Below are positions 1 through 44,173 of a stretch of 44,173 nucleotides of DNA, piece after piece (position 1 is the stretch's first letter; each line of letters starts with the position of its first letter). The stretch lies in contig JANQJM010000159.1 in NCBI GenBank assembly GCA_028281635.1, positions 1-44,173 on the forward strand, written 5' to 3'. Source of the DNA: Pseudomonadales bacterium. GTDB lineage: Bacteria > Pseudomonadota > Gammaproteobacteria > Pseudomonadales > Pseudohongiellaceae. The translations under genes were made by a program, and so were the position numbers. The notes beneath the pieces are model-generated. The model saw nothing but the letters and a program-made list of their open reading frames with translations, searched no databases and was not told where the DNA came from.

Positions 1-314
1 CGGAATTTGGAACTCTCTATTTCAAAATGAGGAAGAATTTCCATGTATAAAGCTCGATACTTGCTGCAATTTGCTGGAAACGAGTAAGTCCCTGCGCCCG
101 CATAGCCTGGACGTTGGGCATGCAAAGCCAGGGAAAAGTAACGGAATTACCATCGCCAATGGCAAGACAGAGCCCTGAAACACAAAGCGAAGTCCAGTTT
201 CTTGACTATCGGCCTTCACTACAGTTTAGGATCAGAGCATAGTGAAACTTGTTGGCTGACAGCAGTGTCATGAAAACTAACGCATAGTCCGGACCTCATA
301 ATTGAACTCACACT
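1..314. other. Left-edge region without a confident gene
   Basis: A reading frame on the + strand is open from the window edge (about position 2) to a stop at 191-193. It could be the tail of a gene that starts outside the window, but its 63 residues match no family I recognise. The opposite strand has a comparably long frame (22-219), so neither is convincing. From about 194 to 314 I see only intergenic sequence. No terminator hairpin or strong promoter stands out before the gene that begins at 315. Confidence 0.3.
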
Positions 315-1127
315 ATGAATAGCGAACTCACAATGGATCAACCCAAAAGCTTTTCGGTAAATTCCGCTTTTGTAGTGGTACTGATCATCACTTCGCTACC
401 CCTGGTATTAAAGTGGCTCAGCCTCGCGTTTGGGATCATGACAGATGACAGTCTGGAACATGTCCTGTTTCGCGAAGGAAACACCCGCTATAACTTCCTT
501 TCAGGCGTGTGGCTGGCAACCGGTGCGCTGGGTACGCTGCTTGGCGGCACCATCCTTCTGACCCGATCTCTGATTTCAGAAGGGAGCTCAATCGAACCAC
601 TTCTGGTCAATGTGATAACGGCATTGCTTGGAGTCGGGTTCCTGGCCTTCATGATCCACCAGGGAATTTACAATAGCAGTGGCGCCCATATCGGGTCGCC
701 ATTGATGAGCGTCCAAACAGGGTCGGCTTTTTGTGCAGCCGGTCTCTATTGTGTCTACCGTCTGCAGATCGAGAAATTCGCTGACAAAGCAGCCGGTGGC
801 AAGCTTTCGACTCCAGGCTATCAGCTCTATCTGTATCAGGTCGCTTATCTGGCATTGATCCCTTTTGTATTTCGAACGACCTACGGAGTTTGGTACGGGC
901 TATTCGGCAGCGCTGGAGAAGGCGGCCTGCTGCTTCAGTTTTTTATGACATTTGTGCTGTTTTTCGTTCCAATGTTTTTGATCTACTTGTATAGAACAAA
1001 CAAAGAACGCTTCTTTGGGTTTATGCCGGAGAATTCCCGGACAGTATTTGCATTCATCGGTATTGCTTTGATGCTGTTTGGAACCTACAGCTACATCGCC
1101 ATAGGTCTGGAGGTTGATCTTTACTAA
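315..1127 (+). CDS. Multi-pass membrane protein, distantly DUF2306-like
   Basis: The 270-residue product has about seven hydrophobic segments spread over its length, so it should be an inner-membrane protein. I do not recognise the family with certainty. Its first 100 residues parallel the next gene's product: an asparagine-serine pair before helix 1, a G[FI]M-[VT]-D segment, a downstream R-E-G, and a glycine-rich second helix. The two may therefore be diverged relatives. It lacks the H-R-R and P-L-Q motif that marks DUF2306 in the neighbour. An alternative start is the ATG at 333; neither start has a good ribosome binding site. The gene is followed by 197 bases of promoter-like DNA before the DUF2306 gene. 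No function can be assigned. Confidence 0.75.
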   Translation: MNSELTMDQPKSFSVNSAFVVVLIITSLPLVLKWLSLAFGIMTDDSLEHVLFREGNTRYNFLSGVWLATGALGTLLGGTILLTRSLISEGSSIEPLLVNVITALLGVGFLAFMIHQGIYNSSGAHIGSPLMSVQTGSAFCAAGLYCVYRLQIEKFADKAAGGKLSTPGYQLYLYQVAYLALIPFVFRTTYGVWYGLFGSAGEGGLLLQFFMTFVLFFVPMFLIYLYRTNKERFFGFMPENSRTVFAFIGIALMLFGTYSYIAIGLEVDLY

Positions 1128-1150
1128 CTGTACCGGAAATCGCTTATTGA

Positions 1151-1169
1151 CTGTGTAGTCACCCCACAG
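1151..1169. promoter_or_regulatory. Diverged copy of the recurrent palindromic operator (site 1)
   Basis: The sequence CTGTGTAGTCACCCCACAG matches the window's recurrent palindrome CTGTAGGGTAACCCTACAG at 14 of 19 positions and is flanked by a GACTGTG/CACAGTC inverted repeat. It lies about 155 bases before the DUF2306 gene start. It is the weakest member of the set. Confidence 0.45.
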
Positions 1170-1324
1170 TCTAAGATTCGCTAATGTTGAGCATCGCAAG
1201 GCAGACTTAGGGAAACCTGCTTAAGATCCAGCAAAATAAGGTAGCAACAGACTGAGACAATTAATTGGATACATAGTATTCCCGGCAATACCTTAAGAAT
1301 ATTGATGGAAAGAGGAATTTAGAA

Positions 1325-2158
1325 ATGGCAACACTTACAGGTACTCACACCGCAACAACCGGTTTGCCTCGTTTCTTAACGAGCAAAATGTTTGCCATAA
1401 ACAGTTTTTTACTGTCAGTGTGGATATTCTCTATCCCCTTCGTGGAACATGCCATTAGTGCGGGTCTGGGCTTTATGGTGGACGGAGAGTCAAGCCACCC
1501 TGCCCTCAACATAGCGCGTGAGGGACACTTGCCCATCGCCATTTATGCGCTTGCTGCCCATATGGTTGCAGGAGGAATAGTCAATTTCATCGCACCTTTG
1601 CAGGTGCATCTTGGACTTACACAACGTAGCAAAGTCTGGCACCGCAGGCTCGGCATTACCGTCCTTATCGTCGCGGTTACTGGCGCCATGGTTGGGACTG
1701 TTTTTTATGCACTCTATCCTGCTATTGAGGGCACAAGACTAATGCGCTCCCCTGCAAATCTGCAGGCTGGCTCTCTGTACGGAGTAGCGATGTTTTTCAT
1801 CGCCTTCAAGGTAATACAGACGCTGATTAGAAGAGACATGAAGCAACACAAGATCTGGGCGATCAGCATGGCCGCAATGGCGGTAGGTTCATACATAAAT
1901 CGAGTAAACGATGGCTGGGTTAACTTAGCGACATCAACCTTCGAGTTGGGTCGACCAGAGATTTATACCCTCAGCGTAGTTAACGCCTGGGCTTTCTGGC
2001 TGGCACCCCTACTGATGATTCACGGATTTTTTGCCCTGCAGAAGCGTGGAGCCTTTAAGAAACTTCCTGCTTATGCACCTTTCGTGACTTCCATGGTTGG
2101 AATCGCTTATTTTGGAATTGGCACATACCACTACCTGGCACCACAGATGTTTGGTTAG
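1325..2158 (+). CDS. DUF2306 family integral membrane protein
   Basis: The 277-residue protein has about seven predicted membrane segments. The DUF2306 signature lies around residues 75-110: a histidine in a membrane helix, then a P-L-Q-x-H segment and the loop QRSKVWHRRLG, which fits the family's H-R-x-x-G motif. The biochemical role of DUF2306 proteins is not established. The conserved histidines could bind a metal or heme, but that is inference. The start is well supported by GAGGAA upstream of the ATG at 1325. A diverged palindromic operator lies 155 bases upstream and a strong terminator follows the stop codon. The gene is therefore its own transcription unit, possibly co-regulated with the cytochrome-monooxygenase and receptor genes downstream. 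Confidence 0.88.
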   Translation: MATLTGTHTATTGLPRFLTSKMFAINSFLLSVWIFSIPFVEHAISAGLGFMVDGESSHPALNIAREGHLPIAIYALAAHMVAGGIVNFIAPLQVHLGLTQRSKVWHRRLGITVLIVAVTGAMVGTVFYALYPAIEGTRLMRSPANLQAGSLYGVAMFFIAFKVIQTLIRRDMKQHKIWAISMAAMAVGSYINRVNDGWVNLATSTFELGRPEIYTLSVVNAWAFWLAPLLMIHGFFALQKRGAFKKLPAYAPFVTSMVGIAYFGIGTYHYLAPQMFG

Positions 2159-2223
2159 GAAACGGGGAATCATCCTACCAGGCAAGATTGTAACCAAAAC
2201 AATGGAACAATCTCTCACTGACA

Positions 2224-2254
2224 GGGCTTCCTTGACTAAGGAAGCCCTTTTTTT
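2224..2254 (+). terminator. Rho-independent terminator after the DUF2306 gene
   Basis: A perfect 10-bp stem (GGGCTTCCTT / AAGGAAGCCC) with a four-base loop GACT is followed directly by seven T residues. This is a textbook intrinsic terminator for + strand transcription, 66 bases after the stop codon at 2158. Confidence 0.95.
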
Positions 2255-2316
2255 AGCCAATAGAAAGCAGTAAAACTTAGACTGCGAAAACTTACCCCAA
2301 AACAACGGATAGAACC

Positions 2317-3336
2317 ATGCAACTCAGCAGCCACAGAGTTTCTAACATAAGCAGCACTATTCTCTTGCTGCCTATCATTCTCAGCTTTGGAATTGCGAGT
2401 GCGCAGGATGGTGACTATCAGGTCCCAAGAACGGTAGATAATGTACCTGATCTACAGGGGATGTGGACCAATAATACGATCACACCACTTTCAAGGCCGC
2501 CTGAATTCGGTAACAAATTAGTGTTGACGGCCGAGGAAGCTTTCGAATTGGAGAAACGCGTTGCGGACTATACCGCGGAGCAGGATCTTCCAAGCGATCC
2601 GAACCGCAGCGCACCTACGAAAAGCAGAATCGAATTGGCAGACAGCTATAACAATTTCTGGTTTGACGATGGCACTGAGGTTGCTCGATACAATGGTGAG
2701 TTTAGAAGCTCGCTGATTATCGATCCCGAAAACGGACGCATGCCTGAATACACTGCAGCAGCTGAAGAACGCATACGACTGGCACAACAGGCAACAGAAG
2801 AGATGGGGGCGTATGCGGGACCTGAATCCCGGCCATTGGCCGAGCGTTGTCTGTTGTCGTTCAGCTCCAGTGGCGGTCCGCCTATGTTGCCAATCCTGTA
2901 CAACAATAACTACCAAATTGTGCAATCACCCGGGTATGTAATGATCCTCGTGGAAATGGTACATGATGCGAGAATAATCAGAATTGATGACGACCCTTTG
3001 CCCGATTCACACAAACGTTGGCTTGGCGATTCCATAGGCCATTGGGAAGGAGATACCCTGGTAGTTGAAACCAGGAACTTCAACCCTAGCCAGCGTTTCC
3101 GTAATTCTTCGGAAAACCTGCAGATAACCGAGTGGTTTACTCGCGTTAGTGAAAATGTAATCAACTACAAGTTTACTGTTAGCGATCCCGATACTTTTCT
3201 ACAGGATTGGTCTGCAGAAATACCAATGAACCTGACGAATGATCGTTTGTATGAATACGCCTGTCACGAAGGTAATTATTCATTGCCCGGTGTGCTTGCC
3301 GGCGCGCGCCTGGACGAAAATCAGGCGCAAAGATAA
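2317..3336 (+). CDS. Exported PDLQG-type protein, copy 1 of duplicated cassette
   Basis: The 339-residue protein starts with a Sec signal peptide (hydrophobic core at residues 15-28, likely cleavage after ASA near residue 29). After it comes the motif VPDLQGMWTNNT, and near the C-terminus the block YEYACHEGNY followed by LPGVLAGAR. Both blocks recur in the product of the gene at 21285-22241, so the two are paralogues. I know this as a widespread uncharacterised family of exported proteins in Proteobacteria and Acidobacteria. It has no recognisable catalytic motif. It lies 300 bases before the cytochrome-monooxygenase gene, the same relative order as in the second cassette, which implies a joint task in the periplasm. 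The ribosome binding site is weak. Confidence 0.85.
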   Translation: MQLSSHRVSNISSTILLLPIILSFGIASAQDGDYQVPRTVDNVPDLQGMWTNNTITPLSRPPEFGNKLVLTAEEAFELEKRVADYTAEQDLPSDPNRSAPTKSRIELADSYNNFWFDDGTEVARYNGEFRSSLIIDPENGRMPEYTAAAEERIRLAQQATEEMGAYAGPESRPLAERCLLSFSSSGGPPMLPILYNNNYQIVQSPGYVMILVEMVHDARIIRIDDDPLPDSHKRWLGDSIGHWEGDTLVVETRNFNPSQRFRNSSENLQITEWFTRVSENVINYKFTVSDPDTFLQDWSAEIPMNLTNDRLYEYACHEGNYSLPGVLAGARLDENQAQR

Positions 3337-3636
3337 CAGGTGCATGGGAGTGGAGAAGAAATTGAGAGGATGGCGATCGATAGCGATGGCCCTTACTATC
3401 AACCGTCATCCTCTCGCATGCGCAAAACAACCATAAACTGGAGGGTAGCTCTACAGTCAAGCGATTTTGCAGCGCCAAGTATTGCTAATTCAGGTTAATT
3501 GGCAGTTTGTAACTGGGAGTAACATGCTGCGAAATTGTATTGACTGTGTGGGTAACCCTACAGTGTATTTTTTCCTACATAGGCAAAGTAAATCGCGTTC
3601 AAATACAACGCAGGTCCTTACGCGGAGGCATGGATA
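3337..3636. other. Intergenic region with hairpin and operator
   Basis: This 300-base gap holds no convincing gene. At 3364-3415 an outer 9-bp stem (GAGAGGATG / CATCCTCTC) encloses an inner 5-bp stem (GATAG / CTATC). It has no T tract, so it is at best a weak terminator or attenuator for the preceding gene. The recurrent palindromic operator follows at 3544-3563. Confidence 0.45.
3544..3563. promoter_or_regulatory. Recurrent palindromic operator (site 2)
   Basis: The sequence CTGTGTGGGTAACCCTACAG keeps the centre and right half of the recurrent palindrome exactly (GGGTAACCCTACAG, 14 bases). The left half is degenerate. It ends 73 bases before the start codon of the cytochrome-monooxygenase gene, a normal distance for an activator or repressor site. 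Confidence 0.65.
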
Positions 3637-5043
3637 ATGTTCAATCGACGCTCAATTTTTGCGACAGCTGCGCTTACCACAGCGATCTTTTCAACTTCTC
3701 TATCGACGTCTGCCCAGGCACAAGTAGAGGAGGTTACCTTTCACAGGGACATCGTCCCTATCCTGCAACGGAGCTGCCAGAACTGTCACCGGGTAGGTGG
3801 TGGTGGACCTATGCCGCTGGTGACCTATGATGAGGTTACCCCCTTTGCCGGACTTATCGAATACAAAACCGGCCTTAGAGACGAAGCCGGTGCAATGCCT
3901 CCCTGGTATATGGAAAAGAACATAGGTATCCAGGACTACAAAGATGACATTTCATTAAGTGACGAGGAAATCGCGAAGATTTCTCATTGGGCACGTAATG
4001 GAACTCCCGAGGGTGACCCGGCCGATGCCCCTGCCCCACTGGTATTCGATGATTCAATCAAATGGCGCCTGGGAGAACCTGATCTCATTTTGAAATCAGA
4101 AGAAATTACCAAGCTGGCAGGAACGCCAGACTGGTGGGGTGAGATACCTTATATTCCTACCGGGCTTACTGAAGACCGTTACGTCAAATCACTCGAAGTG
4201 ATTGAAGTTAATGACGTTGACCCTGCGGTCGCCTCGCGCACAGTGGGTGGAAGATACATCGTCCATCACATGCTTTGGGGTACCGGATCCCTCGACGAGA
4301 ATGGCAATCTGCAACGCGCCCTCGCATTACCCTGGCCGATCCATGAAGTTGGAAGAAATGGAGACATCTTCGACGAAGATGGCGCTCGCTTACTCAAAGC
4401 AGGCTCGGTAATTTACTCAGATTCTGTTCACTTACATGCTGCAGCAACTGACGCGACGGCACACCTGGAATTTGGATTTACGTTTCAACCAAAAGACTAT
4501 GAGCCTCGATATCAAAACTCGTTCATTCCCGTAGGCAATGGCGTAGACATCAGCATTGTCCCCAACAAGGACAAACAGGAACTGCATGCTTATGAGATTC
4601 TGCGCCAACATACCAAGATCATTTCTTTCGAGCCGCATTTACATGCGCCTGGTGAGCGTATGTGCCTTGAAGCGATTTGGGGCAGTCAGGTAGAAACCTT
4701 GGCCTGTGTTGGTTATGACCATAATTGGGTTCGAACCTACCAGTTCGAAGATCATGCCGCCCCGCTTTTGCCGGAGGGTACGATTCTGCACGTCACAGGT
4801 TATGCCAATAACACCGAAAGCAATTCCAATATTCCAGATCCGAGAAACTGGCAAGGTTCTGGAAACAGTTCAATTCAGAATATGTTTATCGATCTCGGGC
4901 TTAAGCTTTCACTCACCGAAGACCAGTTCTTTGAGGCCATGGAAGAGCGACGAGAAGTACTGAATCTTGGACCGAACGACCATGTAATTGGCTGCCCTCT
5001 TTGCACGGTGCCTTTAGTTGCACCCGTGGAAGGTGATGATTAA
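3637..5043 (+). CDS. Exported cytochrome c / PHM-like copper monooxygenase fusion, copy 1
   Basis: The 468-residue protein has a Sec signal (cleavage near residue 29). A small cytochrome c domain follows, with heme motif C47-Q-N-C-H51 and likely axial Met87 in GAMPPW. Residues from about 180 on resemble the copper type II ascorbate-dependent monooxygenase fold of peptidylglycine hydroxylating monooxygenase. Candidate ligands are H210-H211 (VHHM) and H265/H267 for one copper, and H334/H336 (PHLHAPG) plus Met416 (QNMF) for the other. The family hydroxylates C-H bonds with O2. Here the attached heme, rather than ascorbate, may supply electrons (inference). The C-terminus ends with an unusual C453-P-L-C456 pair. 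The start is set by GGAGG at 3624-3628. The paralogue at 19086-20600 shares all these motifs. The partner gene at 5089 follows after 45 bases. Confidence 0.88.
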   Translation: MFNRRSIFATAALTTAIFSTSLSTSAQAQVEEVTFHRDIVPILQRSCQNCHRVGGGGPMPLVTYDEVTPFAGLIEYKTGLRDEAGAMPPWYMEKNIGIQDYKDDISLSDEEIAKISHWARNGTPEGDPADAPAPLVFDDSIKWRLGEPDLILKSEEITKLAGTPDWWGEIPYIPTGLTEDRYVKSLEVIEVNDVDPAVASRTVGGRYIVHHMLWGTGSLDENGNLQRALALPWPIHEVGRNGDIFDEDGARLLKAGSVIYSDSVHLHAAATDATAHLEFGFTFQPKDYEPRYQNSFIPVGNGVDISIVPNKDKQELHAYEILRQHTKIISFEPHLHAPGERMCLEAIWGSQVETLACVGYDHNWVRTYQFEDHAAPLLPEGTILHVTGYANNTESNSNIPDPRNWQGSGNSSIQNMFIDLGLKLSLTEDQFFEAMEERREVLNLGPNDHVIGCPLCTVPLVAPVEGDD

Positions 5044-5088
5044 GAACACTGGATTAATTTCGATTGTTGGTGGATTTAGTAAATTGCC

Positions 5089-6027
5089 ATGAAAACTCAA
5101 TACATAAGTTCTCTTCTGCGAGATGGCGTCGCTCTTTTGGGTGCATTCGCACTTCTCGTTTCCCAAGTTACATTAGCGCAGTCTAGTTTCACCAAAGACC
5201 AGCCCGTCTATCCAGCATTTGAAGGATGGCGGCAAAATCCAGACGGAACCTTTGATTTCATTTTTGGTTATATGAATGAAAACTGGGAACAAACACCAGT
5301 AGTTCCGGTGGGAGAGAACAATTTTCTGTCGCCCGGAGAAGCTGATAGAGGACAACCCACCCATTTCTATCCACGTCGAAACAGATTCGTATTCCAGGTA
5401 ACAGTGCCGGCAGACTGGGGCGACAGAGAACTGGTCTGGACCCTCAATGTCAACGGCCAGGAACACAAGGCACATGCCACCTTAAGTACTGCTTATGTTC
5501 TAGACAACGTGGCAATCGCATCAGAAACCGGCTCCCTCGGCATTGGCACGAGCAGTCCAGAGTCGCGAGCAAATGTGCCTCCAGTTCTTACTGTGCTTGG
5601 AGATGAAATACGGACTACCCGGGTCGGTGAATCTATTACCATCAGGAGTCGGGTCGAAGATGATGGTATCCCCAGAGTGCGCCCCGTGCGACCGATGAAT
5701 GAAGAGGATTTACGAAAGCGCATGCTCACTCCGGCTCCCAAGCCGGCTGTCGGAAAAATAAACGGCCTGCATCTGGGCTGGCATGTTTTCCGTGGGGCAA
5801 GTGACAGCGTTACCTTCGATCCGCCCCAACCAAAAGTCTGGGAAGATACCCGCTTCGGCGCCAATTCACCCTGGGCGGTGTTCTGGCACCCACCAGAGAT
5901 GCCGGAAGACGGTATAGTGGAAGTTACCGCAACTTTCGACACACCAGGCACATACGTGCTTTGGGGTCGTGCTGACGACGGTGGACTGTTTCATGACGGC
6001 TACATCACTGTAGAAGTCAGCCCTTGA
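5089..6027 (+). CDS. Exported beta-rich partner protein, copy 1 of duplicated cassette
   Basis: The 312-residue protein has a Sec signal peptide ending near residue 30 (TLAQS). I do not recognise a named domain. The conserved stretches are PAFEGW, FGYMNENWE, GENNFLSPGEADRGQPTHF, PRRNRFVF and a C-terminal DTPGTYVLWGRADDGG, which look like one or two Ig-like beta sandwiches. The product of 18109-19089 is a clear paralogue with all of these blocks. In both places the gene sits directly 3' of a cytochrome/PHM-like gene. I therefore infer that it is an accessory, substrate-binding or copper-site partner of that enzyme. Only 45 bases separate it from the upstream gene, so the two are probably co-transcribed. 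Confidence 0.83.
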   Translation: MKTQYISSLLRDGVALLGAFALLVSQVTLAQSSFTKDQPVYPAFEGWRQNPDGTFDFIFGYMNENWEQTPVVPVGENNFLSPGEADRGQPTHFYPRRNRFVFQVTVPADWGDRELVWTLNVNGQEHKAHATLSTAYVLDNVAIASETGSLGIGTSSPESRANVPPVLTVLGDEIRTTRVGESITIRSRVEDDGIPRVRPVRPMNEEDLRKRMLTPAPKPAVGKINGLHLGWHVFRGASDSVTFDPPQPKVWEDTRFGANSPWAVFWHPPEMPEDGIVEVTATFDTPGTYVLWGRADDGGLFHDGYITVEVSP

Positions 6028-6120
6028 TTTATCGCCAGCTTACTTAACCCAACTATCTTTTAGAGGCGACAGACTTTGGTCGCCCTCGATCTTCTCGCTA
6101 CCAAATAGTAACCAGAATTT

Positions 6121-6153
6121 AACAAATCTGTAGGGTAACCCTACAGATTTGTT
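6121..6153. promoter_or_regulatory. Recurrent palindromic operator (site 3, best copy)
   Basis: This is a perfect inverted repeat of two 15-base arms separated by TAA, 33 bases in all. Its core CTGTAGGGTAACCCTACAG (6128-6146) contains the LysR-type T-N11-A element TAGGGTAACCCTA. It lies about 230 bases before the TonB-dependent receptor start. It could also act as a hairpin in RNA, but recurrence of the core elsewhere argues for a protein-binding site. Confidence 0.75.
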
Positions 6154-6252
6154 CGTTCATTCAAAAACTCTAAATCAGCAGTCTGATATAGAGCGTTCGT
6201 TCGCCAGCCCAAGCCTAGGATTATTCTGCAAAACAGCGGAGAAAAAGCTTTA

Positions 6253-6272
6253 CTGTAGGGTATTCCCTACAG
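6253..6272. promoter_or_regulatory. Recurrent palindromic operator (site 4)
   Basis: CTGTAGGGTATTCCCTACAG has both half-sites intact, but with a four-base centre instead of three. It ends 104 bases before the receptor start codon. Together with the site 125 bases upstream it could allow cooperative binding or looping by a tetrameric LysR protein. Confidence 0.7.
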
Positions 6273-6376
6273 ATTAGCATCATTGTCGATGGAGGTAGCC
6301 AAACCCTCAGGTTTTTACTTCTGCAATAACAATTAAAACCCTCAACTATGAGTGGAGTTCCTTCAAGGGAGAAACC

Positions 6377-9300
6377 ATGGAAACTAGAAATATAAAAAGT
6401 CGAAGAAGAGCACTTTTTCTAGGCGTAGTAGTGGCAAACATGGCCTCAGTCACTTTTGCCCAACAAGATAATAGTGTTGAAGAAGTTGTCGTAACCGGCT
6501 CTTACATTCGTGGCTCTGCACTGGACGCCCCTTCCCCAGTTCAGGTTATAGATAGAGCCTCTATCGAAGCTCAAGGTGCATCCACTGTCTGGGACTTGAT
6601 CCGAAACCTCGACATCAACCAGGGGTCTGCCACCAATGTCAATGGATCAGCTGGCGATTCCGCGGGTATCAGCGGTTCAGCTCAGGTGAACCTGAGAAAC
6701 CTCGGCGGCAATTCCACACTTACTCTGATTAACGGCAAACGAGTTACACCCTCTGCGGTGTTAACGATTGCCGGGCAGGAATTCGTAGACCTTAACGATA
6801 TACCGGTCACCATGACCGAACGAATCGAGATCCTCACCGACGGTGGTTCTGCGCTGTACGGATCTGACGCTGTGGCTGGTGTGGTTAATGTCATCATGCG
6901 TACCGAGTTTGAAGGCCTGGAACTCTTCGCAGAAACACAAGGCATTGCAGAAGAAGGTGGCACCTACGAGGAAACCCTCTCAGCTATTTGGGGCTGGGAA
7001 AGCAGTGACGGCCGCACTAACTTCGTGATATCGGGAGAATACTTCGAGCGAGATCCCGTTGGAATCGAACATGGCAACACTTACGATCCAAATCGCTGGG
7101 ATTTTGTAGACGAAGTCGGGTTTGCGACTGCACCTTTCGGTCCTGGGATAAACCCGCTCTATGTAAACCAGGAACTAACAGACCTGAGGCACGCAGAGAG
7201 AGCCTCCATTGGTCTGGCTCCAACCGGCACGGAATATACAGACCCTTTATGCGGAACAGTCCCCGGTACTTACACGGAAACTCGGTTTGACGACTTTGGA
7301 AACCCCAATAGCCAGTGCATGGAAGATATCACTAATCTGAACTTTCTCGCGCAAGGGCAGGAACGTAAAGCTGCCGCAATGACCTTCGAGCACGATTTCA
7401 ACGATCGAACAGAGTTTTACTCTTTCGCTTCCTGGTCAGAGCGAGAAGTCGTGCGGCAAGCTACCGGCATTACATTCCCAAGTTCGGCGTCTCAGAATTT
7501 CATTTTACCCCCACCTGGTTCTTATGCTGCGGCAGGGCTGGGATTTTTCGAAGATGTGACTTTAGGCTCAATGGCCCCCGCTATAGGACTTACTCGACCT
7601 ACTGCGGACGACATTACTAACTCGCCAATTGATCGTCGTCATGATGGCCCGGGCATCCTGACTTTTGGCACCCTGGAAACAGAGTGGCCCAGAGACCCAA
7701 ATCGAACGCGATCGGGTTACAACGATTCCACAATTGTCCAGGCGGGTTTAAGAGGTGATTTTGACGTTGGGGACCGCACCCTGGAATACGATGTAAGCGC
7801 TTCCTGGAGTTTCTCCTCCATGGAACAGGAGCAAAGAATCCTGCTCCGAGACCGCTTCGAACTGGCACTGATGGGCTTAGGCGGACCAAATTGTGTACCT
7901 AACGGCCGCCCGGACTTCGACTACCTGGGCTATGCCGTTAACAATGGTTTACCCGGTGCAGCGTTAATTAGTCCATTGGCCAATTTCGCCAACGAGTTCT
8001 TCGACGGTTTCCCGTTCATCTATCATGAAACTCTGTCTTACGCCTTTACCAGTAACAATCACGGCCAGGGTGGTTGTGAGTTCTATAACCCTCTCCTGAC
8101 ATCTCTGACTAACCCCGACCTGGCAAATGACCGTGAATTGCTCGACTGGGTTGCCACTGATGATTTCCGATTCGACCGTCAGAACAAGATGCTTGTCTTT
8201 GATGCGGTCGTGAATGGCGATTTGGTTGAAGTGGGTGGCGGTATGGCCCGGTTCGCAGCAGGTTTTCACTATCGAGATCGCGACCTTCAATCTGAGGCTC
8301 CTGAATCAGTGATACCTGGCGTTCAAGGCATTGACAATTTCGATGCAGACGGAAATGTGACGGGCACACGCTACGTAAGTAATCACTTGTTCTGTAGTTT
8401 CTGTGTTGCCACATTTGAGCATGAGCGGGATGTTACTGCGGTCTTCGGTGAGCTCTCATTGCCATTGTGGGAAAACTTTGAGTCCCAGATTGCCTTTCGC
8501 TGGGAAGACTACGGAGGAGCCATCGGGGACAATATATCGCCCAAGGTGGCTTTAAGCTGGCGCCCAATGGAAGAGCTTTTACTTCGGGGTTCCTATTCTC
8601 AATCTTTTCGTGCGCCGACCATCCAGGTGGTCGAAGAGGCCTTTGAAGCGTTCTTCTCAAGCCCTATTGATCCCTTGGCTAATCAGCAAGTCCGCGCGGG
8701 ACTGTTACCACCAATCAATGAAAATGGATTCCCGAACGGCGGATTTACTCAGGGCCAAGCGAATCCAAATCTGCAAAATGAAGATGCAGAAACTTTCAAT
8801 ATCGGGTTCCAGTGGACACCAACTGGTAACCTGGAAGGACTTTCAATCGGGGCGGACCTTTGGCGCTTCGAAGTGGAAGACCGGGTTGTGCCTCGAGCGG
8901 TTCGCGCTGCCATCGATGGAGAGATTGAAAATTTCCTCGCCATCGTAAACGATGAAAGTGCTTATGTACTGAATTCAACGATCGAGCTGGAATCAAACCC
9001 GCGAAACGTACCCTGTAGCCCAAGCGCTCTTGAAGCTGAATTCGGTCGGGATTCTGACCAACGTTTGGACTGTGTTGTAAACCCAGAGCTGTATGCTGAT
9101 CCTGTAAATGTTCAACGCGCCCCTGGAGATCCAGATGCTGGAGTATTCAAGTATCTGCAGCCAGCGGTAAATGCCGGTAAGATCGAAGTTCAAGGCATCG
9201 ACTTGAATGTTAATTATGCCTGGGACACAGACTACGGCCAGTTCCGCGCCGGTATCAACTACACTCATGTCGATGAGTACGTCATCTCAGACTTTCCAGG

Positions 9301-9739
9301 GTTGGAAGATGGCCTGCAGACTACCGGGCGATTTGATGCGGCAGGGACTGATGGCGAACAGAACATAGTGCGAGAAGTTCCAGACAACAGGGGCACTCTG
9401 ACTCTTGGCTGGAGAAACGGCAATCACAATCTGGCCGTGTTCAATCGCCACATTGGCTCGTATGAGATCCTGAGTCATCAGAATTTCATTGCTGACCCAA
9501 CCTTAGATCCGATTAACCTGCAGTATGCCAGGCCACAGACTGACAGTTACGACACTTGGGATATCCAATACTCGTACAGCCATGAGTGGGGCAATGCCAA
9601 TATGGGCTCGACGCGTTTTACTTTAGGTGTTCTAGACGCTACCAATGAAGAGCTGCCATTGTTCCGCAGAGAAACGGTTGACAACATCTACGATACCCGA
9701 GGTCGCCGTTGGTACGCTCGAGTTAATTGGACCTTCTAA
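6377..9739 (+). CDS. TonB-dependent outer-membrane receptor
   Basis: The 1120-residue protein has a signal peptide ending near residue 29 (VTFAQ). A TonB-box-like EEVVVTGSYIRG follows, then a plug domain (about 45-180, with the TLINGKRV and GSDAVAGVVNVIMR blocks), and a long barrel closing with an aromatic C-terminus (RVNWTF). The type is an active importer of substrates too large or scarce for porins, energised by TonB-ExbB-ExbD. No siderophore or vitamin specificity is visible. Its length and position next to oxidative enzymes suit the catabolic receptors seen for sugars, lignin-derived or lipophilic compounds, which is inference. Two palindromic operators precede it and a strong terminator follows, so it is transcribed alone. 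Confidence 0.95.
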   Translation: METRNIKSRRRALFLGVVVANMASVTFAQQDNSVEEVVVTGSYIRGSALDAPSPVQVIDRASIEAQGASTVWDLIRNLDINQGSATNVNGSAGDSAGISGSAQVNLRNLGGNSTLTLINGKRVTPSAVLTIAGQEFVDLNDIPVTMTERIEILTDGGSALYGSDAVAGVVNVIMRTEFEGLELFAETQGIAEEGGTYEETLSAIWGWESSDGRTNFVISGEYFERDPVGIEHGNTYDPNRWDFVDEVGFATAPFGPGINPLYVNQELTDLRHAERASIGLAPTGTEYTDPLCGTVPGTYTETRFDDFGNPNSQCMEDITNLNFLAQGQERKAAAMTFEHDFNDRTEFYSFASWSEREVVRQATGITFPSSASQNFILPPPGSYAAAGLGFFEDVTLGSMAPAIGLTRPTADDITNSPIDRRHDGPGILTFGTLETEWPRDPNRTRSGYNDSTIVQAGLRGDFDVGDRTLEYDVSASWSFSSMEQEQRILLRDRFELALMGLGGPNCVPNGRPDFDYLGYAVNNGLPGAALISPLANFANEFFDGFPFIYHETLSYAFTSNNHGQGGCEFYNPLLTSLTNPDLANDRELLDWVATDDFRFDRQNKMLVFDAVVNGDLVEVGGGMARFAAGFHYRDRDLQSEAPESVIPGVQGIDNFDADGNVTGTRYVSNHLFCSFCVATFEHERDVTAVFGELSLPLWENFESQIAFRWEDYGGAIGDNISPKVALSWRPMEELLLRGSYSQSFRAPTIQVVEEAFEAFFSSPIDPLANQQVRAGLLPPINENGFPNGGFTQGQANPNLQNEDAETFNIGFQWTPTGNLEGLSIGADLWRFEVEDRVVPRAVRAAIDGEIENFLAIVNDESAYVLNSTIELESNPRNVPCSPSALEAEFGRDSDQRLDCVVNPELYADPVNVQRAPGDPDAGVFKYLQPAVNAGKIEVQGIDLNVNYAWDTDYGQFRAGINYTHVDEYVISDFPGLEDGLQTTGRFDAAGTDGEQNIVREVPDNRGTLTLGWRNGNHNLAVFNRHIGSYEILSHQNFIADPTLDPINLQYARPQTDSYDTWDIQYSYSHEWGNANMGSTRFTLGVLDATNEELPLFRRETVDNIYDTRGRRWYARVNWTF

Positions 9740-9814
9740 TAGAGTACCTACCGCCAGCTGCGGGTGATGAAAACTGCAGCTTCTCGAACAATCAGATAGG
9801 GGCGGAAACAAAAA

Positions 9815-9843
9815 GGGCGATGAATATTCATCGCCCTTTTTTT
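9815..9843 (+). terminator. Rho-independent terminator after the receptor gene
   Basis: The perfect palindrome GGGCGATGAAT / ATTCATCGCCC (9815-9836) is followed by seven T residues and preceded by an A run. It can therefore stop transcription from both the receptor (+) and the convergent MerR-type gene (-). Confidence 0.93.
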
Positions 9844-9895
9844 AACTATGCATTTGCGCTTATTTGTTGATCACAATTAAACCAAGAGTTTTACC

Positions 9896-10345
9896 TTATC
9901 CAACAGCGGCTTTAGGCGCGCTTTCTTCGGCGGAGCAAGATGTCACAGTAAAGTTTTTCGATTCCAGAAACTCTGCGTAAACATCTCTACTGGGATCCTG
10001 CTGAAGCAGCTCTCTTGTTTCCTCTAGTTTCTGAATTTTGCATTTGAGCTCTTCAATCTTCGCCTGCAACTCGTTTATTTTCTTCTCTCCAACCTTGATC
10101 TGCTCTTCAGCAGTAAAGGTACCGTTGAGAATAGCATCGAGGATTGGTTTGCCTTCCTTCAACGAAAAACCCAAAGATTTGCCATGCTCTATCAAAGCCA
10201 GGCGTATCAGCGTGTCGTCCTTATAGTCCCTGTATATTCGAGTCCCTGCGACCAACGGCTCGGAATGAATCAGTCCCATGGATTCATAGTAGCGGATACC
10301 GTCTTTCGTCAAACCACAATTTTTAACTACTTCACCTATTAACAT
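9896..10345 (-). CDS. MerR-family transcriptional regulator
   Basis: The start is placed at the ATG at 10345 (protein 149 residues) because AAAGGAGA lies five bases upstream. A GTG at 10366 would add seven residues and cover this ribosome binding site. Residues 1-70 form the MerR winged helix (LIGEVVKNCGLTKDGIRYYESMGLI). Residues 75-115 form the long dimerisation coiled coil. The short C-terminus has cysteines (one in VTSCSAEE) but not the C-x7-9-C metal loop of CueR or ZntR, so the inducer is unknown. The gene is convergent with the receptor gene and divergent from the LysR gene. It lies about 265 bases from the LysR start, with an operator between them. Confidence 0.88.
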   Translation of the reverse strand: MLIGEVVKNCGLTKDGIRYYESMGLIHSEPLVAGTRIYRDYKDDTLIRLALIEHGKSLGFSLKEGKPILDAILNGTFTAEEQIKVGEKKINELQAKIEELKCKIQKLEETRELLQQDPSRDVYAEFLESKNFTVTSCSAEESAPKAAVG

Positions 10346-10520
10346 AAGATTCTCCTTTGATTTCACCTGAGAACCATTCTTGAAGAACTAATGAAGCATA
10401 ATTTCAATCGACCACCATTATATTTAGTCTTCTCCTGGCGCATGATTAGCAAGCACGTCGCTTGCTGATGTATGGAAATCTTACTGCCCATATTGGAGCA
10501 TTTCTCAATTCCCCATACAT

Positions 10521-10538
10521 CTGAGGGTCACCCTACAG
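10521..10538. promoter_or_regulatory. Recurrent palindromic operator (site 5) in the lysR promoter
   Basis: CTGAGGGTCACCCTACAG matches the recurrent palindrome with one base missing from the left arm and a C in the centre. It ends 69 bases before the LysR start codon and 176 bases before the divergent MerR-type gene. A site in the regulator's own promoter is usual for LysR proteins and is the main reason to connect this motif with that regulator. Confidence 0.62.
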
Positions 10539-10607
10539 ACAATTGAACTATCAATCTAATTTATTTTCTTTATAATCTGATATCATTTTCGTGAATAAAG
10601 GTGATGT

Positions 10608-11516
10608 ATGCGCCTGGAACAAGTTGATCTCAATCTCTTTGTCATCATGGATGCACTCTACCGAGAAAGGAAAGTCACGAGAGTCGCCGCCCAACTAAAT
10701 CTAACCCAGCCAGCCATAAGCAATGCGTTAAACCGCCTTCGGCAAACATTCGACGATAAGCTGTTTGTACGTACTCCTGGGGGGATGAAACCGACCCCGG
10801 TTGCGGACTCCATTATTCATGACGTGAGACAGGCTTTATTACTGCTGGGAAACAGTATCAATGTAAATATGCAGTTTGATCCAATGCATTCCGAGAAGGA
10901 GTTTCATCTCGGCATGAATGATTTCGCTGAATCGATAATTTCACCAAAACTCAGCGAGAAGATTCGAGCACTTGCACCTAATATTCACCTGACAAGTTCC
11001 TATATCGATCGGCAGACAGCCACAGAAGAACTTAAGTCAGGAAATCTGGACCTACTGCTAGATGCTCATATCGTCAACGCGAAAGATCTGGAGCAAAGCT
11101 TTTTAGGCAAACTGCCCTACGTAGTTACTATGTCGCCTGAACATGAGTTTGCTAATCAAGAATTAGACTTGGAAGCGTATCTGTCATCCAGCCATTTACA
11201 CGTATCTAGCAGAAGTAAGGGTCGTGGTCAGGTCGACATAGCTCTGCACACTTTAGGCAAACGGCGAAGAATTGCACTGCGACTGCACAGTTATCTTGTT
11301 GCTGCTCGAGTGATGGAGAAGTCTGATTTACTATGGACCGCGCCAAAGGTGATAGCCGAAACCACCTCGCTCTGTATTAAGCCCCTGCCGTTCGACGTAG
11401 AGTATCTGCCCTGGAACATCTTTTGGCACGGAGAAAGCACTAATGATCCTGCCAACATATGGCTTAGAGAAATAGTTACCGAAGTTGGACGTGACGTGCT
11501 GAGCGTCGACTTATAG
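10608..11516 (+). CDS. LysR-family transcriptional regulator (NodD/NahR-like branch)
   Basis: The 302-residue protein has the LysR winged helix at residues 5-65 (DLNLFVIMDALYRERKVTRV, then LTQPAISNALNRLR) and a periplasmic-binding-protein-like effector domain from about 90. The opening DLNL and the FVRTPGGMKPTP segment are typical of the NodD/NahR/LinR branch, which often responds to aromatic or chlorinated inducers. The inducer here is unknown. GGTG upstream of the ATG is a modest ribosome binding site. A copy of the window's recurrent palindrome lies in its promoter and other copies lie before the DUF2306, cytochrome-monooxygenase and receptor genes. It is therefore the best candidate regulator of that set. 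Confidence 0.93.
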   Translation: MRLEQVDLNLFVIMDALYRERKVTRVAAQLNLTQPAISNALNRLRQTFDDKLFVRTPGGMKPTPVADSIIHDVRQALLLLGNSINVNMQFDPMHSEKEFHLGMNDFAESIISPKLSEKIRALAPNIHLTSSYIDRQTATEELKSGNLDLLLDAHIVNAKDLEQSFLGKLPYVVTMSPEHEFANQELDLEAYLSSSHLHVSSRSKGRGQVDIALHTLGKRRRIALRLHSYLVAARVMEKSDLLWTAPKVIAETTSLCIKPLPFDVEYLPWNIFWHGESTNDPANIWLREIVTEVGRDVLSVDL

Positions 11517-11866
11517 CAGCAGATTCGCTTCAATTTCAGAGATCAGACTGCAGTAGATGAGCCTTCCAAGCGTTGGCCTAACCTTCTATTTCTCACTGGT
11601 TTTTCGATACCCCTCCCTTCCTGGTTACCCAATGATCTACTCTCAATAGTCATTGTTTTAGGAGTTATCATTGACTTATCAATATGTTACGCGCCCCTTA
11701 CTGTTTACGATAGCATGAGGGAATAAGAGACACAGCGACTCTTGACAAGAGTCGCTGTGTCTCTTATTCTGTCTCGAACTTCTTCAGGCAAGAGTCATAT
11801 TGACTGCTTTCCTTACAACGAAAGGAGCACAGCATTGAAATTCATGCACTGCGTAGGAAGCGAATT
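11517..11866. other. Intergenic region between lysR-type and tetR-type genes
   Basis: This 350-base stretch contains no credible gene. Its only clear element is the very long hairpin at 11721-11769. The rest is AT-rich sequence that probably carries the promoter of the TetR gene, but no pair of -35 and -10 boxes stands out. Confidence 0.6.
11721..11769. terminator. 23-bp perfect hairpin with a three-base loop
   Basis: Positions 11721-11743 and 11747-11769 are exact reverse complements, separated only by GAC. One more G-T pair is possible outside. The ends are AT-rich (GAATAAGAG / CTCTTATTC), but there is no true T tract, so classification as a terminator is tentative. It lies 205 bases after the LysR stop codon and 98 bases before the TetR start. 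A protein-binding palindrome or a structured small RNA end are alternatives. Confidence 0.5.
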
Positions 11867-12553
11867 TTGCAGGAATCGGAGCAGGAAATTGAAGTGACAA
11901 GCGAAAGTTGGGAGCGCGCTCGAAGCGACGAACAGAAACAGGAACGAGTCTCGGAGATTCTTAAGGCAGTGGCTAGTCTCTATGAAGAATCCGAAGTTGA
12001 TGAAATTAATCTCGCACAAATTGCAAAGCGAGCAAAATTCACTCGTTCCAATCTCTACAAATACTTCGAAAGCAAGGAAGAAATCTTTCTGGAACTGATT
12101 GAAAGAGACCGAGCTGAATGGTTGGTAGATTTGGAGAAGACTTTTAAGGGCGTTCATCTGAACGCGGCAGAGTTTACTGCGACATGGGTCGAGTTACATC
12201 TACGGCATGAACGTATGACAAGGTTGTTGACTATTCTGAACACGGTCTTGGAAAAAAACGTCACTTTAGAAGCCTTAATCCGATTCAAAAAATCCTACTA
12301 CGAGGTGGAAGCCAGAGTAGTTGAGGCGATCACAGGGGTTTTCCCTGAGCTTTCAGCTAATTTGGCGAGAGACTTTTTCTTATCCCAGCTTGCGTTAACA
12401 GTAGGCGCGTATTCCTTCGGAAACCTGAATGAAAAACAGTTGGCTGCAATGAAAGAGCTAGGAACTAGTTTTGAAGACGAGTACTTCTTCGAGTTGTACG
12501 CCAATTCGATCAGAGCACTTATCGAGAGTGCTCTTGCGAGGTCGCGCAATTAG
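11867..12553 (+). CDS. TetR-family transcriptional regulator
   Basis: The 228-residue product has a TetR helix-turn-helix at about residues 25-70 (INLAQIAKRAKFTRSNLYKY, then FESKEEIF). A helical ligand-binding domain without assignable specificity follows. The start is uncertain. TTG at 11867 has AGGAAG six bases upstream, and GTG at 11894 has AGGAA six bases upstream. The shorter version would still keep the DNA-binding domain. The adjacent SDR gene begins 83 bases after the stop codon, and that gap holds a perfect TetR-like inverted repeat. The most likely target is therefore the downstream SDR/molybdenum hydroxylase operon. Confidence 0.88.
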   Translation: MQESEQEIEVTSESWERARSDEQKQERVSEILKAVASLYEESEVDEINLAQIAKRAKFTRSNLYKYFESKEEIFLELIERDRAEWLVDLEKTFKGVHLNAAEFTATWVELHLRHERMTRLLTILNTVLEKNVTLEALIRFKKSYYEVEARVVEAITGVFPELSANLARDFFLSQLALTVGAYSFGNLNEKQLAAMKELGTSFEDEYFFELYANSIRALIESALARSRN

Positions 12554-12587
12554 TTCTCGCTTTTTAGTAATAATAATCAACGTGCAG

Positions 12588-12607
12588 TGTTCTTGATGCC
12601 AAGAACA
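12588..12607. promoter_or_regulatory. TetR-type operator before the SDR gene
   Basis: TGTTCTTGATGCCAAGAACA is a perfect 8-bp inverted repeat with a four-base spacer, ending 29 bases before the SDR start codon. Its size, symmetry and place next to a tetR-type gene fit a TetR repressor site overlapping the promoter or leader. Confidence 0.72.
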
Positions 12608-12636
12608 GGTAATCACGCTATGAATCGGAGCGTTAA

Positions 12637-13482
12637 ATGAGCAATCAAACCGTATTAATCACTGGCTGTAGTTCTGGTTTCGGCAAACTTGCCGCCAAAA
12701 CCTTTCAGCAGAAAGGCTGGAACGTAGCCGCCACTATGCGATCACCGGAAAAAGCGGGGGATCTAGTCGAATTAGAGAACGTTTCTGTAATTCAACTGGA
12801 TGTAACGGACGCGGACAGCATAAACAACGCTGTAGAAAAAACACTGGCCACCTTCGGCCGCATTGATGCCCTCGTCAACAATGCAGGATATGGTGGTCAC
12901 GGAATATTCGAACAACTCGGGGATGAGCATATCAAAGCGATGTTTGAAACCAATGTGTTCGGTACTATGCGAACTGCCAAAGCAGTTTTGCCACACATGC
13001 GAAAGCAAGGTTCGGGCGTTGTCATCAATGTCACATCCATGGCTGGCATCCTGGGACTTCCCTTCACGACTACATATTCTTCCAGCAAATTTGCTGTAGA
13101 AGGCTGGTCCGAAGGTCTTGCAGCGGAATACACCCCCTTCAACATACAAGTGCGCACAGTAGCACCGGGTGCTTTTGGAACAAACTTCAGCTCAGCAACT
13201 GACAATGCTGTTCAGGAAGGAGATGAACAGCTAGTCGCACAAGCTGCACGAGTTGGAGCACATTTCGCCGGACTCGGAGAACAGATGCGAAATGTTGGGG
13301 GGACGGAAGCAGATCCACAGGACGTGGCAGACCTGATTTATCGTTGTGCAACTGAGGACATGCCTGTCCACAATGTGGTCGGAGCTGATGCTGAAATGCT
13401 GATGCAACAGAAAAACACCCTGAGTCAGGAGGAATTCCTGAACTATATCAGGCAGATGTTGACACCGCAGGAAGCAGCCTAG
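12637..13482 (+). CDS. Short-chain dehydrogenase/reductase (SDR)
   Basis: The 281-residue cytoplasmic enzyme has the NAD(P)-binding motif TGCSSGFG (residues 8-15), the N-N-A-G segment in LVNNAGYGG, catalytic Ser in the NVTSMAG block and the Y-x3-K pair in YSSSK. It is a classical SDR with an extended C-terminus, similar in style to oxidoreductases acting on hydroxyl or keto groups of small or steroid-like molecules. The substrate cannot be read from the sequence. It is the first gene of a probable operon with the molybdenum hydroxylase subunits (95-base gap) and sits directly behind a TetR-like operator. Confidence 0.92.
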   Translation: MSNQTVLITGCSSGFGKLAAKTFQQKGWNVAATMRSPEKAGDLVELENVSVIQLDVTDADSINNAVEKTLATFGRIDALVNNAGYGGHGIFEQLGDEHIKAMFETNVFGTMRTAKAVLPHMRKQGSGVVINVTSMAGILGLPFTTTYSSSKFAVEGWSEGLAAEYTPFNIQVRTVAPGAFGTNFSSATDNAVQEGDEQLVAQAARVGAHFAGLGEQMRNVGGTEADPQDVADLIYRCATEDMPVHNVVGADAEMLMQQKNTLSQEEFLNYIRQMLTPQEAA

Positions 13483-13577
13483 ATTCCTAAAAACAGTAGC
13501 AACCTGAAAATGCCTTATGGCAGTTCAAAAATGAATAAGCTGGAGTTGCAATACTTCACTCGGTTACAGGAGGCCTT

Positions 13578-14051
13578 ATGGCTTACAGACTAAAAATAAA
13601 TGGCGAGATACATGAACTGGACGTAGAGGGCGACTTACCCCTGCTTTGGGCAGTGCGTGATTATTTAAACCTCACAGGTTCAAAGTTTGGTTGTGGACTC
13701 GCCCAATGCGGCGCCTGCACGATGCATGTCGATGGCGTGGCAACCCGCACCTGCGTTCTGTCAATCTCTCAAGCCGAAGGTAAAGAGATCACCACGATTG
13801 AAGGCCTGACCTCAGTCGCCGGTAAGGCTGTAAAACAAGCCTGGGTTGATGCGCAAGTGCCGCAATGCGGCTATTGCCAATCGGGACAGGTCATGTCTGC
13901 TACTGCCTTGTTAGAAAGTAACAGCAATCCTACCGATGCTGAAATCGAAGCCGCCATGTCTGGCAATATCTGTCGCTGCGGTACTTATTCACGCATCAAG
14001 AGCGGAATCAAACTTGCCGCACAGGCAATCAATGCAGTGGAGGTGGCATGA
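13578..14051 (+). CDS. 2Fe-2S subunit of a molybdenum hydroxylase (isoquinoline oxidoreductase alpha type)
   Basis: The 157-residue protein carries two [2Fe-2S] centres. The plant-ferredoxin type uses C39, C44, C47 and C59 (CGLAQCGAC motif); the second uses C97, C100, C132 and C134 (CGYCQSGQ and CRCGTY). This is the standard small subunit of xanthine-oxidase-family enzymes of the IorA branch. It passes electrons from the molybdenum centre to a cytochrome or quinone. CAGGAGG lies seven bases before the ATG. Its stop codon overlaps the start of the large subunit by four bases. It has no signal peptide and is presumably exported bound to the Tat-carrying partner. Confidence 0.95.
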   Translation: MAYRLKINGEIHELDVEGDLPLLWAVRDYLNLTGSKFGCGLAQCGACTMHVDGVATRTCVLSISQAEGKEITTIEGLTSVAGKAVKQAWVDAQVPQCGYCQSGQVMSATALLESNSNPTDAEIEAAMSGNICRCGTYSRIKSGIKLAAQAINAVEVA

Positions 14052-16228
14052 TGAACCCTGATCGATTTAACTACAAAGAAAACTTTGTGGCGAGCCGCCG
14101 TTCATTTCTGAAGGCATCTGCAGGATCAGGCGTTGGCCTCATGCTGGGGCTGAACTTGAGTTCGTCTGCAGCGGATGCTCAGCAATCCAATAGTGACCCG
14201 CTGTTGGAATACAACGCGTTTGTCAGTATTTCTCCTGATAACAAAGTACGTGTGTTGATTCGCAACCTTGAAATGGGACAGGGTCCTTACACCGGATTAG
14301 CGACCTGTATCGCAGAAGAACTGGATGCATCCTGGGAACAGATTGTCTGCGAGCACGCTCCTGCCAACACCGAAAAATACACTACCCCGGCACTTGGTGC
14401 TCAAGCTACGGGTGGCAGCAGCGCAATAGCATCGGGCTACCTGGATATGCGCCAGGCTGGAGCTGCGGCTCGGACGATGCTGGTAGCCGCAGCCGCTGCT
14501 CGCTGGAATGTAGATGCACAGGAAATTGTCGTAAGTGAGGGGTTAGTCTCTCACGGCAGTCGCACAGCAAGTTTTGGCGACCTCGCGGTGGAAGCTGCGC
14601 AGCAACCAGTTCCGGCAATAGAGTCGCTAAGCCTCAAATCACCTTCTCAGTTTAAGTTCATCGGCAAAGAAGAACTGGCACGCAAGGATGCTGGCAAAAA
14701 TGATGGCACGGCTACTTTCACCCAAGATGTGAAGCTGCCAGGAATGTTAACAGCAACTGTAGTGCACTCGCCTCGTTTTGGAGGACGCGTTCAGTCATTT
14801 GATGCATCTGAAGCGCTAGCGATGCGAGGTGTTGAACATGTTTTCAACATGGACACAGCGGTTGCAGTGCTTGCCAAAGACTACTGGACAGCACTGAAAG
14901 CAAAGAAAGCTCTTAAGATTGAATGGGATGACAGTGATGCTGAACATCGCAGCACAGGAAATATCCTCGCTGCCTATCGGGAACTGGTAGAAGTTCCCGG
15001 AACCGCAGCCGAAACCGCTGGCGACGCCGACGCTCTACTTGCCAATGCTGCGGACAAACAAGAACTGGTGTTCGAGTTTCCGTTTCTGTCTCATGCCCAG
15101 ATGGAACCACTGAACTGTGTTGCGGTGGTGAATGGAAATAAAGCGGAGCTTACCTATGGTTGCCAATCACATACACAGGACCAGGCAGCGGTAGCCGCAT
15201 TAATCGGAACAGATATCAAAAACGTGACGATTAAAACCGTGTTTGCTGGTGGCGGATTCGGCCGCCGAGCGAATCCCCATTCGGACTATGTGCTGGAAAC
15301 AGTGCGCATTGCGCAGCGCCTGCCTGGCATTCCAGTGAAACTGGTCTGGTCTCGTGAAGATGACATGGAGGCCGGTTACTGGCGCCCTGCTTATGTCCAT
15401 AAACTGAGTGCTTCGCTCGATAACAGCGGCAAACCCGAAGCGATTCAGATTCGGGTCGCAGGCCAATCCATAATGGAAGGTACCCAGTTGGCAGATCGAG
15501 CGATCATTAACGGCATTGATATGTCGTCTATGGAGGGGCTGGTAGGGCTGACTTATGAGGTTCCCAATCGTCAGGTCGAGTTGCATACGACAGACGTTGG
15601 TGTTCCTGTGCAGTGGTTTCGCTCGGTAGGCAACACACATACGGCATTTAGCAAAGAAGTATTTATAGACCAGCTGGCCGCTGCAGCCGGAGCTGATCCC
15701 CTTGAATATCGATTAAGTCTACTAGCGGGCAATGAGAAAGAGTCAGAAGTGCTTAACTTCATTGCTCAGAAAGCCGACTGGTTCAACACAGTATTACCTG
15801 ATGGTTGGGGCAGAGGATTGGCGATTCACTCGTCATTCGGATCCACAGTTGCCCAGGTAGTTGATGTCTCAATCGATGGTAACGATTTCACGGTGCAACG
15901 GGTGATAGCAGCGGTTCATGTTGGTACTGCGGTCAATCCTGACATCGTTCGCGCCCAGGCAGAAGGCGCGATCGCACTGGGACTCTCGTCCGCTCTTGGT
16001 GATGAAGTCACCATGACCGATGGCATCGTTGACCAGAATAACTTTCACACCTATCAGGTACTTCGAATGAACAAAATGCCTGACGTGGAAGTACATATAG
16101 TGCCATCGGACGCTCACCCAACAGGTATCGGAGAACCTGCTACTCCGGTTATCGCCCCTGCCGTTGCCAATGCAATCGCAGCAGCAACAGGTAAGCGACT
16201 TACGAGACTTCCACTGCGGCTCGTTTGA
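14048..16228 (+). CDS. Molybdopterin-binding large subunit of isoquinoline oxidoreductase beta type, Tat-exported
   Basis: The 726-residue protein begins with a Tat signal (SRRSFLKASAGSGVGLMLG, residues 17-35). Molybdenum-cofactor motifs of the aldehyde oxidase/xanthine dehydrogenase family follow: TGGSSAIASG, GGGFGRRANPH and the near-C-terminal GIGEPATPVIAP with the glutamate that acts as catalytic base. The family hydroxylates N-heterocycles or oxidises aldehydes with water as oxygen source. The actual substrate here is unknown. There is no FAD subunit gene nearby, as usual for the two-subunit IorAB type, which uses cytochromes or quinones as acceptors. Start and stop overlap with the 2Fe-2S gene suggests strict co-translation. 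Confidence 0.94.
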   Translation: MMNPDRFNYKENFVASRRSFLKASAGSGVGLMLGLNLSSSAADAQQSNSDPLLEYNAFVSISPDNKVRVLIRNLEMGQGPYTGLATCIAEELDASWEQIVCEHAPANTEKYTTPALGAQATGGSSAIASGYLDMRQAGAAARTMLVAAAAARWNVDAQEIVVSEGLVSHGSRTASFGDLAVEAAQQPVPAIESLSLKSPSQFKFIGKEELARKDAGKNDGTATFTQDVKLPGMLTATVVHSPRFGGRVQSFDASEALAMRGVEHVFNMDTAVAVLAKDYWTALKAKKALKIEWDDSDAEHRSTGNILAAYRELVEVPGTAAETAGDADALLANAADKQELVFEFPFLSHAQMEPLNCVAVVNGNKAELTYGCQSHTQDQAAVAALIGTDIKNVTIKTVFAGGGFGRRANPHSDYVLETVRIAQRLPGIPVKLVWSREDDMEAGYWRPAYVHKLSASLDNSGKPEAIQIRVAGQSIMEGTQLADRAIINGIDMSSMEGLVGLTYEVPNRQVELHTTDVGVPVQWFRSVGNTHTAFSKEVFIDQLAAAAGADPLEYRLSLLAGNEKESEVLNFIAQKADWFNTVLPDGWGRGLAIHSSFGSTVAQVVDVSIDGNDFTVQRVIAAVHVGTAVNPDIVRAQAEGAIALGLSSALGDEVTMTDGIVDQNNFHTYQVLRMNKMPDVEVHIVPSDAHPTGIGEPATPVIAPAVANAIAAATGKRLTRLPLRLV

Positions 16229-16294
16229 TAAGGGACCTATGCTTAAATGAGCTTAACAGACGCCCTTTAACTATAAACATGGGGAGAATACATT

Positions 16295-17308
16295 ATGCAA
16301 AATGAACTGGTTCTCGTTACCGGTGTATCAGGCTTCCTCGGTAGCCACATAATTTTGCAACTCCTGGAAAAGGGCTATCGTGTCCGCGGCTCTGTGCGCG
16401 ATCCTGCGCGCAATGATTCCTTACTAAATTTGTTTAAGGAAAGTGCTCCCGCCGATGCTTCAATCGAACTGGTTCAATTAGATCTCACCAAAGACGATGG
16501 CTGGTCTGAAGCCGCTAGTGGTTGTGACTACATACTGCATATTGCTTCACCCATCCCTCTCAATAGTCCCAAAGAACGGGATGCATTGGTTGGGCCAGCC
16601 CGGGATGGCGCAATCAGGGCGCTGCGGGCCGCCAAAGGCGCAGGTTGCAAGCGGGTCGTGTTAACTTCATCACTTGCATCAGTGAGCTACCAGCGGCAGC
16701 ACGACCAGGACCATCCCTATACTGAGGAAGACTGGTCGGATCCGGAAAATCCAGATATCAGCCCCTACATTCGCTCTAAAATACTGGCAGAAAGGGCAGC
16801 ATGGCAATTTGCAAAAGAGAATCAAATCGATCTCGCTACAATCTGCCCGGGCATCATACTGGGTCCCGTACTTGAGAACGATATTGGCACCTCAGCAGAA
16901 GTCGTCAAACAACTCATGGACAGGACTATTCCATTGTTTCCGCGATTTGGCTTTGCGGTTGTTGACGTGCGTGACGTTGCTTCAATGCATATCGAAGCAA
17001 TGACAAATCCCGCCGCGAGTGGCCAACGCTTCAATTGTGGCGGAGAGTTCATGTGGATGGAAGATATTGGCAGAGTCTTAAGGGAAGCCTATCCTGACAG
17101 AAAGCTGCCCTCACGTCGCATGCCTAACTGGCTGGTACATATTGCCGCGATCTTTAATCCGCCGCTGAGGGCAACTCTGGGAGATCTCGGTCGAACTCAG
17201 ATAGTATCGCATGATAAAGCGACGAGACTCCTAAATTGGAATCCCCGTTCCGAAAAAGAGGCAATCCTGGCAACCGCAGAGTCCCTTATCGCGCGCAACA
17301 TCGTCTAA
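16295..17308 (+). CDS. NAD-dependent epimerase/dihydroflavonol-reductase-like dehydrogenase
   Basis: The 337-residue product is an extended SDR. The Rossmann motif is TGVSGFLGSH (residues 8-17), followed by the phosphate-binding RGSVRDP. Catalytic Ser lies in LTSSLASV and the Y-x3-K pair in YIRSK. The closest families are dihydroflavonol 4-reductase, 3-beta-hydroxysteroid dehydrogenase and carbonyl reductases. GGGGAG precedes the ATG. It lies 66 bases after the molybdenum hydroxylase gene on the same strand, so it probably belongs to the same operon and processes a carbonyl or hydroxyl intermediate of that pathway (inference). Confidence 0.9.
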   Translation: MQNELVLVTGVSGFLGSHIILQLLEKGYRVRGSVRDPARNDSLLNLFKESAPADASIELVQLDLTKDDGWSEAASGCDYILHIASPIPLNSPKERDALVGPARDGAIRALRAAKGAGCKRVVLTSSLASVSYQRQHDQDHPYTEEDWSDPENPDISPYIRSKILAERAAWQFAKENQIDLATICPGIILGPVLENDIGTSAEVVKQLMDRTIPLFPRFGFAVVDVRDVASMHIEAMTNPAASGQRFNCGGEFMWMEDIGRVLREAYPDRKLPSRRMPNWLVHIAAIFNPPLRATLGDLGRTQIVSHDKATRLLNWNPRSEKEAILATAESLIARNIV

Positions 17309-17420
17309 TCGAGTTAGAAGCCCTTTCTGAGCTTAGTTCAGATAGATTTGCTTGTGTATTAACTGACCAAAGTGCCCCATTAGCAGAGAAGCTCCAGGGC
17401 ATTTGGAGTCCGTTAAACAC

Positions 17421-17443
17421 TGGTTAACCACAAAATTTTGTGG
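17421..17443. promoter_or_regulatory. Overlapping palindromes before the small anchored-protein gene
   Basis: Two exact palindromes share three bases: TGGTTAACCA (17421-17430) and CCACAAAATTTTGTGG (17428-17443). They end 35 bases before the preferred start codon at 17479. They could be an operator. They match no other element in the window. Confidence 0.4.
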
Positions 17444-17478
17444 CAAGTTTTCTCATTGATCCAATGAAGGAAGCCAGC

Positions 17479-17979
17479 ATGAAAAAGACACTAAAATACA
17501 GCAGCATCGGCTTGCTTAGTCTGTTATTCGTCTCTTTATTATCATTGAGAGTATTTGGGCTCGAGCCTCAGGACTTGCGCCCAGGGTTATGGCTGTCGGG
17601 TGAACTGGTTACGGAACAAATAACCGATTGGTCATTTACTGACGATTATAGCGAAATTTTTGTTCAGACCAACACTCGCTATGGAATTCCTCATTCAGTT
17701 ACTGCCTATTGCATAGACTACGAAGGCCGATTCTATTTGTTTTCTTCCTATTATGGTGGAGGCACATTCCCCGATGATCGCGCCTGGAATCGCAATGTCA
17801 TTCGAGACCCTAGAGTGCGATTGAAAATAGGTGAGAACCTGTATGACCAGCAAGTTAGTCTGGTGGCAGATGATGCAATCCGAGCCGGCGTTCTTGATGC
17901 ATGGCTCGCAAAATACGAAGGTTGGAGTAATCCGGGCCTGGAAAATTTCTACGTATTTCACGTACAGCCACGAACCTAG
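17479..17979 (+). CDS. Membrane-anchored split-barrel-like protein (relative of 28724-29230)
   Basis: The ATG at 17479 is preferred over 17440 because AGGAAG lies about six bases upstream. It also places the hydrophobic helix (residues 6-25) at the N-terminus, giving 166 residues. After the anchor come RPGLWLSGELV, a beta-rich middle, and a WNRNVIRDPRVRLKIGENLY block. The block resembles flavin/F420-binding split-barrel (PNPOx or DUF385-like) proteins. The product of 28724-29230 has the same layout (TPGLIIGGEL, W-x-A-R-I-R-D, Y-x-M-E-A). I regard the two as distant paralogues of unknown activity, probably facing the periplasm. Confidence 0.75.
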   Translation: MKKTLKYSSIGLLSLLFVSLLSLRVFGLEPQDLRPGLWLSGELVTEQITDWSFTDDYSEIFVQTNTRYGIPHSVTAYCIDYEGRFYLFSSYYGGGTFPDDRAWNRNVIRDPRVRLKIGENLYDQQVSLVADDAIRAGVLDAWLAKYEGWSNPGLENFYVFHVQPRT

Positions 17980-18017
17980 ATCACTTCGAGATGTGACTGA
18001 CCCACTCCTCTAAGAGG

Positions 18018-18049
18018 GAAGGCCGAACTGCATACACAGCTCGGCCTTC
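18018..18049. terminator. Bidirectional hairpin between convergent genes
   Basis: A 9-bp stem GAAGGCCGA / TCGGCCTTC is extended inside by CTG / CAG after one mismatch, with a six-base loop. It sits between two convergent genes (stops at 17979 and 18109). T tracts are short, so it is a plausible but not ideal intrinsic terminator. Confidence 0.6.
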
Positions 18050-18108
18050 TACTATGCTGTTCCGATCAGCGCAAACAATTCGCACTGGCAGGCTACAGTC
18101 TTCGCCAG

Positions 18109-19089
18109 CTAAAGCGGACCGTCGATTGGCGTTACTTCTACCGTGACTTCGATATCACGGTGCAGCCCGCCGTCGCTAACCCTGCCATGGAGAACATAAG
18201 TTCCCGGATCCTGGAAACGGACTTGCGCGGTCCACCGCCCGTCCTCCGGGTCCAAAGGCGCTACATAGCCATGAGCCCAAGGTGATGAATAGGGACGAGT
18301 GTCCTCCCAAACTTTTACCTGACGCGGGCTGAAATCGACTTCTCCTTCACCCCGATAGACAAACCAGGAAACGTGCAGAAAATTCACTTTACCAGGCACC
18401 TGGTAGCGAGGTTGGCTTACTCCGCGTTTAAGTTCCTCGAGATCCAGTGGCTTAAAATTGCGATCCCGGTTTGCAGAATAGAATATCCCTGGTTGGCCGT
18501 CATCACTAACACGAACGGACAACTCAACGGGCTCACCCACTCGCACTTTATGTTGTGTATTCCCTTCGAGCTCGCCTTCAGGCCACTGATTGGCTCGAAC
18601 TTCAGGGTCCGTGGCGCCGTTAAAGATACTGCCGTTTTCCGACATGATTACAATCTTATCGACAAAAAAATCCGGCTCGATTGAACCGAACGCCCTCAAC
18701 TCCTCTCCTTGTGTACGCAATGTCCAAATTAATCGATTGGACTCATCCTCGAAGAATGATTCTGGCACCTCGACTGCAAAACTCAGGCGGTTTCTGCGTG
18801 GCAAAAAATGTGTGGGCTGCCCCTGGTCTGCTGGTCCGGGAGCGAGGAAATTGTCTTCACCAACTGGAACGTCCAGTTCTTCCTCCCAATTGCGGTTCAT
18901 ATAGCCAAACCAAAGGAGATAAGACCCATCCTCGTTTTGCTCCCATCCTTCGAAGGCCGGCTGCACAGCTTGACCCTTACTGTAAGTGTGCTCCTGGGCC
19001 AACGCCCATGGCGATAAGGCGGCCACCCAGGCGGCCATCAGAAAGAATTTGGAGAGTCGCATAACTATTTTGAGCATCTCCGCACTCAT
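18109..19089 (-). CDS. Exported beta-rich partner protein, copy 2 of duplicated cassette
   Basis: The 326-residue protein has a Sec signal peptide (hydrophobic residues 12-30, ALAQ cleavage). It carries the same blocks as the product of 5089-6027: PAFEGW, FGYMNRNWEEE, GEDNFLAPGPADQGQPTHF, PRRNRLSF, WEDTRPYSSPWA and PGTYVLHGRVSDGG. The function is unknown; the C-terminal part looks like an Ig-type beta sandwich. The start codon overlaps the stop of the cytochrome-monooxygenase gene by four bases, so the two are translationally coupled. This is stronger evidence of a functional pair than the 45-base gap in copy 1. It is the last gene of the long minus-strand operon. Confidence 0.86.
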   Translation of the reverse strand: MSAEMLKIVMRLSKFFLMAAWVAALSPWALAQEHTYSKGQAVQPAFEGWEQNEDGSYLLWFGYMNRNWEEELDVPVGEDNFLAPGPADQGQPTHFLPRRNRLSFAVEVPESFFEDESNRLIWTLRTQGEELRAFGSIEPDFFVDKIVIMSENGSIFNGATDPEVRANQWPEGELEGNTQHKVRVGEPVELSVRVSDDGQPGIFYSANRDRNFKPLDLEELKRGVSQPRYQVPGKVNFLHVSWFVYRGEGEVDFSPRQVKVWEDTRPYSSPWAHGYVAPLDPEDGRWTAQVRFQDPGTYVLHGRVSDGGLHRDIEVTVEVTPIDGPL

Positions 19090-20600
19090 TGCGACACCTC
19101 TGCTTGTGACACTTCCAGACCGCCTGTAGCTTGAGTGCTAACCTCGGTATCTTCGACCCCCGGTTGAGCGGTAGTAGGTGCAACCAAGGCACCACAGAGT
19201 GGACAGCCAATGACATAGTCGCCAGGCTGGAGATCGAGAGCTTCGACTCGTTCTTGCATCTCCGTCAAAAACTCCTCATCCGTGAGCCGAACGTTGTGGC
19301 CTAACTCCAGAAACATATTGGATACCGAGCGATTGCCGCCGCCTATCCAGTTTTCTGATGACGCGATATTAGGGTTCGCCCTAGTGCTGTCGTTATAGCC
19401 TATCAGGTGAACGATCGTTCCTTTAGGAAGCAACGGCGCAGCATTTTCGCCATAGCTGTAGCTGCGAACCCAGGTGTGGTCATAACCGACACAGTTCAGA
19501 ATTTCTGTTTTCGATCCCCAGATCGCTTCCAGACACATCCTGACCCCCGGCGCATGAAGATGGGGCTCAAAACTCAGGATCATCGTATTCTCGGTAAGCA
19601 CCGTGTAGGCATGCATCTCCTGATTCTGTGTATTCGGCCGCACATCCATGTCTACCGTATTTCCGGGGGCACCAAATCCTCCATGCCCGCCAGTCCGCGT
19701 GTATTTGGGCTTGTACCCCTCTGGATGAAATTCAAAAGCGATTTCAAGATAAGCAGTCGTATCAACACCGTTGGAGTGCAAGTGTAAAGAGTTGGATTGA
19801 AATTCTGAATTCGCGGGCAAGATTCGCCCGACATCGTCCGGAAAGTAGTCTTCGTTTCTTCCCACTTCATGGGTTAGAAAAGAAAGACCTCTCGGCCGCA
19901 ATACACCGTTTTCATCTGGTGAGTTAAGCACGAAGGTAAGGTGGTGCACGATGACTTGCCCGCCCACTGTATCCCGGACGCCTTCTCGAGTAGATACATC
20001 ATTAATTTCGCGTACTTGCATTGCCGCCACATAGCGGTCTTCTTCAAGCGGTATCTTAATTGGCTCGATATCTCCCCAGTAGTCCGGTGCACCACCTCTC
20101 ATAAAGAAGTCCTGGCTGCGCACTACCAGATCTGGCCTGATTGACCACTCGCCAGAGTCATCGAATTCACGCGCTGGCGGGATGTCATCCGGGTTCCCTA
20201 ATGGCGCTCCAGATTCAGCCCATGCCGCAATCGTTGTAACCTGTTCGTCACTCAGGGACATGTCATTGCGGAACTCCTGGATACCTATGTCTTTTTCCAT
20301 GTACCAGGGTGGCATGGCACCGGGCTTATCTCTAAGGCCAGTGCGATAAGCGATAATTGGCGCCCAGGGTCTGGTAGATTCATAACTCTCGAAAGACATT
20401 GGAGCAACACCACCGCTCCGATGGCAGTGCACGCACTTTTCTTGAAGGATTGGCGCAACGTCTCGTGCATACGTGACGTCGTGATGTACTTGCTCAGCTT
20501 GCGCAAGTGCCCGCCCCGCTCCCCAAAAAGCGATAGCTACTGACAGCAAAGAAAAGAAAGCCTTCGTCTTCGTGCTAAGTGAAAGTGTTTTCTCGCTCAT
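19086..20600 (-). CDS. Exported cytochrome c / PHM-like copper monooxygenase fusion, copy 2
   Basis: The ATG at 20600 is chosen (504 residues) because GGGGGAG lies just upstream. A start at 20642 would add 14 residues ahead of the signal peptide. Mature residues begin after ALAQ (about 34). The heme motif is C56-V-H-C-H60, with likely axial Met96 in GAMPPW. Candidate copper ligands are H219-H220, H273/H275 and H347/H349 in PHLHAPG, plus Met in SNMF. The C-terminal CPLC pair is conserved with copy 1. An extra glycine-rich, histidine-containing loop (around residues 301-314) and a longer acidic tail distinguish it. It lies 38 bases after the epoxide-hydrolase-like gene and overlaps the partner gene, within the ten-gene operon. 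Confidence 0.88.
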   Translation of the reverse strand: MSEKTLSLSTKTKAFFSLLSVAIAFWGAGRALAQAEQVHHDVTYARDVAPILQEKCVHCHRSGGVAPMSFESYESTRPWAPIIAYRTGLRDKPGAMPPWYMEKDIGIQEFRNDMSLSDEQVTTIAAWAESGAPLGNPDDIPPAREFDDSGEWSIRPDLVVRSQDFFMRGGAPDYWGDIEPIKIPLEEDRYVAAMQVREINDVSTREGVRDTVGGQVIVHHLTFVLNSPDENGVLRPRGLSFLTHEVGRNEDYFPDDVGRILPANSEFQSNSLHLHSNGVDTTAYLEIAFEFHPEGYKPKYTRTGGHGGFGAPGNTVDMDVRPNTQNQEMHAYTVLTENTMILSFEPHLHAPGVRMCLEAIWGSKTEILNCVGYDHTWVRSYSYGENAAPLLPKGTIVHLIGYNDSTRANPNIASSENWIGGGNRSVSNMFLELGHNVRLTDEEFLTEMQERVEALDLQPGDYVIGCPLCGALVAPTTAQPGVEDTEVSTQATGGLEVSQAEVSQ

Positions 20601-20638
20601 GGTTCTCCCCCTGAGTAAGAGTTCGCTTTGGAACAGGA

Positions 20639-21103
20639 TCAAGCCTGTTCTATGGCAATTGTGTAGTCATACCAATCAACAATCTTTCCATCTCTGATAA
20701 AAAATACTCCCACGCCTCGCCAGGTCTTAATGGCAAAATCTGAAAAGTAGTCAATCCGTTCGTTAATAACCATTGGCCCCCTGGCGAAGGTTTCCAACAC
20801 ATCGAAGCGCACCACATTATTCAAGATCGAATCGATACGAGCTGCTACCGCTTCTCGACCGTCAGCCAACTCTGTTGTCTCTGTCATACGGTACGCGCCA
20901 TCGTCCGCAAAGTAGGCCATCAATTGGTCCAGGTCATGCTCGGGAAAGGCAGCGCAGAATTCATTGACAAGCTTGACATTGGCCTGTTCAGTGGAGGTTA
21001 GTTCCGCTGCATTCGCATTGCGCGCTATACCGGCAAGAGCAACTGCTCCAGCACCCACTGTAAGGAATTCACGGCGATCTATTTTCTGCTTTGTCGTTTT
21101 CAT
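20639..21103 (-). CDS. Tat-exported limonene-epoxide-hydrolase-like protein (SnoaL-like fold)
   Basis: The 154-residue protein starts with a Tat signal (DRREFLTVGAGAVALAG, residues 9-25). The rest is a small alpha+beta barrel of the SnoaL/LEH superfamily. The motif NERID (R116, D118) and D146 in WYDY line up with the Arg-Asp-Asp proton relay of limonene-1,2-epoxide hydrolase. Hydrolysis of an epoxide, or a related proton-transfer reaction, is therefore plausible. GGAG lies before the ATG. A 181-base gap to the preceding gene leaves room for an internal promoter. It is inserted between the PDLQG and cytochrome-monooxygenase genes, an arrangement absent from copy 1 of the cassette. Confidence 0.85.
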   Translation of the reverse strand: MKTTKQKIDRREFLTVGAGAVALAGIARNANAAELTSTEQANVKLVNEFCAAFPEHDLDQLMAYFADDGAYRMTETTELADGREAVAARIDSILNNVVRFDVLETFARGPMVINERIDYFSDFAIKTWRGVGVFFIRDGKIVDWYDYTIAIEQA

Positions 21104-21284
21104 GTTACTCCTGTTCCTTGCGCACTCGCCGATGCTGAAGAAGGTGGTAGAAATTTCTCCAGTACTTTCATGGTATTACGCATTTTAAGAAATCCATGCA
21201 TGAGTACTTGTTAGGCCAATTCAGAGGTATCTGCTCAATCACCAAGGCGGGCGTACACCTCAGCCAGTTAACGATACGCGGTAA

Positions 21285-22241
21285 TCAATTCGCTTGTTCA
21301 AGAGTTCTTGCACCACGCAGGATGTTGGGCAAAGCATAATTACCTTCGTGGCAGGCATACTCGTATATTGGTTGCTCAGAAAAATCGAAGATGATTTCCC
21401 GGGTAAAGGGAGCTGAAAAAGTATCTGGCTGATCGGAAGTAATCTGATAGCGCAGTTCAGTGTCGCTGATTCGCGTAAATCGCTCGACGTTTAGACGTGC
21501 TCTGTTATGACTGAAGCTGCTCTTATCCGAGTAATTCCTGGTTTCCACGACCAGGGTATCGCCATCAAAGTAACCACGAGAATCACCATGCCAGAGTTGA
21601 ATGCTCTCTGGCGCATGGGGCATACCGGTAAGGGGAATGATACGTGCGTCGTGCATCATTTCCTGATAGATCACCACATGATCTTTTGATTGGACGATTT
21701 GCCAATAGCTGTTGTATCCGGCGCTCAGGTAGGGAGCACTGTAGCTAATGCAGCGGTCATCTACCGTTAGATCCAGCCAGGATGCCGGTGGCTGGCCACG
21801 CCGACTCGAGTTCGCTCGCGCTATAGCGGCGTCAGTACGCGACGGGTACTTGCCATTAGCAGGGTCGATAATCTGAGAAGTGCGACTATGAACGTTTCGC
21901 TCTACTAACCAGGCCTGGTCATAGTTTCCGGTAGAGGGATCGTATGAGCTAACTTCACCAGACACTGCTGCCGCGAAGGCTCCATCTCCAAACAGCGCAT
22001 CACCATCGCCATCCGTAATCTCACGCACTCTTTGTTGCAGAAACTGAATTTCTTCCTGAGTGAGAAACTCACGACCTTCAAACATGTCCGGACGCTCTAT
22101 AGGAGTCAGGGTGTTGTTAGCCCAAACACCTTGCAAGTCAGGTTGACCATCTATAGTTCGGGAGACTTGCCAGTCGTCAGCCCACACGTTGACAGCAAAC
22201 GTACTTGCAAGAATTCCAACTGCACAAATCACTAGTCGCAT
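21285..22241 (-). CDS. Exported PDLQG-type protein, copy 2 of duplicated cassette
   Basis: The ATG at 22241 is preferred over a TTG at 22247 because TAGGAG lies six bases upstream, giving 318 residues. The Sec signal ends near residue 22 (NVWA). It shares QPDLQGVWANNT, the MMHDARII segment, the VVETRNY segment and the C-terminal YEYACHEGNYALPNILRGAR with the product of 2317-3336. No catalytic residues can be proposed with confidence; the invariant Cys and His in ACHEGNY could bind a metal. It begins nine bases after the ankyrin gene's stop codon, so the two are certainly in one transcript. Confidence 0.87.
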   Translation of the reverse strand: MRLVICAVGILASTFAVNVWADDWQVSRTIDGQPDLQGVWANNTLTPIERPDMFEGREFLTQEEIQFLQQRVREITDGDGDALFGDGAFAAAVSGEVSSYDPSTGNYDQAWLVERNVHSRTSQIIDPANGKYPSRTDAAIARANSSRRGQPPASWLDLTVDDRCISYSAPYLSAGYNSYWQIVQSKDHVVIYQEMMHDARIIPLTGMPHAPESIQLWHGDSRGYFDGDTLVVETRNYSDKSSFSHNRARLNVERFTRISDTELRYQITSDQPDTFSAPFTREIIFDFSEQPIYEYACHEGNYALPNILRGARTLEQAN

Positions 22242-22250
22242 CAGCAACTC

Positions 22251-23819
22251 CTACTCTTCTATACCCCTGCTCGCCCCTAACTCTTCGAGCACCTGACGCG
22301 CCGTCGGGCCTGCATTGTCCGGGGTTTCTTGTGCCAGGATGCCCCTGCCAAATCGACGCTCTGCAACTATCGCCAGGTCGAGGGGAGTTTGTCCTCTAGC
22401 ATTGCTTACATTGATGTCAGCGCCTCTTCTTGCCAATTCCCTGACAACTGTCGCCAGGTTTCTGGCGGCTGCGTCGTGAATCGCTGCAGTCCCAGTAAAA
22501 TCCAGGTGATTGATATCAACGCCATGCTCTGCAGCCACGATTACCGATTTCAAAGCCTGACGTTCCTCGCCAACAGGATCTGGATTGGCTTGTACGTAGT
22601 AACGTTGGCGCGTGCTATCTCCCCGCACTGCCGCCTGCAAACTGGTAGCAAATCCTCCCACGACTTCCGGCGCTGGCGGATTAATGCGAGATTCTCTATC
22701 CCGCAGACGGCGATACTGCTCACCGTTGGTTAGTAATGGGTCGGCTCCAGCCTCGGCCAATCTTTCCATGATTGCTGGTTCGCGAAAGCTGGCGGCGATC
22801 CAATAAGGTGTTGCTCCTATCAATGGAGTTTTCAACACCCAGTCTTCACTAGCCCGCTGTACCGGGTTGGCTTTTTCCAGGCGTATGTCGGGATCGGCCC
22901 CATGATTCAACAATGCGTCTACTACGATGAGGTCGCCACGCAGGACTGCTGCATGCAGAGCGTTATATCCTGCTTCCATAGCGTCGGGATCAGCGCCTTC
23001 ACGTAACAACATCAGAGACAGTTCGGTATGACCACTATGGGTGGCTACAACCAAAGGGCTGGTACCGTTACCGGCGACACCATTTATCTCCGCACCTGCG
23101 CGCAACAAAGCCAGCGCCACATCACCATGACCATTACGGGCGGCGAACAGGAGAGCTGTATATCCTCCGAGATTTTCCATCACACCCTGATCAAAGGCAC
23201 CACCATTGGTTGCATCAGCAAACATCAACATTGGCCGTACTTTGGACTTGGCCCCCAGCTCTGCCTCAGCGGCGACAAGCAATTCGACTACTTGCAAATG
23301 ACCCTGAGAGGCTGCCCACATCAAAGCTGTTTGATCCCGAGAGGACTCCTTCACATTTACGTCGGCACCAGCCTCAATTAACAGCTCAACTGCTTCTGCG
23401 GCACCAGTGCGGGCCGCTGACATCAAAGCAGTTTCGCCATTGGTGAGAGTCTGTTTGGGATCTGCGCCCGCCTCGAGAAGTTGAGCTACCAGATCACTGC
23501 GGCCGCTGCGAGCGGCAATAAATAATGGAGTTGCACCTAAACGGTTAACTGCATTGATGTCTGCTCCAGAACTTAACAGTACTGTGATTAGCTCTGAATT
23601 CTCCCGATGCACCGCCCAATGCAAGGCAGTAGCGCCATCCGCTTGCTGCTCATTGGGATTTGCACCATCAGCCAATAAAGCAGTTACTGCTCCCAGATCT
23701 TGATCTCTAGTTGCCTGGATAAGATCGCTGGCAAAACCAACAGGAACAACAGACAGCAAGCACAGCGCCAATCCAAACCAGCGCCCGATGCGATTGTTCT
23801 TTGTAGTTTGGTAGTTCAA
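22251..23819 (-). CDS. Periplasmic ankyrin-repeat protein
   Basis: The 522-residue protein has an N-terminal hydrophobic signal (about residues 13-30, ending GFAS). About nine or ten ankyrin repeats follow, seen as repeated G-A-T-[AP]-L-x-x-A and LL-x-x-GAD-x-N units between residues 35 and 510. A less regular stretch around 385-430 breaks the array. The start is a TTG one base after the stop codon of the DUF1552 gene, with no good ribosome binding site, so translation probably depends on coupling. Ankyrin repeats mediate protein contacts. Given its neighbours, it could scaffold the secreted redox proteins, which is inference. Confidence 0.87.
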   Translation of the reverse strand: MNYQTTKNNRIGRWFGLALCLLSVVPVGFASDLIQATRDQDLGAVTALLADGANPNEQQADGATALHWAVHRENSELITVLLSSGADINAVNRLGATPLFIAARSGRSDLVAQLLEAGADPKQTLTNGETALMSAARTGAAEAVELLIEAGADVNVKESSRDQTALMWAASQGHLQVVELLVAAEAELGAKSKVRPMLMFADATNGGAFDQGVMENLGGYTALLFAARNGHGDVALALLRAGAEINGVAGNGTSPLVVATHSGHTELSLMLLREGADPDAMEAGYNALHAAVLRGDLIVVDALLNHGADPDIRLEKANPVQRASEDWVLKTPLIGATPYWIAASFREPAIMERLAEAGADPLLTNGEQYRRLRDRESRINPPAPEVVGGFATSLQAAVRGDSTRQRYYVQANPDPVGEERQALKSVIVAAEHGVDINHLDFTGTAAIHDAAARNLATVVRELARRGADINVSNARGQTPLDLAIVAERRFGRGILAQETPDNAGPTARQVLEELGASRGIEE

Positions 23820-23820
23820 G

Positions 23821-25152
23821 CTACACGTCGCTCAACAAATCCAGGGAGCCAGTACTATCGGCGAACTGCTCCAACGACATGCCCATCTTATCCAGCATGG
23901 TGAGATGTAAATTGCTGATGGGTGTCCCTTCCTGATAGTGCAAATGGCGACCACCCTTCATTGAGCCAGCACCACCACCAAACAAGACCAGTGGCAATGC
24001 GGCGTTACTGTGCTGATTACTGTCAGACATGCCCGCGCCATAAAGCAGCAGCGTGTTATCAAGCAACGAACCTTCGCCATCATTGGTGGCGTCCAGCTTG
24101 TCCAGGTAGTAGGCAAACAGGCTGGTATGAAATTCATTAATCTTGGTGACCTTCTCATAGAGCACGGGATCGTCGCGATGATGAGAAGTCGGATGGTGTG
24201 AATCTGGCACGCCGATCTCGGCAAACGTGCGGCCACTCAGTTCTCGCCCAAGCATAAAGGTGATGACACGAGTCAGATCTGTCTGATAAGCCAACACCTG
24301 CAGATCGAACATCAATTTGGCATGTTCTTCGTAGGTATCAGGAATTCCGGAGGGTTGATTCACTTCCGGCAGCTCACGACTGCTCTGTGCTTCTGCCATC
24401 TGAATGCGGCGCTCCACATCACGCACTGCATCCAGATACTGTTCCAACTTGGCACGATCTCCTGCCCCCACTTCACGATTCAGCTCAGCGACTCGCTGGG
24501 TAACTGAGTCGAGAAGACTCTGGTCTTTTTGAATCCGTTGCAAACGCACTTTCGGATCAGTCGTGCCAATGTCTCCGAACAGTCTCTCAAAAACGAGGCG
24601 TGGATTAGTTTCCATGGGCAAAGGTGTAAATTCATCGCGCCAGGAAATCGTACTGGTATACATACAGCTGAAACCAATATCACAGGAACCGAACACGTCG
24701 TTTTCATCCAGCGCCAGTTCCAGAGAAGCCAGCTGTGTCTGCTGACCCAACTGTCTGGCAACTATCTGATCGATAGAAGTGGATGCCTGCAGATCTGACT
24801 CCACACGTTTGGGAATCGCACCGGTGAGAAAACGGGTGGAGGCACTGGCATGTACACCCGCGTTACTCTGAGGACCATTCAGGCCACTGATGAGCAGCAT
24901 ACGATCACGGTAAGCCTCCATGGGCTTGAGTATGCGCGTGATTTCGAAGTCTGTACCAGTGGTCTCGGGTGTCCAGGCTTTCATGGCCATACCGTTGGGC
25001 ACGTAAACCACACCAAGACGTTTAGTGGGCTGGGTTGTCAGGGCATGGGATGACAACGCAGGCACCATGCTATCCAGAATTGGCAATGCCAGGCTGGCAC
25101 CAAGGCCGCGCAGCATTGTCCGTCGGGAAAGGGTCTTCTTCGTTATGATCAT
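23821..25152 (-). CDS. DUF1552 protein, Tat-exported
   Basis: The 443-residue protein has a Tat signal (SRRTMLRGLGASLALPILD, residues 9-27) typical of DUF1552. Family hallmarks are VYVPNGMAM near residue 50, the LISGLNGPQ block and the histidine-rich DSHHPTSHHRDD around residue 313. These resemble sulfatase or phosphatase-superfamily (DUF1501-like) folds. No activity has been established for the family, but it is habitually encoded beside DUF1592-type cytochromes, as here. The start ATG overlaps the DUF1592 stop codon by four bases. The histidine and aspartate cluster suggests a metal site. Confidence 0.92.
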   Translation of the reverse strand: MIITKKTLSRRTMLRGLGASLALPILDSMVPALSSHALTTQPTKRLGVVYVPNGMAMKAWTPETTGTDFEITRILKPMEAYRDRMLLISGLNGPQSNAGVHASASTRFLTGAIPKRVESDLQASTSIDQIVARQLGQQTQLASLELALDENDVFGSCDIGFSCMYTSTISWRDEFTPLPMETNPRLVFERLFGDIGTTDPKVRLQRIQKDQSLLDSVTQRVAELNREVGAGDRAKLEQYLDAVRDVERRIQMAEAQSSRELPEVNQPSGIPDTYEEHAKLMFDLQVLAYQTDLTRVITFMLGRELSGRTFAEIGVPDSHHPTSHHRDDPVLYEKVTKINEFHTSLFAYYLDKLDATNDGEGSLLDNTLLLYGAGMSDSNQHSNAALPLVLFGGGAGSMKGGRHLHYQEGTPISNLHLTMLDKMGMSLEQFADSTGSLDLLSDV

Positions 25153-27605
25153 AACTCGGTTCTCCGCATTTGAAATGGAGCACTTTCGATTACACCCAAA
25201 ATAACTGAGGACCAGCGATAGTCTTCCTCTTTGGCTTCACGCACGATCGATCGCACCGTTGGCATATCGTAATACTCAACCCCACGCCCCAGGGCGTAGG
25301 TCAATAATTTTTCAGTCACCGTTCCAACAAAGTCGTCGGGACGATCAAGCAATAACTGTTGCAGGCCTTTGCGCCCATCGAAGGCAGCACCGTCCGGTAA
25401 CAGTCCTGACGCATCCACATCCACGCCTGCGAAGCGATTGCGCCATTTACCTACCGCGTCGTAGTTTTCCAGTGAGAATCCAATAGGATCCATTGCCGCA
25501 TGGCACACGCGACAGGCCGGGTTTTCCCGATGCTGCGCCATGGCTTCACGCATAGTAAGTTGCCTTCCATCTTCACTGGCTTCTTCCAGAGCTGGCACAT
25601 TGGGCGGAGGTTCCGGAGGTGGTGAACCTAGCAGGTTTTCCAGCACGAACTTGCCACGCAAGACTACTGAGGTGCGGTTAGGATAAGAGGTCACTGTCAT
25701 CAGGCTGCCGTGCCCCAACAACCCACCGCGTTGTGCACCGTCCAGTGATACTTGACGGAAGTGGTTGCCATAGATTCCGGGAATTCCGTAGTGATCAGCC
25801 AGACGTTCGTTGATGTAGCTATAGTCTGCTCTCAGCAACTCCAGCAAGCTGCGGTCCGCACGAATCTGGTCCTCAATAAACAATTCGGTTTCGCGCTTAA
25901 AGGCTTCTCGCAAATTTTCATCAAACTCGGGGAATGCAGAAGGCAAAGGGTAATGGTTATCGAGGTTTCTCAGGTACAACCACTGACCAACGAAGTTGTT
26001 TATGAAAGCATCGGCCCGGCTATCAGCCATCATTCTCTCGACCTGTTGTTCGAGTACAGATCGATCGCGCAGTCTCCCTGCGGCGGCGAGCTCCAACAAT
26101 TCGTCATCTGGCCCGCTACTCCAGAGGAAGAAAGAAAGACGCGAGGCTAACTCCACATCGCTGATTTGATAGACATCACCTGCTTCCGGGTCTGCAGGGT
26201 CCTCTTGAATTCGAAACAGAAAATCCGGTGCTACCAGCACCCGTTCGAGAGCGAACTGAATCCCCGCATCGAATCCGCCTTGGCGCCGACCCTGCTCGTA
26301 AAAACCCAGCAGTTCCTGCACGTCATTTTCGGCAACAGGTCGTCGGTAAGCTCGACGTGCCAGGTTTTCGACGATCTCCCGGGCACAGGCGGGCTCTTCG
26401 TCAGCGCTTTGCGGAAGACAGCTAAAGATGCGCTGTCGGCTGGGGGTATCGCCCGGTCCAGATACCGATAGCGGCCCTTCGATAGAAATACTGCCAACAC
26501 TGGGATTGGCATCGGGCAACTCAGTGACAGCCAGGTGGTAACCAAACAGCCGTGGTTGCAAGATTCCTTCAGGCTCCCACATCTCTCGGGGAAAGGTGGC
26601 CCCGACGATGCGCGGACCGGCGTCAATTTCCAACTCCAGCTCAAAGCCTTCTTCTGCAAAGGCCATCATAAATTCTTCCCAATCATCGCTGCCGCGTATA
26701 TTGCCTGCGTAGCTGTAAGGTGCTGGAGTACCAGGCGCATCACCACCAAAGTTCACGACCTGCAGTAACTGGCCGTCGAGACTGATCTCCATTGCATGGG
26801 GCTGGTCATAGCCGCGTACGAAATCAACATAATTGGTTTGCAGTTTGACATTGATTTTGTAGCTGCCGTCTACCGGGAAGTTATGGGTAATTGCAGCACC
26901 ACCGCGAGAGCCGAATGGCAGTTCATCGCTAAGACGATCATCCTGAATCAGGTTTAACGGCACCTCGTAAGTCTTGATGGCGGCACCACGGGGTGCAGCA
27001 CCCACCGCTAACTCAGCAATCTTGTGAGCAGCAGAAATATACCGCTCCATCAATACAGGAGAGAGCGCCAACACCTCAGCATTGTTATCGAATCCGTGTT
27101 GATCAGGAGGATCCGCCGGGATTAGCTCATCCACGTCGATTTCCAGATGCAGTAAATCTCGAATGACATTGCGATATTCAGTCTGATTCAGTCGATGGAA
27201 AGCCTGGGTGCGCCCAGGATTAATCTGATTCGCTGCAACCTGATCTAACTGAGTCTCGAGCCATACACGAAACTCTGTGTAATCTTCATGGCCAGGGCGC
27301 GGATTATCAGGCGGCGGCATCACCCCCACCCGCAGTTTACGCACAACCTTTTCCCACACTTCAGGGTTTTCGGCGACGTTGTCCACGTTTTCTACATCGA
27401 GGGTTAGTCCTAATCCACGTAATTGTGTGAACAATAAATTTTCACCTTCTACCGGTGTGCTATTCACCATGGCCTGATTGTGACAGGCAATGCAGTACTG
27501 ATTTAACAGTGCACGCTGTGGTGACACCTCACTGGTCTGCGCATTCACATTCGCCAGCAAACCAATGAGGGCAAAACCAGTGCCGATTGTTAACAATTTC
27601 TTCAT
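25149..27605 (-). CDS. Diheme DUF1587/1595/1592/1588/1585 multidomain protein
   Basis: The 818-residue exported protein has a Sec signal (residues 1-22) and an N-terminal heme motif C38-I-A-C-H42. The standard domain train follows: DUF1587 (about 130-195, HRLNQTEYRNVIRDLL), a carbohydrate-binding-like insert (about 210-360), DUF1595 (about 405-465), DUF1592 (about 475-600), DUF1588 with a second heme motif CRVCH near residue 700, and DUF1585 at the end. Such proteins are abundant in Planctomycetes and occur in some Gammaproteobacteria. They are thought to be periplasmic redox enzymes, but the reaction is unknown. Both ends overlap neighbouring genes by four bases, showing tight co-translation with the VOC and DUF1552 genes. 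Confidence 0.94.
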   Translation of the reverse strand: MKKLLTIGTGFALIGLLANVNAQTSEVSPQRALLNQYCIACHNQAMVNSTPVEGENLLFTQLRGLGLTLDVENVDNVAENPEVWEKVVRKLRVGVMPPPDNPRPGHEDYTEFRVWLETQLDQVAANQINPGRTQAFHRLNQTEYRNVIRDLLHLEIDVDELIPADPPDQHGFDNNAEVLALSPVLMERYISAAHKIAELAVGAAPRGAAIKTYEVPLNLIQDDRLSDELPFGSRGGAAITHNFPVDGSYKINVKLQTNYVDFVRGYDQPHAMEISLDGQLLQVVNFGGDAPGTPAPYSYAGNIRGSDDWEEFMMAFAEEGFELELEIDAGPRIVGATFPREMWEPEGILQPRLFGYHLAVTELPDANPSVGSISIEGPLSVSGPGDTPSRQRIFSCLPQSADEEPACAREIVENLARRAYRRPVAENDVQELLGFYEQGRRQGGFDAGIQFALERVLVAPDFLFRIQEDPADPEAGDVYQISDVELASRLSFFLWSSGPDDELLELAAAGRLRDRSVLEQQVERMMADSRADAFINNFVGQWLYLRNLDNHYPLPSAFPEFDENLREAFKRETELFIEDQIRADRSLLELLRADYSYINERLADHYGIPGIYGNHFRQVSLDGAQRGGLLGHGSLMTVTSYPNRTSVVLRGKFVLENLLGSPPPEPPPNVPALEEASEDGRQLTMREAMAQHRENPACRVCHAAMDPIGFSLENYDAVGKWRNRFAGVDVDASGLLPDGAAFDGRKGLQQLLLDRPDDFVGTVTEKLLTYALGRGVEYYDMPTVRSIVREAKEEDYRWSSVILGVIESAPFQMRRTEL

Positions 27606-28678
27606 GCATTACGTCCTGTGGGATTTTCCACTGTGCCGCACTCTTCGCCAAAGTACCCAGCACCACCGCAGTAACGCTGGTCCTGTAGCTGCAACAAAAT
27701 GCCATCGGGGTCAGTAAAATAGACCTCAGGTGTACCACCGGGAGCACCGCCGCGGTCGGGCATACGCATAGTGACGTAGGCTTGAAGCGGTCCATTGGCA
27801 CTACCAGATTCACCGAGGATAGTGAGGCCATAATCTTCGAGAATGGAAAAAATCCGGTCTACGTCAAAGTCTTCCATATTCAGGCTCGCATGATGAATAC
27901 GGCCAGCGAGAGGTGGCACTTGTGCCAAAGCGAGAAACTCCCGCAATGCACCGACTCGCAGAATGGGCATACCACCCTGATAAGTGTCGATGTTGAGCCC
28001 AAATAGTCGGCGGTAAAAACCAACGGATTCAAGCTGACTTTCCACGAACAGAGTGAGGTGATTGAATTCCTGCAGCTTGATGTGCCCTTCTGTTGGGGCG
28101 GGTTCTGGAGTTTCCAGGCACTGCTCTCCCAGCACACCTGAACCTCCGCAGTAGCTGGAGTCTTGTATCTGCACTACGATGCCGTTGATGTCACCGAAGT
28201 ACAATTCAGGTGTACCACCTTCCGCTCCACCAAATTCAGGACCACGCATGCGGACTCGCGATTGCATCGTCTCAGCTTGACCTGTGTCAGTTACTCCGTG
28301 CTCGGCAAGAGTTTGTACGATGCTTTCATGATCGAAATCATCCACCGCCAGGCAATAGTGAGTGATTCGTGGGTTAGCGCTGGGATTGCCGCCAATGGCA
28401 ATGAATTGAGGACCTTCTCCCACTTGCAGCACAGTGGTTTCACTCTGACGAGCCGCGATGGGTAACCCGAACAATCCCTGATACCACGCTACAGACGCAG
28501 CAGGGTCAGACACCGCCAACGTAATATGATTAATGGCCCGTACAGGAATTGCCGGCTGCGATCCCTGCGCCAACGCTTGACCTACAGGACCACTGTTCAA
28601 GCTCATACCTGCCGCGACCGTTGCCATTGAACGGATTACTCGCCGTCGGCTTAGTTTTCGATTGCTCAGCTTAGTCAT
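27602..28678 (-). CDS. Tat-exported tandem VOC (glyoxalase/dioxygenase fold) protein
   Basis: The 358-residue protein has a Tat signal (SRRRVIRSMATVAAG, residues 10-24) and two VOC domains (about 47-175 and 203-335). Each keeps a potential metal triad: H51, H107 and E158 in the first; H207, H262 or H263, and E318 in the second. This pattern fits extradiol-dioxygenase or glyoxalase chemistry. Each domain ends with the same tail, YCGG-x-G-x-x-GE-x-C (C177/C187 and C337/C347), which is not a normal VOC element. A VOC enzyme exported folded through Tat is unusual and implies an oxidative step in the periplasm. The stop codon overlaps the next gene by four bases. Confidence 0.9.
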   Translation of the reverse strand: MTKLSNRKLSRRRVIRSMATVAAGMSLNSGPVGQALAQGSQPAIPVRAINHITLAVSDPAASVAWYQGLFGLPIAARQSETTVLQVGEGPQFIAIGGNPSANPRITHYCLAVDDFDHESIVQTLAEHGVTDTGQAETMQSRVRMRGPEFGGAEGGTPELYFGDINGIVVQIQDSSYCGGSGVLGEQCLETPEPAPTEGHIKLQEFNHLTLFVESQLESVGFYRRLFGLNIDTYQGGMPILRVGALREFLALAQVPPLAGRIHHASLNMEDFDVDRIFSILEDYGLTILGESGSANGPLQAYVTMRMPDRGGAPGGTPEVYFTDPDGILLQLQDQRYCGGAGYFGEECGTVENPTGRNA

Positions 28679-28723
28679 TTCTCCAGCTCATTAATGAGAA
28701 GGAATTGTTTAACGGTTAAGTGT

Positions 28724-29230
28724 CTAGCTCTGTGGTGTCCAGTAAAAAACTTCCCATTCGCGGAGAGGTTCTGAACCAGGATAGAGTGGCTCGTCCAGGG
28801 ATCTGCCCGACTTTGCAGCCCATTGGCCCATCATTTCCAGACGCTCGGCACCCATTATTTCGGTAGCTTCCATGGCATAGGTGCTATCTCCCAGACGCAA
28901 CCAACCCTTATTCCTGCCTTCATCTCTAATACGCGCTGCCCAATAGCCGCCATCTGGCCGCGTGGCAGTGATAATGCCGTCTTCCGTAGCAACCCAGGAC
29001 AGGTAAATCACAAATGGAGGAAATCCTTCCTGCTTGAACTTCACAGGACCTTGATAGTCATTGTGTACCTGGAAGTCATCCGGTGCTGCTGTTAGCTCAC
29101 CTCCGATGATCAAACCAGGCGTGCGACCCAAACCCTGGTTGCTCAGATAAGGTGCTGTGGAAATCCAGCCCAACAGAACCAAGATAATCAGAGCACCGAC
29201 ACCAATGCTTATTTTCTGAACGTTACTCAT
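28724..29230 (-). CDS. Small membrane-anchored split-barrel-like protein
   Basis: The ATG at 29230 is chosen (168 residues) because GGAGA lies six bases upstream; the ATG at 29236 is too close to it. One hydrophobic helix (residues 6-26) anchors the protein with the remainder outside. TPGLIIGGEL, then a beta-rich segment, WAARIRDEG and a tyrosine-methionine-glutamate-alanine block resemble the product of 17479-17979. No function is known. A flavin- or heme-binding split barrel is possible. It sits between the VOC gene and the propeller gene with gaps of 45 and 35 bases, within the long operon. Confidence 0.75.
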   Translation of the reverse strand: MSNVQKISIGVGALIILVLLGWISTAPYLSNQGLGRTPGLIIGGELTAAPDDFQVHNDYQGPVKFKQEGFPPFVIYLSWVATEDGIITATRPDGGYWAARIRDEGRNKGWLRLGDSTYAMEATEIMGAERLEMMGQWAAKSGRSLDEPLYPGSEPLREWEVFYWTPQS

Positions 29231-29265
29231 CACCATTCTCCATTGTGGTTTTAATTGCCGTAATT

Positions 29266-31509
29266 CTAATTAGCTAAGGGGTCAGGTCTAATTTGAAATT
29301 TCACCATCTTGCTGGTAGTACCTTTGCCACCCTCAGTGTGCCAATTGAAGTTTGTTCCGTAGTTCGCCCACACCGCTCGTCCTTTCCATCCAGCATCAGG
29401 ATCATCGATACGACCATCCAGCCCGCGGGAATAGAATCCGAGAGGATAAGGGACGCGCATCCGAACGAACTCTTCTGTATCCGGGTCCAGAGCAATAAGT
29501 GAATCTGAACCCGACCCTGTTGCGATTGGAATGTTCTCTCCCAATCCCAGCGTGTTGAAATTATCTACCCAATTGTAATAGTGGAAGTCTGCTTTGCGGT
29601 CAGTGCCTTCCATGTCAGGACCAGGCACCTCGTACAAGGTCCAGCCCTGTTGGCAATGTTGTGAACTCACCACATCTGGCCCACTCAGGACGTCACATTT
29701 GCTGCGATCGAAGCTGGCGATATGGCTGCTTCCAGAAAGTGCAGTCCAGACAATTCCATTGCGATCCATGTCAATACCCCGCGGGCCAAATCCCATGGGC
29801 TTACCGTCAATCACTGGCAGTTCATAGACTTCAGTAATACAGGTTTCGGGCGGATTGCTGCCAATATCGAGGCGGTAGATTCTGCCTGGAAACTCGGTGC
29901 CAACACCCCAGGCAACGCCTTCTTCTCGAGTATCTGCAATGATGCCGTAGCTTCCCGGGCTCATTCGCGTATCCAGACTCAGGTCAACGTCTAGCAGACT
30001 GCCGCCACCACCACCTTCGTTTTGATCTCGAAGGGGGCCAACTGGCTGATTCCAGGGTTTGGTGATCACCCCATCACCATTAGTATCCACCACCATCGGG
30101 CACCAGCCCTGGGACAGTTGCTCGTCGTGCGTGCGATCCCATACCTGGGTGTTGATGAAACCGATCACATCGCCGCCGCCGCTGAAGTAAAGCATGCGCT
30201 GCTGACCCCAACCGAACTGCAAATGGTGAGTACCGAAACAGGTATCGATCAGACCAAATTCTTCCGTGGCAGGATCGTAATACGAGGCCTGACGCGTGCT
30301 ACCTCTAGTTGGGTAATACTGCACATACTTATTGTCAGAGCCTTGTTGGCACCAGGCTGGCAAATCGTTGCCACGTACCTTTGTTGTCATCCAGACCCGT
30401 CCCAACTCATCAAACATAGGATTGTGAGGATCAGCCGGCCGCTGCCACAAGGGCTCGTCACCATAGTATGCAGAGGGAACCGGGAACTGTTGGGCGAAGC
30501 GAGAAATTGCCGGATTATCCGGGTTGTCTTTCACGGCAATGACAATTTCTTCCCATTCGTGGGTATATGGATCCAACTCCAATAAGGCGCCATGGCCACC
30601 ATCGACACCATAAACTTTGCCGCCGGCATTCAGGGAAGCGTTGCGCTTGTCGGTGGTAATTTCATCGTGGATGTACGAAGACTCATTACCCCAGTCCCAT
30701 TGCGTGATGACTACATTGCGCTCGATACCGCTGGGTCGAGGTGGGGTTGGTGGCAAAGCTCCCGCGGCTATCCTGTCGGTCCACTCCGCATACATTTCCA
30801 TACCACGTGGCCCAAAGCGATTGGCAAATCCAGCCATAAAGGCACCACGGATACCCATGGCGGTTCGATATTGCCAGGCTTCGACGCTGGTTTCGAAATC
30901 GAGATGGCTTAAGTGATCGAGTGAACGAGTTGCCCGGTTCCCTAACTGGTGACAAAGCTGGCAACCTTGTTTAGTCATATCCAGCCAGCGATCCTGGCTG
31001 AACATGGCCTCGCCAATGCCATTACCATCGCGCCCAGTGCCGGGGAAATCTTCTGCAGCCGGCACCTGCAATAAGGAGTACCAATAATTTGCTGGATAGA
31101 TCTGAGCCGCAAGCAAAGGATCTTCCGCCACGAAAGTGCGCAGCGTGACGTTTTCAGCACCAATCCGCAGTTGTTGTGGGTCTGAATCTACCAGGCCGTA
31201 ACCCCGCACCCAGACCTTGAAAAGCGCATCGGGGAGCTCCGGAAGCAGGAACCGACCATCATCATCTGTCACCACAATTTTGACAAAATGGGTGGCCAGA
31301 TCATCAGTTTCAGCAATCACCCATACTCCGGCCTCAGGTCCGTGGCCGCTGACCACCTGACCCCGAATTGCTCCCGAATCGAGGTCTTGCTGAGCCATTG
31401 CAGGAAGTGCAAATAGCGGCAGTAGCAGAACAAACCTCGAAACGCGGCGAACCACATGCGATATCGCGCTGAAACAAGCCAGGGAAAAGTACTTCGAAAT
31501 AGCAGGCAT
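29266..31509 (-). CDS. Exported monoheme protein with CarboxypepD-regulatory-like domain and beta-propeller
   Basis: The 747-residue protein has a signal peptide (hydrophobic residues 26-39, AMAQ). A carboxypeptidase-regulatory-like beta sandwich (about 46-125, GAIRGQVVSG) is followed by a heme-type motif C183-Q-L-C-H187. A long repeat-rich region from about 290 contains virginiamycin-B-lyase-like propeller blades (GGKVYGVDGGHGALLELDP, IDMDRNGIVWTALSGSSHIA, LIALDPDTEEFV). The virginiamycin B lyase family opens cyclic esters, but many propellers only bind ligands, so no reaction is assigned. It is the first gene of the ten-gene minus-strand run. The preceding 279 bases are likely to carry the main promoter. 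Confidence 0.87.
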   Translation of the reverse strand: MPAISKYFSLACFSAISHVVRRVSRFVLLLPLFALPAMAQQDLDSGAIRGQVVSGHGPEAGVWVIAETDDLATHFVKIVVTDDDGRFLLPELPDALFKVWVRGYGLVDSDPQQLRIGAENVTLRTFVAEDPLLAAQIYPANYWYSLLQVPAAEDFPGTGRDGNGIGEAMFSQDRWLDMTKQGCQLCHQLGNRATRSLDHLSHLDFETSVEAWQYRTAMGIRGAFMAGFANRFGPRGMEMYAEWTDRIAAGALPPTPPRPSGIERNVVITQWDWGNESSYIHDEITTDKRNASLNAGGKVYGVDGGHGALLELDPYTHEWEEIVIAVKDNPDNPAISRFAQQFPVPSAYYGDEPLWQRPADPHNPMFDELGRVWMTTKVRGNDLPAWCQQGSDNKYVQYYPTRGSTRQASYYDPATEEFGLIDTCFGTHHLQFGWGQQRMLYFSGGGDVIGFINTQVWDRTHDEQLSQGWCPMVVDTNGDGVITKPWNQPVGPLRDQNEGGGGGSLLDVDLSLDTRMSPGSYGIIADTREEGVAWGVGTEFPGRIYRLDIGSNPPETCITEVYELPVIDGKPMGFGPRGIDMDRNGIVWTALSGSSHIASFDRSKCDVLSGPDVVSSQHCQQGWTLYEVPGPDMEGTDRKADFHYYNWVDNFNTLGLGENIPIATGSGSDSLIALDPDTEEFVRMRVPYPLGFYSRGLDGRIDDPDAGWKGRAVWANYGTNFNWHTEGGKGTTSKMVKFQIRPDPLAN

Positions 31510-31788
31510 AAATCTAACCCTTTGTTTTAATTAATTTTTATGCAGCTAGACCTGATAAACTCGGGGCTTTGGAGTGGCCCCAAAACATCAATTGAATAGT
31601 TGCAAGAGTGACACGAAAAATCAATCTCGTCAGTCACTTAGGCTGGGCCTGGTACATGCTCTCGGCACCAGATTCAGTCAGTGTCGCTGCAGAGTAACCA
31701 AACCCGGCAAGTTAAACCTCCAAGTTTCGAAATTGAGAATAAAAACCGCGGGCTTTGCAGTAATCCGGGCTGACGACAGACCTCCAGT
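31510..31788. other. Probable promoter region of the long minus-strand operon
   Basis: This 279-base gap separates the operon's first gene from the 3' end of the AraC-type gene. I see no copy of the recurrent palindrome here and no clear inverted repeat. AT-rich sequence at 31515-31545 is a reasonable place for a promoter, but I cannot assign boxes with confidence. Confidence 0.35.
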
Positions 31789-32892
31789 TCAGCCGTTGGG
31801 ATTGTGAAGTGCGCGGTACTTTTTGGGTGTGATGGCGTGTTTCGCCTTAAATGCCTTATAGAAAGAAGAGAGAGATGTATAGCCAACATCGAAACCTACA
31901 TTGGAAATTGGCTCATTGGTTTCAGCCAACAAGCGTGAAGTCTCGTCGATGCGATAGTGATTGAGGAAATCGCTGAAATTTCGATAGCCCATGTGATTAT
32001 TAATAGCGCGACGCACCAGGTATTCCTGGCTTGCTACATGTTCTGCTAAACGAGCCACTGTGAGATTGGACTGGTGGTAGAGTTTTTCGTCCTCCATCGC
32101 GGCTCTGATGCTGGTCATTAACTCCTGATCCAATTCATTGGGCTGCTGAGCATTGGGATTCGCAGTCTGTTTAGCCTTGCCCTCTTTCGTGGAGAGATTC
32201 GCGACGCGAAATTTCCACAGTATCAACGCTACAGTGACAAAGTAGGCGTATATGGAATAAGCAATCTCTGGCAATGGTGGGCCCCTGAATATTGATTCGC
32301 CGGCCAGTGTGGTCAATACCCAAACGCCTCTGTTACCCGCCATTAAAATTAACAATACGGCTACACAGAGAACGAATATGACTCGTTCCTTACGGCGCTC
32401 CAACACCAGGTCGCTACGATAGCCTTTGACCGCGATATAAATAGAAGCTAACGAAAAACCAAACAGCACAGCTTGTGAATAGCCCCAGGTAACTAAGTTG
32501 AATAAAGTACCAAACTCAATTCCATAGTTCGCGTAGTAGCTGCCAATAGATCGCCCAATCAGGGCAGTGATAGCAAGAATCCAAACACTGCTATGGATTT
32601 GGCGTATTTCGCTGTCATCATCAAACAGTTTTAGAGCGATTAACCAGGTTAGCAGTACCGACAGATTGCCAATACGATTGAAGGCCATAGTGAGGTAGAT
32701 GGCGAACGTGCCGGAACTGGGTCTCACGACAGTATTTAATTCTTCGCCCAGCAGGCCGGCCACCAAACTTAGAATCAGGCATCCGACCAGCACCCCCAGC
32801 ACAGAATTGCGGTGGTAGATTGCTATATAGATCCCCAACAGCAGCAGGTGGGATACAGCAAGCGCAAGAAAGACGATAGAAAGAGCAGGCAT
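31789..32892 (-). CDS. Membrane-anchored AraC-family regulator (about seven helices plus HTH)
   Basis: The 367-residue protein has about seven hydrophobic segments in residues 1-235. An AraC-type double helix-turn-helix follows at about 265-362 (LTVARLAEHVASQEYLVRRA, then the conserved second HTH with ISNVGFDVGYTSLSSFYKAFK). This layout is found in membrane-embedded AraC regulators that sense envelope signals. The ligand is unknown. It is transcribed in the same direction as the long operon and lies directly upstream of it, so control of that operon is a reasonable guess. A possible ankyrin-like remnant ends seven bases before its start codon. Confidence 0.9.
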   Translation of the reverse strand: MPALSIVFLALAVSHLLLLGIYIAIYHRNSVLGVLVGCLILSLVAGLLGEELNTVVRPSSGTFAIYLTMAFNRIGNLSVLLTWLIALKLFDDDSEIRQIHSSVWILAITALIGRSIGSYYANYGIEFGTLFNLVTWGYSQAVLFGFSLASIYIAVKGYRSDLVLERRKERVIFVLCVAVLLILMAGNRGVWVLTTLAGESIFRGPPLPEIAYSIYAYFVTVALILWKFRVANLSTKEGKAKQTANPNAQQPNELDQELMTSIRAAMEDEKLYHQSNLTVARLAEHVASQEYLVRRAINNHMGYRNFSDFLNHYRIDETSRLLAETNEPISNVGFDVGYTSLSSFYKAFKAKHAITPKKYRALHNPNG

Positions 32893-32898
32893 GTGATT

Positions 32899-33111
32899 TC
32901 AGGCTGAGCTGTAGCTTAAAAATGAAGCGGTTCTGGCAGAGTTTAGAAAATTTAGGGTTTGCTCGCCACATCCACCAGTCGCTGGCACCAGCGCCAATTC
33001 GAGAGGAGTCTGCCCCGACATGCCAAGGGTTTTATCAGCCAGGAGACCGTGCCCTGAATTTTGTCTTGGAATTAGGGTGAATCGGGCATTAGACTTGGTC
33101 CAGTATTCTCT
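32899..33111 (-). pseudogene. Possible degraded C-terminus of an ankyrin-type protein
   Basis: A 70-codon open frame without a suitable start contains GLLADKTLGMSGQTPLELAL followed by a glycine-rich stretch. It resembles the closing repeat of ankyrin proteins, including GQTPLDLAI in the product of 22251-23819. The frame stops seven bases before the AraC start codon. The match is short, and the stretch may be coincidental or part of an unrecognised leader. Confidence 0.3.
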
Positions 33112-33158
33112 CTATAGTGCGCTCGTGACGTCTCAAAGTTCAATAATCCACTAGCTCA

Positions 33159-34169
33159 ATGCATCGCGTAACACAGTTAATAGCAATCTGTCTGCTGTTG
33201 GTTTCCTCGCTAAGTGTCGCCCAAACACTTTTCTCCGAACGCCTTCCCAGCTCCATTCTGAATGTCAGCCCTCCATCGACCCGGGTTGCTGGTGAACCCG
33301 GTGACATGTTTTACACTGAGCGAAGTTGCCCATCGGCGCCATTAGCCGACGCGCGCAGCAGAATCGTACATACCGCTACCCAGGAGTGGGCTTATTTCGG
33401 TTTTAGTGTGCTGGATCTGGTACCAACGCGAGATTCAAACCCCAACTATGTGCGACAGCCCTGGCGTCGCACCCTGATTGCTCCCGATGAAGCCTTGCGC
33501 GTAGCGACCTCGATTGCGGGCTATTGGTCTTCAACCCCTAACAGCAGCTGGATCCTGGAACGACAAAATCAGTCCTGGGACAGTCGGGGTCCTGGCTCCC
33601 GCTGGCGCAATCCCTGGTCGGCAGCGTTCATCTCATGGGTTATGTGTGAAAGCGGACTGGGGCAGCCGGAAGTATTCCAACGCGCCATCGCCCACCACAG
33701 TTACATCGATCAGGCCATAGTGGCAGCAGACTTTGAAAGTTCCACTGCTGCCTATAGGGCAGTAAACCCTGGTGAACAGGAAATCCTGCCCGGTGATATG
33801 TTGTGTCGTGGCTCCCGCCCTGCTTATCGCTCCATCGAAGCAAGACGCGAACAAATGGGTATGGGAGCTCGTAGCCATTGCGACATCGTGGTGAAACTGG
33901 ATACCGATAATGACCGCATTATGCTGATCGGCGGTAACGTACGCAGTTGGGTACGCCTGAAACTATTGCCAGCGGAAATAAATGAACATGGTCATCTCGC
34001 GCCCGTGCCCTACAACGGAAGAACGATCTTCGCCCATCTGCAATTACAAGCTGAAGAAGTCTCGAACGATGTGTTAGAGCATAGCCCTACCATGCAAGCA
34101 GTCAGCTGTGAGAATTCTCACGCCTCACTGCGACCAATTCAGGACGCGCTGTTTAGTGACTGCTCCTAG
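33159..34169 (+). CDS. DUF2272 domain protein, exported
   Basis: The 336-residue protein has a Sec signal peptide (residues 1-21, LSVAQ). The region 115-285 shows DUF2272 features: NPWSAAFISWVMCESG, a histidine pair in AHHSYID, GDMLCRGSRP, the SHCDIVV segment and IGGNVRSWV. These resemble the Cys-His arrangement of NlpC/CHAP-type amidases, so a cell-wall hydrolase-like activity is possible but unproven. The gene is divergent from the AraC-type gene across a 266-base region and precedes tdk by 54 bases. Confidence 0.85.
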   Translation: MHRVTQLIAICLLLVSSLSVAQTLFSERLPSSILNVSPPSTRVAGEPGDMFYTERSCPSAPLADARSRIVHTATQEWAYFGFSVLDLVPTRDSNPNYVRQPWRRTLIAPDEALRVATSIAGYWSSTPNSSWILERQNQSWDSRGPGSRWRNPWSAAFISWVMCESGLGQPEVFQRAIAHHSYIDQAIVAADFESSTAAYRAVNPGEQEILPGDMLCRGSRPAYRSIEARREQMGMGARSHCDIVVKLDTDNDRIMLIGGNVRSWVRLKLLPAEINEHGHLAPVPYNGRTIFAHLQLQAEEVSNDVLEHSPTMQAVSCENSHASLRPIQDALFSDCS

Positions 34170-34223
34170 GAAAACTATTCCGGCCTGCAGTAATAATTTT
34201 TGGCAGTTTGCTGCTAACTCATA

Positions 34224-34799
34224 ATGGCAAAACTCTACTTCTATTACTCCTCGATGAATGCGGGTAAATCGACGTCATTGCTGCAGTCCAGCTACAACTA
34301 TAAAGAGAGGGGAATGAATACGCTTATTCTGGCACCTGAGTTAGATAATCGTTACGGAGCGGGTAAAGTCACATCGCGCATTGGTCTGGAATCTGATGCA
34401 ATCAGTTTCAAAGCGGTCGATGACATCTTCCAGGTCGTGTCCGAACAGAATGAGCAGCAAGCCGTGCATTGTGTGCTGATCGACGAGGCGCAGTTTCTGA
34501 GCAAAGACCAGGTGTACCAGCTTGGCGAAGTGACAGACAAACTCAACATTCCAGTACTTGCTTATGGTCTGCGCACAGACTTCAGAGGCGAACCTTTCGA
34601 AGGCAGCAAATATCTGTTGGCCTGGTCGGATAATCTCAAAGAATTAAAAGCTATCTGTCATTGCGGAGCCAAGGCGACCATGGTGGTACGAATGGGCGAT
34701 GATGGGACTCCGATTAAAGAGGGCTCCCAGGTTGAGATCGGCGGCAATGACCGCTATGTTTCCATGTGCCGCCGCCACTTCCGCGAGCTTGTAGACTAG
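34224..34799 (+). CDS. tdk: Thymidine kinase, type II
   Basis: The 191-residue enzyme phosphorylates thymidine to dTMP with ATP in the pyrimidine salvage pathway. Visible motifs are the P-loop SSMNAGKST (residues 9-17), the Walker-B-like LIDEAQFL with the catalytic glutamate, the [12 protein letters not shown] lasso, and the zinc site formed by cysteines in ICHCGA and the C-x2-H in SMCRRHF. Length and motifs are standard for bacterial type II kinases. The ribosome binding site is weak. There is no link to the catabolic cluster; this is ordinary housekeeping content. Confidence 0.97.
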
Positions 34800-34987
34800 T
34801 TTACCTCGCAAAATCCAGCATTCGCTCTTTCCATCTTTTTCTCTGTAGGATTTTTCCTGCGCCGATTTTCCCAACTGACACTGCGCTTGATGATGTCATG
34901 AATATTGCGAACCACTTCGCATAAATCATCGATTTCCTCAATCAATGCGACCGAATTCGAATCGTTAATGTGATCTGCGTAACTCAT
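34796..34987 (-). CDS. Possible small hypothetical protein
   Basis: A 63-codon frame, overlapping the tdk stop by four bases, encodes an acidic N-terminus (EEIDDLCEV) and a basic middle ([12 protein letters not shown]), probably helical. No family is recognised and no good ribosome binding site precedes the ATG. It fills the only gap between tdk and the PilZ gene. It may be real or chance. Confidence 0.33.
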
Positions 34988-35045
34988 TGCAATGACGAAA
35001 CGACTATTCTAGAACCATGTCGATTAGCTGACTGGTAATGTAGTA

Positions 35046-35771
35046 ATGAAACTGGACACTGAATTTAGTCGCGATATACAAGACTCGGAAGAGATTGCTG
35101 AATTTATGCAAATGGCGTTTTTGCAGAAGTGGCAATTTAGCTGCATGCAGATGGTACGAAACCATCTCTGCTCGGAAGAAGTTGCCGTCCTGGATGTCAA
35201 CGTGTTTGATGGGAACTTCATTGTTGACAGTGAAGTGCTCACCGTAGCCACTCAGGAAGCCAAGTCTGTGACATTTAGAGCACATAGTGGAGGTTTGTCT
35301 CTCATCTTCAAAACCCGTCCACTCAAACTCAACCTTGACCCCTCGGTGTGTGAATGCAAATTTGAACTGCCAGAAAGTTTGCGATTCTCTCAGTTACGCA
35401 AAGCAGTAAGAATAAACTTCCGTAATCAACCGGGAATCCGTGCAAATCTCTTCGCTGGAAGTGGTAAGAAATTTGATGGCCAACTTATGGATCTCTCGAC
35501 TGCAGGGGCGAAAATTCAATTGCTCGGAGATTTGTGCAACCAGCTTGAACCCGGCCAGATTATTGAAGACTGTCAGTTTTTACTGCCGAGTAATGAGTTG
35601 CTGGATTTGCGGGCACAGATTCGCGGCATGGCCTACGATGCGGATCGAGGCCTAAGCATTGTTCGATGTGAGTTTCTCGATCTGAATCGCGAAATCATCG
35701 AACAACTTCAAAGTCTGTTGGAGAATGCTTGCGCTATTCCATTCGACCCGCAACTGAGAATTGCCAGCTAA
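35046..35771 (+). CDS. PilZ-domain (YcgR-like) protein, paralogue 1
   Basis: The 241-residue protein has an N-terminal YcgR-N-like region (about 1-105) and a C-terminal PilZ domain. The c-di-GMP signature is complete: R118-K-A-V-R122 in the R-x3-R motif, and D149-L-S-T-A-G154 in the [DN]-x-S-x2-G motif. Such proteins bind c-di-GMP and usually act on flagellar or pilus output or on exopolysaccharide synthesis. A paralogue of almost identical length lies at 42809-43537. The shared N-terminal blocks FSC/FSY-x-x-x-[VI]RN and FR[AG]-x-SGG-[LV]-S-[LI]-[IV]F confirm the relationship. No flagellar genes are nearby, so the target is unknown. Confidence 0.88.
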   Translation: MKLDTEFSRDIQDSEEIAEFMQMAFLQKWQFSCMQMVRNHLCSEEVAVLDVNVFDGNFIVDSEVLTVATQEAKSVTFRAHSGGLSLIFKTRPLKLNLDPSVCECKFELPESLRFSQLRKAVRINFRNQPGIRANLFAGSGKKFDGQLMDLSTAGAKIQLLGDLCNQLEPGQIIEDCQFLLPSNELLDLRAQIRGMAYDADRGLSIVRCEFLDLNREIIEQLQSLLENACAIPFDPQLRIAS

Positions 35772-35783
35772 AGTTGCGGGCAA

Positions 35784-35978
35784 TTACTGGAACTCATAGC
35801 GCAGTTCGATACCGTATCTCCGGGTCTCCCCCCACAGTACCGCACGGTCCGCATGGGGCAGATTATCGAGGGCGAAAATCACGTAGTCTTCTTCCAGCGC
35901 ATTCTTCACCCACGCCGACAGACTGAACTGTTCTGTTAAAAACGGAATGTCCACCAGAGATACTCTGGCGTTTTCCAA
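35784..35978 (-). pseudogene. C-terminal remnant of a TonB-dependent receptor
   Basis: Sixty-four codons read as the last strands of a receptor barrel: NARVSLVDIPFL, then FSLSAWVKNALEEDYVIF, and the closing WGETRRYGIELRYEFQ with a stop at 35784. This is the usual end of a TonB-dependent receptor. Receptor-like sequence ends at about 35975, where an in-frame stop (35979-35981) and unrelated DNA begin. The N-terminal several hundred codons are therefore missing. The fragment cannot be functional on its own. Confidence 0.72.
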
Positions 35979-36083
35979 TCATCCAGGCACTGCGAGTATG
36001 GGCATCATTCTGGCCATAGGTATGACCGCTTCCCTGGCGGCAGCACCGTTTATAGTTCCTGCCATACTGCCGCGGAAATCTTA
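35971..36083 (+). pseudogene. C-terminal remnant of an RND/MMPL-type transporter
   Basis: On the + strand, about 37 codons ending with a TAG at 36081-36083 read FSNHPGTASMGIILAIGMTA, then SLAAAPFIVPAILPRKS. This is the typical last transmembrane helix of MMPL/RND exporters (H-P-G-x-x-S-M-G, then a hydrophobic stretch and PAIL). The reading frame cannot be extended upstream as transporter. It begins where the opposite-strand receptor remnant ends. Confidence 0.65.
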
Positions 36084-36190
36084 GGCTCCGCAGTCCCTCT
36101 GTGTTTCTCTGTGATAGACTTGCCGTCTTTGCGTTCAGAGCCAAAGAGAGGTCCTGGCGCGCTATCCGTTCTGCTGTCACGAGTAATGCA

Positions 36191-37984
36191 ATGAGATATT
36201 TATTTAGTTTCGTAGTTCTCAATCTATTCACGGCTTGTTCCGAACCCGCGTCGTCACCCGACGAAGCAATCACAAACAGTCCTGCCCCGATTCTGGCGGT
36301 TGAATCAGCCCCAGCTCAAGACGATTCCAACACTGATTCGGACTGGCCATTCGGCTATATGGCGGCAGTAGCAAATCCCTATGCAACAGAAGCGGCGGCT
36401 GAAATTCTCGCCCAGGGTGGTCATGCCGTGGATGCTGCGATTGCTGCGCATACTGTACTTGGACTGGTGGAACCAGAAAGCTCTGGCCTGGGTGGTGGTG
36501 GCTTTATGGTGGTTTACCAGCAGGCAGACAAACAAGTTAAATTCTATGACGGCAGGGAGACTGCTCCCGCCGGCGCCGCCATCGACATGTTCATGCGCGA
36601 CGGTAATGAACTTGGATTCTTCGAAGCCAAAGAGAGTGGCCTTGCAGTAGGGGTACCTGGCGCTGTCGCCCTGTACAAACTCGCCCATGATGCTCATGGA
36701 AAATTGCCCTGGGCCACCGTATTCCAACCTGCTATTCGATTGGCTAACGAGGGCTTCGTAGTCACCGGGAAGATGGCCAACTTTCTATCGGGATTTCGCC
36801 AGTTCACCATGCTGGATGAATTCGAAGGAAGCGCCGAATACTTTTATCCAGGTGGTGAACCTTTGCAGGCCGGCGATTTTTTACGCAATCCTGAGTACGC
36901 GGCGACTCTGACTCGAGTAGCTGAGGAAGGCCCACAGGCATTTTATTCTGGTGAGATTGCCGAAGCTATTGTCGCCGCAGTGCAGACCGAACCAAATCCC
37001 GGCACACTGACCATGGAAGATATAGCTGACTATCAGGCTGTGGCTCGGGACGCGATTTGTGGCGATTGGCGAGACCTGCAAATTTGCAGCGCTACTCCAC
37101 CGTCCTCGGGAGCCATGCAAATCATGGTGGCGAACATCTATGATGGCTTGATCACGGAAGACTCGTCGCTGATGGAAAAAGTCCAGGCCTTTGTTGATGC
37201 GCAGCGACTGGCCTATGCGGACAGAGACTATTATTTCGGCGATCCAGATCGGGTAGATGTCCCCATTGATCAACTTTTGAACGCAGATTATTTGAATTAC
37301 CGTTCTGAAAACCCCATTCCTCCAGCTGATGTTCCGACACACGGCGATCCTGCAGCGATACTTGGCAATGGCACGGCTGCGGTGTGGATGGAAGACAGCA
37401 CCGCCGAACCAGCTGGCACAACACACTACTCTATCGTGGATGACGATGGGAATGCCGTGTCTGTAACTATGACTGTGGAATCAATATTCGGATCCGCGCG
37501 TTGGGCAGCCGGCTTTGTCCTTAACAATCAACTGACAGACTTCGCCAGGGAATATGATCCGGAGCAACCTGAAGCAGCGAACGCGGTTCGCCCTCGAGCC
37601 AGACCTCGCTCTTCCATGTCGCCAACTATCGTATTAGACAGCAACGATGATCTGTATATGGTGACTGGCTCACCCGGTGGTAACTCCATTCCTGCTTACA
37701 CTGCAAAAACGGTTCTGGGAATCGTCGATTGGAATCTGTCAGTTGCCGAAGCAATTAGTTTTCCAAACATCATCGCCCGTGGACAGGCTGTACGCGTAGA
37801 AACCGGGATGCAGCCTGGCGCAGAAGTGGCCAGCTATCTACAGGAAGCAGGCTATGTCGTAGAAGAGAGCCAGGGTGAAAATTCCGGACTGCATGTCATA
37901 CTGGTGCATGAAGACCGGCTCGAAGGCGGTGCCGATCCAAGACGTGAAGGCACGGTGCTGGCACGCACCCCACAGGATCAATAA
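36191..37984 (+). CDS. ggt: Gamma-glutamyltransferase, lipoprotein form
   Basis: The ATG at 36191 is selected because it gives a lipoprotein signal with lipobox LFTAC (Cys16); an upstream frame start at 36101 would bury it. The 597-residue proenzyme cleaves itself before Thr410 in TTHYS, which becomes the nucleophile of the small subunit. SGLGGGGFMVVY (about 99-109), GRETAP (121-126) and SPGGNSIP near residue 500 match the substrate and oxyanion regions. It transfers or hydrolyses gamma-glutamyl groups of glutathione and related peptides in the periplasm. Its stop lies only three bases from the stop of the convergent ABC permease gene. Confidence 0.96.
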   Translation: MRYLFSFVVLNLFTACSEPASSPDEAITNSPAPILAVESAPAQDDSNTDSDWPFGYMAAVANPYATEAAAEILAQGGHAVDAAIAAHTVLGLVEPESSGLGGGGFMVVYQQADKQVKFYDGRETAPAGAAIDMFMRDGNELGFFEAKESGLAVGVPGAVALYKLAHDAHGKLPWATVFQPAIRLANEGFVVTGKMANFLSGFRQFTMLDEFEGSAEYFYPGGEPLQAGDFLRNPEYAATLTRVAEEGPQAFYSGEIAEAIVAAVQTEPNPGTLTMEDIADYQAVARDAICGDWRDLQICSATPPSSGAMQIMVANIYDGLITEDSSLMEKVQAFVDAQRLAYADRDYYFGDPDRVDVPIDQLLNADYLNYRSENPIPPADVPTHGDPAAILGNGTAAVWMEDSTAEPAGTTHYSIVDDDGNAVSVTMTVESIFGSARWAAGFVLNNQLTDFAREYDPEQPEAANAVRPRARPRSSMSPTIVLDSNDDLYMVTGSPGGNSIPAYTAKTVLGIVDWNLSVAEAISFPNIIARGQAVRVETGMQPGAEVASYLQEAGYVVEESQGENSGLHVILVHEDRLEGGADPRREGTVLARTPQDQ

Positions 37985-37987
37985 TCA

Positions 37988-39700
37988 TCATCTATGACGC
38001 AGTTGGTTCTGCGTCCACAGAGCTAGCAGGGTTGCTGTCAACGGCAGCAGCCCGAGTACCTGACTCCGCAATCTGTTCAACGCGGGTAAGTTTGGATCAA
38101 GATCACTATTCAAGTTCAGATCAATCACCTGCAGCGCAGCAAGTGCCAATCCAATGGCGAAAACAGTGATCACCTGGAGTGGAGTGATCACCTCATCTTT
38201 CAGCAAGGCATGAACGAGGTACACCAGGGAACCAATTATTGCCGCAACAACAAGCAGAGAGTGAAACTCACTCATCGCATTGGATAAACTCAGAAATTCC
38301 TGGCCACCTTCGGTAATCGCTGTCAATACAGTTACTAACACGATGCCGTAAATCATCAAACCCGACCCCAACCAGGCCACAAGCCTGGTCTTCATTGAAT
38401 ACCAGGTAATCAGAACAGCCCAAAGCATCGCCCATATATAAATCAGGCAGAGGAACAAGATCAATCGCAGCAGGCAATAGGCAAACCCGCGATCCATAAT
38501 CGCTTGCAGTGCCTGAAAGAATTCCGTTCTAACTGACGAGAAATTCTCAATCATCAATGGACCCAGCAAGCCAATAGTTAAAATCTGCACTGCGCCCGCT
38601 ACAAGCAAACAATGAAAGGCCATGCCCGCTCGAATGACAACCGTCCGCGCAGTACTAATGGGCAGTGTGCGATCGAACACTGACACCCGCGCCTCACCAT
38701 GCCTGAAATCGATTCCGAACATTGTGGCCAGGGCTCCTACAAATACTGTGCAGTAAAAAATGAAAGAGAAAGCAGAAACTGTATCAAGCTGATAATGGTC
38801 TACTTCTGAAAACTCCCGTAACTGCAGAAAAGAGAGCAGAAGCACGACCAGTATGCCAATTGTTACCCCAATGCCGACTGATGCCTGCAAGCCCCGCGAT
38901 TGTCTCTCTCTCCAAACCATCGCCGCAGTTCCCGAACTGGTGGGACAAGCCGTTGTGATGAATCTGAACAGAGACAGAGAACTTAAACTTTCAGCAATGC
39001 TAACCTTGGTACCCGATCTGAAGAACAGGTTTTCTCCCGAGCGTTGTTTGTGAACTCCCAAGATGAGTATCGCGACTGAGGCAGTAGCGATGATGGCTGG
39101 AACAATTGTGGCTGACCAGGGTCCGGGCAGAAATGCACCAGTTTCTTCATCCAGAGAGAATTCCGGAATGATCAATTCAAAGTAAAACAACAGAATAATC
39201 ACTCCCGTTGCAACCAGTGATTCTGGACCGTGGTTTGAAAACCAGCTTAGCGACAATACTAGTAGCAGATATTCGAACACCATGAAGTGGATCAGGGCAT
39301 GCGGAAATGGCAGATCAAACAAAAAGCCCAATACCACAACTGGTAGCAGGAAACACAAATAGGAAACAGCCACGACATAGCTCAGCGCTATGGTGACCAG
39401 CCTGACCGTCGAAATGGGATAATGGAATTCAGATTTGAGAGGAAAACCGAAACCTACGTTGAGACTTCTGTTCTGTACCAGCGTTGCTGACATTACTGCA
39501 CTGAGCAGCCAGGACGTTATCAAGGTAATCATCACCACTATATTGCCACGAGCATCTACAGGCCCTTGTTCCGGGTTCAGATAGACCAGGAACAAGACAC
39601 CAAAGCCGATAGCAGCCAACAACTGCAAGGCGATCGCATATCGTGTCCGCTGCCAACAATACCAGAACAGTGCTTGTGTAGGTTTCATCACAGTATTCAT
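37988..39700 (-). CDS. ABC-2 type transporter permease subunit
   Basis: The 570-residue protein is highly hydrophobic with roughly 12 membrane segments, and gives an ABC-2-type permease pattern (two halves of about six helices). It has no ATPase motif and pairs with the ATPase gene, whose stop codon overlaps its start by four bases. GntR/YtrA-regulated systems of this kind export or sense cell-wall-active compounds in other bacteria. The substrate here is unknown. The polar segment around residues 215-260 would form a loop between the two halves. Confidence 0.85.
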   Translation of the reverse strand: MNTVMKPTQALFWYCWQRTRYAIALQLLAAIGFGVLFLVYLNPEQGPVDARGNIVVMITLITSWLLSAVMSATLVQNRSLNVGFGFPLKSEFHYPISTVRLVTIALSYVVAVSYLCFLLPVVVLGFLFDLPFPHALIHFMVFEYLLLVLSLSWFSNHGPESLVATGVIILLFYFELIIPEFSLDEETGAFLPGPWSATIVPAIIATASVAILILGVHKQRSGENLFFRSGTKVSIAESLSSLSLFRFITTACPTSSGTAAMVWRERQSRGLQASVGIGVTIGILVVLLLSFLQLREFSEVDHYQLDTVSAFSFIFYCTVFVGALATMFGIDFRHGEARVSVFDRTLPISTARTVVIRAGMAFHCLLVAGAVQILTIGLLGPLMIENFSSVRTEFFQALQAIMDRGFAYCLLRLILFLCLIYIWAMLWAVLITWYSMKTRLVAWLGSGLMIYGIVLVTVLTAITEGGQEFLSLSNAMSEFHSLLVVAAIIGSLVYLVHALLKDEVITPLQVITVFAIGLALAALQVIDLNLNSDLDPNLPALNRLRSQVLGLLPLTATLLALWTQNQLRHR

Positions 39701-40620
39701 GATGGTTGAACAGCCTCTGGCTTGCTGACCCGGCCCACTCTGGCAACGAAAATCTCTTCCAGCGTTGCGTGACGACTGGAAACCACTTCACCGTCAAATC
39801 GCTGGATCGAACTACTGATCTGATCCAGACTACACTGATGGATAACATTCCAGGATCTACCCTCGCCCACTGTTGATATGGTTGCCTCCACAGTTGGAAA
39901 AACAGCGAGACTGTCTCGAAATCGCAGTTCGGTATAATGATGAGAGCCGCCTAGAGACTCCAAAGACTCGTCGAGTGCAACTCGGCCGTCCTGAATCATA
40001 ATCACGTGGTCAGAGAGCCTTTCCACTTCTTCCAGTAAATGCGAGGAAAACAACACAGTCCTACCCTCTTCGGAGATGGTTCTGACCACGGCATTAAGAA
40101 TGTCTTTACGCACGATGGCATCCAAACCGCTCGAGGGCTCGTCGAGGATGAGTAAGTCCGGTTTATGGGCAACAGCACCAATCAGTGCCACCTGTGCGCG
40201 CATACCACGAGACAGGTTCTTAATGACTTTTGTTCTATCTAATTCAAAAGTATTGAGCAATTCATTGGCATAGTTGCTGTCCCAGGATGGATGGAAAGCA
40301 GTAACGTAGTCGCAAAACTCTGCAATCGTCATCCAGTCGGGAATGTCACGATCCTCCGACAAGTAGCCAATATGTGAGAGAACCGACTGTGGATTCTTTA
40401 TCGGATCGTTGGCGAAGACACGAACCGAGCCTTGTTGACAACGCAATAAACCTAACAAGTGTTTGATGAGAGTTGTTTTACCGGCTCCGTTGGCCCCAAC
40501 CAGGCCGTAAACGACTCCCTCATTCAACTTTAAACTGACATCCACTAGTGCTTCAGTCTTCCCGAACTTGCGGCTGAGGTGGTTCACCTCAACTACTGAA
40601 ATATCCGCCGAAGGATTCAT
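39697..40620 (-). CDS. ABC transporter ATP-binding subunit
   Basis: The 307-residue ATPase has Walker A GANGAGKTTLI (about 38-48), signature LSRGMRAQ (about 139-146), Walker B LLILDEPSSGLD and switch histidine in SSHLLEE. A C-terminal extension of about 80 residues, as in Na+/drug-type ABC-2 systems, follows the core domain. It drives the permease encoded directly downstream. It overlaps both the GntR gene and the permease gene by four bases, so regulator, ATPase and permease form one tightly coupled operon. Confidence 0.95.
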   Translation of the reverse strand: MNPSADISVVEVNHLSRKFGKTEALVDVSLKLNEGVVYGLVGANGAGKTTLIKHLLGLLRCQQGSVRVFANDPIKNPQSVLSHIGYLSEDRDIPDWMTIAEFCDYVTAFHPSWDSNYANELLNTFELDRTKVIKNLSRGMRAQVALIGAVAHKPDLLILDEPSSGLDAIVRKDILNAVVRTISEEGRTVLFSSHLLEEVERLSDHVIMIQDGRVALDESLESLGGSHHYTELRFRDSLAVFPTVEATISTVGEGRSWNVIHQCSLDQISSSIQRFDGEVVSSRHATLEEIFVARVGRVSKPEAVQPS

Positions 40621-41012
40621 GATGTTTCCGCCTCTTCTGTCATCTGTGCCTTGCGCTCATCAATGAGCTGAATAAGCTCTGCATGGCTGAAATTAAGTTG
40701 ATGCGCTTCTGCCAGTAAGCCATCGATGCGTTGACTAATGATCCGCAGTCGCTCCTGGTCTGCCAGCGCAACTGCCGCTTCTGCAATGTAGGTTCCTGCC
40801 CCCCGGCGTTTGAAGATCACACCCAGGGATTCCAGTTCATCGTAGGCTTTCACCACCGTATTGGGTGTCACATTCAGCTGTAAGGCCAGAGCTCTTACCG
40901 GCGCAATTTCCTCTCCGGGCTGCAACAGCCCCGAAGCCACCATGTAGCGAACCTGGTTCACTATCTGGCGATAGATGGGCACACCGTCTTTTAAATCGAT
41001 GCTGATATTCAT
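40617..41012 (-). CDS. GntR-family regulator, YtrA type
   Basis: The ATG at 41012 is preferred (131 residues). A start at 41075 would place the first codons inside the operator. Residues 1-75 hold the winged helix (GVPIYRQIVNQVRYMVASG, then LNVTPNTVVKAYDELESLGV). Only a short helical C-terminus follows, which defines the YtrA subgroup that often represses its own ABC transporter operon. It is the first gene of that operon. The clean inverted repeat TGTATCA-N6-TGATACA lies 43 bases upstream. Confidence 0.9.
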   Translation of the reverse strand: MNISIDLKDGVPIYRQIVNQVRYMVASGLLQPGEEIAPVRALALQLNVTPNTVVKAYDELESLGVIFKRRGAGTYIAEAAVALADQERLRIISQRIDGLLAEAHQLNFSHAELIQLIDERKAQMTEEAETS

Positions 41013-41054
41013 GGGGTTAAGTCCATGTTTTGAGTCGTCAAGGCTCCGTTTTAC

Positions 41055-41074
41055 TGTATCAGTATTGTGATACA
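41055..41074. promoter_or_regulatory. GntR/YtrA-type operator
   Basis: TGTATCAGTATTGTGATACA is a perfect 7-bp inverted repeat with a six-base spacer, placed just upstream of the GntR gene. A TTGACT box on the minus strand at about 41086-41091 is suitably close for the operator to block the promoter. Autoregulation of the gntR/ABC operon is the natural reading. Confidence 0.78.
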
Positions 41075-41231
41075 ATTTTGAACAAAGTCAACACCTGCTC
41101 TCACACAGGCCTGCACAATGCAGTAATAAGCGCGGATCTTGGGGTATTGAGATTGGTTAAGCTGATGCAGAAGACGGAGGTTTGAGGCGTTTATTGAAAG
41201 AACGCGGGGGTGCTCGCCTTGGGTTTAGTGC

Positions 41232-42770
41232 TTAAACCAGAACAAACTGCCCCATCATGCCCCTGTCTTCATGTTCGAGAATATGACAGTGATACATGTA
41301 AGGGTTGGACTCATCGATATAGTCCGTAAAGCGCATAATCAATCGTACCAGTTCTCCAGACCTGACTTGCACGGTGTCCTTCCATCCCAGCTCATTTGCC
41401 TGCGGTGCTCGCCCATTGCGATCCAGCACCTGAAACTGGCCATTGTGAATATGAAAAGGATGCATCATGGGTGAGTTGTTTCGCACTTCCCAGATTTCAG
41501 TAGTATTCAATTGTATGCGCTCGTTGATGAAATCCATATCCATGACGCGGCCATTTATAAAATAATTGCCGCCTCCATAACCTCCGCCGGTACCGTTACG
41601 TGCTCCCGTACCGGGACCTCGGTCTTCGCCACTGCGCATTCCAGCACCCATTTGCAGGGTGAAACGTCGCGTATTGGTTGCCGCAGCCTCTGGTAAACGA
41701 AAGACTGTTGAAAGTGCTGCAGGGATTTCAGCATTGTCGGTCAGGCTGGAGCTGGCTCGCAGCGCCAGCAACTGGAAAGTCTCTGTGTTGAGACTACGCA
41801 TCATCTGACTGATGCCGCCAGGAAACTCCGGGAATGCCGGCTGCTGTCCGATGCTCATGAGCGTTACGGCATCGGAAGGGTCGAAGGCAACCAGGATTTC
41901 AGCGCGTTCTGCTGGCGCCAATACCAGGCTCGTCAGCGCCACCGGTGCAGCAAGCAAACCGCCATCCGTAGCAATCTGATAAAAGCTGCGATTGTCACTA
42001 AATGCCAGGTTGTAACTGCGCGCGTTGGAAGCATTCAACACACGAAATCGGACCAGCGATGTACTTGGTCGAAAGTAGGGTCGGTAGGTCCCATTCACCA
42101 AAATGGTGTCGCCCATCATACCCATCACATCATCCTGATAGAGAGTGCGGTATTGAAGCCCACCTGATTCATCAAAGCGTCGATCCTGAATAATCAAAGG
42201 AATGTCATCAACACCATACTCTTGCGGCAACATAGGTGCTGATTCATCGTCCACCAGGATCATGCCAGCCAGCCCCTTGTATACCTGTCGTCCTGACTGA
42301 TGCAGCACATGGGAGTGGTACCAGTAAGTACCAGCTAGTTGAATGACCTCGAACCTTGCATTCCAGGACTGACCCTCAGCAATCGACTGATGAGGCCCTC
42401 CATCTTCCGTTGGTGGCAAATGAAATCCATGCCAATGCAGCGATGAAGACTCCCCCAGTCGGTTTTCAACATTCAGGCTAACCTCCTCGCCCCTGCGAAA
42501 ACGCAAGGTCGGACCTAAATAGTCACCGTTAATACCGAACGTGGAGGTAGCGGCATTGGGTAAGAACTGTGTACTACCTCGTTGCAGGCGCAAGTAAAAG
42601 TTGCGCCTACCATTGCTTGCAGATCCAGCGTCCGGTGGTGGAATACTTAGTTCAGATTGAAATTGGTCCAGTATCTGACCAAAGGCATACCTGTCCAGCG
42701 AATGGTTAAGAAACAAACCACCTGCTGAAATCTTAGTGAAGTTCTTAAGGAGTCTTCTACGCGTGACCAT
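41232..42770 (-). CDS. Tat-exported multicopper oxidase
   Basis: The 512-residue protein begins with a Tat-like signal (TRRRLLKNFTKISAGGLF, residues 3-20) and has three cupredoxin domains. Copper ligands are visible: H112/H114 (HWHG), H152/H154 (HSH), HPFHIH near 455, and the C-terminal H494-C495-H496 with H500 and Met505 (HCHILEHEDRGMMG). It couples one-electron oxidation of phenols or metal ions to reduction of O2 to water in the periplasm. The Met-rich copper-binding insert of CueO is absent. A glycine-rich loop (around residues 378-400) takes its place in the sequence. Neighbouring genes give no clear pathway. The 42-base spacing from the PilZ gene is probably incidental. Confidence 0.94.
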   Translation of the reverse strand: MVTRRRLLKNFTKISAGGLFLNHSLDRYAFGQILDQFQSELSIPPPDAGSASNGRRNFYLRLQRGSTQFLPNAATSTFGINGDYLGPTLRFRRGEEVSLNVENRLGESSSLHWHGFHLPPTEDGGPHQSIAEGQSWNARFEVIQLAGTYWYHSHVLHQSGRQVYKGLAGMILVDDESAPMLPQEYGVDDIPLIIQDRRFDESGGLQYRTLYQDDVMGMMGDTILVNGTYRPYFRPSTSLVRFRVLNASNARSYNLAFSDNRSFYQIATDGGLLAAPVALTSLVLAPAERAEILVAFDPSDAVTLMSIGQQPAFPEFPGGISQMMRSLNTETFQLLALRASSSLTDNAEIPAALSTVFRLPEAAATNTRRFTLQMGAGMRSGEDRGPGTGARNGTGGGYGGGNYFINGRVMDMDFINERIQLNTTEIWEVRNNSPMMHPFHIHNGQFQVLDRNGRAPQANELGWKDTVQVRSGELVRLIMRFTDYIDESNPYMYHCHILEHEDRGMMGQFVLV

Positions 42771-42808
42771 GCAACTATGATCACAGAGTTTTTACTAAAG
42801 TTTCCAGC

Positions 42809-43537
42809 TCAGGCGAGGACGGAAGCATCGGAATCCTGTCGTTCAAGCTCAGTGTTAATAAAGCTCTCGAGTTTATCTTCGTCTTCGCTTTTCATGTGGA
42901 CAAACTGACTTCGGAGAAAAGAGATATTGGCACCTTCATCATTGATCATACCAATTAGCTGAACGCCGCATTGCAGAACTAACTCCTCCGAGAGAACAAT
43001 TTTGCAGGCATCTACAATTTGTAAATTCTTGAGTTCATTGCCGAGGTTTTCATTGACGCGAAACTTGGCGCCGGATGTCGACATATCCATTACCGTACCT
43101 TCGATCATGGCGCCAGTAGTCAAGTAAAGCGTAACCGGCACATCGCTGTCTCTTTCCAGATTTATGCGAGCAGTCTTTCGCAACTGCGTACAGGCTATCT
43201 TGTAGGGCAGGCCAAAGTCGTATAGAGATGAACCTCCATTGCCCGACGCGTCACCCTCTGTCATCGTTGATTGAAATACAATTGAGACACCGCCACTTTG
43301 CCCACGAAACATGATTGTTCTGTCACCCAGACTTTCCCGATCCATGCTGTCGCTTTCCACACAGAAAGTCCCGTCCTGCACATTCAATGACACCAGGCGC
43401 AGAGAATGAGTGGTGACCCGATTTCTGATTTTTGTCACGTAGGAAAACTTCCAGCCTTGCTCGATGGACATCTTTAACAGTTGCACGATTTCCTGGCGGT
43501 GAGTTAAATCGCCGTCGGTGAGATTCAGTTCCTGCAT
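42809..43537 (-). CDS. PilZ-domain (YcgR-like) protein, paralogue 2
   Basis: The ATG at 43537 is chosen (242 residues) because AGGAA lies five bases upstream and its N-terminus aligns with the paralogue at 35046. The ATG at 43585 or frame start at 43624 would add unmatched residues. The c-di-GMP motifs are present: R120-K-T-A-R124 and D151-M-S-T-S-G156. The N-terminal part shows the same YcgR-N-like pattern (GWKFSYVTKIRN, FRGQSGGVSIVF). It is a c-di-GMP effector of unknown target. It may have arisen by duplication or been moved by the rearrangement that also left the scar near 35.97 kb. Confidence 0.88.
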   Translation of the reverse strand: MQELNLTDGDLTHRQEIVQLLKMSIEQGWKFSYVTKIRNRVTTHSLRLVSLNVQDGTFCVESDSMDRESLGDRTIMFRGQSGGVSIVFQSTMTEGDASGNGGSSLYDFGLPYKIACTQLRKTARINLERDSDVPVTLYLTTGAMIEGTVMDMSTSGAKFRVNENLGNELKNLQIVDACKIVLSEELVLQCGVQLIGMINDEGANISFLRSQFVHMKSEDEDKLESFINTELERQDSDASVLA

Positions 43538-43740
43538 GGATTCCTGGCTTGTTCCGCCCCTCAAAAGCTTTTGCTTCTTTGTCATCGACTCAGGCCCAGC
43601 AGTGTTTCGCCAAACTCCAGGCACCAGCGATGATCAGTGGTTGCCTAGATTACAGAAAATCGGCGGCAATAACGAGGTCGATATCACACTATTCGGGGTC
43701 TGCAGCCAGCTGAACCTGCGACTTGCAACCCCTGATTCAT

Positions 43741-44173
43741 CTACGCCAAGGTCTCTATTATCACCTTTGACAGCGCGATCAACTTCTCCGATGACATATC
43801 CAGAGGCAATCGGACGTCAGCAGTTCGTTGCAGTAGAGCCCGTGTTTTTGGCAAGGATTGCTCACCTACAAACTTCCAATTCCAGAAACATCTGGCGTTA
43901 AACGAATCGAATCCGAATAGGTTTAGTGGCACTCCAATCTCCCGACAGCGGTTCTGTAACTCCAGAATCTTTGCTTCGGAAACGTGCTCGAGAATGTAGA
44001 ACTGCAAGCTGTCGCAAGCCGGCTCAACTTTGTCAGTAAAGCCAGGAATACGGATATGTTCCGATTCGGATAGTGCCTCCATTAGCGCCAGATAGTTGCT
44101 GTTGTATTGCAGAACACGGTTTTTGATCTTGGCTACCTGGGGTAGCAATGCCGCCGCTGACAAATTAGACATG
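43741..44173 (-). CDS. DegT/DnrJ/EryC1/StrS-type aminotransferase, C-terminal part (cut by window end)
   Basis: The 143 visible residues read as the C-terminal part of a PLP-dependent sugar aminotransferase-like protein. MSNLSAAALLPQVAKIKNR resembles the family's M-S-x-L-x-A-A-x-x-x-x-Q-L-x-x-L segment. IPGFTDKVEPACDSLQFYI and the closing LPKTRALLQRTADVRLPLDM fit the C-terminal domain. The apparent Met at 44172 is therefore internal and the gene continues beyond the window edge, so the PLP lysine cannot be seen. Such enzymes act in nucleotide-sugar and surface polysaccharide synthesis. Confidence is moderate because only the less conserved end is visible. Confidence 0.6.
   Translation of the reverse strand, partial: MSNLSAAALLPQVAKIKNRVLQYNSNYLALMEALSESEHIRIPGFTDKVEPACDSLQFYILEHVSEAKILELQNRCREIGVPLNLFGFDSFNARCFWNWKFVGEQSLPKTRALLQRTADVRLPLDMSSEKLIALSKVIIETLA

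Follow-up and report, generated by a model that had tools for sequence, protein, structure and literature searches.

A cassette of three genes occurs twice within a single stretch of DNA, and raises the question of which of its products belong together, and what they may do. The window, that is the whole stretch analysed, comprises positions 1 to 44,173 of contig JANQJM010000159.1 of a Pseudomonadales bacterium. The genes are labelled A (PDLQG protein), B (cytochrome c plus PHM-like protein) and C (beta-rich partner). As the first-pass annotation had recognized, they lie in the order A-B-C both in copy 1, at 2317-6027 (+), and in copy 2, at 22247-18109 (-), and the signature blocks YEYACHEGNY, PHLHAPG, VIGCPLC, and PTHF plus PRRNR are found in both. 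BLASTP comparison of the copies gives 39% identity for A (E 1e-63), 49% for B (9e-165) and 44% for C (3e-83), values denoting homology and not chance. The genes discussed are the following.

2317-3336 (+), A1, PDLQG protein, exported as judged by eye
3637-5043 (+), B1, exported cytochrome c plus PHM/DBH-like dicopper core, signal peptide assigned by eye
5089-6027 (+), C1, beta-rich partner protein, exported as judged by eye
6377-9739 (+), TonB-dependent receptor, whose orthologue in genome G136, 78% identical, lies next to that of B1-C1
9896-10366 (-), MerR-family regulator, with a 60-61% identical orthologue at the G136 locus
18109-19089 (-), C2, deep paralogue of C1, overlapping B2 by 4 bp
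19086-20642 (-), B2, deep paralogue of B1, with copper and heme residues as in B1
20639-21103 (-), SnoaL/LEH-like protein with a Tat-like start, overlapping B2 by 4 bp
21285-22247 (-), A2, PDLQG protein, 3 bp downstream of the ankyrin gene and 181 bp upstream of the SnoaL gene
22251-31509 (-), six genes upstream of copy 2, among which ankyrin, DUF1552 (HXXSHH), DUF1587/1595/1592/1588/1585 and two-domain VOC proteins
28724-29236 (-), one of these six, without family assignment
29266-31509 (-), another of the six, weakly CarboxypepD_reg-like

Copy 2 closes a same-strand run of ten genes extending from 31509 to 18109 (-), with gaps of 29, 45, -4, -4, 1, 3, 181, -4 and -4 bp, in keeping with the ten-gene operon originally proposed. 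The extra epoxide-hydrolase-like gene described in this copy is borne out by a match to SnoaL_2 (E 2.5e-11), and by one to LEH, also above its cut-off. A consensus scan of the 181-bp gap separating A2 from the SnoaL gene revealed no promoter or terminator. In both copies the gap to A is the largest one flanking B-C (300 bp and 181 bp).

Two A-B-C loci are indeed present in the window, but the count undercounts homologues in the genome from which the window derives, where matches with E not above 0.001, partial ones included, number 28 for B, 8 for C and 35 for A. The copies are not a recent duplicate, since copy 1 is separated from copy 2 by a greater distance than from 34 of the 64 other loci in the B tree, and from 30 of 64 in the C tree. 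Nor do A1 and A2 pair as sisters; they fall into different branches of the A tree, and a recent duplication as a block is rejected.

The conserved unit is B-C

The conserved unit consists of two genes, B and C, and not of three, A being no fixed part of it. Five near-complete genomes of the genus contain 49 C genes, of which 48 are found no more than 1 kb from a B on the same strand, against 0.53 expected; the remaining one is G134:C1:1488835. In the window's own genome 7 of 8 C genes have such a B, and the eighth is truncated by a contig end. The same applies to 12 of 14 in named contigs; in contig L100, C is present and no B was detected. The two families have diversified together, as patristic distances of B and C in 66 pairs correlate with a Spearman rho of 0.90, a value reached in none of 2000 permutations (best 0.15). 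Conserved adjacency and matching trees, the checks initially suggested for the trio, thus hold for B and C but not for A. The five genomes contain 112 B matches versus 49 C matches, and the many B paralogues lacking C imply that the B core can as such do without it. CopC genes are found within 1 kb of a C in 8 of 22 cases, against 0.16 expected; these go back to two inherited arrangements, one with CopC on the same strand after C (3 cases), the other convergent at a SURF1 locus (5 cases), and not to eight events. SURF1 is a cytochrome oxidase assembly factor. No CopC match was found in the window's contig.

A is a large separate family, whose position next to B-C in this lineage is probably due to chance or to recruitment of recent date. 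An A lies within 3 kb of C at 3 of 49 C genes in the five genomes, against 2.8 expected, a count based on the 150 A matches listed out of 182. Outside the sister species, 28 A1 orthologues were examined (3 further ones listed were left out), and none adjoins a B; for 23 of them, a family typified by a molybdopterin oxidoreductase is encoded less than 1.5 kb away. A is unlikely, though by no means inconceivably, a helper, perhaps ligand-binding, of various exported oxidoreductases, its presence next to the two copies in the window reflecting separate selected recruitment. The occurrence of A-family genes near molybdopterin oxidoreductases, and also after a DUF1592-DUF1552 pair (contig L099), fits this alternative, as does a C-less B subfamily directly followed by A, kept in contig C150 of the window's own genome and in genomes G134, G135, G136 and G082. 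In the four genomes A lies 162-414 bp after B, and the proteins are 76-81% (A) and 74-80% (B) identical to those encoded in C150, so that elsewhere a link between A and B does exist. B and A lie on one strand and within 1.5 kb of each other in 6 cases versus 2.1 expected; however, 4 of the 6 are this one inherited arrangement, the B of which is just 22% identical to B2, and A-C proximity does not exceed chance. The most confident part of the poor A model (mean pLDDT 58.7) is a beta sheet, whose weak Foldseek matches, the best being to fatty-acid/retinol-binding proteins, would suit a ligand-binding role, but none has E <= 0.001. On balance, A1 is judged a lineage-specific neighbour outside the unit, and A2 a part of the run upstream of copy 2.

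Candidate copper sites and heme site of B

A profile built from 20 B proteins retrieves by HMMER dopamine beta-hydroxylase 4zel (E 5.9e-5), a distant homologue, with the HH, H and HxH motifs aligned to the DBH copper ligands named in PMC4846438. All six candidate copper positions of B1, H210, H211, H265, H334, H336 and M416, are invariant in 66 of 66 relatives, i.e. the B proteins of the 66 B-C pairs. H210, H211 and H265 make up a CuH-type set, the HH and H motifs of which align with DBH. In the CuM-type set H334 and H336 are also aligned, while M416, located beyond the aligned stretch, is assigned by its invariance only. The heme site CxxCH at residues 47-51 (C47, C50, H51) is present in 65 of 66 relatives, the remaining one having a gap, and M87, invariant in 66 of 66, would be the axial heme ligand.

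B1 and B2 have no match to the Pfam copper-monooxygenase families PF01082 and PF03712 at E 0.1; PF03712 is matched by 3 of 20 family members at E < 0.01. B is called PHM-like and is not classed as a member of the PHM/DBH family. Cytochrome_CBB3 is matched by 14 of 20 members at E < 0.01, and falls under its cut-off in B1 and B2, in which no further Pfam domain was found.

It is improbable that B is an electron-transfer or copper-handling protein and not an oxygenase, its PHM-like fold holding copper or relaying cytochrome electrons to another partner. The cytochrome c and the CopC neighbours are consistent with handling alone, and some pairs adjoin SURF1. Yet, six dicopper-oxygenase positions, the candidate CuM methionine included, are invariant in 66 diverged pairs, seemingly more than would be required for storing copper or transferring single electrons, and the number of paralogues per genome would be better explained by substrate diversity.

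In C, no His, Cys or Met is conserved in at least 90% of 66 relatives. C1 gives a weak Ig/PKD-like signal, and the best match of the C profile to solved structures has E 0.36. The 21 Foldseek matches with E <= 0.001 obtained with a poor model (mean pLDDT 58.5), mostly to multi-domain Ig-like proteins with large rmsd, are to be taken as leads only.

Control of copy 1

The two copies were said to be under different control, which is fairly well supported: copy 1 has promoter-like sites of the MerR type, and copy 2 belongs to an operon that follows an AraC-type gene. The TonB receptor gene follows copy 1, as reported. The sites around copy 1 are the following.

2223-2248 (+), terminator-like hairpin before A1, with a stem of 11 pairs and a T run after it
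3540-3571 (+), MerR-type promoter-like site before B1, TTGACT, 20 bp, TATTTT, holding TGTGTGGGTAACCCTACA
3545-3562, operator-like palindrome before B1
6121-6153, perfect palindrome between C1 and the TonB gene, with arms of 16 nt
6249-6280 (+), MerR-type promoter-like site before the TonB gene, TTTACT, 20 bp, TAGCAT, holding CTGTAGGGTATTCCCTACAG
6253-6272, operator-like palindrome before the TonB gene

The flanking palindromic operators of the first-pass annotation are thus retained, as operator-like sites, before B1 and the TonB gene, but the palindrome at 2223-2248 is rejected as an operator because of its 11-pair stem and T run, features of a terminator. It has the longest stem of the 7 terminator-like sites in the scan, a number not above the mean of 6.0 in shuffled sequences.

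Promoters activated by MerR-type regulators (CueR, SoxR and others) have their -35 and -10 hexamers set 19-20 bp apart, and the spacer holds a palindrome. Copy 1 has both a MerR gene at the locus and palindromes in such spacers, and the hexamers are weak. The -10 hexamers of both sites match at 4 of 6 positions, an equally good hexamer occurs before B1 at 18 bp, and neither site was listed in a sigma-70 scan with 16-18 bp spacers. The N4 palindrome pattern, with 3 mismatches allowed, has 3 matches in the window, and at least 3 were found in 9 of 100 shuffles. The site before the TonB gene is kept, with changes, in the sister species and in G136. The nearest NCBIfam model to the regulator is CueR, at 64 bits against a cut-off of 147. 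Its C-terminal tail has one Cys in the window protein and none in G136, which makes a CueR-like copper site unlikely; copper sensing of the CueR type thus finds no support.

The module occurs in a second species. The G136 locus encodes, in this order, B1 (78%), C1 (71%), TonB (78%) and MerR (61%) orthologues, the palindrome-in-promoter layout is kept with 19-20 bp spacers before B and TonB, and no A is found in 19 kb. That A, B and C are one three-protein functional unit, duplicated as a block, is very hard to sustain: A1-B1-C1 is kept in the sister-species contig L096 (from a 'Pseudomonadales bacterium' MAG), the only one of 14 named contigs with A-B-C besides the order seen twice in the window, an A-family gene follows C, with one gene between, in the related named contigs L098, L099 and L109, and 2 same-strand upstream A genes occur among the 8 C genes of the window's genome (0.12 expected, Poisson 0.006, post hoc), but 0.52 are expected on either strand and side (0.10), and the chance-level A-C distances, the lack of B beside A1 orthologues, the separate A branches, the widest gaps facing A and the A-less G136 locus all speak against it.

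Proposed mechanism and known systems

B is probably a dicopper monooxygenase of the periplasm that receives electrons from its own cytochrome c, with C as a non-catalytic partner and B-C as the unit. From the features above we infer that B is loaded with copper and hydroxylates its substrate, that electrons follow the route given below, that B and C are in physical contact, and that the MerR protein controls copy 1. The exported B would carry a c-type cytochrome fused to a PHM/DBH-like core, with CuH formed by H210, H211 and H265, and CuM by H334, H336 and M416. Electrons may enter via the heme, in place of ascorbate or in addition to it, and then pass to the coppers, where O2 at CuM would hydroxylate a C-H bond of a small periplasmic substrate. 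C, exported and co-diversified with B, most likely docks on B, and may affect stability or the access of substrate. For copy 1, the MerR-type regulator (9896-10366) would switch B1-C1 and the TonB receptor via the palindromes in long-spacer promoters; the switch being common to both, this receptor probably imports the substrate or a signal related to it. Some other B-C pairs are accompanied by a gene for the copper carrier CopC.

More tentatively, and with somewhat less than even confidence, one bacterial family could have made a modular oxidation kit out of a heme-fed PHM/DBH-like copper monooxygenase and a dedicated partner, with many diverged, co-evolved pairs per genome, each oxidising a different imported compound in the periplasm, and some linked to their own TonB receptor, MerR switch or CopC carrier. 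Such a kit would be a self-reducing branch of the PHM/DBH enzymes, known chiefly from animals, where they use ascorbate. If the B-C reading is correct, bacteria host a large and scarcely studied repertoire of copper monooxygenases, maybe working without a small-molecule reductant, each with a fixed partner. They would allow a direct test of electron delivery to PHM/DBH-type enzymes, and provide a handle on the oxidations carried out by this environmental group. The genes for a first joint expression are those of the corrected unit, B-C, plus TonB and MerR in one case; the PDLQG gene is no fixed part.

Like MerR-type promoters, those of copy 1 have a palindrome in a spacer of 19-20 bp, and the locus includes a MerR gene in both species. 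Genes of the PSCyt/PSD kind, which PMC5615132 presents as multicopy planctomycete cytochrome-domain families of unknown function, PSCyt3 lying beside an unknown family, are represented upstream of copy 2 by the DUF1587/1595/1592/1588/1585 protein gene beside a DUF1552 gene; these domains are absent from B and C, and B has the copper core. Exported c-type cytochromes can reduce an extracytoplasmic copper monooxygenase, an LPMO, as outlined in PMC8981238 for Cellvibrio Cbp2D and X183. The DUF1587 domain that the same account assigns to Cbp2D is found likewise in the DUF1592 protein of copy 2. In the LPMO systems so described the cytochrome is a separate protein, whereas in B heme and PHM-like core share one chain. 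No bacterial cytochrome c-PHM fusion was found among the listed titles and abstract openings from the open-licence literature, which is no proof of absence from print; PHM is spoken of as widespread in eukaryotes in PMC8812541. B shares with PHM/DBH the copper-ligand positions HH, H and HxH, in this order and with a candidate M after them, as well as export and core homology to 4zel, and differs in being bacterial, below Pfam cut-offs, fused to an N-terminal c-type cytochrome and partnered with C.

Gene order and copy number

Genes A (PDLQG protein), B (exported cytochrome c joined to a PHM/DBH-like protein) and C (exported beta-rich partner) lie together at both window loci where the first-pass annotation had placed them, as the gene calls show:

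2317-6027, + strand: A1-B1-C1 (copy 1)
22247-18109, - strand: A2-(SnoaL)-B2-C2 (copy 2)

The second stretch closes a run of ten genes on the same strand. Copies are 39% (A), 49% (B) and 44% (C) identical by BLASTP. No Pfam or NCBIfam model scores above cut-off on A or C of the window, and for B the sole match, to cytochrome c, is weak. The gap to A (300 bp in copy 1, 181 bp in copy 2) is the widest beside B-C in each copy. The count of two cassettes is too low, as 28 B-like, 8 C-like and 35 A-like matches, some partial, have been identified at E up to 0.001 in the same genome (4.24 Mb, 85.8% complete; the window, of 44,173 bases, is its contig C146). Across five near-complete genomes from the genus (G134, G135, G136, G082 and G127), matches at E up to 1e-10 number 112 for B, 49 for C and 182 for A, the B figure including some genes counted as two pieces; A matches reach 60 in one genome. 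A two-piece B-like gene adjoining an intact B-C pair (G082:C3:815516-816855) is perhaps a decayed tandem copy. On contig C164 of the window's genome (L112), a B 67% identical to B1 has no adjoining C, and is followed by an alpha/beta hydrolase gene instead.

B and C as a conserved pair

In the five genomes, a B on the same strand lies no more than 1 kb from 48 of the 49 C genes, against 0.53 expected. The conserved unit is thus the two-gene B-C pair, which stands more firmly than, and replaces, the three-gene unit read from the two A-B-C stretches. Seven of the eight C genes of the window's genome adjoin B, the eighth being cut by a contig end. B adjoins C in 12 of 14 named contigs; L108 ends at C, and in L100 C is present, with no B seen.

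Trees were compared for 66 pairs: the five genomes supplied 48, the window's genome 5, named contigs 11 and the window itself 2. B and C have diversified together: patristic distances correlate with a Spearman coefficient of 0.90, approached by none of 2000 permutations (best 0.15). The agreement of trees proposed as a check on all three families holds for B and C; A1 and A2 fall into different branches. The order is B-C in 49 pairs and C-B in 17, hence the pairing has outlived order changes. Copies 1 and 2 are deep paralogues, copy 1 having nearer relatives than copy 2 at 34 (B tree) and 30 (C tree) of 64 other loci. Of 137 genomes in the family, 114 have C at E up to 1e-20; in an even sample of 274 from across the class, only the window's genome does. 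Two pair-bearing named contigs carry the label Gemmatimonadetes.

No His, Cys or Met of C is conserved in 90% of 66 relatives, and C is therefore, judging from its sequence, unlikely to be catalytic. The PTHF block, listed as a signature, is present in both window copies; its His is replaced in L097, L098, L099 and L109. Just past C2, on the opposite strand, resides a small protein gene (17440-17979) with a weak F420H2_quin_red match; relatives 61% identical directly follow C on the same strand (L098:10931-11419, L099:10931-11419, L109:8597-9085).

The A family and the copy-1 module

In the five genomes A adjoins C at about the chance rate. A lies within 3 kb of C in 3 of 49 cases, with 2.8 expected from the 150 A matches listed and 3.4 from all 182. 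Among the 14 named contigs, A directly precedes B only in the sister species (L096; A1 90%, B1 96% identical). L098, L099 and L109, which represent one related locus, carry an A-family gene after C, one gene between. Of 90 sequences in the A tree, A1 has 48 that are nearer to it than A2, and A2 has 50 that are nearer to it than A1.

Outside the window's and sister genomes, 31 A1 matches have at least 65% identity, and for 28 of them flanks of up to 1.5 kb per side were retrieved. B was found in none of these flanks. A separate neighbourhood is conserved there (L161-L188), with a family represented by an Oxidored_molyb protein (molybdopterin oxidoreductase) in 23 of 28 and a methyltransferase in 21 of 28, the identity of each being checked on one example. 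At least 28 A2 relatives (62-71% identical) are present outside the sister species; among the 28 examined, a distant B (29%) adjoins in L211 and a DUF1592 relative (40%) in L190, and relatives of the window SnoaL or C adjoin none. DUF1592-DUF1552 precedes an A2 relative (59%) in L099, an arrangement resembled by DUF1592-DUF1552-ankyrin-A2 in the window. Ankyrin gene and A2 share a frame in the window, a single in-frame stop codon lying between them (22245-22253); in the sister species (L189:96-2549) they form one open frame of 848 aa with the A2 signal-like stretch inside, so that the genes were fused in the sister species or else split in the window.

A same-strand A is found within 1.5 kb of six B genes in the five genomes (2.1 expected). 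Four cases represent one inherited arrangement, B then A without C (G134, G135, G136, G082; L286, L287, L288, L289), also found on contig C150 of the window's genome (L058); identities to the C150 genes are 76-81% for A and 74-80% for B. This B is 22% identical to B2. One distant B subfamily, lacking C, has thus stayed linked to the A family, which argues against A being a mere chance neighbour everywhere; the place of A beside B-C has not been kept.

The copy-1 module occurs in two species. At the orthologous locus of G136, B (78%), C (71%), TonB receptor (78%) and MerR (61%) are found, with no A within the 19 kb fetched. A CTGTAG...CTACAG-type palindrome precedes B1 and the TonB gene in the window, the sister species and G136. 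It sits between, slightly overlapping, TTGACT or TTTACT and a TAnnnT hexamer spaced by 19-20 bp; MerR-activated promoters likewise have a palindrome within a long spacer. Matches of the hexamers to consensus are weak (4 of 6), an equivalent one is spaced by 18 bp at B1, and a consensus scan with 16-18 bp spacers listed none of these B1/TonB promoters. The window has two exact matches to TGTAGGG-N3,4-CCCTACA, both between C1 and TonB; among 283 loci exact matches occur in 3, always at that place. The B1 site differs from the pattern by 2 mismatches, a degree of relaxation at which finding three matches is not rare (9 of 100 shuffles); its weight derives from conservation in the sister species and G136. 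A weaker copy of this operator-like palindrome (3 mismatches) lies at 10520-10537, between the MerR and LysR genes. The MerR regulator may control the module, and the TonB receptor may import a substrate or signal; A1 lies outside this putative control.

Copper, heme and known monooxygenases

Searched with a profile of 20 B-family proteins, human dopamine beta-hydroxylase (DBH) is the sole PDB sequence below E 0.001 (5.9e-5), and its HH pair, third His and HxH are aligned. The DBH ligands are His262, His263 and His333 at CuH, and His412, His414 and Met487 at CuM (PMC4846438). H210, H211, H265, H334, H336 and M416 occur without exception across the 66 paired B proteins; M416 falls outside the aligned stretch and was assigned by its invariance. 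CxxCH is kept in 65 of 66, with one gap, and M87, invariant in all, is likely the axial heme ligand. The VIGCPLC block shared by the window copies holds a GCxxC near the C-terminus, which marks 37 of 66 paired B proteins, including both copies of the window. Three of the 20 members (L015, L016, L019) are redoxin-cytochrome-PHM-like fusions, with an AhpC-TSA/redoxin domain N-terminal to the cytochrome.

Among 83 neighbours of B-C pairs examined (of 116 candidates), 9 CopC and 6 SURF1 matches were found, with CopC directly 3' of C in L111, L272 and L277. Of the 22 CopC genes in the five genomes, 8 are found no more than 1 kb from a C (0.16 expected). Three are in same-strand B-C-CopC runs and five convergent at a SURF1 locus; as these are two arrangements, about two independent associations are counted. 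The window's contig has no CopC match.

Plausibly, B carries two coppers, receives electrons via its heme, activates O2 at CuM and hydroxylates a substrate, and may be in physical contact with C. With DBH, its distant homologue, B shares by alignment the HH pair, third His and HxH. A cytochrome c feeding a copper monooxygenase, as proposed for B, has a precedent in Cbp2D X183, a cytochrome c reducing bacterial LPMOs, which are copper monooxygenases (PMC8981238).
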